A model generated the notes under the pieces. It worked only from the letters and a program-made list of their open reading frames with translations, searched no databases and was not told the origin of the DNA. From Candidatus Terasakiella magnetica (GTDB lineage Bacteria > Pseudomonadota > Alphaproteobacteria > Rhodospirillales > Terasakiellaceae), in assembly GCF_900093605.1 (NCBI RefSeq), contig NZ_FLYE01000012.1, positions 310,001-374,000 on the forward strand: DNA of 64,000 bases. The letters are read 5' to 3'. Both the position numbers and the translations under genes were made by a program. Position 1 is the first letter of the stretch. Each line of letters starts with the position of its first letter. Positions 1 through 64,000 of the stretch are shown piece by piece.

Positions 1-1
1 A

Positions 2-43
2 GAAGACGAATTTGTTGCTCCACAAGGCGCGGCAGCTGAGTAA
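2..43 (+). CDS. ccoN: Cytochrome cbb3 oxidase subunit I (CcoN), C-terminal end only
   Basis: Only the last 13 codons and a TAA stop lie in the window; the tail ends in FVAPQGAAE. The residues alone do not identify the protein. The assignment is from context: ccoO begins 11 bases after this stop, and CcoN (the haem-copper catalytic subunit) directly precedes CcoO in ccoNOQP operons. The rest of the gene is left of the window. Confidence 0.75.
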
Positions 44-54
44 AGGGATCGGTT

Positions 55-786
55 ATGAAACACGAAATATTCGAGAAAAATACGATCCTCTTGGCGATCG
101 CAATCGTGATCACCATTTCTGTTGGTGGTCTGGTACAAATCGTACCGCTCTACACGATCGATTCTACAATCGAGAAAGTAGACGGTATGCGTCCTTACTC
201 TCCTTTGGAGTTGGCTGGTCGTAACATTTACGTCCGTGAAGGTTGTTACCTCTGTCACTCTCAACAAATTCGTCCGTTCCGTGACGAGGTTGAGCGTTAC
301 GGTCACTACAGCTTGGCTGCGGAATCTATGTATGATCACCCGTTCCAGTGGGGCTCTAAGCGTACAGGTCCTGACCTGGCACGTGTTGGTGGCAAATACT
401 CTAACGCATGGCATGCTGCGCACCTTATCCGTCCGCAAGATGTTGTGCCTGAGTCTGTAATGCCAATGTACGGCTTCCTAGCTGAAAAAGAACTTTCGTT
501 CAAAGATGCTGGGGCTCACCTTTCTGCACTGCGTGCAGCGGGTGATCCGTATACCGATGAGCAAATCGCACAAGCTGCAAACGACTTCATCACGCAAGCT
601 ATGGGTGACGAAGGCGAAGGCGACACGGATGAGCTAATGGCTCGTTATCCGAAAGCTGTTTTGGGTGATTTCGATGGTGATCCATCTAAAATCACTGAGC
701 TTGATGCAATGATCGCATATCTTCAGATGCTTGGTACGTTGGTGGATTTCACTACGTATAAGCCTGAAGGCGAGATGGCTCGATAG
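55..786 (+). CDS. ccoO: Cytochrome cbb3 oxidase subunit II, mono-haem cytochrome c (CcoO)
   Basis: This membrane-anchored mono-haem c subunit passes electrons from CcoP towards the CcoN catalytic centre of the high-affinity cbb3 oxidase. One N-terminal membrane segment (about residues 10-32) anchors a periplasmic domain. The haem c motif CYLCH has Cys64, Cys67 and His68, and the stretch [10 protein letters not shown] probably carries the axial methionine. The 243 residues are normal for the family. It sits between ccoN and ccoQ with short gaps, so the genes are probably co-transcribed. The family call is firm. Confidence 0.97.
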
Positions 787-794
787 GTGCAAGC

Positions 795-947
795 GTGAGC
801 TTGGACGACATAGTCTCAATCGCACGCCAGTTATGGGTCGTGTGGATGATGTTCCTGTTCGTGGGGATCATATACTTTGCGCTTCGGCCAAAGAATAAAA
901 AGAAGTTTGATGAAGCTTCCCAGATCCCCCTCCAGGACGATGATTAA
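795..947 (+). CDS. ccoQ: Cytochrome cbb3 oxidase subunit CcoQ (small membrane protein)
   Basis: This 50-residue protein starts at GTG, 8 bases after the ccoO stop. It has one hydrophobic segment (about residues 14-30, rich in W, M, F and V), then a basic patch (RPKNKKK) and an acidic tail ending QDDD. That is the layout of CcoQ, a small subunit that stabilises the cbb3 complex. Its place between ccoO and ccoP is the conserved one. The GTG start is supported by the reading frame and by family length; no better ATG exists near it. Confidence 0.9.
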   Translation: MSLDDIVSIARQLWVVWMMFLFVGIIYFALRPKNKKKFDEASQIPLQDDD

Positions 948-957
948 GGAGATTAGT

Positions 958-1812
958 ATGGCAAACGTGGAAAAGGACCCGGTAACGGGCACAAATACCA
1001 CCGGCCATGAATGGGACGGCATTAAAGAGCTGGATACGCCACTTCCTAAGTGGTGGTTGACAACTTTTTACGCTTGTATCATTTGGGCGATTGGCTATTG
1101 GGTAGTTTACCCATCATGGCCATCACTAAACGGTTACGCCAAAGGTGTATTCGAAACTACAAACCGCCTCGAACATGCTGCGGAAATGAAAGCTGTTGCG
1201 AAAGCACGCGAAGCATGGACAAGCAAGTTCGATGGTAAAGAAATTGGTGAAGTTGCTAAAGATTCAGAATTGTTGAACTACGCAATGGCTGGCGGACGCG
1301 TAATTTTCGCGGATAACTGTCAACCTTGTCACGGTGCAAGCGGTTCTGGTGCGAAGAACTTCCCTGTATTGGCTGATGACGATTGGCTGTGGGGCGGGAC
1401 TCTGGAAGAGATCCAGACGACTGTTCAATACGGTATTCGTTCAGGTCATGATGAAGAACGTCTTTCAGATATGCCTGCGCTTGTTTCTGATGAAACAATC
1501 ACAGCAGCTGAAGCTGACCAAATTGCTGATTATGTTATGAAGCTTAGTGGTCAAGGCGGTTCTGATGCTGGTCAGATGTTGTACAACGACAACTGTGCTT
1601 CTTGTCACGCTGAAGACGGCGCTGGCATGGCAGACCTTGGTGCTCCTCGTTTGAACGATGGCATCTGGTTGTACAAAGCTGGTAAAGACGGCGTTGTGGC
1701 TCAGATCAACAAACCACAGCATGGTGTAATGCCAGCTTGGGTTGGTCGTCTGTCCGATACAGAAATCAAACAAGTTTCTATCTACGTTCACTCTTTGGGT
1801 GGCGGTCAGTAA
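958..1812 (+). CDS. ccoP: Cytochrome cbb3 oxidase subunit III, di-haem cytochrome c (CcoP)
   Basis: This di-haem c subunit accepts electrons from soluble cytochrome c and passes them to CcoO. The ATG at 958 lies 7 bases after a GGAG-type ribosome site; the frame stays open further upstream but that part overlaps ccoQ. The protein is 284 residues: a cytosolic N-terminus, a membrane anchor at about 32-54, and two cytochrome c domains with CQPCH (Cys121, Cys124, His125) and CASCH (Cys213, Cys216, His217). It is the last gene of the structural operon and is followed by a strong terminator. Confidence 0.97.
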   Translation: MANVEKDPVTGTNTTGHEWDGIKELDTPLPKWWLTTFYACIIWAIGYWVVYPSWPSLNGYAKGVFETTNRLEHAAEMKAVAKAREAWTSKFDGKEIGEVAKDSELLNYAMAGGRVIFADNCQPCHGASGSGAKNFPVLADDDWLWGGTLEEIQTTVQYGIRSGHDEERLSDMPALVSDETITAAEADQIADYVMKLSGQGGSDAGQMLYNDNCASCHAEDGAGMADLGAPRLNDGIWLYKAGKDGVVAQINKPQHGVMPAWVGRLSDTEIKQVSIYVHSLGGGQ

Positions 1813-1836
1813 GAAGCCTGTTTCGATTTATCGAAC

Positions 1837-1876
1837 AAAAAAACGGTTGTCGAAACTTTCGGCAACCGTTTTTTGT
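1837..1876 (+). terminator. Rho-independent terminator of ccoNOQP
   Basis: The arms ACGGTTGTCGAA and TTCGGCAACCGT (1843-1854 and 1858-1869) pair around a 3-base loop with one G-T wobble. An A-run precedes and TTTTTT follows, so it ends the structural operon and separates it from ccoG. Confidence 0.9.
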
Positions 1877-1994
1877 TGGGTGTTTATATAGGTTAGAATA
1901 TCTTAATATTCTGCTTTCCTATATAAACCAAGGCGTTCATGAAAAACCAAGAAACATTATTATTCAAAAATATTTGCGGATTCATTGTGTGAAA

Positions 1995-2035
1995 TTGACG
2001 GTTATCAATTGCACAATGGCTAGAACAAGTATAAA
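1995..2035 (+). promoter_or_regulatory. FNR-type box and -10 element of the ccoG promoter
   Basis: TTGACGGTTATCAA (1995-2008) matches the FNR/Anr/FixK consensus TTGAY-N4-RTCAA, with perfect TTGAC/ATCAA half-sites. TATAAA at 2030-2035 fits a -10 box. With a start of transcription near 2042, the box is centred about 41 bases upstream, the standard position for activation by FNR-family proteins. This predicts induction of ccoGHIS at low oxygen. Start site and regulator are inferred. Confidence 0.8.
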
Positions 2036-2076
2036 AAAACCACAACATTTGTTGACCCAGAGATCGAGTGAAAACC

Positions 2077-3531
2077 ATGGCGAAACCTGAAGCAGTCGCA
2101 ATACCAAAACCAAATGAAGGTGGTGACGGCCCGTTATATGCGGATCGTGTCAAAGTTCATCCACGTATTTTTAAAGGCGCATTTCGTCAATGGAAGACGC
2201 GCCTGTTGTGGGTTTTCCTTGCATTATATCATTGTTTTGCGTGGGTACGTTGGGACCGCGGTGAAGGTGTGCCGGATCAGGCCATCCTGTTTGATCTACC
2301 GGGGCGACGTGCCTATATTTTCTGGATTGAGATTTGGCCTCAGGAAGTTTATTACCTGACCGGGCTTTTAATCTTGGCTGCGGTAAGTCTGTTTGCGGCT
2401 TCTGCCATTGCCGGGCGTGTGTGGTGTGGCTTTGCCTGTTTCCAAACGGTCTGGACTGATCTGTTCATGATGGTTGAGAAATTTATTGAAGGTGATCGCA
2501 ACAAGCGTATCCGCCTTGATAAAGCGCCTCTCTCACTTGATAAAATCACCAAGCGCATTGCCAAACATGTCATTTGGATTTTGATCTCCTTATTTATGGG
2601 GCTTTCCTTCCTGTGGTATTTCAATGATGCCCCAACTATCACCAAAGAAATTCTTTCAGGTGAGCTTGGCGGCTGGGCGTTGATTACGCTGGGTATCTTA
2701 AGCTCTATGACATATCTCATGGCGGGTTTTGCCCGTGAGCAGGTGTGTTTCTACATGTGCCCTTATGGTCGTTTCCAAGGGGTGATGACCGATGAAGACT
2801 CATTGCTGGTCACCTATGAAGATTGGCGTGGGGAACCGCGGGCAAAACCGGGTAAGAACCGTGATTTCTCCGAGCGTGGTCATTGTGTGGATTGTTCACT
2901 GTGTGTGCAGGCTTGTCCAACCGGGATTGATATCCGTGAAGGCCAGCAGATGGAATGTATCGGCTGTGGGCTGTGTATTGATGCTTGTAACACCATGATG
3001 GAAAAATTCGACCTGCCGAAAAACCTGATTTCATACGATAGCTATACAAATATGATTGCGCGTGAAAAAGGCTTGGGCAAACAGGTTCACCTGATTCGTC
3101 CGCGCACGATCTATTATGCGGTTATTTTAACAGCTGTTTTGGCTGTTTTGTTAACCAGTCTTGGTATGCGCGAGCGTCTTGAAGTCAATATCATTCGTGA
3201 TCGTGCCCCACTGTTTGTGACTTTGTCTGATGGCACCATTCGCAACGGCTATACCTATAAAATCCTCAATATGGAATCGGAGTTGAAAAACTATGAACTT
3301 TCCATTGAAGGCCTTGATAAGGTGAATATGACCATGATCGGCCAAGAGGCAAAAGAGCAGCCTAAATTGGACCTCACTGTTGGTGCAGATCGCATCGGCG
3401 CATTTAAAATTTTCCTCAAAGCACCGCGTGCTGTACTTGATGGGAAGTCGACAGACATTGACTTTATCCTCAAGGACAAGGAAACTGGCGACATTCTCAG
3501 TCAGACAACCGTATTTCGTGGACCTAATTAA
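2077..3531 (+). CDS. ccoG: cbb3 oxidase assembly protein CcoG (membrane 4Fe-4S protein, FixG)
   Basis: CcoG is a membrane iron-sulfur protein needed for cbb3 oxidase maturation; in studied bacteria it acts as a cupric reductase supplying Cu(I). Several membrane segments lie in the N-terminal half. A dicluster ferredoxin region has CVDCSLCVQACP and CIGCGLCIDAC, two typical CxxCxxC sets. The C-terminal part is an Ig-like periplasmic domain after a last membrane segment. I chose ATG 2077 (484 residues); an in-frame GTG at 2068 would add three residues and cannot be excluded. Its last base is shared with the first base of ccoH. Confidence 0.95.
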   Translation: MAKPEAVAIPKPNEGGDGPLYADRVKVHPRIFKGAFRQWKTRLLWVFLALYHCFAWVRWDRGEGVPDQAILFDLPGRRAYIFWIEIWPQEVYYLTGLLILAAVSLFAASAIAGRVWCGFACFQTVWTDLFMMVEKFIEGDRNKRIRLDKAPLSLDKITKRIAKHVIWILISLFMGLSFLWYFNDAPTITKEILSGELGGWALITLGILSSMTYLMAGFAREQVCFYMCPYGRFQGVMTDEDSLLVTYEDWRGEPRAKPGKNRDFSERGHCVDCSLCVQACPTGIDIREGQQMECIGCGLCIDACNTMMEKFDLPKNLISYDSYTNMIAREKGLGKQVHLIRPRTIYYAVILTAVLAVLLTSLGMRERLEVNIIRDRAPLFVTLSDGTIRNGYTYKILNMESELKNYELSIEGLDKVNMTMIGQEAKEQPKLDLTVGADRIGAFKIFLKAPRAVLDGKSTDIDFILKDKETGDILSQTTVFRGPN

Positions 3532-4025
3532 TGAGTAAACAACGCGCACCGGGCTGGTGGTACCCTTGGATTTTCGTCGGCTTTTTTGCCGTGATCATCA
3601 CTGTAAACGGCATCATGATGTTTTTTGCATATGATAGCTGGACAGGATTGGAAACCAAGGACCATTACCTCAAGGGCTTAGCCTATGACAACAATGTGGC
3701 GGGCGCGAAAGCACAAGCAGCCCTTGGATGGGATGTGAAGATCGATGTCTCCCCGCTTGAGTCGGTTGATCTGCAAAGAAAGGTAGCCTATCAGGTGACT
3801 TTCCTTGATCACAATAAAAAGCCCGTTAAAGGCCTAAAGGCCCATATCTTCTTCATTCGCCCAACTTCAGAAGGGCTAGATGTGGATGAGCCTGTCGATA
3901 TGACAGGTGATGGCGTTGTCTCAGGCGAGATCGTCTTGCCTGTACCCGGTCAATGGGATACGCGCGTTCATGCTGAAAGCTTGGGCCGTCAATATCAGCT
4001 CGTTGAGCGTGTTGTCGTTCGATAA
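3531..4025 (+). CDS. ccoH: cbb3 oxidase assembly protein CcoH (FixH)
   Basis: CcoH is a single-span membrane protein with a periplasmic FixH domain that stays associated with cbb3 oxidase during assembly. The 164-residue product has a membrane segment at about residues 12-32, then a beta-rich domain. The family motif is visible as YDSWTGLETKDHYLKGLAYD, matching the conserved Y..G.....YY..G region of FixH proteins. The start codon overlaps the ccoG stop by one base, so translation is probably coupled. Confidence 0.92.
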   Translation: MSKQRAPGWWYPWIFVGFFAVIITVNGIMMFFAYDSWTGLETKDHYLKGLAYDNNVAGAKAQAALGWDVKIDVSPLESVDLQRKVAYQVTFLDHNKKPVKGLKAHIFFIRPTSEGLDVDEPVDMTGDGVVSGEIVLPVPGQWDTRVHAESLGRQYQLVERVVVR

Positions 4026-4049
4026 CAGCCTTAAAGAGTCTTGTTTCAA

Positions 4050-4083
4050 TGTCACCGTTACACTTGTTGTGCGGTGGCATTTT
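4050..4083 (+). terminator. Weak terminator-like hairpin between ccoH and ccoI
   Basis: TGTCACCG (4050-4057) and CGGTGGCA (4072-4079) pair with one wobble around a 14-base loop, followed by only four T. It may reduce read-through from ccoGH into ccoIS rather than stop it. The 123-base gap here is the only sizeable one in ccoGHIS. Confidence 0.45.
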
Positions 4084-4148
4084 GATGTAAAACCCTGACA
4101 TCCAGTGTTGATCGCGCATTATCGTGTGATAAGGATGAAGGACGAAAA

Positions 4149-6476
4149 ATGACAGCCAGTTGCTTACATTGTGGTGATCCCATTCCAGCCCATTCAGACG
4201 GGGGTGAAGGATTCTGCTGTAAAGGCTGTCACGGGGCTTATGAACTCATCAATGGTCTGGGGCTCAAAACCTACTACGAGCGCCGGGTTATCGACCCTGA
4301 AGCCAAGGCATTGCGCCCTGAAGATGAAGGCGTCGTCATTGATTATCACGCCCATATTATTGAAGATGAGGGTGATGTAAAAACCCTTTACCTCATGGTG
4401 GAAGGAATCCATTGCGCCGCGTGTGTTTGGTTGATCGAAACCGCCCTTGGTCGCCAAGAAGGCGTGCGCCAAGCCCGGGTTAATATGTCCACACGCCGCC
4501 TTGTTCTTAAATGGCAAGGTGAGGAGATTGATCCCAACGCGCTTGTCGCCATGATCACGGGGCTGGGCTATCGTCTGGTGCCTTATGACCCCTGTCTTTT
4601 AAATTCAGAAAATGAAAAAGGCGAAAAAGAGCTTTTGCGCGCCATGGCAGTTGCCGGGTTTGCCGCAGCAAATGTGATGCTCTTTAGCGTGTCGATCTGG
4701 GCGGGCTATTCCCAAGGGATGATGGAAAGCACGCGCGATCTCATGCATTGGCTGTCTGCCCTTGTGGCCCTGCCGGCTGTGGCCTATGCGGGGAGACCAT
4801 TTTTTCGCTCTGCCCTCACGGCCTTGCGCATTGGGCGGCTCAATATGGATGTGCCAATCTCACTTGCGGTCTTATTAGCAGCGGGTATGAGCCTGTTTCA
4901 GGTGATCAATGGGGCGGAACATGCCTATTTTGATTCTGCTATCAGTTTATTATTCTTCCTCCTCGTTGGGCGATATCTTGATCGTCGGGCACGCGGACGT
5001 GCGCGCGGCGCGGCAGAACATCTCCTTGGCTTAAATGCTGTGGCCGTCACGGTCTTAAATGAGGATGGAACAAAATCGCTTTTGCCGCCTGATCAGGTCA
5101 AAGACAAAATGATTGTCCTATGTGCTGCGGGTGAGCGTGTCGCAGTTGATGGCGAAGTGATTGATGGTCAGTCAGATATTGATACCAGCTTGATTTCAGG
5201 CGAGTCGGTACCTGTTATGGTAAAAACTGAAGATCAGGTTTTTGCAGGCACGACTAATTTATCAGCCCCACTTAAAATCCGCGTCAATGCCACAGGGGAA
5301 GGCACCCTATTGGCAGAGATCGTGCGCCTGATGGAAGAGGCTGAAGCCGGGCGGGCAAACTATGTAGCCTTGGCTGATCGTGTCGCGCGCTATTACGCCC
5401 CGGTTGTGCATATCTTATCTTTGGTGACCTTTGTTTACTGGTTCTTCCTTGGCGGGGTTGTCTGGAACGAGGCATTACTTAATGCCATTGCGGTTTTGAT
5501 CATCACATGTCCGTGCGCTTTGGCCTTGGCGGTCCCTGTGGTGCAGGTCATTGCCTCAGGTCGCTTGATGCGCCAAGGTATTTTGGTCAAAACAGGCACC
5601 GCGCTTGAGCGTTTGGCCCGTGTGAAAAATGTCGTGTTTGATAAAACAGGGACATTGACTTTAGGGCGGGCGCAATTTGTAAATGCCGACAGTTTCAGCC
5701 AAGAAGAGCTGGAGCTTGCCGCCTCCCTTGCAGGGGCGAGCAAACATCCTTTATCGCGCGCTTTATGCCGTGCTGTGCCGCATATTGCCGTGCGCTCTGG
5801 GGTAAAAGAGGTTCCCGGTTGTGGGCTTGAGGCACAGGGCGTGCGTTTGGGCAGCCGCCAATGGTGTGGCAATCAAGAAGCTGCGCTTTGTGATGGGCCG
5901 GAGCTGTGGTTGGCTATAGAAGGGCAGGCTGCAAAATGTTTGAAATTCTCTGATCATTTGCGCGGTGATGCCAAAGAGGTGATCGAGCGCCTTAAAGGCC
6001 TTTCTTATGACGTGCATCTGCTTTCAGGTGATCGTCTTGAGCCCGCCCAAAAAGTAGCAGATGAGCTTAAGATTGAAAATTGGCAAGCCCAGTGCAGCCC
6101 ATCTGATAAATGTGAGGCGCTTGAAAAAATGGAGGCACCTTTCATGGTGGGTGATGGGTTAAATGATGCGCCAGCCTTGGCTGCGGCCTCTGTCTCGCTT
6201 TCGCCGTCTTCTGCTATTGATGTGTCGCAAAATACGGCTGATGCGGTCTTTCAGGGCGAAAAGCTCCGGCCTGTGTTAGAAGTGCTTGGTGTGGCGCGAA
6301 AAGCAGATAAACTGGTGAAGCAGAATATTGGCTTGGCGTTTTTATATAACAGCATTACCGTACCCCTAGCGGTTGCGGGATATGTCACCCCCTTGATTGC
6401 AGCAGTTGCCATGTCTACCTCTTCTTTGGTAGTGATAGCGAATGCGTTACGCTTAAGCAGAGGAAAAGTATCTTGA
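4149..6476 (+). CDS. ccoI: Copper-transporting P1B-type ATPase CcoI (FixI)
   Basis: CcoI is a Cu(I) P-type ATPase that supplies copper for the CuB site of cbb3 oxidase. In its 775 residues, in order: an N-terminal cysteine-rich metal-binding segment (CLHCGDP...CCKGC), a heavy-metal-associated domain with IHCAACVW, membrane helices, the actuator loop (SGES), the transport-site CPC in ITCPCALALA, the phosphorylation motif DKTGTLT and the hinge GDGLNDAPAL. The N-terminal Cys segment before the HMA domain is typical of CcoI rather than of CopA. An AAGGA ribosome site precedes ATG 4149. The last bases overlap ccoS. Confidence 0.96.
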   Translation: MTASCLHCGDPIPAHSDGGEGFCCKGCHGAYELINGLGLKTYYERRVIDPEAKALRPEDEGVVIDYHAHIIEDEGDVKTLYLMVEGIHCAACVWLIETALGRQEGVRQARVNMSTRRLVLKWQGEEIDPNALVAMITGLGYRLVPYDPCLLNSENEKGEKELLRAMAVAGFAAANVMLFSVSIWAGYSQGMMESTRDLMHWLSALVALPAVAYAGRPFFRSALTALRIGRLNMDVPISLAVLLAAGMSLFQVINGAEHAYFDSAISLLFFLLVGRYLDRRARGRARGAAEHLLGLNAVAVTVLNEDGTKSLLPPDQVKDKMIVLCAAGERVAVDGEVIDGQSDIDTSLISGESVPVMVKTEDQVFAGTTNLSAPLKIRVNATGEGTLLAEIVRLMEEAEAGRANYVALADRVARYYAPVVHILSLVTFVYWFFLGGVVWNEALLNAIAVLIITCPCALALAVPVVQVIASGRLMRQGILVKTGTALERLARVKNVVFDKTGTLTLGRAQFVNADSFSQEELELAASLAGASKHPLSRALCRAVPHIAVRSGVKEVPGCGLEAQGVRLGSRQWCGNQEAALCDGPELWLAIEGQAAKCLKFSDHLRGDAKEVIERLKGLSYDVHLLSGDRLEPAQKVADELKIENWQAQCSPSDKCEALEKMEAPFMVGDGLNDAPALAAASVSLSPSSAIDVSQNTADAVFQGEKLRPVLEVLGVARKADKLVKQNIGLAFLYNSITVPLAVAGYVTPLIAAVAMSTSSLVVIANALRLSRGKVS

Positions 6477-6646
6477 AAAGCTTGTTATATCTCATTCCGG
6501 CCATGTTATTTTTAGGTGGTCTTGGGCTGGCTGGCTTTTTGTGGGCCTTGAAATCAGGACAATATGACGACATGGAAGGCAATGCATCGCGCATTTTGTT
6601 TGATGATGACGATAAACCTTTGCCGCCAGAGGAAAAAGAAAAATGA
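6473..6646 (+). CDS. ccoS: cbb3 oxidase maturation protein CcoS
   Basis: This 57-residue single-span protein carries the CcoS signature: a hydrophobic segment (about residues 5-25), then SGQYDDMEG and RILFDDD and an acidic/proline tail. CcoS is needed to insert haem b and copper into CcoN. The only start that gives the full family length is TTG 6473, overlapping the ccoI stop by four bases. Its stop overlaps the panB ATG (ATGA), linking the oxidase assembly operon to pantothenate synthesis at the level of translation. Confidence 0.93.
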
Positions 6647-7470
6647 GTAAAGCAAGCAATACCAAGCGTATCTCTTTAACAGATTTGGTCGCACGCAAAG
6701 GTGCTGAACCCATCGTCTGTCTGACAGCTTACACAACCTCGATTTCACGCCTGATTGATGATCATGTGGATTTGATCTTGGTGGGCGATAGCTTGGGCAT
6801 GGTGCTTTACGGTATGGACAGCACCCTTGGTGTCACCGTTGATATGATGATTGCCCATGGTAAAGGTGTGATGCGTGGCTCAGACAAGGCCTGTGTGATT
6901 GTGGATATGCCCTTCGGCTCCTACGAAGAATCCCCTGAAATGGCCTTTCGCAACTGTTCGCGCGTCATGGCAGAAACGCGCTGTTCTGGTGTAAAGCTTG
7001 AAGGCGGCGTTGAAATGGCTGAGACCATTAACTTCCTTGTAAAACGCGGCATTCCCGTTGTGGCCCATGTGGGGCTGACCCCGCAATCGGTTCATGCCTT
7101 TGGCGGTTTTAAATCTCAAGGGCGCACGGAAGATGCGGCTGAGCGTATTGTGGAAGATGCAAAAGCCGTTGCAGAGGCGGGCGCATCAGCTGTTGTGGTT
7201 GAAGGGGTTGTTGAACCGTTAGGTGTGCGCATCACTAAGGAAATTGATGTGCCAACCATTGGTATTGGGGCTTCGCCACAATGTGATGGGCAAATTTTGG
7301 TAACCGAAGATTTGATCGGCCTGTTTGCTGAATTTAAGCCGAAATTTGTGAAACGTTATGCCCAGATGGATGAAATGATCACAACGGCGGTTGAAGGATA
7401 TAAAGAGGAAGTGCGTGCGCGTACTTTCCCCGCGCCAGAACATTGCTTTGGTTATAAAGGGGATAAATAA
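6643..7470 (+). CDS. panB: 3-methyl-2-oxobutanoate hydroxymethyltransferase (PanB)
   Basis: PanB transfers a hydroxymethyl group from methylene-tetrahydrofolate to alpha-ketoisovalerate to give ketopantoate, the first committed step to pantothenate and CoA. The 275-residue product has the family motifs [12 protein letters not shown] and KLEGG and the [14 protein letters not shown] region near the C-terminus. The ATG lies inside the ccoS stop (ATGA overlap). panC follows one base after the stop, so panB and panC form a pair. Confidence 0.96.
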
Positions 7471-7471
7471 C

Positions 7472-8314
7472 ATGGCATTGGCGACAGTCCGCACGGTTGC
7501 AGAGTTACGCGCACAAGTCAGTGAGTGGCGCAAAAATGGTCTTAAGGTTGGTTTGGTGCCAACCATGGGCGCGCTGCATGAAGGTCATTTAGCCTTGGTG
7601 AAAACAGCGCTTGAGACTTGTGATCGTGTCATCGCGACGATTTTTGTCAATCCAAAGCAATTTGGCCCCAATGAAGATTTAGAGACTTATCCACGCACAG
7701 AAGCTGAAGATGCAGCCAAGCTGGCCTCAGTTGGCGGGCATTTGCTGTTTGCGCCAAATGTTGAAGAAATGTATGGCGCAGATGGTGGGGTCACCAAAGT
7801 CAGTGTGGCTGGCCTTGGTGATATTATTGAAGGTGAGTTTCGCCCCGGTTTTTTTGATGGGGTGGCAACCGTTGTAACCAAGCTGTTGTTGCAAGCCCTG
7901 CCCGATGAGGCTTTTTTTGGCGAAAAAGACTATCAGCAGCTCAATGTTATTAAGCGTTTTAGTGCGGATTTAAATATTCCGGTTGATATTAAAGGGGTGC
8001 CAACCGTGCGCGAAAGCGATGGTCTGGCCATGTCATCGCGCAATGCCTATTTGATCCGTGAAGAACGTGAAATTGCGCCTGTGCTTTATCGAACGATCTC
8101 AGAAGTGTCTGAGCGTTTTAAAGTAGGCGGCAAGGCTGAGGCCTTGTCAAAATGGGCAAGCCAGCAATTAATTGATGCAGGTTTTCATAAGGTGGATTAC
8201 ATCTTGATCCGCAAGGCAGATGATATCGCGCAAGAAGCGGTCAAGGGGGAGCCCATTAGGGTCCTTGCTGCGGCTTTTCTTGGAAAAGCACGCCTGATTG
8301 ATAACGTTGGATAA
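7472..8314 (+). CDS. panC: Pantoate-beta-alanine ligase (PanC)
   Basis: PanC joins pantoate and beta-alanine with ATP to give pantothenate. ATG 7472, one base after the panB stop, gives 280 residues, the usual length. Visible motifs are MGALHEGHLALV (the HxGH nucleotide-binding motif), FVNPKQFGPNEDL and the GEKDYQQL and SSRNAYL segments typical of the family. The frame is open upstream, but that extension overlaps panB and lacks the family N-terminus. It probably ends the ccoGHIS-panBC transcript. Confidence 0.96.
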   Translation: MALATVRTVAELRAQVSEWRKNGLKVGLVPTMGALHEGHLALVKTALETCDRVIATIFVNPKQFGPNEDLETYPRTEAEDAAKLASVGGHLLFAPNVEEMYGADGGVTKVSVAGLGDIIEGEFRPGFFDGVATVVTKLLLQALPDEAFFGEKDYQQLNVIKRFSADLNIPVDIKGVPTVRESDGLAMSSRNAYLIREEREIAPVLYRTISEVSERFKVGGKAEALSKWASQQLIDAGFHKVDYILIRKADDIAQEAVKGEPIRVLAAAFLGKARLIDNVG

Positions 8315-8320
8315 AACGGT

Positions 8321-8395
8321 TTATTTGAACTGGGTGTAAAGGCAGGCCATACCGACCATAAACATCCCCATTAAACCAACTACTGCCCACGTCAT
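8321..8395 (-). CDS. Possible 24-residue membrane peptide, opposite strand
   Basis: A short minus-strand frame starts at ATG 8395 with an AAAGG ribosome-site-like sequence about 7 bases upstream. It encodes one hydrophobic helix rich in M, V and G (starting MTWAVVGLMGMF) and a polar end YTQFK. The size and layout resemble single-span helper peptides of respiratory or transport complexes, but I recognise no family. It converges on panC with a 6-base gap. It may be spurious. Confidence 0.4.
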   Translation of the reverse strand: MTWAVVGLMGMFMVGMACLYTQFK

Positions 8396-8571
8396 GGCAA
8401 CACCTTTGATTTAGAATAACTTAATATTAAGAAGATAACGTATATCTACGTAGTTCTTCAAGGTTGATAATGTTTCGTTTTATTTCGCCTTTTGTTTCAG
8501 AAATATTTTCTTAAGTTTTTCACCTTATAATGAAAGATAGAGAAATTATTTTTTGTTAAAGGTGGAAAACC

Positions 8572-8862
8572 ATGTATGGCGATATCAAATTACAAATACT
8601 GAGCCTGTTTCCATTTAGCTATGATGCCAAGCTGATTATCATTGGTTTATTGGTCTGGTTAATATGCGGATTAATCTTCCGCTTGCCCATGACCCGTCTG
8701 GTTTGTGTGGCCCCGATTGTTTTGCTGGCTGTGGCTATTGAAATTGCAGATGTGATGTTTTTGGCTCAGGCCCCTATTCGGGCAGTGAGTGACTTTGCCT
8801 TTTTAGTGGTGCCTGTTTTGGTGGTTGTGTTCTTTCAACATCAAGGTTGGGCGCGTTCTTAA
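8572..8862 (+). CDS. Hypothetical small membrane protein (96 residues)
   Basis: I do not recognise this protein. It has three likely membrane segments (about residues 20-38, 42-59 and 73-92) joined by short loops, including RLPMTR. A good ribosome site (AAAGGTGG) lies just before ATG 8572. The 22-base gap to the next gene suggests co-transcription with the ferredoxin-like protein. The AT-rich 8396-8571 segment before it probably holds its promoter and contains a 12-base palindrome CTTAATATTAAG. No function is proposed. Confidence 0.7.
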   Translation: MYGDIKLQILSLFPFSYDAKLIIIGLLVWLICGLIFRLPMTRLVCVAPIVLLAVAIEIADVMFLAQAPIRAVSDFAFLVVPVLVVVFFQHQGWARS

Positions 8863-8884
8863 AAAATAATAATAAGGACAGCAG

Positions 8885-9532
8885 ATGGTTTCCTATCTCG
8901 ACATTGATAAAGAGTTGGAACCCTATGGGCTATGCTTGCGCGGCGGCTTTGTTGAGAATAGTACCTATCTGCTGGTCGGCAATGTCGGCTCAAAAATGTG
9001 GAAACAGTTCGGTCGTGAACATGAAGACTGGATTGAGCCAAATCCCATGGATAACTGGACCCGCAAATCCATGGATGCGTTGGCCCAGAAAATTGGCGCC
9101 ACGGTCATTTATCCCTTTGATGGGCCGAATTATGCACCTTTTCAGTTTTGGGCAGAAAAAGCCGACTGTGTGTTTCCTTCTCCCATTGGTCCGTTGATCC
9201 ATCCTAAATATGGCTTATGGCATGCGTATCGTGCGGTGTTTTTGTTTGATCAGGCGGTTGAGGATGTACCGGACATTCCTGATGAGGCCTCACCATGCGA
9301 GCGCTGTTTTACAAAGCCCTGTCTTTCAAGCTGTCCGGTTGAGGCTTTTTCACAAGATAAGCCGTTTAAGTTTCAAAAATGTATCGATTTTCTCAATAAA
9401 AACCTTGAAGGTTCCTGCATGAAATATGGCTGTCTGGCCCGCCAAGCCTGTCCGGTGGGTAAGCAATATGCCTATGAGCGCGAACATGCCTTTTTCCATC
9501 TGGAACGTTTCAGACGTTTAGCGCCTAAGTAA
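8885..9532 (+). CDS. Ferredoxin-like 4Fe-4S protein of unknown role
   Basis: This 215-residue soluble protein has a cysteine-rich C-terminal third: CERCFTKPCLSSCP, then a second set in KCIDFL...SCMKYGCLARQACPVG. The spacing fits a dicluster 4Fe-4S fold like the C-terminal domain of epoxyqueuosine reductase, but the QueG cobalamin-binding part is not evident. The N-terminal 120 residues (conserved-looking WTRKSMD and FDGPNYAPFQFW) match the general look of uncharacterised alphaproteobacterial ferredoxin-like proteins. Partner and substrate cannot be read from the sequence. Confidence 0.75.
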   Translation: MVSYLDIDKELEPYGLCLRGGFVENSTYLLVGNVGSKMWKQFGREHEDWIEPNPMDNWTRKSMDALAQKIGATVIYPFDGPNYAPFQFWAEKADCVFPSPIGPLIHPKYGLWHAYRAVFLFDQAVEDVPDIPDEASPCERCFTKPCLSSCPVEAFSQDKPFKFQKCIDFLNKNLEGSCMKYGCLARQACPVGKQYAYEREHAFFHLERFRRLAPK

Positions 9533-9572
9533 CCTATGGACTTAAGGGTAAAAAAAGCCCATATAAGATTTT

Positions 9573-10409
9573 ATGTTACCGTTTATTAAAATGCATGGGC
9601 TTGGCAATGATTTTGTTGTGCTGGATGCCCGCGAGACTCCGATTGAACTGAGCGTAACACAGGTGCAGGCGATGGCCGACCGACGCACAGGTGCAGGATG
9701 TGACCAATTTATCGTGATGGAACCGGCGAAAGATAAAAAGGCCGATGTGTTCATGCGTATTCGCAACGCCGATGGCAATGAGGTTGAGGCCTGTGGCAAT
9801 GCCACACGCTGCATTGCGCGCATTATGATGGATGAAACAGGCAAGTCCGATGTGGTGGTGGAAACCGTTGTTGGCCTTCTTCATGCCACACAAGCCCATG
9901 AGGGTAGCGTGACGGTTAATATGGGTCCGGCCCGCCTAGGCTGGGAGGAAATCCCAACCGCAGCGCAATGCGATACCTTAAACATGCCTGTGACGGTAGG
10001 CCCGCTTGAATCCCCTGTTGGGGTGAATGTGGGAAACCCCCATGCGGTTTATTTTGTTGAAGATGCAGAAAGTATTGATCTGGTAGCTGCAGGCCCGCAT
10101 GTGGAAACCCATCCGTTTTTTCCCGATCGCATTAATGTGGAAGTGGTCTCTAAAACAAAAGAGGGTGCCTTGCGCATGCGGGTATGGGAACGCGGTGTAG
10201 GGATTACCCAAGCTTGTGGCACAGGGGCATGTGCCACTGTGGTTGCAGCGGTTCGCCGTGGTGTGATTGAAGGACGCTGCGCTGATGTGGTGCTGGATGG
10301 CGGCACACTTAATATTGAATGGCTGGAAAATGGTGAGATTCTCATGACGGGTCCGGCAAGCCGTGCCTTTAGCGGGACGTTTCATTCATCGGTCTATCCG
10401 GGGGCATAG
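9573..10409 (+). CDS. dapF: Diaminopimelate epimerase (DapF)
   Basis: DapF converts LL- to meso-diaminopimelate, the precursor of lysine and of peptidoglycan cross-links. Its 278 residues carry both catalytic cysteines in their motifs: EACGNATRC (Cys74) and QACGTGACATV (Cys215). The start MLPFIKMHGLGNDFV is the family N-terminus. The next gene (mtaB) starts 7 bases after the stop and ftsY follows that, a dapF-mtaB-ftsY order common in alphaproteobacteria. Confidence 0.97.
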   Translation: MLPFIKMHGLGNDFVVLDARETPIELSVTQVQAMADRRTGAGCDQFIVMEPAKDKKADVFMRIRNADGNEVEACGNATRCIARIMMDETGKSDVVVETVVGLLHATQAHEGSVTVNMGPARLGWEEIPTAAQCDTLNMPVTVGPLESPVGVNVGNPHAVYFVEDAESIDLVAAGPHVETHPFFPDRINVEVVSKTKEGALRMRVWERGVGITQACGTGACATVVAAVRRGVIEGRCADVVLDGGTLNIEWLENGEILMTGPASRAFSGTFHSSVYPGA

Positions 10410-10416
10410 AAACAAG

Positions 10417-11670
10417 GTGTCTGAAGCCAAAGTTGTCACATTGGGATGCCGGCTCAATACCTATGAGTCTGAGGTTATGCGCAAAAACGCCGAGGAGGCC
10501 GGCCTTGATAATGCGGTGATCATCAACACTTGCGCGGTTACGGGTGAAGCCGTGCGCCAAGCGCGCCAGACCATTCGTAAAATGCGCAAAAAAGACCCCA
10601 ATGCCAAAATCATTGTGACAGGTTGTGCCGCTCAAATCGATCCAGAAGCCTTTGCTGAAATGGATGAGGTTGATCGTGTCATTGGCAATAAGGAAAAGCT
10701 CGAAGTTGAAAGCTTTTTGCCAGAGCGCACAGAGCTGATTGAAGTCACCGATATTATGGAAGTGCGCGAAACGGCTCATCACCTCATTGATGGGTTTGAT
10801 GGGCATACGCGCGCCTTTATTGAGGTGCAGCAAGGCTGTGATCACCGCTGTACTTTTTGCATTATTCCTTTTGGGCGCGGTCCTAATCGCTCTGTCCCTA
10901 TTGGCGAAATTGTCGATCGGGTTAAAAATCTGGTGGAGCGTGGCTATCGTGAGGTGGTGCTTACGGGTGTGGATGTGACTTCATATGGGCCGGACCTGCC
11001 CGGTAAACCCAGCTTTGGTCAGATGGTGCGCCGTGTGCTGAGTAATGTGCCGCAATTACCGCGCTTGCGCCTAAGCTCGCTTGACCCCGCAGCCATTGAT
11101 GAGGATTTGCTTGAGGTTATTTCAAATGAGCCGCGTTTGATGCCGCATTTTCATCTCAGCCTGCAATCTGGTGAGGATATGATTTTAAAACGCATGAAAC
11201 GCCGCCATACGGTGTTAGATGCGATCTCACTGTGTGATGAGATCAAAAAACGTCGCCCTGATGCGGTATTTGGTGCAGATATCATTGCAGGTTTTCCCAC
11301 TGAAGATGAGGCCATGTTTGCCACAACCATGGAAACCTTGGCGCGCTGTAACATCACCTTTGCCCATGTTTTTCCTTATTCATCGCGCGAAGGCACGCCC
11401 GCTGCGCGCATGCCGCAAGTCCCGGGTGATGTGCGAAAAGCGCGTGCTGCAAAAATCCGCGCGTTGGGCGAGGCGGCTTTAGATGAATTTATGGCAGAAC
11501 GTGTTGGTAAAACTGTCTCTGTACTGGTAGAAAAAAACAACGCAGGCCATTGTGAACATTATTGTCCGGTTCAATTGACAGATGATGTGGATGCAGGCCA
11601 AATCGTTGCTGCAAAAATTGTGAAAATTCAAGATGGTAGTCTTATTGGGGAACGGGTTTTAAATGACTGA
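10417..11670 (+). CDS. mtaB: tRNA t6A37 methylthiotransferase MtaB (radical SAM)
   Basis: MtaB adds a methylthio group to t6A at tRNA position 37. The GTG at 10417 gives a 417-residue protein beginning MSEAKVVTLGCRLNTYESEVM, the normal start of the UPF0004 domain. A longer frame reaches into dapF and is unlikely. The first cluster cysteines lie in the UPF0004 domain (TLGCRLN, INTCAVT, TGCAAQ). The radical SAM cluster is CDHRCTFC, with the GRGPNRS stretch after it. The NTYESE motif and the C-terminal TRAM-like part point to MtaB rather than MiaB. It overlaps ftsY by 8 bases. Confidence 0.93.
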   Translation: MSEAKVVTLGCRLNTYESEVMRKNAEEAGLDNAVIINTCAVTGEAVRQARQTIRKMRKKDPNAKIIVTGCAAQIDPEAFAEMDEVDRVIGNKEKLEVESFLPERTELIEVTDIMEVRETAHHLIDGFDGHTRAFIEVQQGCDHRCTFCIIPFGRGPNRSVPIGEIVDRVKNLVERGYREVVLTGVDVTSYGPDLPGKPSFGQMVRRVLSNVPQLPRLRLSSLDPAAIDEDLLEVISNEPRLMPHFHLSLQSGEDMILKRMKRRHTVLDAISLCDEIKKRRPDAVFGADIIAGFPTEDEAMFATTMETLARCNITFAHVFPYSSREGTPAARMPQVPGDVRKARAAKIRALGEAALDEFMAERVGKTVSVLVEKNNAGHCEHYCPVQLTDDVDAGQIVAAKIVKIQDGSLIGERVLND

Positions 11671-12601
11671 AACAGATCAAAAAGGTTGGATGTCGCGCCT
11701 CAAAGAAGGTTTAAGCAAATCTTCTGATAAATTGACAGGCGGTGTCTTCACCAAGAAAAAGCTGGATGAAGAGGCCTTAGAAGACCTTGAAGATACATTG
11801 ATCATGTCTGATATGGGTCTGGAAAGTGCAGCCAAGATCGTTAAAGGCATTGCCAAGACCCGTTTTGGTAAAGACTTGAGCGATCAAGAACTTAAAGCCG
11901 CCATTGCCGAAGAGATTGAACCGATCTTGGAACCGGTAAATACGGAATGGGAAATCAACGTTCATCATAAACCCCATGTGGTGTTGGTCTGTGGAGTTAA
12001 TGGGTCTGGTAAAACCACCTCCATTGGTAAAATCGCAGGTCTGTTTAAACAACAAGACTTAAAAGTCATGCTGGCTGCGGGCGATACGTTTCGCGCCGCC
12101 GCTGTTGAACAGCTCAAAGTCTGGGGGGAGCGCGCAGGCGTACCCGTGGTTGCCAAAGAAACAGGTGCTGATGCCCCAGCCTTGGCCTTTGATGCGGTGA
12201 AAGAAGCCCAAAAACAAGAAATCGATGTGTTGTTGATTGATACCGCAGGGCGTTTACAAAATAAATCCCACTTGATGGACGAGCTTGAAAAAATTGTTCG
12301 CGTCATCAAGAAAGTCGATGAAAGCGCGCCGCATGATACTATTTTGGTGTTAGATGCAGGCGTGGGTCAAAACGCCCATTCCCAAGTTGAACTATTTGAT
12401 AAAGTCACCAATGTGACAGGTATTATCCTGACCAAACTGGATGGCACAGCCAAAGGCGGGATTGCGGTCTCCTTGGCTGAGAAATTCAATAAACCGATCT
12501 TTGCCATTGGTGTGGGCGAGGGGGCTGAAGACTTACAACCCTTTGATGCCAAAGACTATACCCGCGCTTTAGTGGGATTGAATGAAGAGGCTGGCGAGTA
12601 A
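11663..12601 (+). CDS. ftsY: Signal recognition particle receptor FtsY
   Basis: FtsY docks SRP-ribosome complexes at the inner membrane. The 312-residue protein consists of the NG GTPase domain with a short N-terminal lead and no long acidic A domain. GTPase motifs are GVNGSGKTTSIGK (G1), DTFRAAA, DTAGRLQ (G3) and TKLDGTAKGG (G4). The start overlaps mtaB by 8 bases, so the two are co-translated. The family call is firm. Confidence 0.97.
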   Translation: MTETDQKGWMSRLKEGLSKSSDKLTGGVFTKKKLDEEALEDLEDTLIMSDMGLESAAKIVKGIAKTRFGKDLSDQELKAAIAEEIEPILEPVNTEWEINVHHKPHVVLVCGVNGSGKTTSIGKIAGLFKQQDLKVMLAAGDTFRAAAVEQLKVWGERAGVPVVAKETGADAPALAFDAVKEAQKQEIDVLLIDTAGRLQNKSHLMDELEKIVRVIKKVDESAPHDTILVLDAGVGQNAHSQVELFDKVTNVTGIILTKLDGTAKGGIAVSLAEKFNKPIFAIGVGEGAEDLQPFDAKDYTRALVGLNEEAGE

Positions 12602-12643
12602 GTACCAGTGGGGCGTTAAAAAAATAAGGACATGGAGTTTTAA

Positions 12644-13912
12644 ATGGCTGGAAGTCGCCTTCAACAAACCTCATGGGCCTTGTTTGATTTTGCCAATTCT
12701 GCTTTTCCCACGGTCATTACCACCTTTGTGTTTGCGGCTTATTTCTCAAAAGGCATTGCCCCTGATGAGGTCACAGGCACGGCGCTTTGGGGCTATGCCA
12801 CCAGTATTGCGGCCTTTTTTATTGCTCTATGTGCCCCTGTGTTTGGCGCGATTGCGGATCAAAGCGGGGCGCGCAAGCCGTGGATTTTTCTCTTTTCCTT
12901 TTTGTGTGTGAGTGGGTCGGCCCTTTTATGGTTTGCCACACCTGAGGAAAGCTCCATTGTTTTTGCCCTAACCTGTGTGGGGCTTGCGACATTTGGCTTT
13001 GAAATGGCCATGGTGTTTTACAATGCCATGTTGCCCGGCCTTGCCACACCGGGCAGGGAGGGGCTGCTTTCAGGCCTTTCGTGGGGGCTGGGCTATTTGG
13101 GGGGCTTACTCGCGCTGGCTCTTGTTTTGGTGCTGTTTGTACAAAATGAGACGCCTTTATTTGGCCTTGATAAGACGCTGGCAGAACATTTGCGCATTTC
13201 CGGCCCGTTTGTGGCGCTATGGTACAGTTTATTTGCCTGTGCCTTATTTTTGTTTGTACCGGATCGCCAAAACCGCACGCCTGTTACAAAAGCCGTTTCC
13301 AAAGGGCTGGCAACGTTAAAATCAACCCTTAAAGGCTGGCGGGATCATCCCGATATCTTTTTCTATTTGCTCACCCGTATGATTTATACGGATGGGCTTA
13401 ATACGTTGTTTGCCTTTGGTGGGATTTATGCAGCCGGCACCTTTGATATGGCTTTTAGCGAGCTGATTATTTTTGGTATTGGCATTAATGTTACCGCAGG
13501 CCTTGGTGCGGCAGGTTTTGGCTGGTTAGATGATCGTTTAGGGCCAAAGCGGGTGATTATCATTGCATTGATCTCTATTTCCCTCATTGCAAGCGGGACA
13601 CTTTTGGTCAGTGATAAAACCCATTTTTTAATTTTAGGGTTAAGCTTGGGGCTGTTTATGGGGCCTGCACAAGCTGCAAGCCGGACCTATATGGCCCATA
13701 TCTCGCCTAAAGAAATCAGAACAGAGCTGTTTGGCCTTTATGCCCTATCAGGTAAAGCGACAGCATTTATCGGCCCGCTGCTGGTTGGCGTGATGACTGA
13801 GATTTTTGCCTCACAACGCGCAGGCATGGCGACAATTTTGATCTTTTTTGTGATCGGGCTTGCGTGCATGCGAAACTTGCCCGATATAAGAGGGCAACGA
13901 GACTCTATTTAA
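12644..13912 (+). CDS. MFS transporter, UMF1/Atg22-like family
   Basis: This 422-residue protein has about 12 membrane segments and begins TSWALFDFANSAFPT, the hallmark of the UMF1 (Atg22-like) branch of the major facilitator superfamily. Members include amino-acid effluxers of the yeast vacuole and uncharacterised bacterial carriers. FAYFSK and GAIADQSGARKPW (the cytosolic loop between helices 2 and 3) are also visible. The substrate cannot be told. It lies 42 bases after ftsY and just before the DapC-like aminotransferase. Confidence 0.88.
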   Translation: MAGSRLQQTSWALFDFANSAFPTVITTFVFAAYFSKGIAPDEVTGTALWGYATSIAAFFIALCAPVFGAIADQSGARKPWIFLFSFLCVSGSALLWFATPEESSIVFALTCVGLATFGFEMAMVFYNAMLPGLATPGREGLLSGLSWGLGYLGGLLALALVLVLFVQNETPLFGLDKTLAEHLRISGPFVALWYSLFACALFLFVPDRQNRTPVTKAVSKGLATLKSTLKGWRDHPDIFFYLLTRMIYTDGLNTLFAFGGIYAAGTFDMAFSELIIFGIGINVTAGLGAAGFGWLDDRLGPKRVIIIALISISLIASGTLLVSDKTHFLILGLSLGLFMGPAQAASRTYMAHISPKEIRTELFGLYALSGKATAFIGPLLVGVMTEIFASQRAGMATILIFFVIGLACMRNLPDIRGQRDSI

Positions 13913-13924
13913 GGCCTGTTGATT

Positions 13925-15124
13925 ATGGTGAATTCCTCTCTTTCCCTGCTTAGTGATTACCCTTTCCAGCGTTTGCGCGATCTTTTAGATCATCACGCCA
14001 CACCTGAAGGCTTGCAACCACTTGCCATGTCGATTGGAGAGCCGCAACACCAACCGCCTAAATTGTTGCAAGAGGCCATGAATGACCATGCGACCTTGTG
14101 GAATAAATATCCCCCGATTGCCGGCACGCCTGAGTTGCGCACAGCCATTAAAGATTTTCTGGATCGTCGCTTTGCCTTGAAAGAGGATTTTTTAAGCACA
14201 GAAAACGTCCTGCCCGTATGTGGTACACGCGAAGCTTTGTTTTTAGTGGGCAATCTGTTGATTGAACGCGTGGCAAAGGGGGAAGAAAAGCCACTGGTGT
14301 TGGTACCAAATCCGTTTTACCAGGTTTATGTGGGCGCGGCTGTGATGAATGAAGCCACACCTGTTTACTTACCTGCAGGTCCTGAAAATGGCTTTATGCC
14401 GGACCTTGAAGCCGTCAGTGAGGAAATCTGGGCGAAAACCAGTTTGCTCTTTTTATGCTCACCGGGTAATCCGCAAGGCATGGTGGCTGATCTGGATTAT
14501 TTGCGAAAAGCGCTGGAGCTTGCGCGCCACCATGATTTTATCTTGTTGATGGATGAATGTTATGCAGAGCTTTATGATAGAGATAAACCCCATGGGGCCT
14601 TGGGAATTGCCCAAGAAACCGGGTCTTTAAAGAATTTATTGGTGTTTCATTCTCTTTCTAAACGCTCAAACGCAGCGGGCTTGCGCTCTGGCTTTGTGGC
14701 GGGTGATCTTGATCTGATTAAATCTTTCATCGGGTTGCGCAATTATGGTGGGGCCTCCATGCCTTTGCCGTTACAAGCTGCCAGTGTTGCGCTTTGGAAC
14801 GATGATGAGCATGTGGCTGAGAACCGCCGCCTTTATAAAATGAAGATTGATGCAGCAGAGCGCCATTTGGGCTCGCGTCTTGGTTTTTATCGCCCAGCAG
14901 GGGGGTTCTTCTTGTGGCTGGATGTGTCTGAGCGTTGGGAAAATGGGGAAGCCGCCGCCCTTGAGATTTGGCAAAAATGCGCAGTGCGTGTCATTCCAGG
15001 GGAATATCTTGCCAAGACAGATGAAACGGGGGAAAACCCGGGGACGCGCTATATCCGGCTTGCCCTTGTTCATGAACAAGCCATCATCGAAGAAGCCATG
15101 GGGCGCATTGCTGCGATCTTATAA
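13925..15124 (+). CDS. dapC: PLP aminotransferase, probably succinyldiaminopimelate transaminase (DapC)
   Basis: This fold-type I aminotransferase has 399 residues from ATG 13925; a TTG two codons earlier is possible. The PLP lysine lies in FHSLSKRSNAAGLRSGF, and the SKRSN..G.RSGF form is characteristic of DapC. CSPGNPQG is the conserved NP motif and YIRLALVHE is near the C-terminus. DapC makes N-succinyl-LL-2-amino-6-ketopimelate into the diamino product of the lysine pathway. dapF, dapB and lysA in the same window support this. General class I aminotransferase is the safe fallback. Confidence 0.8.
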   Translation: MVNSSLSLLSDYPFQRLRDLLDHHATPEGLQPLAMSIGEPQHQPPKLLQEAMNDHATLWNKYPPIAGTPELRTAIKDFLDRRFALKEDFLSTENVLPVCGTREALFLVGNLLIERVAKGEEKPLVLVPNPFYQVYVGAAVMNEATPVYLPAGPENGFMPDLEAVSEEIWAKTSLLFLCSPGNPQGMVADLDYLRKALELARHHDFILLMDECYAELYDRDKPHGALGIAQETGSLKNLLVFHSLSKRSNAAGLRSGFVAGDLDLIKSFIGLRNYGGASMPLPLQAASVALWNDDEHVAENRRLYKMKIDAAERHLGSRLGFYRPAGGFFLWLDVSERWENGEAAALEIWQKCAVRVIPGEYLAKTDETGENPGTRYIRLALVHEQAIIEEAMGRIAAIL

Positions 15125-16006
15125 ATGATCATCAGCGCGTCCAGACGCACCGATATTCCCGCCTTTTATAGCAAATGGTTTATCAATCGTCTGCGTGCAG
15201 GCTTTGTGCAAACGCGCAATCCGTTTAATTATCATCAGGTAAAGAAGGTCTCGCTTTTACCACAAGACGTGGATTGCATCGTTTTTTGGACCCGCAATCC
15301 CGCGCCTTTGATGGATCATTTAGGTGAGCTGGATGATCTGAAAATACCCTATTATTTCCATTACACCATTACCGGATACCCCCGCGCGCTGGAGAGGAAA
15401 ACCCCCAAGCTAGATCAAGCCATTGAGACCTTTCAGGCCTTATCTGAGCGCATTGGCCCAGAGCGCGTTATTTGGCGTTATGATCCTATTTTGTTGTCAA
15501 ACTTGGTACAACCCCAAGACCATATGAAGGTCTTTGGTACAATTGCAGGAAAGCTTAAAGGCCATAGTCAACGTGCGGTTATCAGCATGGCAGACTTTTA
15601 TACCAAAACAGAGCGTAATCTGGATAAAATTGAGGGCTTAAATTATGATAATTTAAGATTGCATAATAACCTATTGGAAGAATTTATTAATCAATTTAAA
15701 AATGAGGCTGATAGGAATGGATTGACCCTGTATTCCTGCGCGGAAGAAAGCGATTTAGAGTGTTTTGGGATCAGTGCAGGTCAATGTATTGATGAAGGGC
15801 TTATAAGTAGATTTACTGAGCTAAAGGTCAGATTTAAAAAAGATTCTGGGCAACGTAAAAATTGTGGCTGTGTGAAATCTGTTGATATCGGGGCCTATAA
15901 TAGCTGCCTTCATGGCTGTGAATATTGCTATGCCACCTATAATCAGAATCGCGCCCTGACAAATGCAAAAAAGCATGACCCTGAAAGTCCATTTTTGATT
16001 GAATAA
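15125..16006 (+). CDS. DUF1848 family protein with C-terminal CxxxCxxC cluster motif
   Basis: The start MIISASRRTDIPAFYSKWF and the DCIVFWTRNP motif mark the DUF1848 family, whose role is unknown. Near the C-terminus are KNCGCVKS and SCLHGCEYCYATYN. The latter is a Cx3Cx2C motif of radical-SAM type, but close to the protein end instead of the start of the barrel. The length is 293 residues. The ATG follows directly after the dapC stop codon, so the two are likely co-transcribed. A TIM-barrel 4Fe-4S enzyme is an inference. Confidence 0.85.
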   Translation: MIISASRRTDIPAFYSKWFINRLRAGFVQTRNPFNYHQVKKVSLLPQDVDCIVFWTRNPAPLMDHLGELDDLKIPYYFHYTITGYPRALERKTPKLDQAIETFQALSERIGPERVIWRYDPILLSNLVQPQDHMKVFGTIAGKLKGHSQRAVISMADFYTKTERNLDKIEGLNYDNLRLHNNLLEEFINQFKNEADRNGLTLYSCAEESDLECFGISAGQCIDEGLISRFTELKVRFKKDSGQRKNCGCVKSVDIGAYNSCLHGCEYCYATYNQNRALTNAKKHDPESPFLIE

Positions 16007-16157
16007 GTAGACTATAATCTTTTTACGGGGTGGTTATTTGCATCCACTAAACCATAAAGTGTTATTTAAAGTATTTATTTCTCTCAATCCCCCCTATTTG
16101 GGTGACGTAGGCACCCTTTAAAAAAGATAAAATTTTATTAAAATAAGGGAGGGTGTA

Positions 16158-16523
16158 ATGGCAAAGATATTAGTCGCAGAAGATGTTGCAGAAATCAGGT
16201 TTGCTTATGAAACCATACTCAGTGCGGAGGGGCATGAGGTCACCACAGCAACTAATGGCAAAGAGGCCTCGGATTTTTTAAATCAATCAGATTTTGACTT
16301 GGTTTTAACTGATCTGCTGATGCCTGAGGGAGACGGTCTTTCAGTGGCGAGTTTTGCCCATAAATTGGAAAATCGTCCCAAGCTCTTGGTCATTACCGGA
16401 GGTGGGGATCGGATCTCTCCTTATGAAGCCTTGAAAATGGGTGAGTTTTTGTTTGATGTCTCTATGGTAAAGCCTGTGAATGCGCAGGATTTACTGCAAG
16501 CCGTGCGCAAAATGATCAATTGA
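16158..16523 (+). CDS. Single-domain response regulator (CheY-like receiver)
   Basis: This 121-residue protein is a stand-alone receiver. The acidic pair is in VAED (residues 8-9), the phosphorylation site Asp is in VLTDLLMPEGDG (about residue 51), the switch Thr is in LVITGG and the conserved Lys in MVKPVN. There is no output domain, so it acts by binding a partner as CheY or a phosphorelay carrier does. A very strong ribosome site (GGGAGGG) lies 5 bases before the ATG. No histidine kinase is adjacent. A cheZ gene lies 34 kb away. Confidence 0.92.
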   Translation: MAKILVAEDVAEIRFAYETILSAEGHEVTTATNGKEASDFLNQSDFDLVLTDLLMPEGDGLSVASFAHKLENRPKLLVITGGGDRISPYEALKMGEFLFDVSMVKPVNAQDLLQAVRKMIN

Positions 16524-16571
16524 TTTTTGCTTGGCTTTAAGGAAATAAAATTTCAACATACCTCTATAGAA

Positions 16572-16601
16572 AACACCTTTTATTGCGCTGCAAAAGGTGT
16601 T
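16572..16601. promoter_or_regulatory. Perfect inverted repeat and TGC-type motif upstream of mch
   Basis: AACACCTTTT (16572-16581) and AAAAGGTGTT (16592-16601) form perfect 10-base arms around a 10-base loop. Overlapping it off-centre is TTATTGCGCTGCAAAA (16580-16595), which resembles motifs found before etfB, ccr and phaZ. No T-run follows, so it does not look like the terminator of the receiver gene. It lies 48-77 bases before the mch ATG. Operator function is inferred. Confidence 0.5.
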
Positions 16602-16648
16602 AGAAAACGTCCAAATTCTGATTCTTTAAGATTTAAGGACGTCCAGTT

Positions 16649-17704
16649 ATGACAAAAACAAATCCGGGTAACTTCTTTGAAGATTTCTCCCTTGGTCAAG
16701 AGCTTGTTCACGCCACACCGCGCACGGTAACCGAAGGCGATGTATCTTTATATACAGCGCTTTATGGTTTTCGCCATATGCCGCATTCGGCTGAACCTTA
16801 TGCCATGGAACTGGGCTTTGAAGCCATGCCACTTGATGACATGCTCGCCTTCCATATGGTTTTTGGTAAAACAGTACCGGACGTCTCCTTAAACGCAGTG
16901 GCTAACCTTGGCTATGCAGCGGGTCGTTTTGGCGCACCTGTTTATCCCGGTGATACGGTGCGCACCACCTCAACCGTGATCGGTTTGAAAGAAAACTCCA
17001 ACGGCAAAACAGGCGTTGTGTATGTCAATTCAGTGGGTGTGAACCAGAAAGATGAAGTCGTTCTGGATTATGTACGCTGGGTGATGGTGAAGAAGAAAAA
17101 TCTTGATGCCCCAACACCAGAAGCCGTTATTCCTGAGCTGCCAAAAGTGGTGGATGTGGATGATCTGGTTATTGCTGAAGGTCTGGATTTCTCTAAATAT
17201 GATTGTGAACTGGCTGGCTCTCCTCACCTGTGGGAAGACTATGAAGTGGGCGAGAAAATCGACCATATTGATGGCATGACCATTGAGGAAGCTGAACACC
17301 AGATGGCAACGCGCTTGTATCAAAACACAGCAAAAGTTCACTTTGATCAGTTTGCCGCAAAAGATAACCGCTTTGGCAAACGCCTGATTTATGGCGGTCA
17401 CATTATCTCATTGGCACGCGGCCTGTCTTTCAACGGTTTGGGCAATGCCTTTAAAGTGGCTGCGATCAATGCTGGCGCACATGCCAACCCGACTTTCTCT
17501 GGCAATACAATCTTTGCATGGTCTGAAGTGTTGGATAAGCAGGAAATCAAAGGCCGCTCTGACATGGGCGCGCTTCGTCTGCGTCTGGTTGCGACAAAAG
17601 ATCAGCCAACTGAGGGCTTCCCTTATAAAGGTGAAGACGGCAAATACAGCCCAGATGTTGTTCTTGATCTAGATTACTGGGTTTTGATGCCACGTCGCGG
17701 CTAA
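16649..17704 (+). CDS. mch: Mesaconyl-CoA hydratase (Mch), double MaoC/hot-dog domain
   Basis: Mch hydrates mesaconyl-C1-CoA to beta-methylmalyl-CoA in the ethylmalonyl-CoA pathway. The 351-residue protein has two MaoC-like halves: TEGDVSLYTALYGFRHMPHS in the first, and HFDQFAAKDNRFGKRLIYGG followed by HIISLARGLSFNGLGNAF in the second. That is the standard Mch layout. ecm, ccr and mcd, whose products supply mesaconyl-CoA, lie 12-16 kb downstream in this window, which supports the specific call. It is followed by a strong terminator and appears monocistronic. Confidence 0.92.
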   Translation: MTKTNPGNFFEDFSLGQELVHATPRTVTEGDVSLYTALYGFRHMPHSAEPYAMELGFEAMPLDDMLAFHMVFGKTVPDVSLNAVANLGYAAGRFGAPVYPGDTVRTTSTVIGLKENSNGKTGVVYVNSVGVNQKDEVVLDYVRWVMVKKKNLDAPTPEAVIPELPKVVDVDDLVIAEGLDFSKYDCELAGSPHLWEDYEVGEKIDHIDGMTIEEAEHQMATRLYQNTAKVHFDQFAAKDNRFGKRLIYGGHIISLARGLSFNGLGNAFKVAAINAGAHANPTFSGNTIFAWSEVLDKQEIKGRSDMGALRLRLVATKDQPTEGFPYKGEDGKYSPDVVLDLDYWVLMPRRG

Positions 17705-17727
17705 TTATATCCAAAGAATTTGATTTA

Positions 17728-17766
17728 AAGCGCCTTTCTCGTTATCGCGGGAAAGGCGTTTTTTAT
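17728..17766 (+). terminator. Rho-independent terminator of mch
   Basis: CGCCTTTC (17731-17738) and GAAAGGCG (17751-17758) pair around a loop containing TCGTTATCGCGG, followed by TTTTTTATT. It ends the mch transcript. Confidence 0.88.
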
Positions 17767-17887
17767 TGGGCTTTGTGTCCCCTAAAATATCGCAAAGTAG
17801 AGTTTTATCTAATATAAAATTACCCTAATAAAACAAGTAATTATGAAACGAATTATAATCAATTAAGAAAAATTCGCATTTCTTACT

Positions 17888-17915
17888 TTGACTTCAGCGC
17901 CATAGACCTTACTCT
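17888..17915 (+). promoter_or_regulatory. Possible sigma70 promoter of the parA-like operon
   Basis: TTGACT (17888-17893), a 16-base spacer and TACTCT (17910-17915) lie 32 bases before the parA-like ATG. The surrounding 17770-17946 is AT-rich. The -10 match is modest. Confidence 0.4.
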
Positions 17916-17946
17916 AAATAGAAACAGGGATAAAAAGAGTAGATCA

Positions 17947-18954
17947 ATGAGCGCTATAATCGCCGTGATGAACCATAAGGGCGGGGTGGGGAAAACCACA
18001 ACGACCTTGAATATGGCCAGTGCATTTGCCGCTGGGGCGAAGTCTGTACTCATTATTGATATGGACCCGCAAAGCAATGCGGCCACAGGCTTGGGCCTTG
18101 ATGCCAAATCCATTTCCAAAGGCAGCTATGAGCTTGTTTTGGGTGATGCCAAAATTCCAGATGTGGCCTTAGAGACCGATCTTCCCAATGTCTCGCTTAT
18201 CCCCGCGACTTTCCAATTAGCGGCCTTAAGCAGTGTGTCACCGGATGAGGAAGACCCAGAATTTTGGTTGCGCGAAAGCTTGCAGGAAGATGCCACAGAA
18301 TATGATTATATCCTGATTGATTGCCCGCCGTCTTTTGGCATTCTCAGTCTGAATGCGCTTGTAGCGGCCCAAAAGGTGATTGTGCCGGTGCAAAGTGAGA
18401 GTTTCGCCATTGCCGGATTGCAACAGATGGAAAAATCCATCAATGATATCCGCCTTGAGGCCGAGCATGATCTTGATTTTCGCATTCTCATGACCTTGAG
18501 TGACCAGAACCAGAAGCTCCATAAACTGGTTAATCAGGAAGTGCGCGCCCATTTTAAAGAACAGGTTTTTGAAACCTCCATTCCTGTTGAGCCTAAAATC
18601 GCAGAAAGTGCCTTTTTAGGGCGCCCTGTTGTGGTGCATTCCCCAAATGTGCGCGGGGCACAGTCTTATGTGCGTGCGTGTGCAGAATGTATGCAATGGA
18701 TTGAAGGTGGGGAGCGTTTAAGCCATCAACAGGCAATCGTAAATGGTCTTAAACAGTGGCTCAATGATGATAGTATTACCGCTGCTAATGAACCTGTGCA
18801 TTTAGACGATCAACCCATAGCGCCCTCCCATTCGCCTGCTCATCCCATCCATGTGGAGAGTGAGCCCAATTCCTTTAGAATCGGTATTCGCAATGGGGTG
18901 ATCCTTGCGCTGGCCCTTACCGCAGGTATGGCCTTGGCCTTTTTGGGGATGTAA
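17947..18954 (+). CDS. ParA/MinD-like ATPase with C-terminal membrane anchor
   Basis: This 335-residue ParA-superfamily ATPase has the deviant Walker A motif NHKGGVGKTTTTLNMA (signature Lys11 and Lys16), DMDPQSNAATG and ILIDCPPSFG. After the ATPase domain (about residues 1-260) comes a polar linker and a final hydrophobic segment (about 315-334), which is unusual because chromosomal ParA proteins are soluble. No parB follows. Instead a secreted TIGR02285 protein starts 4 bases after the stop. A positioning or regulatory ATPase tied to the membrane is an inference; it is not the chromosomal ParA of a parAB pair. Confidence 0.85.
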   Translation: MSAIIAVMNHKGGVGKTTTTLNMASAFAAGAKSVLIIDMDPQSNAATGLGLDAKSISKGSYELVLGDAKIPDVALETDLPNVSLIPATFQLAALSSVSPDEEDPEFWLRESLQEDATEYDYILIDCPPSFGILSLNALVAAQKVIVPVQSESFAIAGLQQMEKSINDIRLEAEHDLDFRILMTLSDQNQKLHKLVNQEVRAHFKEQVFETSIPVEPKIAESAFLGRPVVVHSPNVRGAQSYVRACAECMQWIEGGERLSHQQAIVNGLKQWLNDDSITAANEPVHLDDQPIAPSHSPAHPIHVESEPNSFRIGIRNGVILALALTAGMALAFLGM

Positions 18955-18958
18955 TGCG

Positions 18959-19831
18959 ATGCGTTTTGTCCTGCTTGTTTTTTTGTTTTTCAGTTGTTTA
19001 TCAACTGCGCAGGCCAAAGAGAGCATTACTTGGTTTATCTGGGATTTACCCCCTGAGTTTGTGAAGGCAGGTAAATGGAAAAATCAGGGTTATGGCGATA
19101 AATTCCTGAAATATTTTATGACGCATTTACCGGACTATGATCATAAAATCCAACGGGTCAATATCCCGCGTTGGAGCAGTGAAGTCTTAAAGCCACAGCG
19201 CTGTTCAGCCCATTTATGGGGCGGTTTCTTTCCGGGGCAATTGGTTGAGTCTAAGCCTTATTCTTTTACTCCGCCCCATGTGCTTATTTTTCATAAACGC
19301 CATGCAAAGCGTATTGGAAGTCCGGGAAGTACAGTCTCCATCGGAGAGCTTTTAAAGCAGTCGGATTTAAAACTGATCATTCAGAAAATCAATTTTAATG
19401 AAGATGCCAAGCAAACCCGCTATCCCGTGCTTTTCCCATGGTTAAAACCCTATATGGGGCAGAAAAACCTCATTGAACTTTCCGGTGGGCGCAATGATGT
19501 GGATTTACGCCTGCTTAAAAGCGGGCGGGCCGATTACACGATCGGTTATCCCACCACCATCACCACCCAACAACGGGTTTTTGGCATCGAAAATGAGTAT
19601 GTCAGCTACAACATTCGCGAACATTACCTGTTTAAAAAGGTCTATGTGGCTTGTAACAATAGTGACTTTGGCAAAGAGGTCATTGCGAAGGTCAATAAAA
19701 TCCTGACCAAGGAAACTTTGCGCACTTTCCTTGGTTATCATGAGGAATGGAACGATAACGACCCTTATTTTCGCCAGACCTATACGGATTATTTTATCAA
19801 CGATAAAGAGTTGCTGCGCGTGATTGACTAA
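18959..19831 (+). CDS. Periplasmic solute-binding-like protein, TIGR02285 family (copy 1)
   Basis: This 290-residue protein has a clear signal peptide (MRFVLLVFLFFSCLSTAQA, cleavage after AQA), so it is exported. The mature part begins KESITWFIWDLPPEF and carries GQG-type and HLPDYDHKI segments, typical of TIGR02285, a branch of the type II periplasmic-binding fold of unknown ligand. ATG 18959 is preferred over upstream starts because it begins the signal peptide. It is coupled to the parA-like gene (4-base gap) and related to the protein at 27625. Its stop overlaps the xthA stop on the other strand by two bases. Confidence 0.82.
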   Translation: MRFVLLVFLFFSCLSTAQAKESITWFIWDLPPEFVKAGKWKNQGYGDKFLKYFMTHLPDYDHKIQRVNIPRWSSEVLKPQRCSAHLWGGFFPGQLVESKPYSFTPPHVLIFHKRHAKRIGSPGSTVSIGELLKQSDLKLIIQKINFNEDAKQTRYPVLFPWLKPYMGQKNLIELSGGRNDVDLRLLKSGRADYTIGYPTTITTQQRVFGIENEYVSYNIREHYLFKKVYVACNNSDFGKEVIAKVNKILTKETLRTFLGYHEEWNDNDPYFRQTYTDYFINDKELLRVID

Positions 19832-20619
19832 AGGTCAAACTCCACTAACACTGGGGCATGGTCACTGGGTTTTTCAAGCCCGCGTAAATCAAGCAAAACT
19901 TCACAGGATTTCACACTGTCTTTTAGGGGCGGTGTCACCCAGACATGGTCTAAACGACGCCCTTTGTTTGAGGCACGCCAATCACGTGCGCGATAGCTCC
20001 ACCATGTGAAACATTTTTCCTCAGGCAGGATATGCATGCGCATGGCATCGACCCAATTGCCAGAGGCCTGTAACTTATCAAGACGGTCAATTTCTGTTTG
20101 GGTATGGGTGATGATGTTTTTTAGCTTCTTATGGTCCCACACATCTGTTTCCAGCGGGGCAATGTTGAAATCACCCACCATGATGCGCTTTTTGCCATCA
20201 TCAACGCGTCCTGCTGACCAAGCGGTCATTTCATCAAGGAACTGGAGTTTATGGGCAAATTTTGGGTTGGTTTCGGCATTGGGCTCATCCCCACCTGCGG
20301 GAATATAGAAATTATTAATCTCAATACCGCCTTCAAGCTCAATGCTGGTATGGCGTTTATCTTCACGGCCACACCACGACAGGGCTTGTGGGTTGCTAAA
20401 GGGGATTTTTGAGAGGATAGCAACACCATTGTAGCTTTTCTCACCGGAAAAATGCACATGGGGGAAACCAAAGGCTTGGAGATCAATTAAAGGAAATTGC
20501 TCATCACGGACCTTTGTTTCCTGAAAACAAATGACGTCGGGTGCATATTTTTCGACCAGTTCTTTCACATGATCCATACGAATACGAACGGAATTGATGT
20601 TCCACGTCACAATTTTCAT
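19828..20619 (-). CDS. xthA: Exodeoxyribonuclease III (XthA)
   Basis: This 263-residue AP endonuclease/3' exonuclease acts in base-excision repair. The family motifs are all visible: the start MKIVTWNINSVR, CFQETKV (metal-binding Glu), GDFNIAP (catalytic Asp/Asn), WWSYR, RLDHVWV and the closing SDHAPV (catalytic His). Transcribed on the minus strand, it meets the TIGR02285 gene head-on with the two stop codons overlapping and no terminator hairpin between them. The region upstream (20620-20884) holds the candidate sRNA. Confidence 0.96.
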   Translation of the reverse strand: MKIVTWNINSVRIRMDHVKELVEKYAPDVICFQETKVRDEQFPLIDLQAFGFPHVHFSGEKSYNGVAILSKIPFSNPQALSWCGREDKRHTSIELEGGIEINNFYIPAGGDEPNAETNPKFAHKLQFLDEMTAWSAGRVDDGKKRIMVGDFNIAPLETDVWDHKKLKNIITHTQTEIDRLDKLQASGNWVDAMRMHILPEEKCFTWWSYRARDWRASNKGRRLDHVWVTPPLKDSVKSCEVLLDLRGLEKPSDHAPVLVEFDL

Positions 20620-20661
20620 TGGTTTTTCCTTTGGGTGGTGAATTTCTTATGCCGTCTTGTA

Positions 20662-20795
20662 GCAGAAAAGAAATGCGCCCGACTAGGGGGTGTCGGGCGC
20701 AAAAGGCTGTCTCTCATGGTTGAGAGTATCATCGGTGGCAGGGGAACCACCTTGTGAACGGCTGATAATCTAGGGTAGGACTGCCGTTCAGCTAT
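20662..20795 (-). ncRNA. Candidate sRNA with four hairpins and C-rich loops
   Basis: Read on the minus strand, four hairpins follow one another. TGAACGGC/GCCGTTCA (20790-20755) has a 20-base loop containing TCCTACCCT. GGTGG/CCACC (20751-20734) has loop TTCCCCTG. CTCTCA/TGAGAG (20726-20711) has loop ACCA. GCGCCCGAC/GTCGGGCGC (20700-20675) has loop ACCCCCTA and is followed by ATTTCTTTTCT, like an intrinsic terminator. Three loops are C-rich and could pair with ribosome sites. No clear promoter was found; identity with a known family is not established. Confidence 0.55.
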
Positions 20796-20824
20796 TAAAT
20801 GGGGATTGATTCCTCAAATTATTA

Positions 20825-20861
20825 ATGCAATAAATGCAATGCAGGCATGTGTTTATTGCAT
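20825..20861. repeat. Inverted repeat downstream of lolA
   Basis: ATGCAATAAA (20825-20834) and TTTATTGCAT (20852-20861) are perfect 10-base arms around a 17-base centre that contains TGCAATGCA. It lies between the lolA stop and the sRNA candidate. It may be an AT-rich terminator for lolA on the minus strand or an operator for the sRNA. Confidence 0.45.
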
Positions 20862-20884
20862 AGTTTATAATAAGTTGAATCTAT

Positions 20885-21502
20885 TTAGTTATTTCGTTGG
20901 TCATATTGTGGGTCAACAAAATCAAAATATTTCGAATCGATTTTACGGCCCATAATCGAATTCAGTAAAGAGACTTGCGTCATAATCCCTTGGGCATCAA
21001 TCACGGACCATTTGCGCAGCTCTAAGGGGGCATCACTAAAGATCAAGGTGACAGAACCCATGCCCGGGTCCTCACGGTCCACCAAGGTCAGTTCAATCAC
21101 ACCACTAGCTTGGGAGAGATCAACAATCTCAACATCTTTATCAAAAGACAGTTCTTCTTGTAACAACACAGCTAAGGGCGTGGCATTAAGCGGGTAATAG
21201 GTAACTTGCTTGAACTCTTTATCATGATAGATAATGGTTCCACTGCGCACGATCAGTTCGGTTTGGCTTGGTGGATTATAGATCAGGCGCATTTGGCCCG
21301 GGCGCGCAAGATAGACTTTACCATCCGCATAAGCCCCGTTTGAGCTGATCTGGGCAAAATTACCTGTCAGCGTCTTCATCTCGTTTAAATAGGTGCGCAG
21401 CTTTTCAGCCAAGGCCTGCTTTTCAGCTGAAAGCGTACCTGCCTGTCCTTGTGGGGCAAAAAGGAGAAAAGCAAATAAAGTAAAGCTAACTAGGCGCAAC
21501 AT
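20885..21502 (-). CDS. lolA: Outer-membrane lipoprotein carrier protein LolA
   Basis: LolA ferries lipoproteins through the periplasm from LolCDE to the outer membrane. The 205-residue precursor has a signal peptide (MLRLVSFTLFAFLLFAPQGQA). The mature protein shows the LolA layout: an amphipathic start (KLRTYLNEMKTLTGNFAQ), GKVYLARPGQMRLIYNPP (the conserved G.....P...R..Y..P pattern) and YYPLNATPLAVLL. Its neighbour xthA is on the same strand. Confidence 0.92.
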   Translation of the reverse strand: MLRLVSFTLFAFLLFAPQGQAGTLSAEKQALAEKLRTYLNEMKTLTGNFAQISSNGAYADGKVYLARPGQMRLIYNPPSQTELIVRSGTIIYHDKEFKQVTYYPLNATPLAVLLQEELSFDKDVEIVDLSQASGVIELTLVDREDPGMGSVTLIFSDAPLELRKWSVIDAQGIMTQVSLLNSIMGRKIDSKYFDFVDPQYDQRNN

Positions 21503-21566
21503 GGACAGGCTCTCTTGAAAGTATGATCTGGACTCAATTTAACCTGTTAGAGCTGTAACGCAACCT

Positions 21567-22361
21567 TTAACGCAGCTCGCGCAACACCCGAAAGGTGATG
21601 TTATAGCTAAAAACTTGCTCATGGTTTTTATACCGATAGGCAGAACGGGAGAGTTTAGGGAAATAATACCATGACCCGCCGCGCATTACTGGGGTTTGGC
21701 AATTGCCATCCATGCGCGGGCTTCCATCGGTTGGGGCCATGGCATGGTGGGGGGACCAGCAATCAGCCACCCATTCCCATGCATTGCCGTTCATATCATG
21801 AAAGCCCCATGGGTTTGGCTTAAACGACCCAACAGGGGCAGAACCAAGGCCGGACCATTTGGACCCACATTTTCGGCAATTGGCATTGTTTTTTCCGGGT
21901 TTGTCGCCCCACCAATAGGCGGTTGTTGTACCCGCGCGTGCGCCATATTCCCATTCTGCCTCACTGGGCAGGCGATAGGTTTTGCCTGTTTTTTTGGAAA
22001 TCCACGAAAGGTAATCCCCAATATCTTTGTAGGTCACATTGATAATAGGATAGCGTCCTTTACCCCAGCCATGATCATCAGGTGCGGCCTTACAGCCTAG
22101 CTCTTGGGCGCAAGCTTCCCATTCATCAAAGGTAATTTCATACTTCCCAAGGGCAAAAGGGTAATCAATGCGCACTTCATGGGCAGGGCGCTCATATTTA
22201 TAAGCGGTATCATCCCCCATGATAAAGCTGCCCGGAGCCAGCGTGATCATGCGCGGGCAAGCTTCACAGTCTTTAAATTCCTGCCCTGTTGCAAAGGCAG
22301 GTTCTGCCTGTGCAGACGATATATTGAGTAGGACTATTCCCAGAAAAAGGATAAATCGCAA
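21567..22361 (-). CDS. Secreted formylglycine-generating-enzyme (SUMF1)-like protein
   Basis: The 264-residue product has a signal peptide (MRFILFLGIVLLNISSAQA). It then has an FGE-sulfatase (C-type lectin-like) domain: PGSFIMGDD, ERPAHEVRI, YRLPSEAEWEYGARAG, WGFHDMNGNAWEWVADCW and MRGGSWYYFP. These are typical of SUMF1-like proteins, of which many bacterial ones are not sulfatase activators. Only a C-terminal check against the copper-binding cysteines of true FGE would decide. No sulfatase gene is in the window. Function is left open beyond the domain. Confidence 0.85.
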   Translation of the reverse strand: MRFILFLGIVLLNISSAQAEPAFATGQEFKDCEACPRMITLAPGSFIMGDDTAYKYERPAHEVRIDYPFALGKYEITFDEWEACAQELGCKAAPDDHGWGKGRYPIINVTYKDIGDYLSWISKKTGKTYRLPSEAEWEYGARAGTTTAYWWGDKPGKNNANCRKCGSKWSGLGSAPVGSFKPNPWGFHDMNGNAWEWVADCWSPHHAMAPTDGSPRMDGNCQTPVMRGGSWYYFPKLSRSAYRYKNHEQVFSYNITFRVLRELR

Positions 22362-22399
22362 ACCATTCCCTCCAGTTCTTAAGAAATACTCTACTAGAT

Positions 22400-22436
22400 T
22401 GTAAAGAAAAAGGGGAGCTCAATAGCACCCCTTTTC
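22400..22436 (-). terminator. Rho-independent terminator of argG
   Basis: On the minus strand AAAAGGGG and CCCCTTTT (22435-22428 and 22415-22408) pair around a 12-base loop, followed by a T-rich run (TTTTTCTTTA when counted from the stem). It separates argG from the SUMF1-like gene. Confidence 0.8.
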
Positions 22437-22464
22437 CTCAAAAACCATTTTTTAAAGCTTTGTT

Positions 22465-23685
22465 TTAGCCGACATGACCCATGTCTGGCTTAACCGCAGC
22501 CATACGCAAGCGCAGGGCGTTGAGCTTGATGAAGCCTTCAGCATCGCGTTGATCGTATACTTCATCTTCTTCAAAGGTGACATGTTCTTCAGAATATAAA
22601 GAGACGTCTGATTTACGGCCCACAACAATGACATTGCCTTTATAAAGCTTAAGGCGAACCACACCGGATACATTTTCCTGTGTGGAATCGATCAAGGCCT
22701 GAAGGGCAGCGCGCTCTGGCGACCACCAGAAACCGTTATAGATTAGCTCAGCATAACGTGGCATCAGCTCATCTTTAAGGTGGCCTGCGTTACGGTCAAG
22801 CGTGATGGATTCCATTGCGCGGTGGGCTGTTAACATAATGGTGCCGCCCGGTGTTTCATAAACACCGCGTGATTTCATACCGACAAAACGGTTCTCAACC
22901 AGATCAAGGCGACCAATGCCGTTCTTGCCAGCCAGATCGTTCAGCGCTGTCAACATGTCAGCAGGTGAAAGTTTTTTACCATCAAGCTTAACCGGATCAC
23001 CTTTTTCATATTCGATCTCGATATATGTTGGTGTGTCTGGTGCGGCTTCTGGGGCAATGGTGCGCAAGAACATGCTTTCTTCATACTCAGACCATGGGTC
23101 TTCCAGTGCCTTACCTTCATAAGAAATGTGAAGCAGGTTAGCATCCATGGAATAAGGCGCTTCACCAAATTTGTCTTTTGGAACCGGAATTTGGTGATGC
23201 TGGGCATATTCGATTAATTTTGTGCGAGAATTCAAATCCCACTCACGCCAAGGTGCAATCACCTTGATATCTGGCTGAAGACCGTAATAGCCAAGCTCGA
23301 AACGAACCTGATCGTTACCTTTACCAGTGGCCCCGTGAGAAACCGCATCAGCGCCAACTTCACGTGCAATTTCAATTTGACGTTTGGCAATCAATGGGCG
23401 GGCAATGGAGGTACCCAGAAGGTAAACACCTTCATAAACCGCATTGGCACGAAACATTGGGAAGACATAATCACGAACGAATTCTTCGCGCAGGTCATCA
23501 ATGAAGATTTCCTTGATGCCGAGCAGTTCGGCTTTTTTGCGTGCAGGTTCTACTTCTTCACCCTGACCGATGTCCGCTGTGAAGGTCACAACTTCGCAGT
23601 TATATGTGTCTTGTAGCCATTTAAGAATAATGGATGTGTCTAAACCGCCAGAATAGGCTAGCACTACTTTTTTAATGTCACTCAT
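22465..23685 (-). CDS. argG: Argininosuccinate synthase (ArgG)
   Basis: ArgG condenses citrulline and aspartate with ATP in arginine biosynthesis. ATG 23685 gives 406 residues starting [18 protein letters not shown], with the ATP-binding loop [24 protein letters not shown] and the [10 protein letters not shown] region are also present. An upstream start adds 24 residues outside the family and is rejected. argH and argB lie elsewhere in this window, so the arginine genes are scattered. Confidence 0.97.
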
Positions 23686-23847
23686 ATCAAACCCGCCTTG
23701 AAAAATGCGTCCGTTAAATTTGCGCGAGAAAATAGGGCAAATGCCCGATAAGAGCAAGGTTTATTGATACGGTGTTTTGCGTATCGCTTTGTGAAGAACT
23801 ATAGGTTACAGTGTCGCCGTGCTCATAAAAAGCCGGGAAACGGGAAA

Positions 23848-25935
23848 ATGGACGAGAAACTACTGCAAGATGCGGCACCAGCAATTCTGGAAGCCAGCAG
23901 CGAAGCGATTATTACAATTGATTATGACGGCAATATTAAAGGCTGTAATAATCAGTTCCTCTTTTTGCTTGGGCTTAAAGAAGAGCATGAGCTTAAATGT
24001 AACATCAATGATCTCTTTCAAGAGTTTGATTTTACGACATTTGAAGCTGATGCCATCGATACCTTTATTCCAACGAAGCTGACCAAGCTCAATGGGACAA
24101 GCTCACTTGTATTGATGAAGGTTATTCCCATTGGCCTGCACACAAACAGTTTTAAAACCATCTTAATCCAAGACCCGGAAACCATCCGGCGCATTATTGA
24201 TCATCTGGATTATATTGATAGCTATGATGTGGGTTCTGGCCTGTTGAACCGTCATAAAGGTACCCTTGAATTTGACAAGCTTCAGACGAGTAATCTTTCT
24301 GGTGGGTGTTTCTTTATTAAGACGGGTCTGTCACAAAGCATTGAGAACGAAGAGCAAAAATATGGCGAGATTCTCAAACAAGTCTCGACCCATTTTAAGC
24401 CGATTGCCGCACAGGCCTTGGTCTATCGTTATTCAACAGATGAACTGGTTTTCACCTTTACGAGCGATGATCTACCCAGCCAAGAGGTGTTTAAGTCAAT
24501 CATTGGGGGCATTTCCAATGACCCGTATTTGACACCTGATATTGATATCTCCATTGCCTATAAGCAATGGTCAGGCGCAAAAGAAGGTGTCGATTCTATT
24601 ATCAGTTCGCTTCATCGTCATTTACGCAAATTAGATGACCCGAAACTGGTGAATGATTTTGGCAAGAAAACCGAACCGGGCAAACGTCATTCTTATTTGC
24701 AGAGCCTTGAAAAAGCCCTTGAAGATGGAGAACTTGATTTCTTCATTCAACCACAAATCAGTTCGGAAAATCGTCATGTGGCGGGTGGGGAACTTCTCAT
24801 TCGCTGGATTCCACCCAAAGGCGAGATGATCCAGCCTTCCCAGTTTGTTGATTATTTGGAGCATGGCGAGTTTGGTAAAACCTTCCTGAATTGGTCGATT
24901 AATCGCTCTGCTGAAATTCTCGTGCGCCTGAAAGAAGAACTCGGTGATTTTGTGCCGATTTCCTTAAATGTAGCCTCTAGCTATTTCTCAGAAGAATTGC
25001 TTGTCCAGCCGCTTGTGAAATGCATGAGCAATTACGATATTCCGTTTGAAAATCTGGAAATTGAGATTACCGAACGGGTGTTGGCAGAAAACCCTAAAGA
25101 GGTGATGAGAACCCTGAGCCATCTGCGCGAAAAAGGCTTCCCCGCTGCCATTGATGATTTTGGGACGGGCTATTCCAGCTTGTCATATTTGCGCAAATTC
25201 CCGTTAGATCGTCTCAAGATTGATCGCGTTTTTGTGACCAATTTGGCAGAAAATGAAGAAGATCGCCTTATTGCAGTCGCCATTGCCTCGCTTGCCCATG
25301 TGTTGGGTCTGGAAATTGTGGCCGAAGGGGTGGAAACCAATACTCAAGGTTCCTTCTTAAAGAATATCGGCTGTGAGTATTTCCAAGGTTATCTCACCGG
25401 TAAACCCATGAGTGTGGATGATTTCATCAGTTTTTATCGCCAAAACGAGAAAAACTTGGATGAACATAGCTGGTCTGATGAATATATCGAAGATACCAAG
25501 GTTAATTCCAAACATCGCAAGGTGACTTGGAAGAAGAGTTTCTCAACGGATGTGGTTTCTATTGATAATGAACACCGCGATTTGATTGATTTGCTCAATA
25601 AAGCGGCGCAAACCTATCAGGAAGACCCCGAGTCACTGGATTTATGCGAGACGTTTGATTTGATTGGGGCTGAAACCCTGAAACATTTTGATCATGAAGA
25701 AAATGTCATGCGCAACATGGGCTATCCACGTTATGAAATGCATAAAGATAAGCATAAATGGCTCATCGCTGACCTTTCCAAACGCAAAGCCGAGATTCTC
25801 AAAAATCCTGACAGCACCAACTTTGATGAAGTGCTGCAATATCTCAAATACTGGCTCTTGCGTCATTTGATCAGTGAAGACACCCATATCCTGCGCTATC
25901 TCAATAAATCCAACTTCGAGCGCCGCATTCCGTAA
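23848..25935 (+). CDS. PAS - degenerate GGDEF - EAL - hemerythrin signalling protein
   Basis: ATG 23848 gives 695 residues. Domains: PAS-like (about 10-120); a degenerate GGDEF (about 130-270) with STDEL where GGDEF should be; EAL (about 290-550) with the first motif as ELLIRW (Glu kept), SLNVASS, EIEITE, DDFGTGYSS, KIDR, AEGVE and EYFQGY; and a C-terminal bacteriohemerythrin with NEHRD, HFDHEE, HKDKH and HLISED (the His/Asp/Glu di-iron ligands). It is therefore probably a cyclic-di-GMP phosphodiesterase regulated by oxygen or redox through the di-iron site. It diverges from argG. Confidence 0.88.
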   Translation: MDEKLLQDAAPAILEASSEAIITIDYDGNIKGCNNQFLFLLGLKEEHELKCNINDLFQEFDFTTFEADAIDTFIPTKLTKLNGTSSLVLMKVIPIGLHTNSFKTILIQDPETIRRIIDHLDYIDSYDVGSGLLNRHKGTLEFDKLQTSNLSGGCFFIKTGLSQSIENEEQKYGEILKQVSTHFKPIAAQALVYRYSTDELVFTFTSDDLPSQEVFKSIIGGISNDPYLTPDIDISIAYKQWSGAKEGVDSIISSLHRHLRKLDDPKLVNDFGKKTEPGKRHSYLQSLEKALEDGELDFFIQPQISSENRHVAGGELLIRWIPPKGEMIQPSQFVDYLEHGEFGKTFLNWSINRSAEILVRLKEELGDFVPISLNVASSYFSEELLVQPLVKCMSNYDIPFENLEIEITERVLAENPKEVMRTLSHLREKGFPAAIDDFGTGYSSLSYLRKFPLDRLKIDRVFVTNLAENEEDRLIAVAIASLAHVLGLEIVAEGVETNTQGSFLKNIGCEYFQGYLTGKPMSVDDFISFYRQNEKNLDEHSWSDEYIEDTKVNSKHRKVTWKKSFSTDVVSIDNEHRDLIDLLNKAAQTYQEDPESLDLCETFDLIGAETLKHFDHEENVMRNMGYPRYEMHKDKHKWLIADLSKRKAEILKNPDSTNFDEVLQYLKYWLLRHLISEDTHILRYLNKSNFERRIP

Positions 25936-25948
25936 ATTGAGCACAATT

Positions 25949-25974
25949 GTCATACTGGACTTGATCCAGTATCC
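25949..25974. repeat. Hairpin repeat of the GTCAT...GGACTTGATCC type
   Basis: TACTGGA (25953-25959), loop CTTGA, TCCAGTA (25965-25971) form a perfect stem preceded by GTCA. The word GGACTTGATCC in a GTCAT context is a well-known dispersed hairpin in many alphaproteobacteria. It lies just after the EAL-hemerythrin gene. Confidence 0.6.
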
Positions 25975-26098
25975 ACACAAACTCATATTAGATTCTGCCT
26001 TTCCTCAGAAGGACAGGGTTTGATTTTTTTCCACTTTTCTAAAAAGCTATGATAGGTTCCCCACAAAAGTAATCACCCTATTATGTTGGGAGCAAAAA

Positions 26099-26902
26099 AT
26101 GAAAATCGGTATTGTTGGTTGTGCGGGTCGTATGGGTCGTATGTTGGTGCAGGCTGTTGTTAATCAGGACGGGGCAGAGCTTGCTGGCGGCACTGAGATG
26201 GAAAGCTCGCCTTTTATTGGGCATGACCCGGCTGTTGTGGCTGGTGAAGTACCATGTGGTGCTTCTATTACCTCTGATGCGGATAAGCTTTTTGCCGATT
26301 GTGATGCGGTGATTGATTTTACCATTCCCGCAGCCACGGTTGAGCATGCCAAGCTGGCGGCTAAACACAACACCAACCTTGTCATCGGGACCACGGGCTT
26401 AAGTGCGGATGATCAGGCGATCATTGCTGAGGCGGCAAAGTCGGTTACCATCATTCAGGCACCCAACATGAGCCTTGGGGTGAACCTTGCTTTTGCGGTG
26501 ACTGAAAAAGTTGCTTCTATGCTTAATGATGAGTGGGATATCGAGGTTGTGGAAATGCACCACAAACATAAAGTCGATGCCCCTTCAGGTACAGCCCTTG
26601 GTTTGGGCCGCGCAGCAGCTGCTGGGCGCAAAGTGAACTTGGATGAGGTCGCTGATAAAGTGCGCGATGGTCATACCGGGGAGCGCAAAAAAGGTGATAT
26701 CGGTTTTGCTACCTTGCGCGGTGGTGACGTTGTGGGTGATCATACGGTCATTTTTGCCATTGAGGGCGAGCGTTTTGAAATTACCCATAAAGCATCCAGC
26801 CGAGTGATCTTTGCACGCGGTGCGGTCACAGGTGCCTTGTGGACAGGGAAAGCCGATGCAGGTCTGTTTGATATGCAAGATGTGTTGGGCCTGAAAGAGT
26901 AA
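26099..26902 (+). CDS. dapB: 4-hydroxy-tetrahydrodipicolinate reductase (DapB)
   Basis: DapB reduces the ring intermediate of the diaminopimelate pathway with NAD(P)H. The 267-residue protein has the nucleotide-binding start IGIVGCAGRMGRM, GTTGLS, APNMSLGVNL and the signature EVVEMHHKHKVDAPSGTAL. The ATG follows a GGGAG ribosome site. It lies 46 bases before nth and probably shares its transcript. Confidence 0.97.
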   Translation: MKIGIVGCAGRMGRMLVQAVVNQDGAELAGGTEMESSPFIGHDPAVVAGEVPCGASITSDADKLFADCDAVIDFTIPAATVEHAKLAAKHNTNLVIGTTGLSADDQAIIAEAAKSVTIIQAPNMSLGVNLAFAVTEKVASMLNDEWDIEVVEMHHKHKVDAPSGTALGLGRAAAAGRKVNLDEVADKVRDGHTGERKKGDIGFATLRGGDVVGDHTVIFAIEGERFEITHKASSRVIFARGAVTGALWTGKADAGLFDMQDVLGLKE

Positions 26903-26948
26903 CTCATGTTTGCTATGCTTTGGTCTGGCAAAACACAGGAGTGTGAAC

Positions 26949-27581
26949 ATGAAAAAAGCTGATCGTGAAGAGCTATTTCGCCGCTTTGAAGAAGATAACC
27001 CTGAGCCAGAGGGCGAGCTTGATTACACCAATGTCTATACGTTGCTGGTGGCGGTCGCGCTTTCTGCTCAGGCAACAGATGTTGGGGTGAATAAAGCGAC
27101 GAAAAAGCTTTTTCAGATTGTCTCAACCCCGCAAGATATGCTGGATTTGGGCGAGCCTCAGCTGAAGGACCATATCAAGACCATCGGGCTTTATAATTCT
27201 AAAGCCAAGAATGTGATGAAAGCTGCGCAAATGCTGGTTGATCTTCATGACGGTGTTGTGCCCAATGATCAAAAAGCACTTGAGGCTTTACCCGGTGTGG
27301 GGCGCAAAACAGCCAATGTGGTGCGCAACCTTGCCTGGGGGGAACATACCATGGCGGTGGATACTCATATTTTCCGTCTGGGTAATCGCACCGGATTGGC
27401 AAAAGGCAAAACGGTTTTAGAGGTCGAGAAAAAACTCATGAAGGCCGTGCCGATACAATATATGCTGCATGCCCATCATTGGTTGATTTTGCATGGTAGA
27501 TATATTTGTAAGGCGAGAAAGCCAGAGTGTGCCAAATGTATCATTTATGATTTATGCTCCTATAAAGCGAAAACCGTTTAA
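26949..27581 (+). CDS. nth: Endonuclease III (Nth)
   Basis: Nth is a DNA glycosylase/AP lyase that removes oxidised pyrimidines. ATG 26949 follows an AGGAG site and gives 210 residues; the upstream in-frame start lacks support. The helix-hairpin-helix carries the catalytic Lys in EALPGVGRKTANVV, the catalytic Asp follows in AVDTHIFR, and the C-terminal 4Fe-4S loop is CKARKPECAKCIIYDLC (Cx6Cx2Cx5C). The family call is firm. Confidence 0.97.
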   Translation: MKKADREELFRRFEEDNPEPEGELDYTNVYTLLVAVALSAQATDVGVNKATKKLFQIVSTPQDMLDLGEPQLKDHIKTIGLYNSKAKNVMKAAQMLVDLHDGVVPNDQKALEALPGVGRKTANVVRNLAWGEHTMAVDTHIFRLGNRTGLAKGKTVLEVEKKLMKAVPIQYMLHAHHWLILHGRYICKARKPECAKCIIYDLCSYKAKTV

Positions 27582-27624
27582 ATAATTATTTTCCAGACAC
27601 ATTAATTTTATGTAAGATATTGGT

Positions 27625-28488
27625 ATGACCGATATGATTTTACATAGACTGAAAAGCATGGCTGTGGGGGCGTTAGCCTTTGCACTGCTTTTTTGTGTGA
27701 GCGTTCAGGTTTTTGCCAAAGAAACCATTATTTGGACGCAGAATGATTTCATTCCATTTTATATCAAGGATGGGCCTCATAAGGGGCAGGGGATTTCAGA
27801 TAAATTAACGATGTTTTTCTCTAAACATCTGCCTGACTATACCCATAAACAGGAACATATGAATTTCCCGCGTTTTTTTGCGTTGGCTAAACGGGGCGAA
27901 CTGGTATGTAATCCTTTGCTGCTTAAAACGGCTGAGCGTGAAGAAATTCTGAGTTATTCACAGGCGTTCAAGCCTGCTTATGCCCATATCATGGTCAGCA
28001 GCCATCCGATTGACTATCCCAAAGAGGGCATCTCTTTAGAAGAATTTCTTAAAAACGATCCTCATCCCATGATCGTGCAGACTAAGCGTTCCTATGGGCC
28101 GGTTCTGGATCGGGTGATTAAAGAAGGTGTGCAACAGGGGCGTATTCGAACTGAGAGTTATCCAACCAAACAGCTGTTTGTTATGTTGGAAAAAAACCGC
28201 ATTCACCATTTTGTTGATATCGAAAATAGTGTGACTTTTTACAACACCGAACATCATGGTGAGAAAAAGCTCTATCGTATCCCGCTAAAAGAAGATCGTC
28301 TTGATCGGTTTGGTTATGCGGTATGTTCAAAAACACCCGCAGGCAAAAAGCTTATCGCGCGTATTAATGAGATCCTCAAGCGGGAAGGCGACAGCCAAGA
28401 ATTTCGTGATATTTTAGAAAGCTGGATGGCGACGGAAAACCTCATGCGTTTTCGTGAATTCTATTATCGCGAAGTCCTCCAAAAATAA
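27625..28488 (+). CDS. Periplasmic solute-binding-like protein, TIGR02285 family (copy 2)
   Basis: This 287-residue protein has a signal peptide ending VQVFA. The mature start KETIIWTQNDFIPFY, GQGISDKL and HLPDYTHK...MNFPRFF align by eye with the product at 18959, so the two are paralogues. The fold expected is a type II periplasmic-binding domain; the ligand is unknown. ATG 27625 or ATG 27634 could be the start. There is no parA-like gene next to this copy, which sits 43 bases after nth. Confidence 0.8.
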   Translation: MTDMILHRLKSMAVGALAFALLFCVSVQVFAKETIIWTQNDFIPFYIKDGPHKGQGISDKLTMFFSKHLPDYTHKQEHMNFPRFFALAKRGELVCNPLLLKTAEREEILSYSQAFKPAYAHIMVSSHPIDYPKEGISLEEFLKNDPHPMIVQTKRSYGPVLDRVIKEGVQQGRIRTESYPTKQLFVMLEKNRIHHFVDIENSVTFYNTEHHGEKKLYRIPLKEDRLDRFGYAVCSKTPAGKKLIARINEILKREGDSQEFRDILESWMATENLMRFREFYYREVLQK

Positions 28489-28550
28489 GCCATTCTGTGC
28501 TATAATAGCCCTGTAAAGATACACTCACTTACATATACAGGAGGTGTATT

Positions 28551-29063
28551 ATGGGCATTTCAATCACATTGGAGCAATTCCTTGATACCAACAGCGTTTC
28601 CTACGATACGCTGACACACGAGCTGACTGCAACTGCCTCACAAACAGCAGAAGCCGCCCATATTCCGGGCGCGCGTCTCATTAAAGCTGTTGTTGTGAAA
28701 GCTGATGAACGTTTCATCTTGGCGCTGCTGCCTGCGTCTCATCATCTCAATCTTGATATGTTGAAAGACACTTTGCTTGAACCTGTCACACTGGCAAAAG
28801 AAGAAGAATTTACAGACTTCTTTAAAGACTGCGAAACAGGGGCCGTTCCCGCGCTGGGTATGGCCTATGATATGGATGTTGTCGTTGACAGCACCATTGC
28901 AGATGTTGGTGATGTCATGTTTGAAGCAGGCGATCATGAGACCCTTGTGCGCATGCAGGCTGAAGATTTTGAAAGCCTTGTTCACACGGCCACCCATGGA
29001 TATTTCTCACGCTATGATAAACATCCTGAAAAACGCGGTGGTTTTCGCTTTTCCCACAGCTAG
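28551..29063 (+). CDS. YbaK/ProX-type aminoacyl-tRNA deacylase domain protein
   Basis: This 170-residue single-domain protein shows the YbaK/EbsC fold pattern: TLTHELTATASQTAEAAHIPG, then LIKAVVVKADERFILALLPASHHLN (the catalytic-Lys strand and GxxxP-like loop), GAVPALG and EAGDHETLVRM. Such proteins hydrolyse mischarged tRNAs. The substrate amino acid cannot be told. A strong GGAGG ribosome site precedes the ATG, and a bidirectional terminator follows. Confidence 0.82.
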   Translation: MGISITLEQFLDTNSVSYDTLTHELTATASQTAEAAHIPGARLIKAVVVKADERFILALLPASHHLNLDMLKDTLLEPVTLAKEEEFTDFFKDCETGAVPALGMAYDMDVVVDSTIADVGDVMFEAGDHETLVRMQAEDFESLVHTATHGYFSRYDKHPEKRGGFRFSHS

Positions 29064-29073
29064 GATCAGAGAC

Positions 29074-29113
29074 AAAAAAACGCCCTACCTTGAAATCAGG
29101 TAGGGCGTTTTTT
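29074..29113. terminator. Bidirectional terminator between the YbaK-type gene and ecm
   Basis: CGCCCTACCT (29081-29090) and AGGTAGGGCG (29098-29107) pair perfectly around a 7-base loop, with an A7 run on one side and a T6 run on the other. It can end both converging transcripts. Confidence 0.92.
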
Positions 29114-29134
29114 CTTGTCTGAAGTTCAGCGCTT

Positions 29135-31108
29135 TTAAGCTGCTTCTGTCTCTTCAACCAGATTAGCAATATCAGCCATGATGGCGTTGATTTCGTAATC
29201 TTTTGGCGTATAGATACGCGACACACCAGCCTTGACCAGAACTTCTTCGTCCTCAGGTGGAATGATGCCGCCCACAACCAATGGAATATCATTGATCTCG
29301 GCTTCTTTCATGCGATCAAGCACTTCCGTCACCAGTGGAATGTGAGAACCCGACAGGATGGAGAGACCGATCACATGCACACCTTCTTCTAGGGCTGCAT
29401 TTACGATTTGTGCAGGGGTTAGGCGGATGCCTTCATATACCACTTCCATACCGGCATCACGGGCACGAACGGCAATCTGTTCAGCACCGTTTGAGTGACC
29501 ATCAAGACCGGGTTTACCCACAAGCATTTTAACGCGGCGGCCCATTTTATCAGACAGGGCATCAACCTTGGTGCGCACGTCTGCGAGTTGGTCGCCATGT
29601 TTGGCACTTGAGGCCCCGCCAACACCTGTTGGGGCGCGGTATTCACCAAACACTTCACGAAGCGCTGTACCCCACTCACCCGTTGTGACACCTGCGTGCG
29701 CAGCCGCAATGGAAGGTTCCATAATATTGCGGCCTTCTTTAGCAGCAGATTTCAGCTCTTCAAGGGCGGCATCGGCCTTGGCACTATCGCGTTGATCTCG
29801 CCATGCTTTTAAACGTTCGATTTGCTCAGCTTCAGCGGCTGGATCAACCGTTAGGATGGCACCATCGCCTGCTGTTAGTGGGCTGTCTTCACCTTCTGCA
29901 AATTTATTTACACCCACAACGGTCTGCTCACCTGCTTCAATGGCAGCCAAGCGTGTGGCGTTGGATTCTACAAGCTTCTGTTTCATATAGCCTGTTTCAA
30001 CAGCTGGGATAGAGCCACCCATTTCATCAATGCGTGCAAGCTCATCACGTGCGCCTTCTTTAAGTTCTTCAACTTTGCGCGTGACTTCAGCAGAGCCATC
30101 AAACAGATCGCCATATTCTAAAAGGTCTGTCTCATAAGCCATGATCTGCTGTAGGCGCAGTGACCATTGCTGATCCCATGGGCGCGGCAGGCCAAGGGCT
30201 TCGTTCCAAGCCGGCAGTTGAACCGCGCGCGCGCGGGCATTTTTAGACAGGGTCACAGCCAACATTTCAAGCAAGATACGATAAACGTTGTTTTCTGGCT
30301 GTTGTTCGGTCAGGCCCAAAGAGTTGACCTGTACGCCGTAGCGGAAACGACGGTATTTTTCTTCCTCAACACCGTAGCGCTCACGGCAAATTTCGTCCCA
30401 CAGCTCGGTGAAGGCACGCATCTTACAAATCTCGGTTACGAATCGGATGCCCGCGTTCACGAAGAAGGAAATACGACCCACTACTCTTGGGAAATCTTCA
30501 TCAGGGACTTGACCAGAGGCTTTTAGGGAATCGAGAACGGCAATACCTGTTGCCAAGGCATAGGCCAGTTCTTGTTCTGGCGTCGCGCCTGCTTCTTGTA
30601 AGTGATAAGAACAAACATTCATCGGGTTCCATTTTGGGATTTCACGATAGGTGAAGGCCGCAATGTCTGTAATCAGCTTCAGGCTCGGCTCAGGCGGGAA
30701 GATATAAGTCCCGCGCGATAGATATTCTTTAATGATGTCGTTCTGAGTTGTCCCGGCAAGCTCGTTACGTGCTGCACCTTGGCGCTCAGCGGTCGCAATA
30801 TAAAGCGCAAGCTGCCAAGCTGCCGGGGCATTAATGGTCATGGAGGTGTTCATCTTGTTTAACGGAATTTCGTTAAACAGTGTTTCCATATCCCCAAGAT
30901 GCGAAATAGGAACGCCTACTTTACCAACTTCACCGCGCGAGAGTACATGATCAGAGTCATAACCCGTCTGTGTTGGCAAATCAAAAGCAACAGACAGACC
31001 CGTTTGACCACGGCCTAGGTTGGTACGAAACAGTTTGTTTGTTTCAACTGCTGAACTGTGACCTGAATAAGTCCGAAACAGCCATGGGCGATCTTTTTGT
31101 ACAGTCAT
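29135..31108 (-). CDS. ecm: Ethylmalonyl-CoA mutase (Ecm), B12-dependent
   Basis: Ecm rearranges (2R)-ethylmalonyl-CoA to methylsuccinyl-CoA with adenosylcobalamin. ATG 31108 follows an AGGAG site and gives 657 residues. The N-terminal barrel starts RTYSGHSSAVETN and contains GLSVAFDLPTQTGYDSD. The C-terminal cobalamin-binding domain has GLDGHSNG (the DxHxxG base-off motif), GLSILSGSH and VVGGIIP. The length and single-chain layout fit Ecm rather than two-subunit methylmalonyl-CoA mutase, and the divergent ccr-mcd pair confirms it. A PduO-type adenosyltransferase for its cofactor is encoded at 37062. Confidence 0.94.
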   Translation of the reverse strand: MTVQKDRPWLFRTYSGHSSAVETNKLFRTNLGRGQTGLSVAFDLPTQTGYDSDHVLSRGEVGKVGVPISHLGDMETLFNEIPLNKMNTSMTINAPAAWQLALYIATAERQGAARNELAGTTQNDIIKEYLSRGTYIFPPEPSLKLITDIAAFTYREIPKWNPMNVCSYHLQEAGATPEQELAYALATGIAVLDSLKASGQVPDEDFPRVVGRISFFVNAGIRFVTEICKMRAFTELWDEICRERYGVEEEKYRRFRYGVQVNSLGLTEQQPENNVYRILLEMLAVTLSKNARARAVQLPAWNEALGLPRPWDQQWSLRLQQIMAYETDLLEYGDLFDGSAEVTRKVEELKEGARDELARIDEMGGSIPAVETGYMKQKLVESNATRLAAIEAGEQTVVGVNKFAEGEDSPLTAGDGAILTVDPAAEAEQIERLKAWRDQRDSAKADAALEELKSAAKEGRNIMEPSIAAAHAGVTTGEWGTALREVFGEYRAPTGVGGASSAKHGDQLADVRTKVDALSDKMGRRVKMLVGKPGLDGHSNGAEQIAVRARDAGMEVVYEGIRLTPAQIVNAALEEGVHVIGLSILSGSHIPLVTEVLDRMKEAEINDIPLVVGGIIPPEDEEVLVKAGVSRIYTPKDYEINAIMADIANLVEETEAA

Positions 31109-31411
31109 CTCAAACGCTCCTAAAGCGGTAATAAAATTACATGTAATGATTCTCAAAAGGTATGATTATTTCAGAAATGAATCATCAATTGGCGATAATC
31201 TACCACTATGTGCATCGCAAAAAAAGCCCGAAATCGCGCTCAAACTAAGATTTTTTTTCAACAAGTTGCATATGTAACCTTTATTTTGTGCGCAGATGCA
31301 AAAAAAGCTTGTCTCATCGTCAAAATGGTGTAGACCAGATATCAAAGAAATCGTCGATTAGGTCATCGACAGTTGGAAACATTTTTTGAAAGCCAAGGGA
31401 GTATCCCAATT
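31109..31411. promoter_or_regulatory. Divergent ecm/ccr control region
   Basis: This 303-base gap must hold both promoters. For ecm, TTGCGA (31220-31215) with TATCGC 17 bases further is a possible minus-strand promoter overlapping the motif TGTGCATCGCAA (31209-31220). Towards ccr lie a near-palindrome GTTGCATATGTAAC (31265-31278) and a second TGC-type site, TTATTTTGTGCGC with ATGCAAAA (31281-31303). The 11-mer GCAAAAAAAGC occurs twice (31217 and 31298). Promoter positions are tentative. Confidence 0.55.
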
Positions 31412-32680
31412 ATGAGTTACCTCGCCGAAGTTACAGCGAATCAAGAAAAGAAAGACCTTTATGAGATTGGTGAAGTGCCACCTCTGGGTCACGTACCTGC
31501 AAAAATGTACGCTTGGGCCATCCGTCGTGAACGCCACGGCAACCCAGATACAGCGATGCAGTGCGAAGTCGTTGAAACGCCAAAACTAGATAGCCACGAA
31601 GCGCTTGTTTACGTTATGGCTGCTGGTGTGAACTACAACGGTGTTTGGGCTTCTTTGGGTAAGCCGATTTCTGTATTTGACGTTCACAACGAAGATTACC
31701 ACATTGCGGGTTCTGATGCGTCTGGCATCATCTGGGCTGTTGGTGACAAAGTGAACTTGTGGAAAGTGGGTGACGAAGTTGTTGTTCACTGTAACCAGGA
31801 TGATGGCGATGATGAAGAATGTAACGGTGGCGACCCTATGTTCTCTAAATCCAACCGTATCTGGGGTTACGAAACACCTGACGGTTCTTTTGCACAATTC
31901 TGTCGCGTTCAAGCACAACAATTGATGGAACGTCCTAAGCATTTGTCTTGGGAAGAATCAGCTTGTTACACGCTGACATTGGCAACCGCTTATCGTATGC
32001 TATTTGGTCACCGTCCACACATCTTGCGTCCAGGCCATAACGTATTGGTTTGGGGTGCATCTGGTGGTCTTGGTTCCTTTGCGGTTCAGCTTTGTGCTGT
32101 TGCAGGTGCCAATGCAATTGGTGTGATCTCTGATGAAACAAAGCGTGATTTCGTTATGGGCTTGGGCGCTAAGGGCGTTCTTAACCGTAAAGACTTCAAT
32201 TGCTGGGGCCAATTGCCAGAAGTAAACGGCGACGGTTTCAACGATTACATGAAAGAAACTCGTAAATTTGGTAAAGCCATCTGGGAAATCACAGGTAAAG
32301 GCAACGATGTTGACTTTGTATTTGAACACCCGGGTGAAATGACATTCCCTGTATCTTGTAACGTTGTAAAACGTGGCGGTATGGTTGTCTTCTGTGCGGG
32401 TACATCTGGTTTCAACCTGACAATGGATGCCCGTTTTGTCTGGATGCGCCAAAAACGTATTCAGGGTTCTCACTTTGCCAACTTGAAGCAAGCTTCACAA
32501 GCCAACAAACTTGTTGTTGAGCGTCGCATTGACCCATGTATGTCTGAAGTCTTCCCATGGGCTGACATTCCAGAAGCACACATGAAGATGCTTGCAAACA
32601 AACACCTTCCAGGCAACATGGCTGTTTTGGTTAATGCTAAAACAACTGGCCTTAAAACACTGGAAGAAAACCTCGATTAA
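31412..32680 (+). CDS. ccr: Crotonyl-CoA carboxylase/reductase (Ccr)
   Basis: Ccr reductively carboxylates crotonyl-CoA to ethylmalonyl-CoA with NADPH and CO2, the key step of the EMC pathway. ATG 31412 follows GGGAG and gives 422 residues. It is a medium-chain dehydrogenase/reductase: substrate half with YNGVWASLGKP and GSDASG, cofactor-binding loop VLVWGASGGLGSFAVQL, and the Ccr-specific tail RIQGSHFAN. A start 13 codons upstream (TTG) is less likely. mcd follows after 95 bases and a hairpin. Confidence 0.95.
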   Translation: MSYLAEVTANQEKKDLYEIGEVPPLGHVPAKMYAWAIRRERHGNPDTAMQCEVVETPKLDSHEALVYVMAAGVNYNGVWASLGKPISVFDVHNEDYHIAGSDASGIIWAVGDKVNLWKVGDEVVVHCNQDDGDDEECNGGDPMFSKSNRIWGYETPDGSFAQFCRVQAQQLMERPKHLSWEESACYTLTLATAYRMLFGHRPHILRPGHNVLVWGASGGLGSFAVQLCAVAGANAIGVISDETKRDFVMGLGAKGVLNRKDFNCWGQLPEVNGDGFNDYMKETRKFGKAIWEITGKGNDVDFVFEHPGEMTFPVSCNVVKRGGMVVFCAGTSGFNLTMDARFVWMRQKRIQGSHFANLKQASQANKLVVERRIDPCMSEVFPWADIPEAHMKMLANKHLPGNMAVLVNAKTTGLKTLEENLD

Positions 32681-32700
32681 GAGGTTCTTACCCAAGAATT

Positions 32701-32732
32701 GTCATCCCGCATTCTGTAAAGTGCGGGATGAC
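32701..32732. repeat. GTCATCCCGC hairpin between ccr and mcd
   Basis: GTCATCCCGCA (32701-32711) and TGCGGGATGAC (32722-32732) are perfect 11-base arms with a 10-base loop, followed by GTTTTGG. It looks like a dispersed alphaproteobacterial hairpin repeat and may partly terminate the ccr transcript or protect its 3' end. Confidence 0.7.
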
Positions 32733-32775
32733 GTTTTGGGCACCCTGTCATTGAAATTAATAAAAGGACCGATCC

Positions 32776-34437
32776 ATGAGCGATCTTATCCTCTCTGATC
32801 TTTTGCCTTCTGCTGGTCGCGCTGTTGAAGCTGCTGACGTCTTGTTGGAAAAAGCCAAAGATGCTGTTTCTGAAAAAGTCATGGTTGATGGCCGTGTCAA
32901 TTCTGCCAAACTTGAAGCAGAGCAAACAGCCGCTCACGGTTTGTCCTGGATGGCAACCTATGTTGAATCCCTGCGTCAAATGCACAAATGGGGTGAGAAG
33001 CTAACTGAAGAAGGTAGCTTTGGTGAGTTTGAACAATTGATCCTGCAATGCGCCTTTGGTGAATATTGCACACAGTTGACTCACGGCATTGCCATTTCAC
33101 AAGTAGAAATTATCCGTCCCCATGATATGGGCCTGACATCTGCGGATTGTCACGCCTACATGAAAGACGATGTAAAACGCTTTAAATATGAAGGCAACAC
33201 ACCAGCTGTTCGCCGCAAAATTGCTGAATATGCCAAAGACGGTCTGGAAACAGGGTCCTTTGGGACAACAGGTCTGGACGAAGAACTGGAAATGATCCGT
33301 GATCAGTTCCGTCGCTTTGTTGACGAGCAAGTTATTGAAGAAGCCCATAAATGGCATGAAAAAGACGAACTCATTCCCCTTGAGATCGTTGAAGCGGTTG
33401 CTGAAATGGGTGTCTTTGGTCTGACTATTCCTGAGGAATATGGCGGGCTTGGCATGGGCAAAACAGCCATGTGTGTTGTGACAGAAGAATTGTCACGCGG
33501 CTATATCGGTGTGGGTTCCCTTGGCACACGTAACGAAATCGCCGGTGAGTTGATCCGCTTGGGCGGTACAGAAGAGCAAAAAGAGAAATATCTCCCGATG
33601 ATCTCTTCTGGTGAAATTCTGCCAACAGCTGTTTTCACAGAGCCAAACACAGGTTCTGACCTTGGTTCGCTTAAAACACGTGCGGTTTTAGAAAATGGTA
33701 CATGGAAAGTGACAGGCAATAAAACCTGGATCACCCATGCATCGCGTTCTGATTTGATGACCTTGCTCGTGCGTACCAACCCGGATGAAAAAGGCTATAA
33801 AGGTCTGTCTATGTTGTTGGCTGAAAAACCACGTGGCACAGAAGAAGATGCTTTCCCGGCTGAAGGTATGGACGGCGGCGAAATCGAGGTTCTCGGTTAT
33901 CGTGGCATGAAAGAATATGAATTGGCATTTGACGGTTTTGAAGTACCAGAAGGTCAATTGCTCGGCGGTGAAGAAGGCCAAGGCTTTAAACAGCTGATGG
34001 AAACCTTTGAATCTGCACGTATCCAAACTGCTGCGCGCGCCTCTGGTGTGGCGACATCGGCGATGGAACTGGGCATTCGTTACGCAACAGAGCGTGTTCA
34101 ATTTGGTAAGCCGATTTTCGAATTCCCACGTGTTCACGCCAAAATCGCTTGGATGACGGTTGAAACCATGATCGCGCGTCAGTTGACCTACTTCTCTGGT
34201 TGGGAAAAAGATCACGATGTACGTTGTGACATCGAAGCCGGTATGGCGAAATTGTTGGCAGCACGTGTGGCTTGGTCAAATGCGGATAACGCATTGCAAA
34301 TCCACGGCGGTAACGGTTATGCGACGGAATATCCGATCTCTCGCGTTTTGTGTGACTCACGTATCCTCAATGTCTTTGAAGGTGCCGCTGAGATCCAAGC
34401 AGGCGTGATTGCACGTGGTCTTTTGACACGTCGTTAA
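32776..34437 (+). CDS. mcd: (2S)-methylsuccinyl-CoA dehydrogenase (Mcd)
   Basis: Mcd oxidises methylsuccinyl-CoA to mesaconyl-CoA, passing electrons to ETF. Its 553 residues are longer than usual acyl-CoA dehydrogenases (about 380) because of an N-terminal helical extension of some 160 residues, as in known Mcd proteins. The dehydrogenase part has GVFGLTIPEEYGGLG, TEPNTGSDL, KTWITHASRSDLM and QIHGGNGYATEYPISR, the last with the C-terminal flavin-binding region. It is downstream of ccr. etfBA at 37805 would accept its electrons. Confidence 0.94.
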   Translation: MSDLILSDLLPSAGRAVEAADVLLEKAKDAVSEKVMVDGRVNSAKLEAEQTAAHGLSWMATYVESLRQMHKWGEKLTEEGSFGEFEQLILQCAFGEYCTQLTHGIAISQVEIIRPHDMGLTSADCHAYMKDDVKRFKYEGNTPAVRRKIAEYAKDGLETGSFGTTGLDEELEMIRDQFRRFVDEQVIEEAHKWHEKDELIPLEIVEAVAEMGVFGLTIPEEYGGLGMGKTAMCVVTEELSRGYIGVGSLGTRNEIAGELIRLGGTEEQKEKYLPMISSGEILPTAVFTEPNTGSDLGSLKTRAVLENGTWKVTGNKTWITHASRSDLMTLLVRTNPDEKGYKGLSMLLAEKPRGTEEDAFPAEGMDGGEIEVLGYRGMKEYELAFDGFEVPEGQLLGGEEGQGFKQLMETFESARIQTAARASGVATSAMELGIRYATERVQFGKPIFEFPRVHAKIAWMTVETMIARQLTYFSGWEKDHDVRCDIEAGMAKLLAARVAWSNADNALQIHGGNGYATEYPISRVLCDSRILNVFEGAAEIQAGVIARGLLTRR

Positions 34438-34783
34438 GGTTTTCACGATAAGCCTTATCCTTCCCTCTCCTTTTTTGGGGTAAGGCTGGCCGTGAACTGG
34501 CGCAAGATAAGCGATTTTAGGATTCTGCCATCTGCTTATCTAGTTTTGCGCCCTCCAATGGGGGTTTCCTCAAAGGAAAAGGCAGACAGCGAAGCCGACT
34601 TGATCCCCTTTCCCTTTATTGGGAGAGGGGATTTTTTATGTGTTGAAATAATAGTATCTCACGTACTTTAAGGTGTTCATCACAAAGTATTACACACAAA
34701 AATGTTACTATCGTGCGCAATTATTCAGTGTTAACCTCGCCTTAAAATTAAAAACACTTATCTTAGTAAGTTAGGCGCAGCTT
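34438..34783. other. Structured non-coding block after mcd
   Basis: No gene is seen. Hairpins follow one another: AGCCTTATCC/GGGGTAAGGCT (34451-34487); GGCGCAAGATAAGC with GCTTATC-(5 bases)-TTGCGCC (34499-34552); TTTCCT/AGGAAA (34565-34579); and TCCCCTTTCCC/GGGAGAGGGGA with T6 (34604-34637), a good terminator. CCCTCTCC near the left end also complements GGAGAGGG near the right end. The block looks like a terminator merged with a repetitive element. The last 140 bases are AT-rich and probably hold the promoter of the next gene. Confidence 0.7.
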
Positions 34784-36931
34784 ATGGATTTCGAAGCCCT
34801 TGTCGGGCGGGCCGCACAGTATAGTTCGGATATCATTCTTATTGCTGATAAGAAATCCGAGGAATGCGAGGCTCTTAATATACTCTATGGGAATCCGGCT
34901 TTTTGGCGCGAGATTGGTTGTAGTGCGCAAAATGTTGCCCAATGTGGTTGTCATATTAAACTCAGCCAACCTGATTTTAGCAATCATGCCTTATTAAGTG
35001 TGAGTGATGGCTGTCAGGTCTGCACGACTTTTCGTGTCAGCCTGACTGCTTTACCTGAAGAAGAAACGGGTCAAACCAATTGCTATATGCTGGTTGGGCG
35101 TCCCAGTGGGGCAAGTCTGTCAGAAGGGCGTGAACAGCTTTATAGTGATATTGCGCGAAAGTTTATTGAACGTCCTGCTGATGAGGCTGCCAGTGCAGCG
35201 GTGCGTGCAGCAGGTTTATATTTTGATGTTGAAGCAGCTTATGCTGCGCGTTTGGACCTGACCAGCAAAGTGATGGATTTTCGCTATCACTGGACAAAAA
35301 TGGAGCCCGCTTCCCAAACGCAACAGGTCCCACAAAAACAAACCATTTGTGACTGGGTTCTTAAACAGCTCCAGAAAAATGAAGTTGTCCAGATCAATGA
35401 TTTGGCGAGTTTACCCAAAGAGGATCTACACCTTTGCACCACCTTGAGTGAAAGCGGCACAAAGGCCTGCATTATGGTGCCTGTGTTATTGTCAAAAAAA
35501 ACCATCTGGTTTATTGGCATTCATTGTATGAGCACCACACGCCACTGGAACAAAGAAGATGTGGATACGTTTAAGGTAGTCGGTGATCTTTTAGGCAATG
35601 CTTTTACCCAGAATGAGATCGCCTGGTCCTTAAAAGAAAGCGAACGTCGTTTTAGTGATGTCAGTGCAAATATTCCCGGTGTGGTCTATCAAATGCGCCG
35701 CAATAAGGATGGCCAAAATTATCTTAGTTATATCAGCCAAGGTGTGCGTGAGCTCACCGGTTGGGGGCCTGCCAGCATGTTGTCAAAACCTGAATTGCTT
35801 GAAGAGATGGTTTTGCGTCAAGACCGTGGACGTTTTCGCGAGGCCATAGATAAGGCGGGCTTGGATTTTGCCAGCTGGTCCAGTGATGTGCGCCTTCAAC
35901 ACCGTGATGGGACAACCATCAAATGGGTGCGATCAAGCGGGCGTACCCATCGCGGCTCAAACGGAGATACGGTCTGGAATGGTCTGTTGTTGGATATTTC
36001 AGACCATCATCATGCAGAAGAAACCATGCGTGTTTCAGAAGAACGCCTGCGCCGCATTTTGGGAACAAGTCCGATTTCTATCGGCATTAGCGATGTGAAA
36101 ACCTTTAAGATTCTCTTTGCCAATAAACGTCTGGCAGAGATGTTTCACCTAACGCGTAACGACGTTATCGGTTTTGATACACGTAAATTTTACAGCAATG
36201 CAAAATACCACCGCCAACATTGGGTGGAGACACGACGCGGCAAAACCCTTGATAATGTGGAAATAGAATGTCTGCGCTCAGATGGCACTCCTTTTTGGGC
36301 ACAGATTACCACCCGTCAAATTGAATATGGCGGACGCGAAGCCATTTTATGGTGGGCCTTTGATATAACCGATCATAAAAAATCCCGCGAAGCCCTTGCC
36401 CATTTGGCCCATCACGATTCTCTTACCGGGCTTGCCAATCGTCGCTTGTTTGATGAACATTTGCGCAATGCCATTGCCCTTGCAAAGCGTAACGAAGCAC
36501 CCGGTGTTCTGTTTTATTTTGATTTGGATGGGTTCAAGCCCGTGAATGACCAGCATGGGCATACATTTGGGGATTGGGTGCTTCATCAAGTGGGCCTGCG
36601 CCTGCGCACAGTTTTGCGCGATACCGATATTGGTGCGCGTCTTGGTGGGGATGAATTTGGCGTGATTGCCCATGGCATGGATGATATTCGCGCTATTGAA
36701 GCGGTCGTTCATAAGATGCAGGAGGCGATTTCCCAACCTTATGTCCAAGAGGACAAGGTTGCCCATATCGGGCTTTCCATCGGGGTTGTGCGTTTCTTTG
36801 GCACAGAAGACGATACGCGCAAAATCGTTATGTTGGCCGATAGTGCCATGTATAAAGCCAAACAGGCGGGTAAAGGCAGTTATCGTTTAATCAACATGCC
36901 AAGCTGTGATGTCCAAAAGGCCCTGTCTTAA
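34784..36931 (+). CDS. Diguanylate cyclase with PAS/GAF sensor domains
   Basis: The 715-residue protein ends in a GGDEF domain with an intact LGGDEFG active site and an RDTD inhibition site five residues before it, so it should make cyclic-di-GMP. Upstream are an N-terminal PAS-like part with clustered cysteines (Cys46, 54, 56, 77, 80), a GAF-like part (about 115-280), a PAS_3-type domain (about 285-415) and another PAS (about 420-540). No membrane segment is seen, so the sensing is cytosolic. It lies between mcd and the adenosyltransferase gene, but no link with metabolism is shown. Confidence 0.88.
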   Translation: MDFEALVGRAAQYSSDIILIADKKSEECEALNILYGNPAFWREIGCSAQNVAQCGCHIKLSQPDFSNHALLSVSDGCQVCTTFRVSLTALPEEETGQTNCYMLVGRPSGASLSEGREQLYSDIARKFIERPADEAASAAVRAAGLYFDVEAAYAARLDLTSKVMDFRYHWTKMEPASQTQQVPQKQTICDWVLKQLQKNEVVQINDLASLPKEDLHLCTTLSESGTKACIMVPVLLSKKTIWFIGIHCMSTTRHWNKEDVDTFKVVGDLLGNAFTQNEIAWSLKESERRFSDVSANIPGVVYQMRRNKDGQNYLSYISQGVRELTGWGPASMLSKPELLEEMVLRQDRGRFREAIDKAGLDFASWSSDVRLQHRDGTTIKWVRSSGRTHRGSNGDTVWNGLLLDISDHHHAEETMRVSEERLRRILGTSPISIGISDVKTFKILFANKRLAEMFHLTRNDVIGFDTRKFYSNAKYHRQHWVETRRGKTLDNVEIECLRSDGTPFWAQITTRQIEYGGREAILWWAFDITDHKKSREALAHLAHHDSLTGLANRRLFDEHLRNAIALAKRNEAPGVLFYFDLDGFKPVNDQHGHTFGDWVLHQVGLRLRTVLRDTDIGARLGGDEFGVIAHGMDDIRAIEAVVHKMQEAISQPYVQEDKVAHIGLSIGVVRFFGTEDDTRKIVMLADSAMYKAKQAGKGSYRLINMPSCDVQKALS

Positions 36932-37061
36932 AAAGCGGGTCCATGGGGTCAAAAAGACATTTCCTTCACAATTTTTTACCTCTTTAGCCTTGACGCTTTC
37001 GTGAAAAACCTCATGATTCGTCCCTCGCACTTTTGCATATGGAAAAAGGCTTGATTGAACC

Positions 37062-37625
37062 ATGGTTACTTTAACCAAAATCTACACACGCGGTGGTGAT
37101 AAGGGCGAGACCTCTTTGGGGGACGGAACCCGCATTGCCAAACATGACCTTCGGGTTGATGCTTATGGCTGTGTAGACGAGACAAACGCCGCAATCGGGC
37201 TTGCCCGCCTTCATACTGAAGGTGATATGGATGAGATGCTGGAACGTATCCAAAACGACCTTTTTGATTTAGGTGCCGACTTGTGCACACCTGAAGAGGG
37301 ACGAAAAAGTGAAGGCGCCTTGCGCATTGTTCAAGAACAAATTGATCGCCTCGAATCGGAGATTGATGTGATGAATGAACAGCTTGAGCCCTTAACTTCT
37401 TTTGTTTTACCCGGCGGCAGTTCTGCTGCGGCCTATCTTCATTTGTGTCGCACGGTTTGTCGGCGCGCAGAAAGGCTCTGTAGTGAATTGGCTCTGCGAG
37501 ACAGTATTAATCCGCTCTGTGTGCAATACCTCAACCGCTTGTCTGATCATGCTTTTGTCATGGCTCGTTTCCTCAACGATAAAGGGAAATCGGACGTTTT
37601 GTGGAAACCGGGTGCGCATCGCTAG
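37062..37625 (+). CDS. Cob(I)alamin adenosyltransferase, PduO type
   Basis: This enzyme transfers adenosyl from ATP to cob(I)alamin, making the coenzyme that Ecm uses. The 187-residue protein starts MVTLTKIYTRGGDKGETSL, the ATP-binding motif of PduO-type enzymes, followed by RVDAYGCVDETNA, FVLPGGSSAAAYLHLCRTVCRRAER and LNRLSDHAFVMAR. All are family hallmarks. It precedes etfBA-hbd, an order often seen in alphaproteobacteria. Confidence 0.95.
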   Translation: MVTLTKIYTRGGDKGETSLGDGTRIAKHDLRVDAYGCVDETNAAIGLARLHTEGDMDEMLERIQNDLFDLGADLCTPEEGRKSEGALRIVQEQIDRLESEIDVMNEQLEPLTSFVLPGGSSAAAYLHLCRTVCRRAERLCSELALRDSINPLCVQYLNRLSDHAFVMARFLNDKGKSDVLWKPGAHR

Positions 37626-37680
37626 TTCTAGGGAGGTTTTTCGCCTGTAAAACCATCCATTTCACATGGGCTTGCATTGG

Positions 37681-37709
37681 TTGACATTCGACCTTTCAAG
37701 GCTTATTGT
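37681..37709 (+). promoter_or_regulatory. Sigma70-type promoter of etfBA
   Basis: TTGACA (37681-37686), a 17-base spacer and TATTGT (37704-37709) form a strong housekeeping promoter, 96 bases before the etfB ATG. The -10 overlaps the TGC-type motif 37703-37720. Confidence 0.75.
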
Positions 37710-37720
37710 GCAATGCGAAA
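37703..37720. promoter_or_regulatory. Operator-like TGC motif over the etfB promoter
   Basis: TTATTGTGCAATGCGAAA overlaps the -10 box and the expected transcription start. It matches TTATTGTGCAGTGCACAA upstream of phaZ at 15 of 18 positions. A site here would suit a repressor. The regulator is unknown; PhaR, which binds TGC-rich sites in related bacteria, is an inference. Confidence 0.5.
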
Positions 37721-37804
37721 TAATTGATCGGCAAAGGGGTTTTCCCCGATGCTCATAAACAAAGCCTCAGGCGTTAACTAAACGACTTCTGAGAAAGGAA
37801 TTCC

Positions 37805-38554
37805 ATGAAGGTTCTCGTCGCAGTAAAGCGCGTAATTGATTACAACGTGAAGATCCGCGTTAAGTCGGACAACACGGGTGTTGAAACCGCAAACGTCAAA
37901 ATGTCTATGAATCCATTTGACGAAATTGCAGTTGAAGAAGCTATCCGCCTTAAAGAAGCAGGTACAGCAACGGAAGTTGTTGTTGTTTCTATGGGTGAGA
38001 AAAAATGTCAGGAAACCATCCGTACCGCCTTGGCGATGGGTGCAGACCGCGGCATTTTGGTCGAAACAACTGATGAGTTGCAGCCACTGGCCGTTGCCAA
38101 GCTCCTCAAAGGTATCGTTGAAAAAGAAAGCCCGGACATGATTGTTCTGGGTAAGCAAGCGATTGACGACGACAATGGTCAAACAGGCCAGATGTTGGGT
38201 GCATTGCTTGATTGGCCACAAGGCACATTCGCTTCTAAAGTGGAAGTTGCTGAAGGTTCTGTCAACGTGACACGTGAAGTAGACGGCGGTCTGCAAACGG
38301 TTAAGCTGGCTTTGCCTGCAATCGTTACAACTGACTTGCGCTTGAACGAGCCACGTTATGCCGCCCTGCCAAACATCATGAAAGCCAAGAAAAAGCCATT
38401 GGAGACTGTCTCTCCGGCTGATTTTGGTGTTGATGTGACGCCACGTTTGAAAACCTTGAAAGTTGAAGAACCTGCTGCCCGTTCAGCCGGGATCAAGGTT
38501 GAAACCGTTACTGAGCTGGTGGACAAACTGAAAAACGAAGCGAAGGTGATATAA
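37805..38554 (+). CDS. etfB: Electron transfer flavoprotein subunit beta (EtfB)
   Basis: EtfB and EtfA form the FAD/AMP heterodimer that takes electrons from acyl-CoA dehydrogenases such as Mcd and gives them to ETF-ubiquinone oxidoreductase. The 249-residue product has the family start [19 protein letters not shown], the nucleotide-binding stretch [17 protein letters not shown] and the signature region [22 protein letters not shown]. etfA starts two bases after the stop. It is transcribed from the promoter at 37681. Confidence 0.97.
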
Positions 38555-38555
38555 G

Positions 38556-39485
38556 ATGAGCGTTCTTGTTATTGCTGAACACGACAATGCGTCCATCAAA
38601 GACGCAACGTTGAACACGGTTAGCGCTGCTAAAGAACTTGGTGACGTAACTGTTTTGGTTGCTGGCACAGGTTGTGGCGCTGCGGGTGAAGCGGCTGCTA
38701 AAATCGATGGTGTTGCCAAGGTTTTGGTTGCTGATGACGCTGCTTATGACCACCAGATGGCTGAAAATATGACCAAATTGGTTGTGTCTTTGGCAGGTGA
38801 TTACGCACATATTCTGGCACCTGCAACAACAACGGGCAAAAACTTTATGCCACGTGTTGCGGCCCTTTTGGATGTTGCGCAAATTTCTGACATCACAAAG
38901 GTTGAGTCTGCTGATACATTCGTTCGCCCGATCTATGCGGGTAACGCTATGGCAACAGTCCAGTCTAGTGATGAGAAAAAAGTCATTACTGTTCGTGGTA
39001 CGGCTTTTGATGCAGCCCCTGCTGAAGGTGGTTCTGCTTCTGTTGAAACAGTTGGTGCACAAGGCGATAGCGGCAAGTCCAGCTTCGTCGGTGAAGAACT
39101 CTCTGTTTCTGAGCGTCCAGAACTGACGTCTGCCAAGGTCATCATCTCTGGTGGTCGTGGTATGGCAAATGGCGAAAACTTCGCTTTGCTTGAAAAAGTT
39201 GCTGACAAACTTGGTGCGGCGATTGGTGCGTCACGCGCGGCTGTTGATGCCGGCTTCGTTCCAAACGACATGCAAGTGGGTCAAACAGGTAAGATCGTTG
39301 CGCCTGACCTCTATATCGCTGTAGGGATCTCTGGTGCTATTCAACACTTGGCGGGTATGAAAGACTCCAAAGTGATTGTGGCGATCAACAAAGATGAAGA
39401 AGCTCCTATCTTCCAAGTTGCTGATTATGGCTTGGTTGCGGATCTCTTCGATGCGGTTCCGGAATTGGAAAAAGAGCTGGGTTAA
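38556..39485 (+). CDS. etfA: Electron transfer flavoprotein subunit alpha (EtfA)
   Basis: The 309-residue FAD-binding subunit has the N-terminal ETF fold ([20 protein letters not shown]) and the C-terminal FAD domain with [29 protein letters not shown] and [16 protein letters not shown], the family signature. It is coupled to etfB by a 1-base gap and followed by hbd after 57 bases. Confidence 0.97.
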
Positions 39486-39542
39486 GTCCCGGCTCTTTAG
39501 CCAAACCGCTTAAACCTTAACAGACGGAAAAAAAGAGGGACC

Positions 39543-40424
39543 ATGTCTGCAGAAATTAAAACAATCGGTGTTATTGGTGCCGGTCAAATGGGTAACGGTA
39601 TCGCACATGTCGCTGCTGTTGCAGGTTATGATGTTAAACTGATCGACGTGAGTGCAGATGCACTAGACGCCGCAGTGGCAACCATCACCAAAAACTTGGT
39701 TCGCCAAGTTAAGAAAGAGAAGATCACACAAGCCGATCAAGATAAGGCCTTGGGTCATATCGAAACATCGACTGAAATGTCTGCTCTGTCTTCTGCCGAT
39801 CTGGTTATTGAAGCTGCAACCGAGAATGAAGAAGTTAAAAAAGCTATCTTCCAACAGGTTTGCGCTGAAGTAAGCGATGAATGCTTGCTCGCTTCAAACA
39901 CCTCTTCTATTTCCATCACACGTCTGGCGGCCTCTACAGACCGCCCAGAGCGTTTCATTGGTATGCACTTCATGAACCCGGTTCCGGTCATGAAGCTGGT
40001 TGAGCTGATCCGTGGTATTGCCACAGATGAAAGCACTTATGAAACGATTAAGACAATGACGGCACGTCTGGGCAAAACCTCTGTTTCTGCAGAAGATTTC
40101 CCGGCCTTTATCGTAAACCGTATCTTGCTGCCGATGATTAACGAAGCCGTATACACTCTTTATGAAGGTGTGGGTTCGGTTAATTCTATCGATACAGCCA
40201 TGCGTTTGGGTGCTAACCACCCAATGGGTCCGCTACAACTGGCTGACTTTATTGGTCTGGATACCTGCCTTGCTATCATGAACGTTCTTCATGAAGGTCT
40301 GGCCGATACTAAATATCGCCCATGTCCATTGCTGGTTAAATATGTTGAAGCTGGCTGGCTGGGTCGCAAGACGGGCCGTGGTTTCTACGACTACAGTGGT
40401 GATGAGCCCGTGCCGACGCGCTAA
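39543..40424 (+). CDS. hbd: 3-hydroxybutyryl-CoA dehydrogenase (Hbd)
   Basis: Hbd interconverts 3-hydroxybutyryl-CoA and acetoacetyl-CoA with NAD(P). The 293-residue protein has the dinucleotide loop IGVIGAGQMGNGIAHVAA, SNTSSISITRLA, the catalytic region GMHFMNPVPVMKLVE (His/Glu dyad) and the C-terminal helix motif LGANHPMGPLQLADFIGLD. It belongs to the etfBA-hbd group common in bacteria with PHB or EMC metabolism. A terminator follows directly. Confidence 0.96.
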   Translation: MSAEIKTIGVIGAGQMGNGIAHVAAVAGYDVKLIDVSADALDAAVATITKNLVRQVKKEKITQADQDKALGHIETSTEMSALSSADLVIEAATENEEVKKAIFQQVCAEVSDECLLASNTSSISITRLAASTDRPERFIGMHFMNPVPVMKLVELIRGIATDESTYETIKTMTARLGKTSVSAEDFPAFIVNRILLPMINEAVYTLYEGVGSVNSIDTAMRLGANHPMGPLQLADFIGLDTCLAIMNVLHEGLADTKYRPCPLLVKYVEAGWLGRKTGRGFYDYSGDEPVPTR

Positions 40425-40443
40425 GGTTCACAGATTACTTTAA

Positions 40444-40480
40444 GAAAAACCCCGTTAGATATGTTCTAGCGGGGTTTTTT
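40444..40480. terminator. Bidirectional terminator after hbd
   Basis: CCCCGTTAGA (40450-40459) and TCTAGCGGGG pair with one wobble around a 5-base loop, with A5 before and T6 after. It can serve hbd and the converging ATPase gene. Confidence 0.9.
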
Positions 40481-40485
40481 GTTGT

Positions 40486-43113
40486 TTAGCGACGCAGCCA
40501 TTTATAAATTTCCATCACCACAATCAGCCCCAAAGCCAATGGTAATAAGGTCAGCCATTGATCAAGGGAGACCGGCTGAATGTTTAAGGTGGTGTTGAGC
40601 CCGGGCACGTACGCTGCCCCAATATGGATGGCTTGGGTGAGGATCACCATCATCACAAGGATGGGGTTGCGCAACAGGGGCATTTTAAAGAGTGACTTGC
40701 GCTCAGAGCGGCAGTTAAATACATGGGTATTTTCAAACAGCACCATCAAGAGCAAGAGGCTGCTGCGCGCACTGGCCTCATCAAAGCCGTTTGCCAAGGC
40801 ATATTGGAAAAATAGATAGGCCACAATCCCAATAAACAGGCCAGAAATCACCACTTCTTCAATCATACGGCGATTAAAGATCGGCATTTTTGGGTTACGC
40901 GGGGGATCGTGTAACTCATCACCTTCGCCTTTTTCTAAAGACAGCCCCACATGTTGCACCCCATTGGTCACCAGATTAAGCCATAAAAGTTGCACGGCAA
41001 AAAGCGGCAAGGGCATGCCGCTGATCAGGCAGAGGAAGAATAAGACGATTTCTGATGCACCAGTACTGACCAGCAGATAAATCACCTTGCGCACATTGGC
41101 ATACGCAATGCGGCCTTCTTCCACGCCGTTCACAATCGAAGCAAAATTATCATCAGTAATGATTAAATCAGCGGCCCCACGGGCCACATCGGTGCCTTCC
41201 TTGCCCATAGCCACCCCAATATTGGCAGAGCGCAAGGCCGGGGCATCATTAACCCCATCACCCGTGACGGCGACGAAATGATTATTTTCTTGTAAAGACT
41301 GAACGATATTGAGCTTTTGCACAGGCTCCACACGGGCAAAAACCCGCGCACTATGGATGGTTTCTGCCAGATTGATCGGATCATCTTGTAAATCTTTAAG
41401 CTCAGCCCCTGTGACCACATCGCTTTTTTCATGGGCGATGCCAAGCTCTTTTGCCAAGGCCAGTGCGGTTGCGGGGTGGTCCCCCGTGACCATGCGCACC
41501 CCGACACCTGCGCAAGCACATTTTTTAATGGCGTCAAAAGCTTCAGGGCGCAACGGGTCAATTAATCCGGCTAAGCCTAAGAAAGTCAGGTCTTTTCGCC
41601 CTGAAAGCGCATCCAGTTCATGATCTTCGCTCCAAGAACCTTGGGCCAAAGCGAGCACGCGATAACCCTGTGAGGCCATCTCTTCAGCGCGTTTTAAGAT
41701 ATCCTCGCTTTTTATATTTGAACAAAGCGGCGCAATAACTTCTGCCGCCCCTTTTAAACTGACCAAAGCCTCATCATCAAAGTGATTGATACTGGCGGAA
41801 AATTTACGCTCTGATTCAAAAGGTAGGAAGCCATGCTCAGGGTGGCGCTCCAGCAACGATTCGCGGTCCAGCCCGGCTTTTGCTGCCATGACCAAAAAGG
41901 CCACATCTACCGCATCGCCAAAATGATGATAGCCTTCCTTTTCAAGGCGAAAAGTTGCTTCATTACACAGGCTTGCCGCCACAGCCAGACGGGCGGCTTT
42001 AAAATCAACCTCACCCTTGGGGCTATAGCCTTCACCGCTGACTTCCAGCTCAGGACCTTCAGCGAGCCATAGGCGGCGCACGGTCAGCTCATTTACCGTT
42101 AGCGTTCCGGTCTTATCACTGGCAATTACTGTGCAGGCGCCTAAGCCTTCCACGGCAGGAAGCGCGCGCACAATCACATTGCGTTTAGACATATGAAACG
42201 AGCTGATGGATAAAGCCACGGTAATGGCCACAGGCAAACCTTCAGGAATGGCTGAAACAGACAAGGCCACGGCAAGGAAGAAGACTTCTTTCACACTCAC
42301 GCCCTGCCAGACCATGGTGGCTCCCAAGATCACCACAGCTAGAACCACCAAAAAACCAATGGATCGGGTGAATTTATCAAGGCGCTGTACCAAAGGCGGG
42401 GCAGCATTTTCTGTGGTTTGTAAGGCTTGGGCAATGCGACCAAGCTCGGTATGTAATCCAATTTGGGTGACAATACCTTCACAACGCCCTTGCGATAGGG
42501 TGGTTCCGGCATGGAGCATATTATGGCGATCCCCAATGGCACTTTCTTCGCCAATGGCTTCTAGGGCCCCTTTATTCACAGTTACCGATTCGCCGGTTAG
42601 TAAAGATTCATCGGCGCGCGCTTCTAAAGACTGGATGAGGCGGATATCAGCCGGGATCAAGGCGCCACTTTCTAAAAAAGCATAATCACCAGGTACAAGC
42701 TGGGCGCTGTCTATTTCTATGCGTTTGCCATCGCGCAATACCACCACGCGGTTTTTCACCATGGCGTTCAGGCTTTCTGCGCTTTTTTGTGCTTTCCATT
42801 CCTGAATGGTGCCAATGATGGCGTTGATTTGCAGCACGGCAAAAATAAACAGCGCATCAGTGACTTCCCCAATGAGGATAGACACCAGTGCGGCGGCACA
42901 AAGCAGATAGATCAACGGGCTGATAAATTGATGGAAATAGACCGTTAAAACGGATTTGCGCTGGGCCTTTGGCAGTTCATTTGGGCCAAAGAGGTCTTGG
43001 CGTTTAAGGGCTTCTTCACCACTTAAACCTTGTTGGGAGGTGTTGAGTAAACTCCAGACCTCTTGGCGGGTAACGCCGTGCCATAGGATATGTGAAAGAC
43101 GATCAAACTCCAT
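40486..43113 (-). CDS. P-type cation ATPase, type II (Ca2+- or Na+/K+-like)
   Basis: This 875-residue P2-type ATPase has a cation-ATPase N-terminal domain (LSGEEALKRQDLFGPNELP), actuator motif LTGES, membrane motif AIPEGLPVAITV, phosphorylation site ASDKTGTLTVNEL and hinge TGDGVNDAPALRSANIG, with about ten membrane segments. The PEGLP motif fits Ca2+/Mn2+ or related cation pumps, not heavy-metal P1B pumps. The ion is not settled by the sequence. An AGGAGG ribosome site precedes ATG 43113. Confidence 0.9.
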   Translation of the reverse strand: MEFDRLSHILWHGVTRQEVWSLLNTSQQGLSGEEALKRQDLFGPNELPKAQRKSVLTVYFHQFISPLIYLLCAAALVSILIGEVTDALFIFAVLQINAIIGTIQEWKAQKSAESLNAMVKNRVVVLRDGKRIEIDSAQLVPGDYAFLESGALIPADIRLIQSLEARADESLLTGESVTVNKGALEAIGEESAIGDRHNMLHAGTTLSQGRCEGIVTQIGLHTELGRIAQALQTTENAAPPLVQRLDKFTRSIGFLVVLAVVILGATMVWQGVSVKEVFFLAVALSVSAIPEGLPVAITVALSISSFHMSKRNVIVRALPAVEGLGACTVIASDKTGTLTVNELTVRRLWLAEGPELEVSGEGYSPKGEVDFKAARLAVAASLCNEATFRLEKEGYHHFGDAVDVAFLVMAAKAGLDRESLLERHPEHGFLPFESERKFSASINHFDDEALVSLKGAAEVIAPLCSNIKSEDILKRAEEMASQGYRVLALAQGSWSEDHELDALSGRKDLTFLGLAGLIDPLRPEAFDAIKKCACAGVGVRMVTGDHPATALALAKELGIAHEKSDVVTGAELKDLQDDPINLAETIHSARVFARVEPVQKLNIVQSLQENNHFVAVTGDGVNDAPALRSANIGVAMGKEGTDVARGAADLIITDDNFASIVNGVEEGRIAYANVRKVIYLLVSTGASEIVLFFLCLISGMPLPLFAVQLLWLNLVTNGVQHVGLSLEKGEGDELHDPPRNPKMPIFNRRMIEEVVISGLFIGIVAYLFFQYALANGFDEASARSSLLLLMVLFENTHVFNCRSERKSLFKMPLLRNPILVMMVILTQAIHIGAAYVPGLNTTLNIQPVSLDQWLTLLPLALGLIVVMEIYKWLRR

Positions 43114-43187
43114 AACCGCCTCCTGTTATTGAGAGGGGTTAGTATAGCGCAAAAGATCAATAAATGATGAGACTTAGGTCAAATATT

Positions 43188-43229
43188 TGTTGTTGGAGGC
43201 TGAGATAAGATTCTCAGCCTCCAACAACA
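43188..43229. terminator. Long perfect hairpin between apbC and the P-type ATPase gene
   Basis: Perfect 17-base arms (43188-43204 and 43213-43229, core TTGGAGGCTGAG/CTCAGCCTCCAA) surround the 8-base loop ATAAGATT. It lies after the apbC stop on the minus strand. No long T-run follows, so termination may be weak or the hairpin may protect an mRNA end. Confidence 0.6.
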
Positions 43230-43237
43230 GTCAGCTT

Positions 43238-44350
43238 TTAATCAAAAACGATCTTTGGACCTTGGCTGGCGTTCAGCTGTTCCATGGTCTTAAACCAGAC
43301 TTTATCAGCAATTTCGGCATAGGCCTTGGCATGTGTGCTGTCAGGATCAGAGGTGACAATCGGGTGACCGCCATCTGAGGTTTCACGAATTTTGATATCT
43401 AATGGAATTTCACCAAGGAAATCTGCCCCTTGGGCTTCTGCTGTTGCACGTGCGCCGCCATGGCTAAAGATATCCGTGCGCTCGCCACAATGTGGGCAAG
43501 AGAAATAGCTCATATTTTCCACAATACCAAAGACCGGAATTTCTACTTTGCGAAACATATTGAGGCCTTTTCGGGTATCAAGCAGGGCGATATCTTGTGG
43601 GGTGGAGACAATCACCGAGCCCGTGAGCGGCACTTTTTGCGCCATGGTCAACTGCACATCGCCTGTGCCCGGTGGCATATCCACAACCAAAACATCAAGC
43701 TCACCCCAGTTTACATCGCGCATTAATTGTTCAAGTGCGCCCATGACCATGGGGCCGCGCCAGATCATGGCGGTGTCTTCTTCAACCAAAAAGCCGATAG
43801 ACATACATTTAATGCCGTGATTTTCCATAGGTTCAAGCACTTTGCCATCATAGCTAACGGGCTGGCCTGTAATGCCTAACATGCGGGGAATCGACGGGCC
43901 ATAAATGTCAGCATCAAGCAGACCGACCTGCAAACCTTTAGCCGCAAGTGCCAGTGCAAGATTTACCGAGGTGGTGGATTTACCCACGCCACCCTTACCA
44001 GAAGAGACCGCCACAATGGATTTCACACCGGGCATAAGCGGGGCGGCCTCCTCAGCAACGCCTTGTTGTTGCGGGGCTGCTTGTTGAGGTTGGGCGGGGC
44101 GCTCTGCCGTTAAGACAGCAGTGACACTTAAAACACCCTCTAAGGCATGTACAGCCTCTTCTGCAGCCTTGCGTACAGGTTCAAAATCAGCAGCACGGGA
44201 GGGGTCGCCAATATCAATGGTGAAGGCTACATGACCGTCACGGCTTTGTAAGCCAAGGACCATTTCGCCCGTCACGATGTCCACATCTTTAGCCGGATCT
44301 TTAATGGTTTTAAGCGTCTCGAGAACTTTTTGTTCTAATTGGGCGGACAT
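43238..44350 (-). CDS. apbC: Iron-sulfur cluster carrier ATPase ApbC (Mrp/NBP35)
   Basis: ApbC/Mrp carries iron-sulfur clusters to target proteins. ATG 44350 follows AAGGAG and gives 370 residues; an upstream GTG would overlap that ribosome site. An N-terminal MIP18/DUF59 domain (about 1-90) and a Q/A/P-rich linker precede the ATPase domain, which has SSGKGGVGKSTTSVNLA, DADIYGPSIPRML, DMPPGTGDVQLT and the cluster-binding CPHC (FSCPHCGE). Divergent from hflK. Confidence 0.95.
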   Translation of the reverse strand: MSAQLEQKVLETLKTIKDPAKDVDIVTGEMVLGLQSRDGHVAFTIDIGDPSRAADFEPVRKAAEEAVHALEGVLSVTAVLTAERPAQPQQAAPQQQGVAEEAAPLMPGVKSIVAVSSGKGGVGKSTTSVNLALALAAKGLQVGLLDADIYGPSIPRMLGITGQPVSYDGKVLEPMENHGIKCMSIGFLVEEDTAMIWRGPMVMGALEQLMRDVNWGELDVLVVDMPPGTGDVQLTMAQKVPLTGSVIVSTPQDIALLDTRKGLNMFRKVEIPVFGIVENMSYFSCPHCGERTDIFSHGGARATAEAQGADFLGEIPLDIKIRETSDGGHPIVTSDPDSTHAKAYAEIADKVWFKTMEQLNASQGPKIVFD

Positions 44351-44503
44351 CCTTGAAATCTCCTTCACATAGGATAAATGTAATCTTTAATAGCTCGCGC
44401 ATTGCAAAAGCCGTTAGCGTCATATAAGACTGTTACACGACGTTTGCCAAGTGCAAGTATCTTAGACCTTTGACTTATCGACTCTTAAAGGGAAATACCC
44501 AAT

Positions 44504-45619
44504 ATGTCATGGAACAATCAGGGCGGTGGCCCGTGGGGCAATGGTGGAAATAACCAAGGCCCATGGGGACAAGGACCGAAAAAACCAAACGGTGGCGGCA
44601 ATGGCGGCGGTGGACCGAACCCGCCAGACCTCGAAGAAATGCTGCGCAAAAGCCAGGAAAATATGAAAAAATTCGTTCCCGGCGGCGTTGGCGGCGGCAA
44701 ATTATTTGCCCTTGCCTTGATTGTCATTCTTGCGGTGTGGATCGGTTCAGGCTTTTACAAAGTAAAAACAGACCAACAAGGCGTACAGCTCATGTTTGGT
44801 AAATATGTGTCTTCTACCAACCCGGGCCTGCATTGGAACTTCCCTGCACCAATCGGTGACGTTTTGACACCACGTGTCACAAATGTTCGTAAAATCGAAA
44901 TTGGGGCAAATACATCAACAACACGTTCGCGCAATTCTGGCACAGGTGAAAGCCTGATGCTCACAGGTGATCAAAATATCGCCGATGTTGAATTTGCGGT
45001 TTTATGGAATGTGAAGGATGCGGCAAGCTTCCTGTTTAACATTCGCGACCCTGAAACAACGGTTCGCGCAGCAGCCCAAAGTGCCATGCGTGAAGTGATT
45101 GGTCAGATGAACCTTGAGCGTGTCAACACACAAGGTCGTGGTCAAATCGCCCAAGATGCACAGGAGTTGATCCAGCAGATTTTGGATGATTATAAATCCG
45201 GCATTAATGTCGCTGGTGTGGAATTGGCGAAAGCCGATCCGCCACAAGCGGTGATCGAAGCCTTTAACGATGTGCAGTCAGCGCGTCAGGATAAAGAGCG
45301 TAAACAAAACGAAGCCGAAGCTTATCGCAACAAGATCGTGCCAACCGCACGTGGTGAAGCGCAAAAGCTTATGCAAGATGCTGAAGCTTATAAAGAGCGT
45401 GTGATCAAGGATGCAGAAGGTGAAGCCAAACGCTTTATCTCGGTTTACGAATCTTATGCAGCCAATAAAGATGTCACGCGTGAGCGTCTCTATCTAGAGA
45501 CCATGCAGGAAGTCCTTAAAGGGTCTGAAAAAGTGATTATTGATAGTGAGAAAGGCGGCAGCGGCGTTGTCCCTTACCTGCCTTTACCTGAACTGCAAAA
45601 ACGCAAAGGAGCAAACTGA
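44504..45619 (+). CDS. hflK: FtsH protease modulator HflK
   Basis: HflK and HflC form a membrane SPFH complex around the FtsH protease. The 371-residue protein has a glycine/asparagine/proline-rich N-terminus (about residues 1-45), one membrane segment (about 65-85), the SPFH band-7 domain (VKTDQQGVQLMFGKY onward) and a long charged coiled-coil helix. This is the normal HflK layout. Its stop codon overlaps the hflC start by one base. Confidence 0.95.
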   Translation: MSWNNQGGGPWGNGGNNQGPWGQGPKKPNGGGNGGGGPNPPDLEEMLRKSQENMKKFVPGGVGGGKLFALALIVILAVWIGSGFYKVKTDQQGVQLMFGKYVSSTNPGLHWNFPAPIGDVLTPRVTNVRKIEIGANTSTTRSRNSGTGESLMLTGDQNIADVEFAVLWNVKDAASFLFNIRDPETTVRAAAQSAMREVIGQMNLERVNTQGRGQIAQDAQELIQQILDDYKSGINVAGVELAKADPPQAVIEAFNDVQSARQDKERKQNEAEAYRNKIVPTARGEAQKLMQDAEAYKERVIKDAEGEAKRFISVYESYAANKDVTRERLYLETMQEVLKGSEKVIIDSEKGGSGVVPYLPLPELQKRKGAN

Positions 45620-46479
45620 TGCCGAAGAAGTTAGTTGCATTAATCATTTTGCTCGTCGGTTTTGCGGGCCTTATGTCCGGCACTTTGTTTAAAGTTGCTG
45701 AACCTGTACAAGCCGTGGTCTTCCAGTTTGGTGACCCACGTCGCGTTATTCAGGAACCCGGTCTGAACTGGAAAATTCCATTCATTCAGGATATTCAATA
45801 TTTTGATAAACGAATCTTAAACCTTGATCCACAGCCGGCAGAACTGCCATTGGCTGACCAAAAGCGTATCATCGTAGATTCTTATGCCCGTTATAAAATC
45901 ACGGACCCGTTGAAATTCTTCCAGACGGTTCAGGGTTCTGAGCGTGCCTTTAACGATGCGTTTGGTCGTATTTTGAACCGTTCGGTTCGTGATGCGATTG
46001 CAAAAGTGGGAATGGTTGATCTGTTGTCACAAAAACGCGTTGAAGTGATGAGCGAGATTGTGAACAGCGTGAGCAAAGAAGCACCGGATTATGGTGTGAC
46101 AATTGTGGACGTACGTATCGGTCGTGCTGATCTACCTGCACAGATTTCTGAAAACGTATTTGATCGTATGCGCACAGACCGTGTGCAAGAAGCCAATAAG
46201 CTGCGCGCAGAAGGTGATGAGATCAAGCAACGTATTGAAGCCGAAGCAGAACGTGAAAAAACCGTTATTTTGGCGGAAGCGCGTCGTACATCCAACATCT
46301 TGCGCGGTCAGGGTGATGCCCAGCGAAACGTCGTTTTGGGTGAAGCTTACGGGAAAGACCCTGAGTTTTTCCGCTTCTACCGCTCTATGGAGGCTTATCG
46401 TGAAGCCTTGGGCGAGGGGACTTCAATGGTCCTTTCCCCAGATAGCGAATTCTTCAGCTATTTCGGTATGCGTAAGTAA
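45619..46479 (+). CDS. hflC: FtsH protease modulator HflC
   Basis: The 286-residue partner of HflK starts with a membrane segment (about residues 5-22) followed by the band-7 domain (VAEPVQAVVFQFGDPRRVI) and a charged helix (RMRTDRVQEANKLRAEGDE). The C-terminal FFSYFG is usual for HflC. The ATG shares a base with the hflK stop. A strong terminator follows. Confidence 0.95.
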   Translation: MPKKLVALIILLVGFAGLMSGTLFKVAEPVQAVVFQFGDPRRVIQEPGLNWKIPFIQDIQYFDKRILNLDPQPAELPLADQKRIIVDSYARYKITDPLKFFQTVQGSERAFNDAFGRILNRSVRDAIAKVGMVDLLSQKRVEVMSEIVNSVSKEAPDYGVTIVDVRIGRADLPAQISENVFDRMRTDRVQEANKLRAEGDEIKQRIEAEAEREKTVILAEARRTSNILRGQGDAQRNVVLGEAYGKDPEFFRFYRSMEAYREALGEGTSMVLSPDSEFFSYFGMRK

Positions 46480-46490
46480 AAGTAAGTTAT

Positions 46491-46530
46491 AAAAATCACC
46501 CCGCATTTATGTTGCGGGGTGATTTTTTTT
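46491..46530. terminator. Terminator after hflKC
   Basis: AAAAATCACCCCGCA and TGCGGGGTGATTTTT pair perfectly around a 7-base loop, followed by more T. The hairpin can act in both directions. Confidence 0.93.
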
Positions 46531-46535
46531 GACTT

Positions 46536-46564
46536 GTCATCCTCTCAACCCGCTTGAGAATGAC
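46536..46564. repeat. Imperfect GTCAT hairpin element
   Basis: GTCAT...TCTCA and TGAGA...ATGAC form an interrupted stem (46536-46564) just after the hflKC terminator. It resembles the GTCATCC-type hairpin elements at 25949 and 32701 and may be a decayed copy. Confidence 0.45.
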
Positions 46565-46582
46565 GAAAAGGATCAATAATAC

Positions 46583-46774
46583 ATGTCAGATTTTTTTGTT
46601 GCTGTTGGTTTAGCTATCGCGATTGAAGGCATGCTCTATGCCCTGTTTCCAGAAGGCATGAAGAAAATGATGATGCAGGTGCTCGCCATGCCCTCAGCAT
46701 CGGTGCGCACCGCGGGCATTACAGCGGCTATGATCGGGGTTGCGCTGGTTTGGCTGGTGCGCGGGGCTATGTAG
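46583..46774 (+). CDS. DUF2065 family small membrane protein
   Basis: The 63-residue protein has two likely membrane segments (about residues 5-22 and 42-60) around a short loop rich in methionine (EGMKKMMMQVLAMP). DUF2065 proteins have this exact size and lie between hflC and degP in many alphaproteobacteria, as here. The function is unknown; a role near the HflKC/DegP quality-control system is a guess from position only. Confidence 0.85.
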   Translation: MSDFFVAVGLAIAIEGMLYALFPEGMKKMMMQVLAMPSASVRTAGITAAMIGVALVWLVRGAM

Positions 46775-46919
46775 CGCGCTTGTAACAGTTAGTTACAATT
46801 TTGCCTTAACCATTTCATATTCTTTATCCATGATAGGGATAGATAAGGCAATGCTTGCGAAATTAAGGCAGCAAGCTACATTAATTTGAACAGGACTTTT
46901 AAAAAGAGCGTTGAAAAGA

Positions 46920-48407
46920 ATGAATAAGATGACGAGAAGACAGCACGCCCAAGCACAAGCTAAAACACTTAATCCCACCTTGTGGATTATCACCGTCTTA
47001 ACGGCTTTTGGTTTGATGATTGCCTTTATAGCGCAAAGCCATGCCCGTTCAGCCCCAGAAAGTTTTGCTGATCTGGCTGAAAAACTCCTGCCTGCAGTGG
47101 TGAATATCTCCACAACCCAGAAGGTGGATGCGGCCCATGGTCAGTTGCCCCAAGGTGTGCCGGACTTTTTTCGTGAATTTTTTGAACGTCGTGGCGGTCA
47201 AATGCCCCAACAGCGTCAACGCCAAGCCACCTCATTGGGCTCCGGCTTTGTGATTGATGCCCAAGCGGGTCTGATTGTCACCAATAACCATGTTATTCAG
47301 GATGCTGAAGAAATTAAGGTCATCTTGCAAGATAACACCTCTCTTGATGCTGAATTGTTGGGTAAAGACCCCAAAACAGATATCGCCCTTTTAAAAGTTG
47401 AAAAGAAAAAAGGCGTTAAGCTGATTGAAGTTTCGCTGGGCAATTCAGATAAAACCCGCGTTGGGGATTGGGTTGTGGCTATTGGTAACCCGTTTGGTTT
47501 GGGCGGCTCGGTTACAGCCGGGATTGTTTCTGCGCGTGGGCGCAACATTCAAGCGGGTCCTTATGATGATTTTATCCAGACCGATGCCTCTATTAACAAG
47601 GGTAACTCCGGTGGGCCGTTGTTTAATCTAAATGGCGATGTGATTGGCATTAATACAGCGATTTATTCGCCAAGTGGGGGCTCTGTTGGTATTGGTTTTT
47701 CTGTACCCTCCAATATTGCCAAAACAGTCATTGCTGATTTGCAAGAATATGGTCGCACCCGTCGTGGCTGGTTGGGTGTGCGTATCCAGACAGTCTCTGA
47801 TGAAATTGCAGAGAACCTTGGCCTTGAAGATGCCCGTGGCGCCTTGGTTACAAGTGTGGCAGAAGGTGGCCCTGCTGAAAAAGCCAAGATACAAAAAGGC
47901 GATGTAATCCTGACCTTTAACGGTAAGGGTGTTTCTGAAATGCGCAAACTGCCGCGCATTGTGGCAGAAACAGAAGTCGGCAAGTCCGTACCTGTAAAAG
48001 TTTGGCGCAAAGGCAAGATCAAGAAACTGTCGGTAAAAGTCGGTGAGCTTGAAGTGGCTGAAAAGAACGGCTCTGTTGGTAAACCCAAAGTGACGAAAAC
48101 CTCTGCGACCCTAAAAGAGCTTGGCCTCTCGCTCGGTAGTTTGAACGATCAATTGCGTGAGCGTTTTAAACTGCCTGAAGAAGCCAGCGGTGTGGTGATC
48201 TTGAATGTGGTTGCCGATGGCCCCGCAGCCCAAAAAGGCATTCGCGCAGGTGAGTTGATTGTGGAAGTCAGCCAAAAAGAAATCACCTCGCCCGATGAAG
48301 TTAAAAAGGCGGTTAAAAAAGCCAAGAAGGAAAAACAAAAATCCCTTCTCTTGCTCATTGATGGGGAAGAAGGTTTACGCTTTGTCGCGGTAAAACTGGC
48401 AAAATAA
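46920..48407 (+). CDS. degP: Periplasmic serine protease, DegP/Do family
   Basis: DegP-type proteases degrade misfolded envelope proteins. The 495-residue precursor has an N-terminal signal/anchor (about residues 20-45, FGLMIAFIAQSHA). The trypsin-like domain has catalytic His in TNNHVIQ, Asp in KTDIALLKV and Ser in NKGNSGGPLF. Two PDZ domains follow (GWLGVRIQ and the C-terminal GVVILNVVADGPA). The start could be ATG 46920 or ATG 46929; neither has a strong ribosome site. A terminator follows. Confidence 0.94.
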   Translation: MNKMTRRQHAQAQAKTLNPTLWIITVLTAFGLMIAFIAQSHARSAPESFADLAEKLLPAVVNISTTQKVDAAHGQLPQGVPDFFREFFERRGGQMPQQRQRQATSLGSGFVIDAQAGLIVTNNHVIQDAEEIKVILQDNTSLDAELLGKDPKTDIALLKVEKKKGVKLIEVSLGNSDKTRVGDWVVAIGNPFGLGGSVTAGIVSARGRNIQAGPYDDFIQTDASINKGNSGGPLFNLNGDVIGINTAIYSPSGGSVGIGFSVPSNIAKTVIADLQEYGRTRRGWLGVRIQTVSDEIAENLGLEDARGALVTSVAEGGPAEKAKIQKGDVILTFNGKGVSEMRKLPRIVAETEVGKSVPVKVWRKGKIKKLSVKVGELEVAEKNGSVGKPKVTKTSATLKELGLSLGSLNDQLRERFKLPEEASGVVILNVVADGPAAQKGIRAGELIVEVSQKEITSPDEVKKAVKKAKKEKQKSLLLLIDGEEGLRFVAVKLAK

Positions 48408-48417
48408 AATAAAAGAG

Positions 48418-48447
48418 AGGTCTCTGATGAATGGCAGAGGCCTTTTT
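48418..48447 (+). terminator. Terminator of degP
   Basis: AGGTCTCTG (48418-48426) and CAGAGGCCT (48435-48443) pair with one G-T wobble around an 8-base loop, followed by TTTT. Confidence 0.8.
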
Positions 48448-48536
48448 CTTTCCCGAGATAGTTTCTAAAGAAACCTTATTGATCGGTTGGCGAACAATTG
48501 CTAAGTTCTTTGCAAATAGTGAAGAAGGAAGCCTTT

Positions 48537-49901
48537 ATGTCTGATGAAACCGTAAAATATCTTCTACCGGAAAACCGTATTCCCAAGTCTTGGTATAATA
48601 TCGTGGCAGACCTGCCGCAAATGCCAGAACCTGTATTGCACCCGGGAACAAAACAGCCTGTGGGCCCTGCGGACCTAGAGCCGCTTTTCCCCATGGCGAT
48701 TATTGAACAGGAAGTCGCCACAGAGCGCGACATTGAAATTCCCGAGCCTGTGCGTGATGTATATAAACAATGGCGTCCCGCCCCGCTTTATCGGGCGCGT
48801 CGCCTTGAAAAGGCCTTAGGCACCACAGCCAAGATTTTCTATAAATATGAAGGGGTGAGCCCGTCTGGTTCTCACAAGCCCAATACCTCAGTTGCCCAAG
48901 CGTTTTATAACAAAGAAGCGGGCATTAAGAAGCTGACAACCGAGACAGGTGCGGGCCAGTGGGGCTGCTCACTCGCCTTTGCGGCTTCCTTGTTTGGTCT
49001 TGAAGTTGATGTTTATATGGTGAAAGTGTCTTACGGACAAAAACCATATCGTCGCGCCTTGATGGAAACATATGGTGCGCGTTGTGTGGCGTCACCTTCC
49101 ACAGAAACAAATGCGGGTCGCAAAATCCTCGAAGAAGACCCTGAGAACCGAGGCTCTCTGGGGATTGCCATTTCAGAAGCGGTTGAGCTGGCAGCGCAGC
49201 GTGATGACACCAAATATGCTTTGGGCTCAGTCCTGAACCACGTTCTGCTTCATCAAACCGTCATTGGGATTGAAGCCATGGAACAGATGGAAATGGCTGA
49301 TGCGGATGCTGATGTGGTCATTGGTTGTGCTGGTGGTGGCTCCAACTTTGGCGGGATTGCGTTTCCTTATATTGGGCGCAACTTGCGCGAAGGGAAAAAC
49401 ACCCGCATTGTGGCGGTTGAGCCCGCAGCCTGTCCAACCTTAACACGCGGCACCTTTGCCTATGATTTTGGTGATACGGCCCAGCTTACACCTCTCACAA
49501 AAATGCACACATTGGGTGCTTCTTTCATGCCACCGGGCTTTCATGCGGGTGGTTTGCGCTATCACGGCATGTCCCCATTGGTCAGCCATTGTAAAGAGCT
49601 CGGCCTTATGGATGCGGTTTCTTACAATCAGGTGGAATGTTTCTCAGCAGCTGTTCAATTTGCACAAGCTGAAGGCATCGTTCCTGCACCCGAATCCAGC
49701 CATGCGGTAAAAGCGGCTATTGCGGAAGCCTTGGATGCCAAGGAAAAAGGTGAAGAACGCACGATTCTCTTCTGCCTGTCTGGGCATGGTCATTTTGATA
49801 TGCAGGCCTATACGGATTTCTTTGAGGGTAAGCTTGAAGACAAGACTTATGATGAAGCCTTATTACAAGAAGCTTTATCTAAATTGCCGAACGTTGGCTA
49901 A
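48537..49901 (+). CDS. trpB: TrpB2-type tryptophan synthase beta-like protein
   Basis: This 454-residue PLP enzyme (ATG 48537 after AAGGAAG) belongs to the longer TrpB2 branch. It has an N-terminal extension with RPAPLYRARRLEK, the PLP lysine in YEGVSPSGSHKPN, TETGAGQWGCSLA, GCAGGGSNFGG (phosphate loop) and ATLTRG-like CPTLTRG. TrpB2 proteins can make tryptophan from indole and serine without stable TrpA contact. No trpA is in the window, so it may act as a stand-alone indole-salvage enzyme or serine/threonine deaminase-like enzyme. The symbol is by family only. Confidence 0.87.
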   Translation: MSDETVKYLLPENRIPKSWYNIVADLPQMPEPVLHPGTKQPVGPADLEPLFPMAIIEQEVATERDIEIPEPVRDVYKQWRPAPLYRARRLEKALGTTAKIFYKYEGVSPSGSHKPNTSVAQAFYNKEAGIKKLTTETGAGQWGCSLAFAASLFGLEVDVYMVKVSYGQKPYRRALMETYGARCVASPSTETNAGRKILEEDPENRGSLGIAISEAVELAAQRDDTKYALGSVLNHVLLHQTVIGIEAMEQMEMADADADVVIGCAGGGSNFGGIAFPYIGRNLREGKNTRIVAVEPAACPTLTRGTFAYDFGDTAQLTPLTKMHTLGASFMPPGFHAGGLRYHGMSPLVSHCKELGLMDAVSYNQVECFSAAVQFAQAEGIVPAPESSHAVKAAIAEALDAKEKGEERTILFCLSGHGHFDMQAYTDFFEGKLEDKTYDEALLQEALSKLPNVG

Positions 49902-49903
49902 AC

Positions 49904-49935
49904 AAAAAAAGGGAGTTCTCATGGCTCCCTTTTTT
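49904..49935. terminator. Bidirectional terminator between trpB2 and arsC-like gene
   Basis: AAAAAAGGGAG (49905-49915) and CTCCCTTTTTT (49925-49935) are perfect arms around a 9-base loop. It serves both converging genes. Confidence 0.9.
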
Positions 49936-49956
49936 CTTAAACTATTTCTGTCTTGC

Positions 49957-50298
49957 TTAGAGCAGGTCCAGAACATTTTCCGGTGGGCGACCCAAAACGG
50001 CCTGATCGCCTTTGACAACAATGGGGCGCTCAATAGCGCGTGGATTAGCAACCATACCGGCAACCACCGCATCATCATCGAGAGAATCGTCACTTAAGCC
50101 ATATTCCTTGGCTTCTTTCTTGCGCAGAAGTTCACGTGGTGTAATGCCAAGCTTAGAAATAATGTCTTTAAGCTCTGCAACAGTTGGTGGGGTGTCTAAA
50201 TATTGGACGATTTGTGGCTCAACACCTTTTTCTTCAATCAGTTGAAGGGTCTGGCGCGATTTACTGCAACGTGGGTTGTGATAGATAACAACGGACAT
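49957..50298 (-). CDS. ArsC family protein (glutaredoxin-type arsenate reductase-like)
   Basis: From ATG 50298 this 113-residue protein has the full ArsC layout: YHNPRCSKSRQTLQLI with the catalytic Cys11, ELLRKKEAKEYGL, and the arginine-rich GMVANPRAIERPIVV near the active site. True ArsC proteins reduce arsenate with glutathione and glutaredoxin; many relatives of this length have other roles. No ars operon genes adjoin, so activity is open. The longer upstream frame is non-coding and rejected. Confidence 0.85.
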   Translation of the reverse strand: MSVVIYHNPRCSKSRQTLQLIEEKGVEPQIVQYLDTPPTVAELKDIISKLGITPRELLRKKEAKEYGLSDDSLDDDAVVAGMVANPRAIERPIVVKGDQAVLGRPPENVLDLL

Positions 50299-50620
50299 GA
50301 TCAGCCTATTTTTTGTAAATGAAATGATGCCTTTGGCATATCTCGCGACCTTATCACCGTTTTTTCTGTTTTGGAACCAATCAAAACTTAAAGGGGTTAA
50401 AATAGAATTGCATATGCTGTTTTTATACTTTTGATCGCCCTTTGCGTTAAATATCAGGCGAAATAACGTTTTTTTTACAAATATGACAAATAAATAGGGA
50501 CAATTGGTCAGATATTTTATAAATTTCCAAGCTAGGTAGAAATCCGCTATAGTATCTTTCAAGATATGGTCGCAGGGAATGAAAAACCTATTATAAAGGT
50601 TTAGACAGGAGAGAATTAGT
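50299..50620. promoter_or_regulatory. Divergent arsC-like/cheZ intergenic region
   Basis: This 322-base AT-rich gap holds the promoters of two divergent genes. TATAGT (about 50549-50554) is a possible cheZ -10. Two small inverted repeats follow: TATCTT/AAGATA (50553-50566) and AAACCT/AGGTTT in the leader. A GGAGAG ribosome site lies before the cheZ ATG. I see no gene or RNA in it. Confidence 0.4.
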
Positions 50621-51421
50621 ATGACGTCGGGAGCTCCAAAACGCCTTTTTAGCGCTGAACGTAAATTAAAACAACGTGTCGCAGCGAAAACGGGTGCGGC
50701 TGTGGCCACGACCGCGGTTGATCCATCCGGTATTTCAAATGAAGACTTGATGCTTGAAATCAAGGCTTTGAAATCCGAAATGATGATGCGCACGGCGCAA
50801 GCCTTGGATGAAGCTCATCACAGTGGAGATAAAATCAAAGAACGTCGTGAAGAGCTTGATGAAGCCCAAGAAGAATTAGACGGCAAGCTTGATGAAGTAA
50901 ACCTGTTGCGCACAGAGGTGCGCGCCCTGTCTCGCAGTATTCACGATACAAAACGCGAAATCAAAGCCTTGGGGATGAATGAGGAAGATAAATTCTCTGT
51001 CGTTACCAATGAGCTGGACCAAATTGTTGGCGCAACTGAGCGTGCGACAGAAACAATTTTGAACTCTGCTGAGAAAATCGACGATTTGGCCCAACAATTG
51101 CGCCAACATTCACCAGACCAGTTTGTGACCCAGCTCACAGACGAAATTTTGGAAAATACCATTGGTATGTTTGAAGCCTGTAACTTCCAGGATTTATGTG
51201 GTCAGCGTACAACCAAAGTCGTCAATACCCTTAAGTTCATTGAAGATCGTGTTGAGCGTATGATGGAAATTTGGGGTGAAGATAACTTTGATACGGTTGA
51301 TCATCCTGATGCGGTTCTTGATGCAGAAGGTAATCGTTCGCCCCATGGTGAAGAACTCCATGGCCCAGCTGATCATGGCGGTGGTATTTCACAGGCCGAT
51401 ATTGACGCGCTGTTTGACTAA
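50621..51421 (+). CDS. cheZ: CheZ-family CheY-P phosphatase
   Basis: The 266-residue protein has a long charged coiled-coil (about residues 40-150), then the CheZ signature EACNFQDLCGQRTTKVVNTL, in which the Gln of CGQ aligns with the catalytic Gln of CheZ. The C-terminal ISQADIDALFD resembles the CheY-binding tail of CheZ and the N-terminus of FliM. It should dephosphorylate CheY-P. No chemotaxis operon is adjacent. The lone receiver protein at 16158 is one possible client. Confidence 0.86.
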   Translation: MTSGAPKRLFSAERKLKQRVAAKTGAAVATTAVDPSGISNEDLMLEIKALKSEMMMRTAQALDEAHHSGDKIKERREELDEAQEELDGKLDEVNLLRTEVRALSRSIHDTKREIKALGMNEEDKFSVVTNELDQIVGATERATETILNSAEKIDDLAQQLRQHSPDQFVTQLTDEILENTIGMFEACNFQDLCGQRTTKVVNTLKFIEDRVERMMEIWGEDNFDTVDHPDAVLDAEGNRSPHGEELHGPADHGGGISQADIDALFD

Positions 51422-51444
51422 TTTTTACAGAACAGAACTCCAAG

Positions 51445-51477
51445 AAAACCACTGTCGAAAATGCCAGTGGTTTTTTT
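51445..51477 (+). terminator. Terminator of cheZ
   Basis: AAACCACTG (51446-51454) and CAGTGGTTT (51465-51473) pair perfectly around a 10-base loop, followed by TTTT. Confidence 0.88.
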
Positions 51478-51565
51478 ATTTCTGATTTCGCCTTTTTCTT
51501 TGCAGCCATTGGCGAAAGCGCATAGATTGGGGCAACTCTTTCTTTTCGAATTTTGATGGCTAGTT

Positions 51566-52960
51566 ATGACTAAATCTTCAGACACAAACACAATGTGGGG
51601 CGGTCGCTTCTCCGGTGGCCCGAGCGCAATTATGGAAAAAATCAACGCTTCGATTGATTTTGACAAACGCTTTTATGCTCAAGATATTGCGGGCTCAAAA
51701 GCCCATTGTGCCATGCTGGTTAAACAAGGCATCTTAAATGCAGAAGATGGCAAAGCCATAACCGAGGGCCTTGAGAAGGTCTTAAGCGAAATTGAAGCTG
51801 GTGAATTTAAATTTTCCGCCGCCCTTGAAGATATCCATATGAATGTGGAAAACCGTTTGCGTGAACTTATCGGCGATGCTGCTGGGCGTCTTCATACTGC
51901 GCGTTCACGCAATGATCAGGTGGCAACGGATTTTCGCCTTTGGGTGCGCGATGCCATGGACCGCCTTGATGAAGGTTTAAAGGTTTTACAACAAGCCTTG
52001 ATTGAACGCGCTGAAGAACAAGTTGATACCATCCTGCCCGGTTTTACCCATCTCCAAGCAGCCCAGCCTGTCTCTCTTGGTCACCACCTGCTGGCCTATG
52101 TTGAAATGGTTGGGCGGGATCGCTCGCGTGTGCGCGATGCCCGTGCGCGCTTAAACGAATCGCCATTGGGCTCAGCTGCCCTTGCAGGCACACCTTATCC
52201 GATTGATCGCCACCATACGGCTGAATTATTGGGTTTTGATGGGCCAATGCGAAACTCCCTTGATGGGGTGTCTGATCGTGATTTCGCCCTTGAATATCTG
52301 TCTGCGGCATCCATCTGTGCGGTGCATCTTTCGCGCTTGTCTGAAGAATTGGTGATCTGGTCTTCGGCGCAATTTGGTTTTGTGCGTATGTCTGATAGTT
52401 TCTCAACGGGCTCTTCCATCATGCCACAAAAGAAAAACCCCGATGCGGCAGAGCTGATCCGCTCTAAAATCGGGCGCGTTGTGGGGGATCTTAATAGCCT
52501 CATGATCTCTATGAAGGGGCTGCCACTGGCTTATTCCAAAGACATGCAAGAAGATAAAGAACCTGTCTTTGATGCAGCAGATACTATTGAGCTGAGCGTT
52601 GCGGTGATGACCGGTATGATTGCTGAAATGACGGTGAATAAAGAGACAATGCGCGAAAGTGCGGGTTGGGGCTTTACCACCGCAACCGATCTGGCAGACT
52701 GGCTGGTGCGTGAACTGGGCATGCCGTTTCGCAATGCCCACCATGTGACAGGTGCGATTGTAAAACTGGCTGAAGATAAGGGCTGTGATCTGGCGGACCT
52801 GTCTTTGGCAGAAATGCAAAGCGTGGACGGGGGCATCACCAATGCGGTTTATGATGTCCTAACGCTTGAAGCTTCTGTGGGCTCACGCACATCATATGGC
52901 GGCACGGCCCCTGTAAATGTGCGCGAACAAGCCGCAGATGCGCGCAAACGTTTTTTATAA
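51566..52960 (+). CDS. argH: Argininosuccinate lyase (ArgH)
   Basis: ArgH splits argininosuccinate into arginine and fumarate. Its 464 residues carry [11 protein letters not shown] at the start, [27 protein letters not shown]-like [13 protein letters not shown] and the signature [12 protein letters not shown] with the catalytic Ser. It is followed after 12 bases by a small lipoprotein gene and then lysA, a conserved trio in alphaproteobacteria. Confidence 0.97.
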
Positions 52961-52972
52961 GAGAGGCTCAAG

Positions 52973-53131
52973 ATGATGCTGCGTAAACTTCTCCTGCTTG
53001 TTTTGTTTATTGCCTTTACCTCCTCGCTTAGTGCATGTGGGCGTAAAAACCAGCCCGTTGCACCAGAAGGGGCTGATCCGCAATATCCGCGTAGCTATCC
53101 AGCTCCTCTGCCTGTTCCAAACAGTAAATAA
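52973..53131 (+). CDS. Small lipoprotein, LptM/YifL-like
   Basis: This 52-residue protein has a short hydrophobic leader and a lipobox (LSAC at residues 19-22), so it should be lipidated at Cys22. The rest is polar and proline-rich (GRKNQPVAPEG, PRSYPAPLPVP). The size, the CGRK start after the lipid cysteine and the position between argH and lysA fit the LptM (YifL) family, which assists assembly of the LptDE lipopolysaccharide translocon. ATG 52973 or the adjacent ATG 52976 is the start. Confidence 0.8.
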   Translation: MMLRKLLLLVLFIAFTSSLSACGRKNQPVAPEGADPQYPRSYPAPLPVPNSK

Positions 53132-53142
53132 AGAAGAAAATT

Positions 53143-54405
53143 ATGGATCATTTTCAGTATAAAAACGGCGCCCTCTTTGCAGAAGACGTTGCGCTGAGCG
53201 AAATTGCCAAAGAAGTCGGCACACCGTTTTATGTTTATTCCCAAGCCACGCTTGAGCGTCACTATGAAGTGTTTGCCGAGGCGGTTAAAGACATTGATGC
53301 GACCATCTGTTTTGCCGTGAAAGCCAACTCCAACATTGCAGTTATCAAGACCTTGGCGGATTTGGGTGCAGGTGCAGATGTGGTTTCTGTTGGTGAATTA
53401 AAACGTGCACTGAAAGCAGGCGTTCCTGCTGATCGGATCGTTTATTCCGGTGTGGGTAAAAGCCGAAGCGAGCTGGAATTTGCCGTTCAAACAGGTATTC
53501 GCCAGATTAATGTGGAATCAGAAGAAGAGCTTGAACTGTTAAGCGAGGTTGCTGCGGCCCATGATGTGCGTATGCCCATTGTGTTGCGGGTCAACCCGGA
53601 TGTGGATGCCAAAACTCATGCCAAAATTTCTACAGGCAAAAGCGATAATAAATTCGGCATTGATTGGACGCGCGCGGTTGAAGTTTACCAACGTGCCAGC
53701 AATATGGCAGGCGTGGCACCAAAAGGTCTGGCGTGCCACATCGGGTCACAATTAACCGACCTTGAGCCATTTCGCGCTGCTTTTCGCCGCATGAAAGAAA
53801 TGGTTGGCGAACTACGCGGCCTTGGCTTGGATGTTAGCCGTGTTGATCTGGGCGGTGGTCTGGGTATCCCTTATGATGAGCGCGAAACCCCGCTGCCGAT
53901 TGAATATGGTAAACTGGTTGTTGAAGAACTTGGTGATCTGAATGTGGAGTTCGAGTTTGAGCCGGGCCGTATGATTGCGGGGAATGCCGGGCTTTTGGTC
54001 AGTGAAGTGATCTATGTTAAAAAAGCACCGAGCAAGACCTTTGCCATTATCGATTCTGCCATGAACGATCTAATGCGCCCTTCACTTTATGATGCCTATC
54101 ACGCCATCGTGCCGCTTGTTGAGGCTGAACATGTGGATGATATGCAGTCTTACGATATTGTTGGGCCGATTTGTGAAACAGGCGATACTTTTGCCAAAGA
54201 CCGTCAGCTCACCCGTCTTGAAAGTGGTGATCTCATCGCTTTTAGAACATCGGGTGCTTATGGCGCGACCATGTCAAATACCTATAACTCACGCGCACTT
54301 ATTCCTGAAGTGATGGTGAAAGGCGATAAATTCGCCGTTATTCGCCGCCGCATTGAGATTGAAGAACAGATGGATATGGAAAGCCTGCCTGATTGGCAAT
54401 CGTAG
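53143..54405 (+). CDS. lysA: Diaminopimelate decarboxylase (LysA)
   Basis: LysA makes lysine from meso-diaminopimelate. The 420-residue protein has the PLP lysine in CFAVKANSN, the GSQLTDLEPF loop, DLGGGLGIPY, EPGRMIAGNAG and the active-site Cys in GPICETGDTFA, all family markers. It is 11 bases after the lipoprotein gene, so argH-lptM-like-lysA probably form one transcript. Confidence 0.97.
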   Translation: MDHFQYKNGALFAEDVALSEIAKEVGTPFYVYSQATLERHYEVFAEAVKDIDATICFAVKANSNIAVIKTLADLGAGADVVSVGELKRALKAGVPADRIVYSGVGKSRSELEFAVQTGIRQINVESEEELELLSEVAAAHDVRMPIVLRVNPDVDAKTHAKISTGKSDNKFGIDWTRAVEVYQRASNMAGVAPKGLACHIGSQLTDLEPFRAAFRRMKEMVGELRGLGLDVSRVDLGGGLGIPYDERETPLPIEYGKLVVEELGDLNVEFEFEPGRMIAGNAGLLVSEVIYVKKAPSKTFAIIDSAMNDLMRPSLYDAYHAIVPLVEAEHVDDMQSYDIVGPICETGDTFAKDRQLTRLESGDLIAFRTSGAYGATMSNTYNSRALIPEVMVKGDKFAVIRRRIEIEEQMDMESLPDWQS

Positions 54406-54488
54406 GGCCTTTTTTCACAAAGACTTGTATAGCCATCAAGGGCGTCACGGTTTACTCTTTATCATAAGAAAACAGTGATAGGCCCTTG

Positions 54489-56900
54489 ATGAGCAAACAG
54501 GAACAACAGGTCGAATTTGAACCCTCCATGCTGAGACAACTTCAGCATTTGGTGTTCTGGACCCGTTGTGTCTTGTTATGGGAGGCGCTCTGGCCGCGTC
54601 TCTGGCCTTTTTTGATCGCAATCAGCTGCTTGTTGATTGTCATCCTGTTTGATCTTCTCCCCCTTTTAAATGCCTCACTTCATGTACTTGTTCTGGGCGT
54701 GGCCCTGTTGGGCTGTGGGGGCTTGGCCTTTTTGGGCGTGAAGGACCTTGTTTGGCCCAGCGAGAAAGAAGCCCTTGTGCGCCTTGAGCGTGATAATGCT
54801 CTTGAAAATCAGCCTCTTATGGCTTTGCTGGACCAACCCGTAGCGCTCAATCAGTCAAAGTTTGCCATGCAGGTATGGATATATCACCAAGACCGTATGG
54901 CAGCGGCCTTAAAAGAGATCAAACGGCCTTGGCCACGGTCTTATCTTTATAAGCGTGATCCGTATTCCTTGCGCGCAGGCTTGATTTTGCTTCTTTTTTT
55001 AGGTGGGGTTGAAGCCCGCTTTGATACATCTGATCGGTTTATACGCGCCTTTGCTCCGGCCTTTGGTGCGCAAGATAGTGAAAACTGGCAGTTACAGGCA
55101 TGGGTGAGCCAACCTGCCCATACAAATTTGGGTTCTGTTTATTTAGAAGCAAAAAGCGATAGTAAAAAAACGACCTCTCCCATTAAAATTGCGCAAAATA
55201 GTGAGATTCTCTTGCGCCTTGAAACAGGGGCCACGCGCGATAACATCAGCCTGAAATTTGGCCCTTATGAGCAGGAGTTTGAAAATCTTGGCAAAGGGGT
55301 GTTCAGCCTTGAAACCACCTTAAGCCAAGGTAGTGTTATAAGTGTTCTTCGAAATGACCATGCGCTTCATCACTGGCCCCTTGAATTAATTGGTGATCAA
55401 GCCCCAAAAATTGCGCTGACAGGTCAGCCACAAACAGGGTTTCGCGGTCATATGCAAATTGGTTTTCAAGCCAGAGATGATTATGGCCTGACTGAAGCCA
55501 GTTTAATCTTGCGCCAGAAAAATGCTCAAAACGCTGAAGAAATTAAGATCACAAACCAGCTTGATAGCACCAAGGCCAAAGGGCTGTTTAGTGAAAATCT
55601 TGCCAGCCACCCTTGGGCGGGAATGCCTGTTATTATGACCCCCATGGTGCGCGATAATTTAGGTCAGTCTGCACGCGGACAAGCCCTTGAAGCGATCTTG
55701 CCTGAGCGCAAATTCACCCATCCGGTGGCCATACGTTTGGTTTCGATTCGCAAGCAGCTTTATAAGGCAAGCCCAGAAGATCGCCTGTTTAGCCGCTTGT
55801 GGTTAGGCCGCTTGTTAGAAGCTCCAGAAGAATTTAGCGATTCGGTGGCAGTTTATATCGCCTTAAAGGTTGCCTCAGACCGTTTACATGAGGAAACACC
55901 CCCAGAGGAAATTGTGCGGGTTCAGGCTATTTTATGGGAAACAGCGGTTCATCTGGAAGAAGGGGCAAGCGGCAGTGCGCGCAACCAGCTTGAATTTATG
56001 TCGCGCCAGATGCAGGAATTGTTGCAATCATCAGAAGATAAAGCGGCAATGGAGGCCTTGTTTGAACAGATGCGCCAAAGCCTTGATCATTATTTACAGC
56101 AAATGATGAACTCAGCGGGGGAATTAAAAGGCTTTGAAGAAGCGCTACATAATGAACAAGTCGATATGGTCGGGCGTGACCAATTAATGGATATGCTTAA
56201 TAAAGCGCGCGAGTTGATGCGCCAAGGCAATGTAAAAGCTGCAAAGGCGGTGATGGACCAGTTTCAATCTGTCCTGTCGCGCCTTGCCATGCAGCAAAAG
56301 GTCGATCCCAAGCAAGCCGCCAAAGCACGTAAAATTCTGGAAGATTTGCGTCAACTTAAAGAAGACCAGCAGCAATTGCTCGATAAAACCTTTCAACGCA
56401 GCCGTAATCTGGCAAGCCCATCGGTAAAATCTACCAAACAGGCTATTGAAGAAGCTTTAGAACAAGAACGATTGCTTGAAATCTTGCGCGACCAGATGAA
56501 AAAAATGCGCGAGATGGAGGTTAAAATGCCCAAAGGCTTAATGGAGGCTGATAAAAATATGCTGCAGTCTCAAAAAGCGCTAGAGCGCGGCCTTGATGAA
56601 GAATCCATCCAAGCCCAGATGCGGGTGCTGAGTAAACTGGAAGACGGGCTTAAAAACTCTGCCCAATCCTTAGCGCGTAAAATGGGCATGCAACCCATGC
56701 CCCAAACCCTGCCCGGTCATGACCCGCTTGGGCGCGGGCGTAGCGGGCCGATCCAGACACGGGGCAAGAATGTCGTGCCTTCAGAGCGTGAAATGCATCA
56801 ATCTCGTGAAATTTTGCAGGAATTATATCGCAGAGCCGGACAAAAAAGTCGCCCTGAGCAAGAATTACAATATATTGATCGTCTGCTGGATCGTTTTTAA
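54489..56900 (+). CDS. Large membrane-anchored coiled-coil protein, TIGR02302/DUF4175
   Basis: The 803-residue protein has two adjacent membrane segments near the N-terminus (about 40-60 and 65-85), a third short hydrophobic stretch (near 165), a beta-rich middle and a long C-terminal half rich in Q, M, E and K with coiled-coil character (LEFMSRQMQELLQSSEDKAA, DQMKKMREME). This is the layout of TIGR02302 (DUF4175), an alphaproteobacterial envelope family of unknown role. ATG 54489 is preferred over an adjacent TTG. It lies between lysA and the pepP-like gene. Confidence 0.85.
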   Translation: MSKQEQQVEFEPSMLRQLQHLVFWTRCVLLWEALWPRLWPFLIAISCLLIVILFDLLPLLNASLHVLVLGVALLGCGGLAFLGVKDLVWPSEKEALVRLERDNALENQPLMALLDQPVALNQSKFAMQVWIYHQDRMAAALKEIKRPWPRSYLYKRDPYSLRAGLILLLFLGGVEARFDTSDRFIRAFAPAFGAQDSENWQLQAWVSQPAHTNLGSVYLEAKSDSKKTTSPIKIAQNSEILLRLETGATRDNISLKFGPYEQEFENLGKGVFSLETTLSQGSVISVLRNDHALHHWPLELIGDQAPKIALTGQPQTGFRGHMQIGFQARDDYGLTEASLILRQKNAQNAEEIKITNQLDSTKAKGLFSENLASHPWAGMPVIMTPMVRDNLGQSARGQALEAILPERKFTHPVAIRLVSIRKQLYKASPEDRLFSRLWLGRLLEAPEEFSDSVAVYIALKVASDRLHEETPPEEIVRVQAILWETAVHLEEGASGSARNQLEFMSRQMQELLQSSEDKAAMEALFEQMRQSLDHYLQQMMNSAGELKGFEEALHNEQVDMVGRDQLMDMLNKARELMRQGNVKAAKAVMDQFQSVLSRLAMQQKVDPKQAAKARKILEDLRQLKEDQQQLLDKTFQRSRNLASPSVKSTKQAIEEALEQERLLEILRDQMKKMREMEVKMPKGLMEADKNMLQSQKALERGLDEESIQAQMRVLSKLEDGLKNSAQSLARKMGMQPMPQTLPGHDPLGRGRSGPIQTRGKNVVPSEREMHQSREILQELYRRAGQKSRPEQELQYIDRLLDRF

Positions 56901-56921
56901 GTGAGTTAAGGAAGAATAAGA

Positions 56922-58694
56922 ATGAAAGAACGTGCCGCGCGCCTGTCTGCATTACGCCGTGAGATGAATATTTTTGGCATGGATGGTTTTATCGTACCGC
57001 GCAGTGATGAACACCAAGGCGAATATGTTGCGCCTTGTTCTGAGCGTCTGGCTTGGCTTACAGGTTTTACAGGCTCGGCAGGGTTTGCCATTGTGCTGGC
57101 AAAAAAGGCCGCCATTTTCATTGATGGGCGCTACACTTTGCAAGTCAGCCAAGAAGTTGATGAAGCCGCATTTGACTATCGCCATGTTGCAGATGAACCT
57201 GCAAGTGAATGGCTGGCAGGCGAGCTTGGTGCGGGTATGAAGCTTGCTTATGACCCATGGCTACATACAGGCCCGAGCCTGCATCGCTTAAAAAAAGCAT
57301 GTGAAAAGGTTGGGGCAAAACTGGTTGCAGCCCCGCATAATTTCATCGATGCCATTTGGGCGGATCGCCCCGAGCCACCGCTTAATCCCATTTATCCCCA
57401 CTCCCTTGATTATGCAGGCCAAAGCCATGGGGAAAAGCTGTCTGACATTGCTGATAAACTGCGCAGCGAGGGCCAAGACGCCATGGTGTTAAGCTTGCCC
57501 GATTCCATTGCATGGCTGTTTAATATTCGCGGCAGTGACATCCCCTGTACACCCGTCGGGCTTGGTTTTGCCCTTGTTCATTCACAAGGAACGGCGTGCC
57601 TGTTTATGGATCATCGCAAAGTGGGGGAAGAGGTCCGCACCCATTTAGGCGATAATATAAAAACCTATGATCCACAGGATTTAGCGGAGCATCTTGATCG
57701 TCTGAAAGGCCATAAGGTGCGCCTTGATGGTACCAGTGCACCAAAATGGATACATGAGCACCTTAAAAAGGCTAAGGCCGAGGTGGTTTTAGGTGACGAC
57801 CTGACCGTCTTGCCAAAGGCGTGCAAAAACGCGGTTGAAGTTGACGGTATGCGCAATGCCCACCGCCGTGATGGCGCAGCTATGGTTCGGTTTTTATACT
57901 GGCTTTCCAAGCAACCTTTTTCCAAAGGTGTTCATGAAATGGCGGTTTCCCAAAAGGTCGATTCGATTCGCAGTGAGGATGAGCTTTTTTATGATTTAAG
58001 CTTTAACACCATTTCCGGTGCAGGCGAAAATGGCGCGATTGTGCATTATCGCGTGAGTGAGGAAAGCTCAATCCCTTTGCCTGAAAACGGCCTCTATCTG
58101 GTGGATAGCGGGGCGCAATATCGCGATGGCACCACCGATATTACCCGCACCATTGTGCGCGGCACGCCAACGGATGAGATGAAAGACCGTTATACCCGTG
58201 TGCTTAAAGGTCATATCGGGGTTTCTGCCACGCGTTTTCCCAAAGGCACCACGGGCTCACAACTTGATGTATTGGCCCGTCATGCCCTTTGGCAAGCTGG
58301 GTTGGATTACGATCATGGCACAGGCCATGGGGTGGGCAGTTTTTTAAATGTCCATGAAGGCCCGCAGCGTATTTCTAAAATGCCAAGCAAAACAGCCTTG
58401 CTTGGGGGCATGGTGATTTCAAATGAGCCGGGTTATTACAAGGCGGGTGAATATGGCATTCGCTTGGAAAACCTGATTTGTGTGCAGCCTTCACAAAAGG
58501 GCGAGCGCGAAATGCTGGAATTTGAGCCCCTGACCCTCTGCCCGTTTGATTTAAAAGGGGTTGAGGCCAGCTTGTTAAGCTCGGCTGAGGTCAACTGGCT
58601 AAATGCGTATCACGCACGTGTGCGCGAAGAACTCAGCCCCATGTTAGGTGAGGATGAGGCTGCATGGTTGGCTGAAGCAACACAGGCGATATAA
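56922..58694 (+). CDS. pepP: Aminopeptidase P family protein (M24B, three-domain form)
   Basis: This metallopeptidase removes N-terminal residues before proline. The 590-residue length indicates the three-domain form, with two creatinase-like N-terminal domains and a C-terminal M24 domain, longer than E. coli PepP (about 440). Metal ligands appear in LVDSGAQYRDGTTDITRT (two Asp), DHGTGHGVG (His), NEPGYY (Glu) and RLENLI (Glu). The closing WLNAYHARVRE is usual. The gene name is by family. Confidence 0.9.
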   Translation: MKERAARLSALRREMNIFGMDGFIVPRSDEHQGEYVAPCSERLAWLTGFTGSAGFAIVLAKKAAIFIDGRYTLQVSQEVDEAAFDYRHVADEPASEWLAGELGAGMKLAYDPWLHTGPSLHRLKKACEKVGAKLVAAPHNFIDAIWADRPEPPLNPIYPHSLDYAGQSHGEKLSDIADKLRSEGQDAMVLSLPDSIAWLFNIRGSDIPCTPVGLGFALVHSQGTACLFMDHRKVGEEVRTHLGDNIKTYDPQDLAEHLDRLKGHKVRLDGTSAPKWIHEHLKKAKAEVVLGDDLTVLPKACKNAVEVDGMRNAHRRDGAAMVRFLYWLSKQPFSKGVHEMAVSQKVDSIRSEDELFYDLSFNTISGAGENGAIVHYRVSEESSIPLPENGLYLVDSGAQYRDGTTDITRTIVRGTPTDEMKDRYTRVLKGHIGVSATRFPKGTTGSQLDVLARHALWQAGLDYDHGTGHGVGSFLNVHEGPQRISKMPSKTALLGGMVISNEPGYYKAGEYGIRLENLICVQPSQKGEREMLEFEPLTLCPFDLKGVEASLLSSAEVNWLNAYHARVREELSPMLGEDEAAWLAEATQAI

Positions 58695-58735
58695 AGAGAT
58701 AGATGAAGTCCCCGCATTAGCGAGGACAACATTCT

Positions 58736-59671
58736 TTATGCGTTAAGGCCTCGGATCATGGTGCCTGCACCATGTTCCGTGAAGATCTCCAGCAAAACCG
58801 CATGGGGCACGCGCCCGTCCATGATGACAGCGGCATTAACACCGGGGGTTTCTTCTGTTTGTTCAACCGCGCCAAGGCAAGTTTCAATCTTGGGGATCAT
58901 ACCGCCAGAAATGGTGCCATCTGCGATCATGGCGCGCGCTTCAACCGCATTCATTTCCTGAATGAGGTTTTTATCGCCATCCATAACACCTGCAATATCG
59001 GTGAGCATCAAGAGACGCTTGGCATCAATGGCCGCTGCAATTGCGCCTGCGGCTGTATCAGCATTGATGTTAAAGGTCTCGCCATTGGCACCCATACCGA
59101 TGGGGGCAACAACCGGAATGATATCGGATTCAAGGAAAGTATCGAGAATATGAGGTGTGACAAACTCAGGCTCTCCGACAAAACCAAGATCGAGCACTTT
59201 CTCGATATTCGATTCGGGGTCTTTTTTGGTGCGATGGAGTTTTTTAGCGCGAATGAGGCTACCGTCTTTTCCGCTCAAGCCCACAGCGAACCCACCAGCT
59301 GCATTGATATTGGCAACGATGGATTTGTTGATGGAACCGGAAAGCACCATTTCCGCCACATCAATGGTGGCTTGGTCGGTGACGCGCAGACCATCGATAA
59401 AGTTGGTTTCAACTTCTAAACGTTTCAGCATATTGCCGATTTGCGGGCCACCACCGTGGACAACAACCGGATTGATGCCCACTTGTTTAAGCAGGACGAT
59501 ATCCTTGGCAAAGAGTTTCGCAAGCTCAGGGTCACCCATGGCATGCCCGCCATATTTGATCACGACGGTTTCACCGGCGTAGCGCTGCATATAAGGAAGC
59601 GCTTCTGATAAGGTAACAGCTTGGGAAAGATAATCTTCTTCAGTCATGGGTGACTTATCAAGGGTCGTCAT
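58736..59671 (-). CDS. argB: Acetylglutamate kinase (ArgB)
   Basis: ArgB phosphorylates N-acetylglutamate in arginine synthesis. The 311-residue protein has KYGGHAMGD (ATP-binding Lys), [11 protein letters not shown], the acetylglutamate-binding [19 protein letters not shown] and a terminal GTMIRG loop. An AGGAAG site precedes ATG 59671. It is at the end of the rpmH-rnpA-yidD-yidC-engB-argB group. Confidence 0.96.
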
Positions 59672-59685
59672 GTTCAGTCTACTTC

Positions 59686-60339
59686 CTACACTTCAAATTC
59701 TTTAACCAAACGCCCGATGGTGGCACGGACTTCGGCAATGCCAGCTCCTTTTTCAGAACTGGTGACAAGGATATCAGGATGTGCAGCCGGATGTTTAGCT
59801 AATTCTTTCTCAATATCGCTTATATGTTTATCGAGCTCTTTCTTTTTGGCTTTATCAGCCTTGGTCACGATGATCTGATAAGACATCGCCGCCGTGTCCA
59901 TCATTTCCATGACGGGGCGGTCGGTATTTTTAATACCGTGGCGACCATCGATCAAAACAAAGGCGCGGCGCAACTGGGGGCGACCACGAAGATAAGAAAA
60001 GACCACATCCTGCCATTTTTTAACTTCACCCACAGGGGCTTTGGCATAGCCATAGCCAGGCTGATCACAAAAGACCAGACGATTGATGATGTTAAAGAAG
60101 TTGAGCTGTTGCGTGCGCCCGGGTGTGGAGGAGGTGCGTGCCAGATCACGACGCCCACAAAGCGCATTGATTAGGCTGGATTTACCCACGTTGGAACGTC
60201 CGGCAAAACAAATCTCGACGGCTTTTGTATCAGGCAACTGTTCAAGATGGGCCGCACCCAGCATGAAATCTGTCTCTTGTGTGAAAAGCCAACGACCAAA
60301 TTCAATTTCGTCGTCACTAAAATCTTGGGTATCAGTCAT
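59686..60339 (-). CDS. engB: Ribosome biogenesis GTPase EngB (YsxC/YihA)
   Basis: EngB helps assemble the 50S ribosomal subunit. The 217-residue GTPase has [14 protein letters not shown] (G1), SSTPGRTQ (G2), CDQPGYGYA (G3) and VTKADK (G4). It lies between yidC and argB on the same strand, 14 bases before argB. A hairpin that can end yidC separates it from yidC. Confidence 0.95.
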
Positions 60340-60349
60340 GAGAGGAACC

Positions 60350-60386
60350 TAAAAAGCATCATCCCCGCGAGTAGTGCGGGGATGAT
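60350..60386 (-). terminator. Terminator-like hairpin after yidC
   Basis: ATCATCCCCGC and GCGGGGATGAT (60386-60376 and 60368-60358 on the minus strand) pair perfectly around a 7-base loop, followed by GCTTTTT. It resembles the CATCCCCGC-type dispersed hairpins and may partly end the yidC transcript before engB. Confidence 0.75.
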
Positions 60387-60392
60387 ATTGAT

Positions 60393-62129
60393 TTACTTCT
60401 GTGCTTCCATGCGTTTTGTAATCACATATTGCTGAGCAATGGAAAGAAGGTTGTTCCAGACCCAGTAGATCACAAGACCGGCTGGGAAGGCTGCCAGCAT
60501 GAAGGTGAAGACGACAGGTAAGAACATCATCATCTTGGCCTGAACCGGATCAGTCGGTTGTGGGTTCAGTTTCTGCTGGATGAACATGGACAGACCCATA
60601 AGCAACGGCCATACACCGATCATCAACAATTGTGGTGGGTCCCATGGGATCAAACCAAACAGGTTGAAGATAGTGGTCGGGTCCGGTGCGGACAAATCCT
60701 GAATCCAGCCATAAAATGGCGCATGGCGCATTTCAATGGAAACGAACAACACTTTATAAAGGGCAAAGAACACAGGAATTTGCAGCAAAATTGGCAAACA
60801 ACCAGAAGCCGGGTTGGCTTTCTCGCGTTTATAAAGCGCCATCATTTCCTGGTTCATACGCTGCTTGTCATCGGCAAACTGTTTTTGCAGTTGCTTGATC
60901 TTTGGACCGAGCGTTTTCATTTTCGCCATAGAGCGATAAGACGTGTTGGCCAGTGGGAAGAACAAAATCTTCACCCCAACAGTCAGTGCCAAAATAGCCA
61001 GACCAAAGTTACCCAAAATGCCGTAGAGCCAAGACATGGCGATGAAGAACGGCTTGGTGATGAAGAAGAACCAGCCGAAATCGATCGCCAGATCAAATTC
61101 CTGAACGCCTGTTGTTTCTTCATAATGTGTCAGCATATCAAGTTCTTTGGCACCGGCAAAAAAGGTGCTTTTGAAATTGATTGTCTGGCCTTGGCTCGCT
61201 GAGAGTTTCGGGCCGAGGTAATCTGTTTGATATTTATCCAGATTATCGCTGCGGTAATGGCTGAAACGGTGGTTCACCATGACATTTTGGTCAGGAACCA
61301 GTGCGGTCAGCCAGTATTTATCGGTAATGCCGATCCAGCCACCTTTAACCGGGTCAACCTTCTGTGTGCCTTTTTCCTGAAGGTCATCATAATCGACTTC
61401 TTCAAGAACATGGTCAAACACACCCAGCAGACCTTCATGCAAAATGAAGAAGCCACTTGTTTGTGGTGTACCAGAGCGCGAGATCAGACCATATGGGTAA
61501 AGGTCAACGCCTGCGCTGCTTACGTTGGCAACAGAATCGTTAATGGTAAAGGCGTAATTTTCATCAAGGGCGATGTTACGGGTAAAGAGCAAGCCTTCGC
61601 CGTTATCCCAGTTCAGGCTGACAGAACCACCTGCTTTAAGCACGGTGTTGTCTGTGGACCAAACTGTCTCAGCCGTTGGGACTTTTACATTTGGGGCAGA
61701 CCAGCCAAATTCTGCATAATAGGCAGATTGCAGACCTTTTGGATTAAGCAGTGTGATTTTATCACTGTCTTCGCTTAACTCTTCACGGTAATCGCTCAAG
61801 ATCAGGTCATCAATGCGACCGCCTTGAATAGAGATGGAACCCTCAAGGCGTGGCGATTCGATCTTGATGCGCGCAGAAGCATCCAGTTTTTGTGAGCGCG
61901 TCGCCATGGCTTTTTTCATTGCCTCGGCTGCGCCACCTGGAATTTGCGGTGCATAGGATTGATCAGCTGCGTCTTGGTTGGCTGCAGGTGCTTGTGGTGT
62001 TGAGCCACCCTGCGCGGTTTGTTGTTCTTGTTGAACCGGCTGTTCAGCCGGTGGGAACAACAGTTGGGAGCCAAAAAGAATTACGATTGAAAGAGCAATC
62101 GCTAAAAACATATTTTTCTGGTCGTTCAT
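60393..62129 (-). CDS. yidC: Membrane protein insertase YidC
   Basis: YidC inserts inner-membrane proteins, alone or with SecYEG. The 578-residue protein has an N-terminal membrane helix (MFLAIALSIVILFG), a Q/P/A-rich linker, the large periplasmic domain, then the conserved core from about residue 350 (YGILGNFGLAILALTVGVKI) with KMKTLGPKIKQLQ and five helices, ending in the AAFPAGLVIYWVWNNLLS segment. This is the Gram-negative YidC layout. Confidence 0.97.
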   Translation of the reverse strand: MNDQKNMFLAIALSIVILFGSQLLFPPAEQPVQQEQQTAQGGSTPQAPAANQDAADQSYAPQIPGGAAEAMKKAMATRSQKLDASARIKIESPRLEGSISIQGGRIDDLILSDYREELSEDSDKITLLNPKGLQSAYYAEFGWSAPNVKVPTAETVWSTDNTVLKAGGSVSLNWDNGEGLLFTRNIALDENYAFTINDSVANVSSAGVDLYPYGLISRSGTPQTSGFFILHEGLLGVFDHVLEEVDYDDLQEKGTQKVDPVKGGWIGITDKYWLTALVPDQNVMVNHRFSHYRSDNLDKYQTDYLGPKLSASQGQTINFKSTFFAGAKELDMLTHYEETTGVQEFDLAIDFGWFFFITKPFFIAMSWLYGILGNFGLAILALTVGVKILFFPLANTSYRSMAKMKTLGPKIKQLQKQFADDKQRMNQEMMALYKREKANPASGCLPILLQIPVFFALYKVLFVSIEMRHAPFYGWIQDLSAPDPTTIFNLFGLIPWDPPQLLMIGVWPLLMGLSMFIQQKLNPQPTDPVQAKMMMFLPVVFTFMLAAFPAGLVIYWVWNNLLSIAQQYVITKRMEAQK

Positions 62130-62216
62130 TTCAGCCTTTATTTCCGCGAAGGAACCCCTGATTATTAAAAAAACGACCTTTTATATATGACTAGTCTTTA
62201 GGCAAAAAGTCGCTTC

Positions 62217-62486
62217 TTATTTAGAACTATGATGTGAGCCGCATCCACAGGATGACGATTCGTTTTTTTGTGGAACAGGATCAAAACCCGATCCCCCCCA
62301 CGGATTGCAGCGAAAGATTCTTTTGACCCCCATCCAACTCCCTTTAAAGGGACCGAATCGTTCAATGGCTTGGATAGCATATTGCGAACAGGTCGGGCTA
62401 TACCGACAGGCCCCGGGCAGAATCGGCGAAATACCATATTGGTAAATACGCACAATTGCCTTTGCTATATAAGCCAAAAAGGTCAT
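62217..62486 (-). CDS. yidD: Membrane insertion efficiency factor YidD
   Basis: YidD is a small amphipathic protein that aids YidC. The 89-residue product has the hallmark [19 protein letters not shown] and [15 protein letters not shown]. Its start overlaps the rnpA stop (four bases), so the two are translated together. The C-terminal tail is Cys/Ser/His-rich (SCGCGSHH), longer than in E. coli. Confidence 0.96.
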
Positions 62487-62923
62487 TTCAGACTCTTTTC
62501 GTGCTTTGTTTTTTGCTTTGGTGGCGGGGCCTCATTATGAACCCCCGTTTTCCAGAGCGCGGTTTTTAAATCTTTTTCCAATTGGGCAAAGGGACGGGTA
62601 AGCGTTTCTTTGCGACCGATTAAAACCAGATCAAAACCAGATCGGGCCTTTTTAAACAAGACAAGGTCAGCAACAGCCCGAAGTCGCCGTCTGGCGCGAT
62701 TGCGCTCAGGGGCATTTCCGACTTTTTTGCTGACCGTAAATCCGATCCGAATATCCGGTTGCCCTTCCGAAATCGCATTAGGTTTTAGACTCTTATATAT
62801 AGATACAAGAGGCTTTGACCTTTTGCGGACTTGTAAAATCAGGCCGGGTGTTACCCACTTCTTACGAGTCGAAGCGACTGAAAGAAATTCACGTCGTTTT
62901 TTGAGACGTGGAATACGGGACAT
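62483..62923 (-). CDS. rnpA: Ribonuclease P protein component (RnpA)
   Basis: RnpA binds the RNase P RNA and assists tRNA 5' maturation. ATG 62923 after AAGGA gives 146 residues; a TTG two codons earlier is possible. It starts with the basic RLKKRREF motif and contains the signature [14 protein letters not shown]. The C-terminal extension is lysine- and proline-rich. It follows rpmH, the standard pairing. Confidence 0.95.
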
Positions 62924-62962
62924 ACCCAACCATCCTTTACGGGCAAGTCAAGCGTAAGAGAC

Positions 62963-63097
62963 TTACGCAGACAGGCGCTTGCGGCCTTTGGCGCGGCGAG
63001 CAGAAAGAACGCGGCGGCCTGCAACAGTAGCCATACGGCTACGGAAACCATGGCGGCGTTTGCGAACGAGCTTGCTGGGCTGATACGTGCGTTTCAC
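62963..63097 (-). CDS. rpmH: 50S ribosomal protein L34 (RpmH)
   Basis: A GTG-initiated minus-strand frame of 44 residues begins [18 protein letters not shown] and ends KGRKRLSA, which is ribosomal protein L34. A GGAG ribosome site lies about 8 bases upstream of the GTG. It is the first gene of the rnpA-yidD-yidC group. Confidence 0.97.
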
Positions 63098-63144
63098 GGG
63101 TCAACTCCGTTAAATTAGTTGAAAACATAAGTAAACGAGCCCGC

Positions 63145-63173
63145 TGTATAAGGGTTTGGGGACCTTAAGTCAA
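63145..63173 (-). promoter_or_regulatory. Sigma70-type promoter of rpmH
   Basis: On the minus strand TTGACT (63173-63168), a 17-base spacer and TATACA (63150-63145) form a near-consensus promoter about 45 bases upstream of the rpmH GTG. Confidence 0.8.
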
Positions 63174-63256
63174 CGGACTCATTAGCTTGATCCTAATAAA
63201 AGTACATTTAATAAGCTTCCCTGTAAAAAAATCTAGATTTTAGCCGCGCGGTTATG

Positions 63257-63292
63257 TTATTGTGCAGTGCACAAACAATTTGTGCATCGCAA
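63257..63292. promoter_or_regulatory. TGC-type operator-like motifs upstream of phaZ
   Basis: TTATTGTGCAGTGCACAA (63257-63274) contains the perfect 15-base palindrome TTGTGCAGTGCACAA and matches the etfB site. TTGTGCATCGCAA (63280-63292) shares the 12-mer TGTGCATCGCAA with the ecm/ccr region. A third element TTATTTGTGCGTAAA lies at 63353-63367. Regulatory function is inferred. Confidence 0.55.
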
Positions 63293-63371
63293 TGTTCTCT
63301 TTATCTTATAAATAGACACTGTATGCAGTTTCATATGCAGCCAACTTTTGTATTATTTGTGCGTAAATTGG

Positions 63372-63401
63372 TTGACGTTTGAAATATTTTAATCCTATGT
63401 T
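63372..63401 (+). promoter_or_regulatory. Possible phaZ promoter
   Basis: TTGACG (63372-63377) and TATGTT (63396-63401) are separated by 18 bases (or CTATGT by 17). The -10 is weak. It lies about 90 bases before the phaZ ATG. Confidence 0.4.
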
Positions 63402-63488
63402 CGCTGTAACAAAGGTTGGATTTTAGTAAAATTCTAAACCAGCCGTTATATTGAACAAACCCCCTACTTGAGAGGGAACAGAGGTCGT

Positions 63489-64000
63489 ATGCTTTATCAA
63501 TTCTATGAATTCCAACATTCTGTGTGGTCTCCACTTCGCCATGCTGCGGAAAAAATGGAAGAAGTCTTTCGTTCTCCGTTTATGCCGGTGTCTTATACAC
63601 CGATGGGCCGCGCCATCGCGGCAAGCTGTCATTTGTTTGAGCGCGTAACCCGCCGCTATATCAAACCGGAATTCGGTCTGCATTATACTGAAATTGACGG
63701 CAATGAAGTTGCTATTGATGAAGAAGTCGTTTTGCACAAACCGTTCTGTGAATTGCTCCACTTTAAACGCCATACTAAACATGACGACCCTAAGGTCTTG
63801 GTGGTTTCACCCATGTCTGGTCACTATGCCACTTTGTTGCGCGGCACGGTTGAAGCCCTTTTGCCAGACCATGACGTTTATATTACCGATTGGATCAACG
63901 CGCGTGATGTCTGTACGTCACATGGTGATTTCAATCTGGATGATTTCATCGAATATATCATGTACTTCCTGCATCACTTAGGTCCAAACACCCACGTGAT
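63489..64000 (+). CDS. phaZ: Intracellular poly(3-hydroxybutyrate) depolymerase PhaZ, 5' part
   Basis: The frame runs open from ATG 63489 to the window edge (170 codons) and begins MLYQFYEFQHSVWSPLRHAA, the family N-terminus. VVSPMSGHYATLLRGTVEAL contains the SGHYATL stretch near the active site of this alphaproteobacterial PHB depolymerase family, and DHDVYITDWINARDV follows. PhaZ releases 3-hydroxybutyrate from stored granules. It is the only PHB gene in the window. The rest lies right of it. Confidence 0.94.
   Translation, partial: MLYQFYEFQHSVWSPLRHAAEKMEEVFRSPFMPVSYTPMGRAIAASCHLFERVTRRYIKPEFGLHYTEIDGNEVAIDEEVVLHKPFCELLHFKRHTKHDDPKVLVVSPMSGHYATLLRGTVEALLPDHDVYITDWINARDVCTSHGDFNLDDFIEYIMYFLHHLGPNTHV

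Follow-up and report, generated by a model that had tools for sequence, protein, structure and literature searches.

Predicted PhaR-type operators before ethylmalonyl-CoA pathway, electron transfer flavoprotein and PHB depolymerase genes of Candidatus Terasakiella magnetica, and their conservation upstream of ccr in Alphaproteobacteria

The ethylmalonyl-CoA (EMC) pathway serves the assimilation of acetate and one-carbon compounds in many Alphaproteobacteria and leaves the PHB pathway at 3-hydroxybutyryl-CoA. In the literature found, its control has been explained so far organism by organism only (CcrR, RamB, PccR). CcrR of Methylobacterium extorquens is reportedly a TetR-family activator of an EMC-pathway gene in this one organism. 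For PhaR, the regulator of interest here, the closest described system is that of Sinorhizobium meliloti. There PhaR (AniA) binds sites with the consensus WNWDDNYGCRNYGCRNHHWNW, the same site as in the present study, and is titrated by PHB; besides phasins, PHB depolymerases and nuoA1, the available part of the regulon study lists gltA, pyc, ppdK and pdh as targets around acetyl-CoA and pyruvate (PMC12542648). Its target table is without ccr, EMC or ETF genes, and the word 'ethylmalonyl' is absent from the main text (PMC12542648). PhaR of Bradyrhizobium diazoefficiens has a footprint-derived consensus, TGCRNYGCASMA, which we count as a likeness; its sites lie around or over the -35 region and the protein binds the promoters of pdhA, phasins and other genes, but several of its targets, pdhA included, are activated (PMC6201568). 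'Ethylmalonyl', 'crotonyl-CoA' and 'electron transfer flavoprotein' do not occur in the main text of that study (PMC6201568). RamB of Paracoccus denitrificans is likewise tied to acetyl-CoA assimilation via the EMC pathway, but it belongs to the ScfR family and the direct target shown for it is the glyoxylate operon; PhaR is not mentioned in the available text (PMC10370305). We found no paper linking PhaR to control of the EMC pathway, nor any binding assay reported for promoters of the kind described below.

The stretch of DNA analysed here (the window), from a marine Terasakiella, comprises 64 kb, in which the initial annotation had singled out seven related words upstream of EMC-pathway, ETF and PHB genes. 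Every one of them was found at its position; by letter comparison the words before etfB and phaZ are identical at 15 of 18 positions, and the 12-mer TGTGCATCGCAA indeed occurs both at 31209 in the ecm/ccr gap and at 63281 in the phaZ leader. The S. meliloti consensus WNWDDNYGCRNYGCRNHHWNW is matched without mismatch exactly three times in the window, at 31205-31225 (ecm/ccr), 37703-37723 (etfB) and 63257-63277 (phaZ), and all three matches are intergenic. Shuffling of the whole window yielded a mean of 0.70 matches, with three matches reached in 5 of 300 shuffles, and shuffling of the intergenic parts only yielded a mean of 0.07. The mch word differs from the consensus by one mismatch and the second phaZ word by two.

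Genome-wide, the consensus alone is not specific (45 matches compared with 30 for the reversed pattern), and sites were therefore ranked by matrix score. The matrix was derived from 25 sites of gel-shift-tested S. meliloti PhaR promoters (Table 3 of PMC12542648), where promoter fragments and not individual sites were assayed; the full set has 28 sites, three of the four at exoH, which fit less well, being omitted. It contains no EMC site and none of the sequences of the window. The four best matches in the window are those at phaZ (25.3), etfB (20.2), ecm/ccr (16.1) and mch (15.2), all inside the range of the 25 training sites (14.1-25.3), and they still lead the window when the three further exoH sites are added. 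As background, a score of at least 12 was reached in 2 of 51 other intergenic gaps, a small sample in which one of the two (L100) is probably the etfB site itself, its score being identical; called coding sequence (523 kb) holds 55 such matches, or 0.045 per 430 bp. Two of the related words, at 31281-31303 on the ccr side and at 63353-63367 before phaZ, are missing from the window's 30 core matches and were rejected as PhaR sites, the former with half-sites 3 bp too far apart, the latter a single half-site. In genome G037 a full site (score 15.3) is seen at a place similar to that of the degenerate word at 31281-31303.

The genes next to these sites, which are given here without strand, can be assigned as follows. 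The site at 16578-16598 precedes mch (16649-17704, plus strand), encoding mesaconyl-CoA hydratase (beta-methylmalyl-CoA dehydratase); its product scores 480 bits against the beta-methylmalyl-CoA dehydratase PDB 8hgn and stays under the cut-offs of the NCBIfam hydratase models. The predicted operator at 31205-31225 lies between two divergent genes. On the minus strand, a B12 mutase of the methylmalonyl-CoA mutase family (29135-31108, ATG at 31108) is presumably ecm, ethylmalonyl-CoA mutase, named from its position beside ccr and mcd. On the plus strand, ccr (31412-32680), encoding crotonyl-CoA carboxylase/reductase (TIGR01751, 607.7 bits, cut-off 378.55), is followed by mcd (32776-34437), encoding methylsuccinyl-CoA dehydrogenase, with 728 bits to an acyl-CoA dehydrogenase (PDB 6es9) and 286 bits to 8ciw, named (2S)-methylsuccinyl-CoA dehydrogenase.

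The initial annotation also placed the etfB motif over the -10 box, and this is borne out: a sigma-70-type promoter, TTGACA-17-TATTGT, lies at 37681-37709 on the plus strand with its -10 inside the predicted operator at 37703-37723. Downstream on the same strand follow etfB (37805-38554; NF040731, 117.8 bits, under the cut-off of 445), etfA (38556-39485; ETF-alpha models, all under their cut-offs) and, directly after it, a 3-hydroxybutyryl-CoA dehydrogenase gene (39543-40424; NF005715, 549.8 bits, cut-off 420). Before phaZ two operators are predicted, the palindrome TTGTGCAGTGCACAA at 63257-63277, which is close to the S. meliloti phaP1 site TTATTGTGCACTGCACAAATT (Table 3 and available text of PMC12542648), and 20 bp from it a weak one (63277-63297, score 10.3); all five other distinct Terasakiella-like phaZ upstreams have a second site 19-23 bp away. 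The phaZ gene itself (63489-64000, plus strand), encoding a PHB depolymerase of 417 aa, continues beyond the window end; the 170 aa within the window reach 219 bits with TIGR01849, whose cut-off of 300.75 is for the whole protein.

The genome encodes PhaR (TIGR01848, G000:C3:61972-62283, 156.1 bits, cut-off 109.45). Further sites were located by pattern searches and then scored with the matrix. A look before other PHB and EMC genes, as proposed in the initial annotation, revealed sites at two phasins (23.4 and 16.6; 23.1 and 21.0), phaC (20.1) and in the phaR/phaC gap (16.5) in addition to phaZ, and at mcl a weak one of only 10.6; pdhA is preceded by sites of 18.9 and 17.7 and nuoA by one of 19.2. 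Strong sites also precede a PAS protein/dapD, an enoyl reductase/solute-binding protein pair and a chemotaxis protein, where the link is unclear, and others are intragenic (21.2 in a pseudouridine synthase gene; 18.1, 17.3 and 16.1 in other genes). As to autoregulation of phaR, 15 of 34 phaR loci have a match of at least 12, with both flanks counted regardless of orientation.

Conservation in orthologous promoters is clear for phaZ and ccr and patchy for etfB and mcl. At the sequence level, the proposal of a single regulator, PhaR, connecting ETF and the EMC pathway with the mobilisation of PHB passed most of the checks suggested in the initial annotation, its ETF and mcl parts being weaker. 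A site of at least 12 is present in 19 of 20 phaZ upstreams, a set including eight named records taken without regard to PhaR presence; as the upstreams L038 and L117 are identical, this corresponds to 18 of 19 distinct ones. Among the ccr upstreams, 18 of 24 from the order have such a site, as do 23 of 28 from the remainder of the class. The etfB (8/30; a locus was available for 30 of 37 matches) and mcl (6/28; 3/9 among close orthologues) counts are above the controls, permuted matrices reaching 4 for etfB. Across 200 permuted matrices the means were 0.07-0.20, with a maximum of 2 in either ccr set and 5 for phaZ, and shuffled upstreams gave means of 0.12-0.35. With all 28 sites in the matrix the counts become 19/24 and 24/28 for ccr, 19/20 for phaZ, 8/30 for etfB and 6/28 for mcl. 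In G016 the ecm/ccr gap carries a 21-mer identical to 31205-31225, the mch (16.3) and etfB (16.8) sites are kept, and these are the only three matches of at least 13 in the syntenic 40 kb; the -35 and -10 boxes of its etfB promoter are kept with a changed spacer. The etfB gene of G037 (L087) lies in a different gene context, without the etfB promoter seen here.

The strongest result comes from outside the window. Genes of at least 66% identity were regarded as true ccr, and 45 of them come from PhaR-bearing alphaproteobacterial genomes, among them the present one and two from the same genus. Within 400 bp upstream, 38 of the 45 have a PhaR-type site of at least 12 and 42 one of at least 10, while seven score below 12; with ecm coding masked the counts are 37 and 42, the match of L072, one of the 38, falling inside ecm coding. 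Not counted among the 45 are seven ccr-like genes below 66% identity, three of which have a site of at least 12. Among named records (12 of 34 used in the plasmid check), Ruegeria, Tritonibacter, Paracoccus denitrificans and Methylobacterium aquaticum reach at least 12 upstream of ccr, P. pantotrophus 11.2 and, outside the class, a Rhodococcus 11.6; none of M. bullatum, Methylocystis rosea, a Bradyrhizobium and a Rhizobium exceeds 8. G046, the single genome with a true ccr and no PhaR, has no site (best score -3.2). An unbiased count of 4+4 words was made in 52 ccr upstreams with ecm masked, a first count having been dominated by conserved ecm coding. All 20 top words fit the motif, 19 as pieces of TTGTGCATTGCAAA or TGCANTGCA and the last as a match to YGCRNYGCR; the top word occurs in 21 of 52 upstreams, with 1.1 expected and a maximum of 9 in 20 shuffled sets.

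Could another protein read these sites? A TetR-type activator like CcrR of M. extorquens, reported to activate transcription of an EMC-pathway gene, is an improbable reader of the ccr site. The same motif precedes phasins and phaZ in the own genome, which are known PhaR targets, and 30 of the 31 genomes with ccr also encode PhaR, compared with 26 of 65 genomes without ccr. It is very improbable, too, that an ScfR-family regulator (RamB, PccR) with a look-alike site runs ccr, mcl and etfB and that PhaR is restricted to PHB genes. In Paracoccus and Rhodobacter, ScfR proteins do control how acetyl-CoA and propionyl-CoA are assimilated, as the available texts describe (PMC10370305, PMC12632250), deletion of ramB in Paracoccus raised EMC genes 8- to 15-fold, the own genome encodes one ScfR protein, and the ccr sites are less symmetric than those of phaZ. 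However, a ccr site of at least 12 is found in 22 of 24 PhaR-bearing genomes without ScfR (21 minus L072) and in 16 of 21 with it; since the site does not track ScfR presence, ScfR was rejected as its reader. Moreover, Paracoccus RamB uses two boxes 18 bp apart (available text of PMC10370305), the core YGCRNYGCR is that of PhaR, from a matrix without any EMC site, and the asymmetry is explained by -35 spacing in one third of the cases.

This spacing could also mean that the ccr words are mainly core promoter, a conserved -35 region, and not operator: in 15 of 44 ccr sites a TA step stands 17 bp from the right half, compared with 0-4 at other spacers. We regard this as highly improbable, since the other 29 sites lack such a TA, the unbiased words include the left half (TGTGCA), which lies outside a -35, and the site position ranges from -29 to -361. 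Chance is extremely improbable as a general explanation: 706 distinct 12-mers recur within the window, so that the repeat by itself is not rare, and two of the seven words are off-motif, but none of 500 intergenic shuffles reached three matches and the conservation at phaZ and ccr, far above permuted matrices, refutes it for these two genes; at mch and mcl chance may still play a part.

From these comparisons we consider it quite probable that the words are operators of PhaR and that PHB-titrated PhaR controls the EMC pathway. We infer PhaR binding at these promoters, repression as its direction and the following physiological logic. In a cell without PHB, free PhaR would occupy the ecm/ccr gap and the promoters of phaZ, etfB and the phasins, and probably also those of mch and mcl. 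Bound PhaR would block RNA polymerase, at etfB by covering the -10; roughly one ccr promoter in three has the right half-site at the spacing of a -35. When PHB accumulates, PhaR would be titrated onto the granules and the target genes released together, namely PHB mobilisation, the EMC pathway leading from acetyl-CoA to C4 units, and ETF, which accepts the electrons of methylsuccinyl-CoA dehydrogenase. Published observations speak both for and against this. In its favour, a table on Rhodospirillum rubrum shows the levels of Ccr and of a PHA depolymerase changing in the same direction in three conditions (PMC7109303). Against it, upon a light shift on acetate in R. rubrum PhaR went down to 0.44, the depolymerase was down too and Ccr was not up. 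Also against it, a phaR mutant of M. extorquens grew slower on methanol, ccr being absent from the main text of that paper, and pdhA is elsewhere activated, not repressed, by PhaR.

It is a long-standing puzzle in Methylobacterium that PHB-less cells struggle on one- and two-carbon substrates though the pathway needs no polymer. There are about even chances that this trouble arises because PhaR, in cells lacking granules, remains free and holds ccr closed. If this is true, a loss of phaR should remove the defect, just as it restores growth on pyruvate to phbC mutants of S. meliloti. Instability of phaC mutants is also described in the available text of PMC6520949. With a conserved PhaR operator at ccr, the key gene of acetate assimilation, the choice between storing acetyl-CoA and building C4 units would depend on one sensor, the storage polymer, and our results suggest that the PHB store gates the use of two-carbon food in many Alphaproteobacteria. 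Such a link would be relevant for the engineering of EMC-derived dicarboxylic acids and of PHB.

The window (G000:C12:310001-374000, in an assembly of 3.68 Mb) encodes a large part of the ethylmalonyl-CoA (EMC) pathway, namely mch (16649-17704), ecm (29135-31108, minus strand), divergent from ccr (31412-32680), and mcd (32776-34437). The name ecm is suggested by gene order, the database match itself being to methylmalonyl-CoA mutases. Further genes are a cobalamin adenosyltransferase gene (37062-37625), etfB-etfA with a 3-hydroxybutyryl-CoA dehydrogenase gene (37805-40424) and the PHB depolymerase gene phaZ, which starts at 63489 and has only its beginning inside the window. The best named relatives of phaZ, 86-88% identical, are those of T. 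brassicae, T. pusilla and two genomes from metagenomes, labelled as Methylocystaceae; judged by sequence, the host genome is a Terasakiella. The phaZ match in the same-genus genome G016 (G016:C1:3676627-3677865) is listed with one in-frame TGA.

The initial annotation had proposed that seven words upstream of EMC, ETF and PHB genes share a TGC-type motif. All seven are present where it had placed them. They were judged not against one another but against a motif from another organism, the PhaR site of S. meliloti, described as WNWDDNYGCRNYGCRNHHWNW (PMC12542648). The core of this motif has 30 matches in the window, about the level of shuffled sequence (28.0). The full consensus matches exactly three times, at 31205-31225, 37703-37723 and 63257-63277, all three intergenic. 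Shuffles of the intergenic sequence gave a mean of 0.07 and never three matches (0/500), and whole-window shuffles a mean of 0.70, with three reached in 5 of 300. A matrix was built from 25 of 28 sites from S. meliloti promoters, with binding tested as efficient or weak; it leaves out three poorer exoH sites and was made without the sequences studied here. In the window it scores highest at phaZ (25.3), etfB (20.2), ecm/ccr (16.1) and mch (15.2), followed by a fifth match of 11.1; the sites used for training range from 14.1 to 25.3. Adding the three exoH sites, for 28 in total, leaves the same four on top (24.2, 20.5, 15.7 and 16.1; fifth 12.6). The words at 31281-31303 and 63353-63367 do not fit the motif. 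The region of genome G037 corresponding to 31281-31303 (L062) carries a full site (15.3), as if a second ccr operator were being lost or gained. The mch site sits within a perfect 10-bp inverted repeat (16572-16601; AACACCTTTT / AAAAGGTGTT), of which the core is kept and the outer arms are changed in G016.

To assess conservation, the 400 bp upstream of each orthologue were scored in 40 genomes of the order, for ccr also in 96 genomes of the class, and for phaZ with eight additional named loci. A site of at least 12 precedes phaZ in 19 of 20 cases and ccr in 18/24 within the order and 23/28 in the rest of the class, far above the means of 0.07-0.20 given by 200 symmetric column permutations of the matrix (at most 2 in mcl and in each ccr set, 4 in etfB and 5 in phaZ); shuffled promoters gave means of 0.12-0.35. 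Conservation of the sites in orthologous promoters is clear for phaZ and ccr. At etfB it is patchy, with 8/30 against the permuted maximum of 4, the G016 copy being kept: its promoter retains -35, -10 and operator core with an altered spacer. For mcl, 6/28 reach 12, among close orthologues 3/9, the own copy scoring 10.6 and that of G016 11.7. The mcl promoters of the own genome, G016 and G025 (L127, L128, L131) show two overlapping sites 13 bp apart. The syntenic 40 kb of G016 hold exactly three matches of at least 13, namely at mch, ecm/ccr and etfB. Six distinct Terasakiella-like phaZ upstream regions have two sites each, 19-23 bp apart, and retain the motif although letters vary between species.

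The site at ccr was also recovered by an unbiased count of 4+4 words (all gaps from 0 to 8) in 52 regions upstream of ccr, ecm coding sequence being masked. Among the 20 words with the strongest over-representation, 19 are fragments of TTGTGCATTGCAAA or TGCANTGCA, and the remaining one, TGCGNNGCAA, matches YGCRNYGCR. The highest-ranking word occurs in 21/52 regions against 1.1 expected, and 20 shuffled sets never exceeded 9 for any word. Plasmid-borne ccr copies of Ruegeria sp. TM1040 (18.2), Tritonibacter mobilis (15.9), Methylobacterium aquaticum (14.0) and Paracoccus denitrificans (12.9) have a site of at least 12 located 82-105 bp before the match start. Upstream of ccr, Paracoccus pantotrophus scores 11.2 and a Rhodococcus 11.6, and no score above 8 was found in Methylobacterium bullatum, Methylocystis rosea, a Bradyrhizobium, a Rhizobium, a Burkholderia and a Streptomyces.

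Of 31 genomes of the class that have ccr, 30 also encode PhaR, compared with 26 of 65 without ccr, genome size being a confounder of this comparison. Among the 45 true ccr genes (at least 66% identity) of PhaR-bearing genomes, 38 have a site of at least 12 and 42 of at least 10 (37 and 42 with ecm coding masked). The only genome with a true ccr and without PhaR, G046, has no ccr site (best score -3.2), nor has G017, which is without PhaR and has a distant ccr paralogue; such genomes being scarce, this would argue only weakly for PhaR. A rival reader of the ccr site would be a protein of the ScfR family, which includes RamB and PccR; the family went undetected in 25 of the 46 genomes searched. 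However, PhaR-bearing genomes without ScfR carry the site in 22/24 cases, those with it in 16/21. RamB is described to use two boxes 18 bp apart (PMC10370305).

The own genome has one PhaR, its gene being divergent from a phaC-like one (whose best model, of class III, stays below the cut-off). In the genome stretches examined, matrix matches lie, besides phaZ, at two phasin genes (23.4 and 16.6; 23.1 and 21.0), phaC (best model class I, 20.1) and the phaR/phaC gap (16.5); mcl reaches only 10.6. A SulP-family transporter gene two genes from mcl (L030:4512-6095, G000:C45) has one of the strongest sites encountered in this genome (23.0), and a guess is that it may provide bicarbonate to the EMC carboxylases. 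Other matches belong to pdhA (18.9 and 17.7), nuoA of complex I, with the site about 400 bp upstream of the gene (L050, 19.2), a patatin-like gene (L021, 18.7), the region separating a Ppx/GppA-type gene from a sodium/solute symporter gene of the kind including acetate symporters (16.7), and an alanine dehydrogenase/transhydrogenase-like gene (L060, 16.1 and 14.0). The S. meliloti table of PhaR sites also contains nuoA1 (PMC12542648). Sites upstream of a P-II protein gene and an ammonium transporter gene (L187 and L167, on C12 and C9; 14.7 and 15.6) make a link of PHB to nitrogen control possible. Ten of 11 full-consensus matches scoring at least 18 are intergenic or at most 60 nt from a called start; the other one is located some 42 bp ahead of phaC, where it falls within the initial 105 nt of a divergent frame with uncertain start. 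Some high-scoring matches precede genes without evident link or fall within genes (21.2 inside a pseudouridine synthase gene), and taken alone the consensus matches 45 times genome-wide, the reversed pattern 30 times.

PhaR and its site are already known, as are its targets in central carbon metabolism (PMC12542648, PMC6201568). In the open-licence PMC literature searched, no paper was found that describes ccr, the EMC pathway or ETF as being directly targeted by PhaR; one of the nearest statements is that PhaR participates in acetyl-CoA flux partitioning in M. extorquens (PMC6520949). Repression of phasin and depolymerase genes by PhaR, and its removal from DNA by PHB, are described for S. 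meliloti and B. diazoefficiens (PMC12542648, PMC6201568); for pdhA, activation is reported in other organisms (PMC6201568). A proteome table of Rhodospirillum rubrum lists Ccr and a PHA depolymerase shifting the same way in three conditions (1.79/3.28, 0.64/0.27, 1.93/2.40), which fits shared control. However, PhaR itself drops to 0.44 in the second condition (PMC7109303), which simple repression would not predict.

Described PhaR sites lie around -35 or between -10 and the start (PMC12542648, PMC6201568). At etfB, the overlap with the -10 noted initially was borne out, the site covering the -10 of TTGACA-17-TATTGT. Because in 15 of 44 ccr sites the right-half hexamer is followed by a TA step at exactly 17 bp, with 0-4 at other spacers, the ccr operator often seems to contain the -35, which also accounts for its A-rich right half; the Terasakiella site (L061) is without this spacing towards ccr. 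Repression would be the likeliest direction of PhaR action on ccr and etfB. Since acyl-CoA dehydrogenases donate their electrons to ETF, ETF belongs in the PhaR-linked set.
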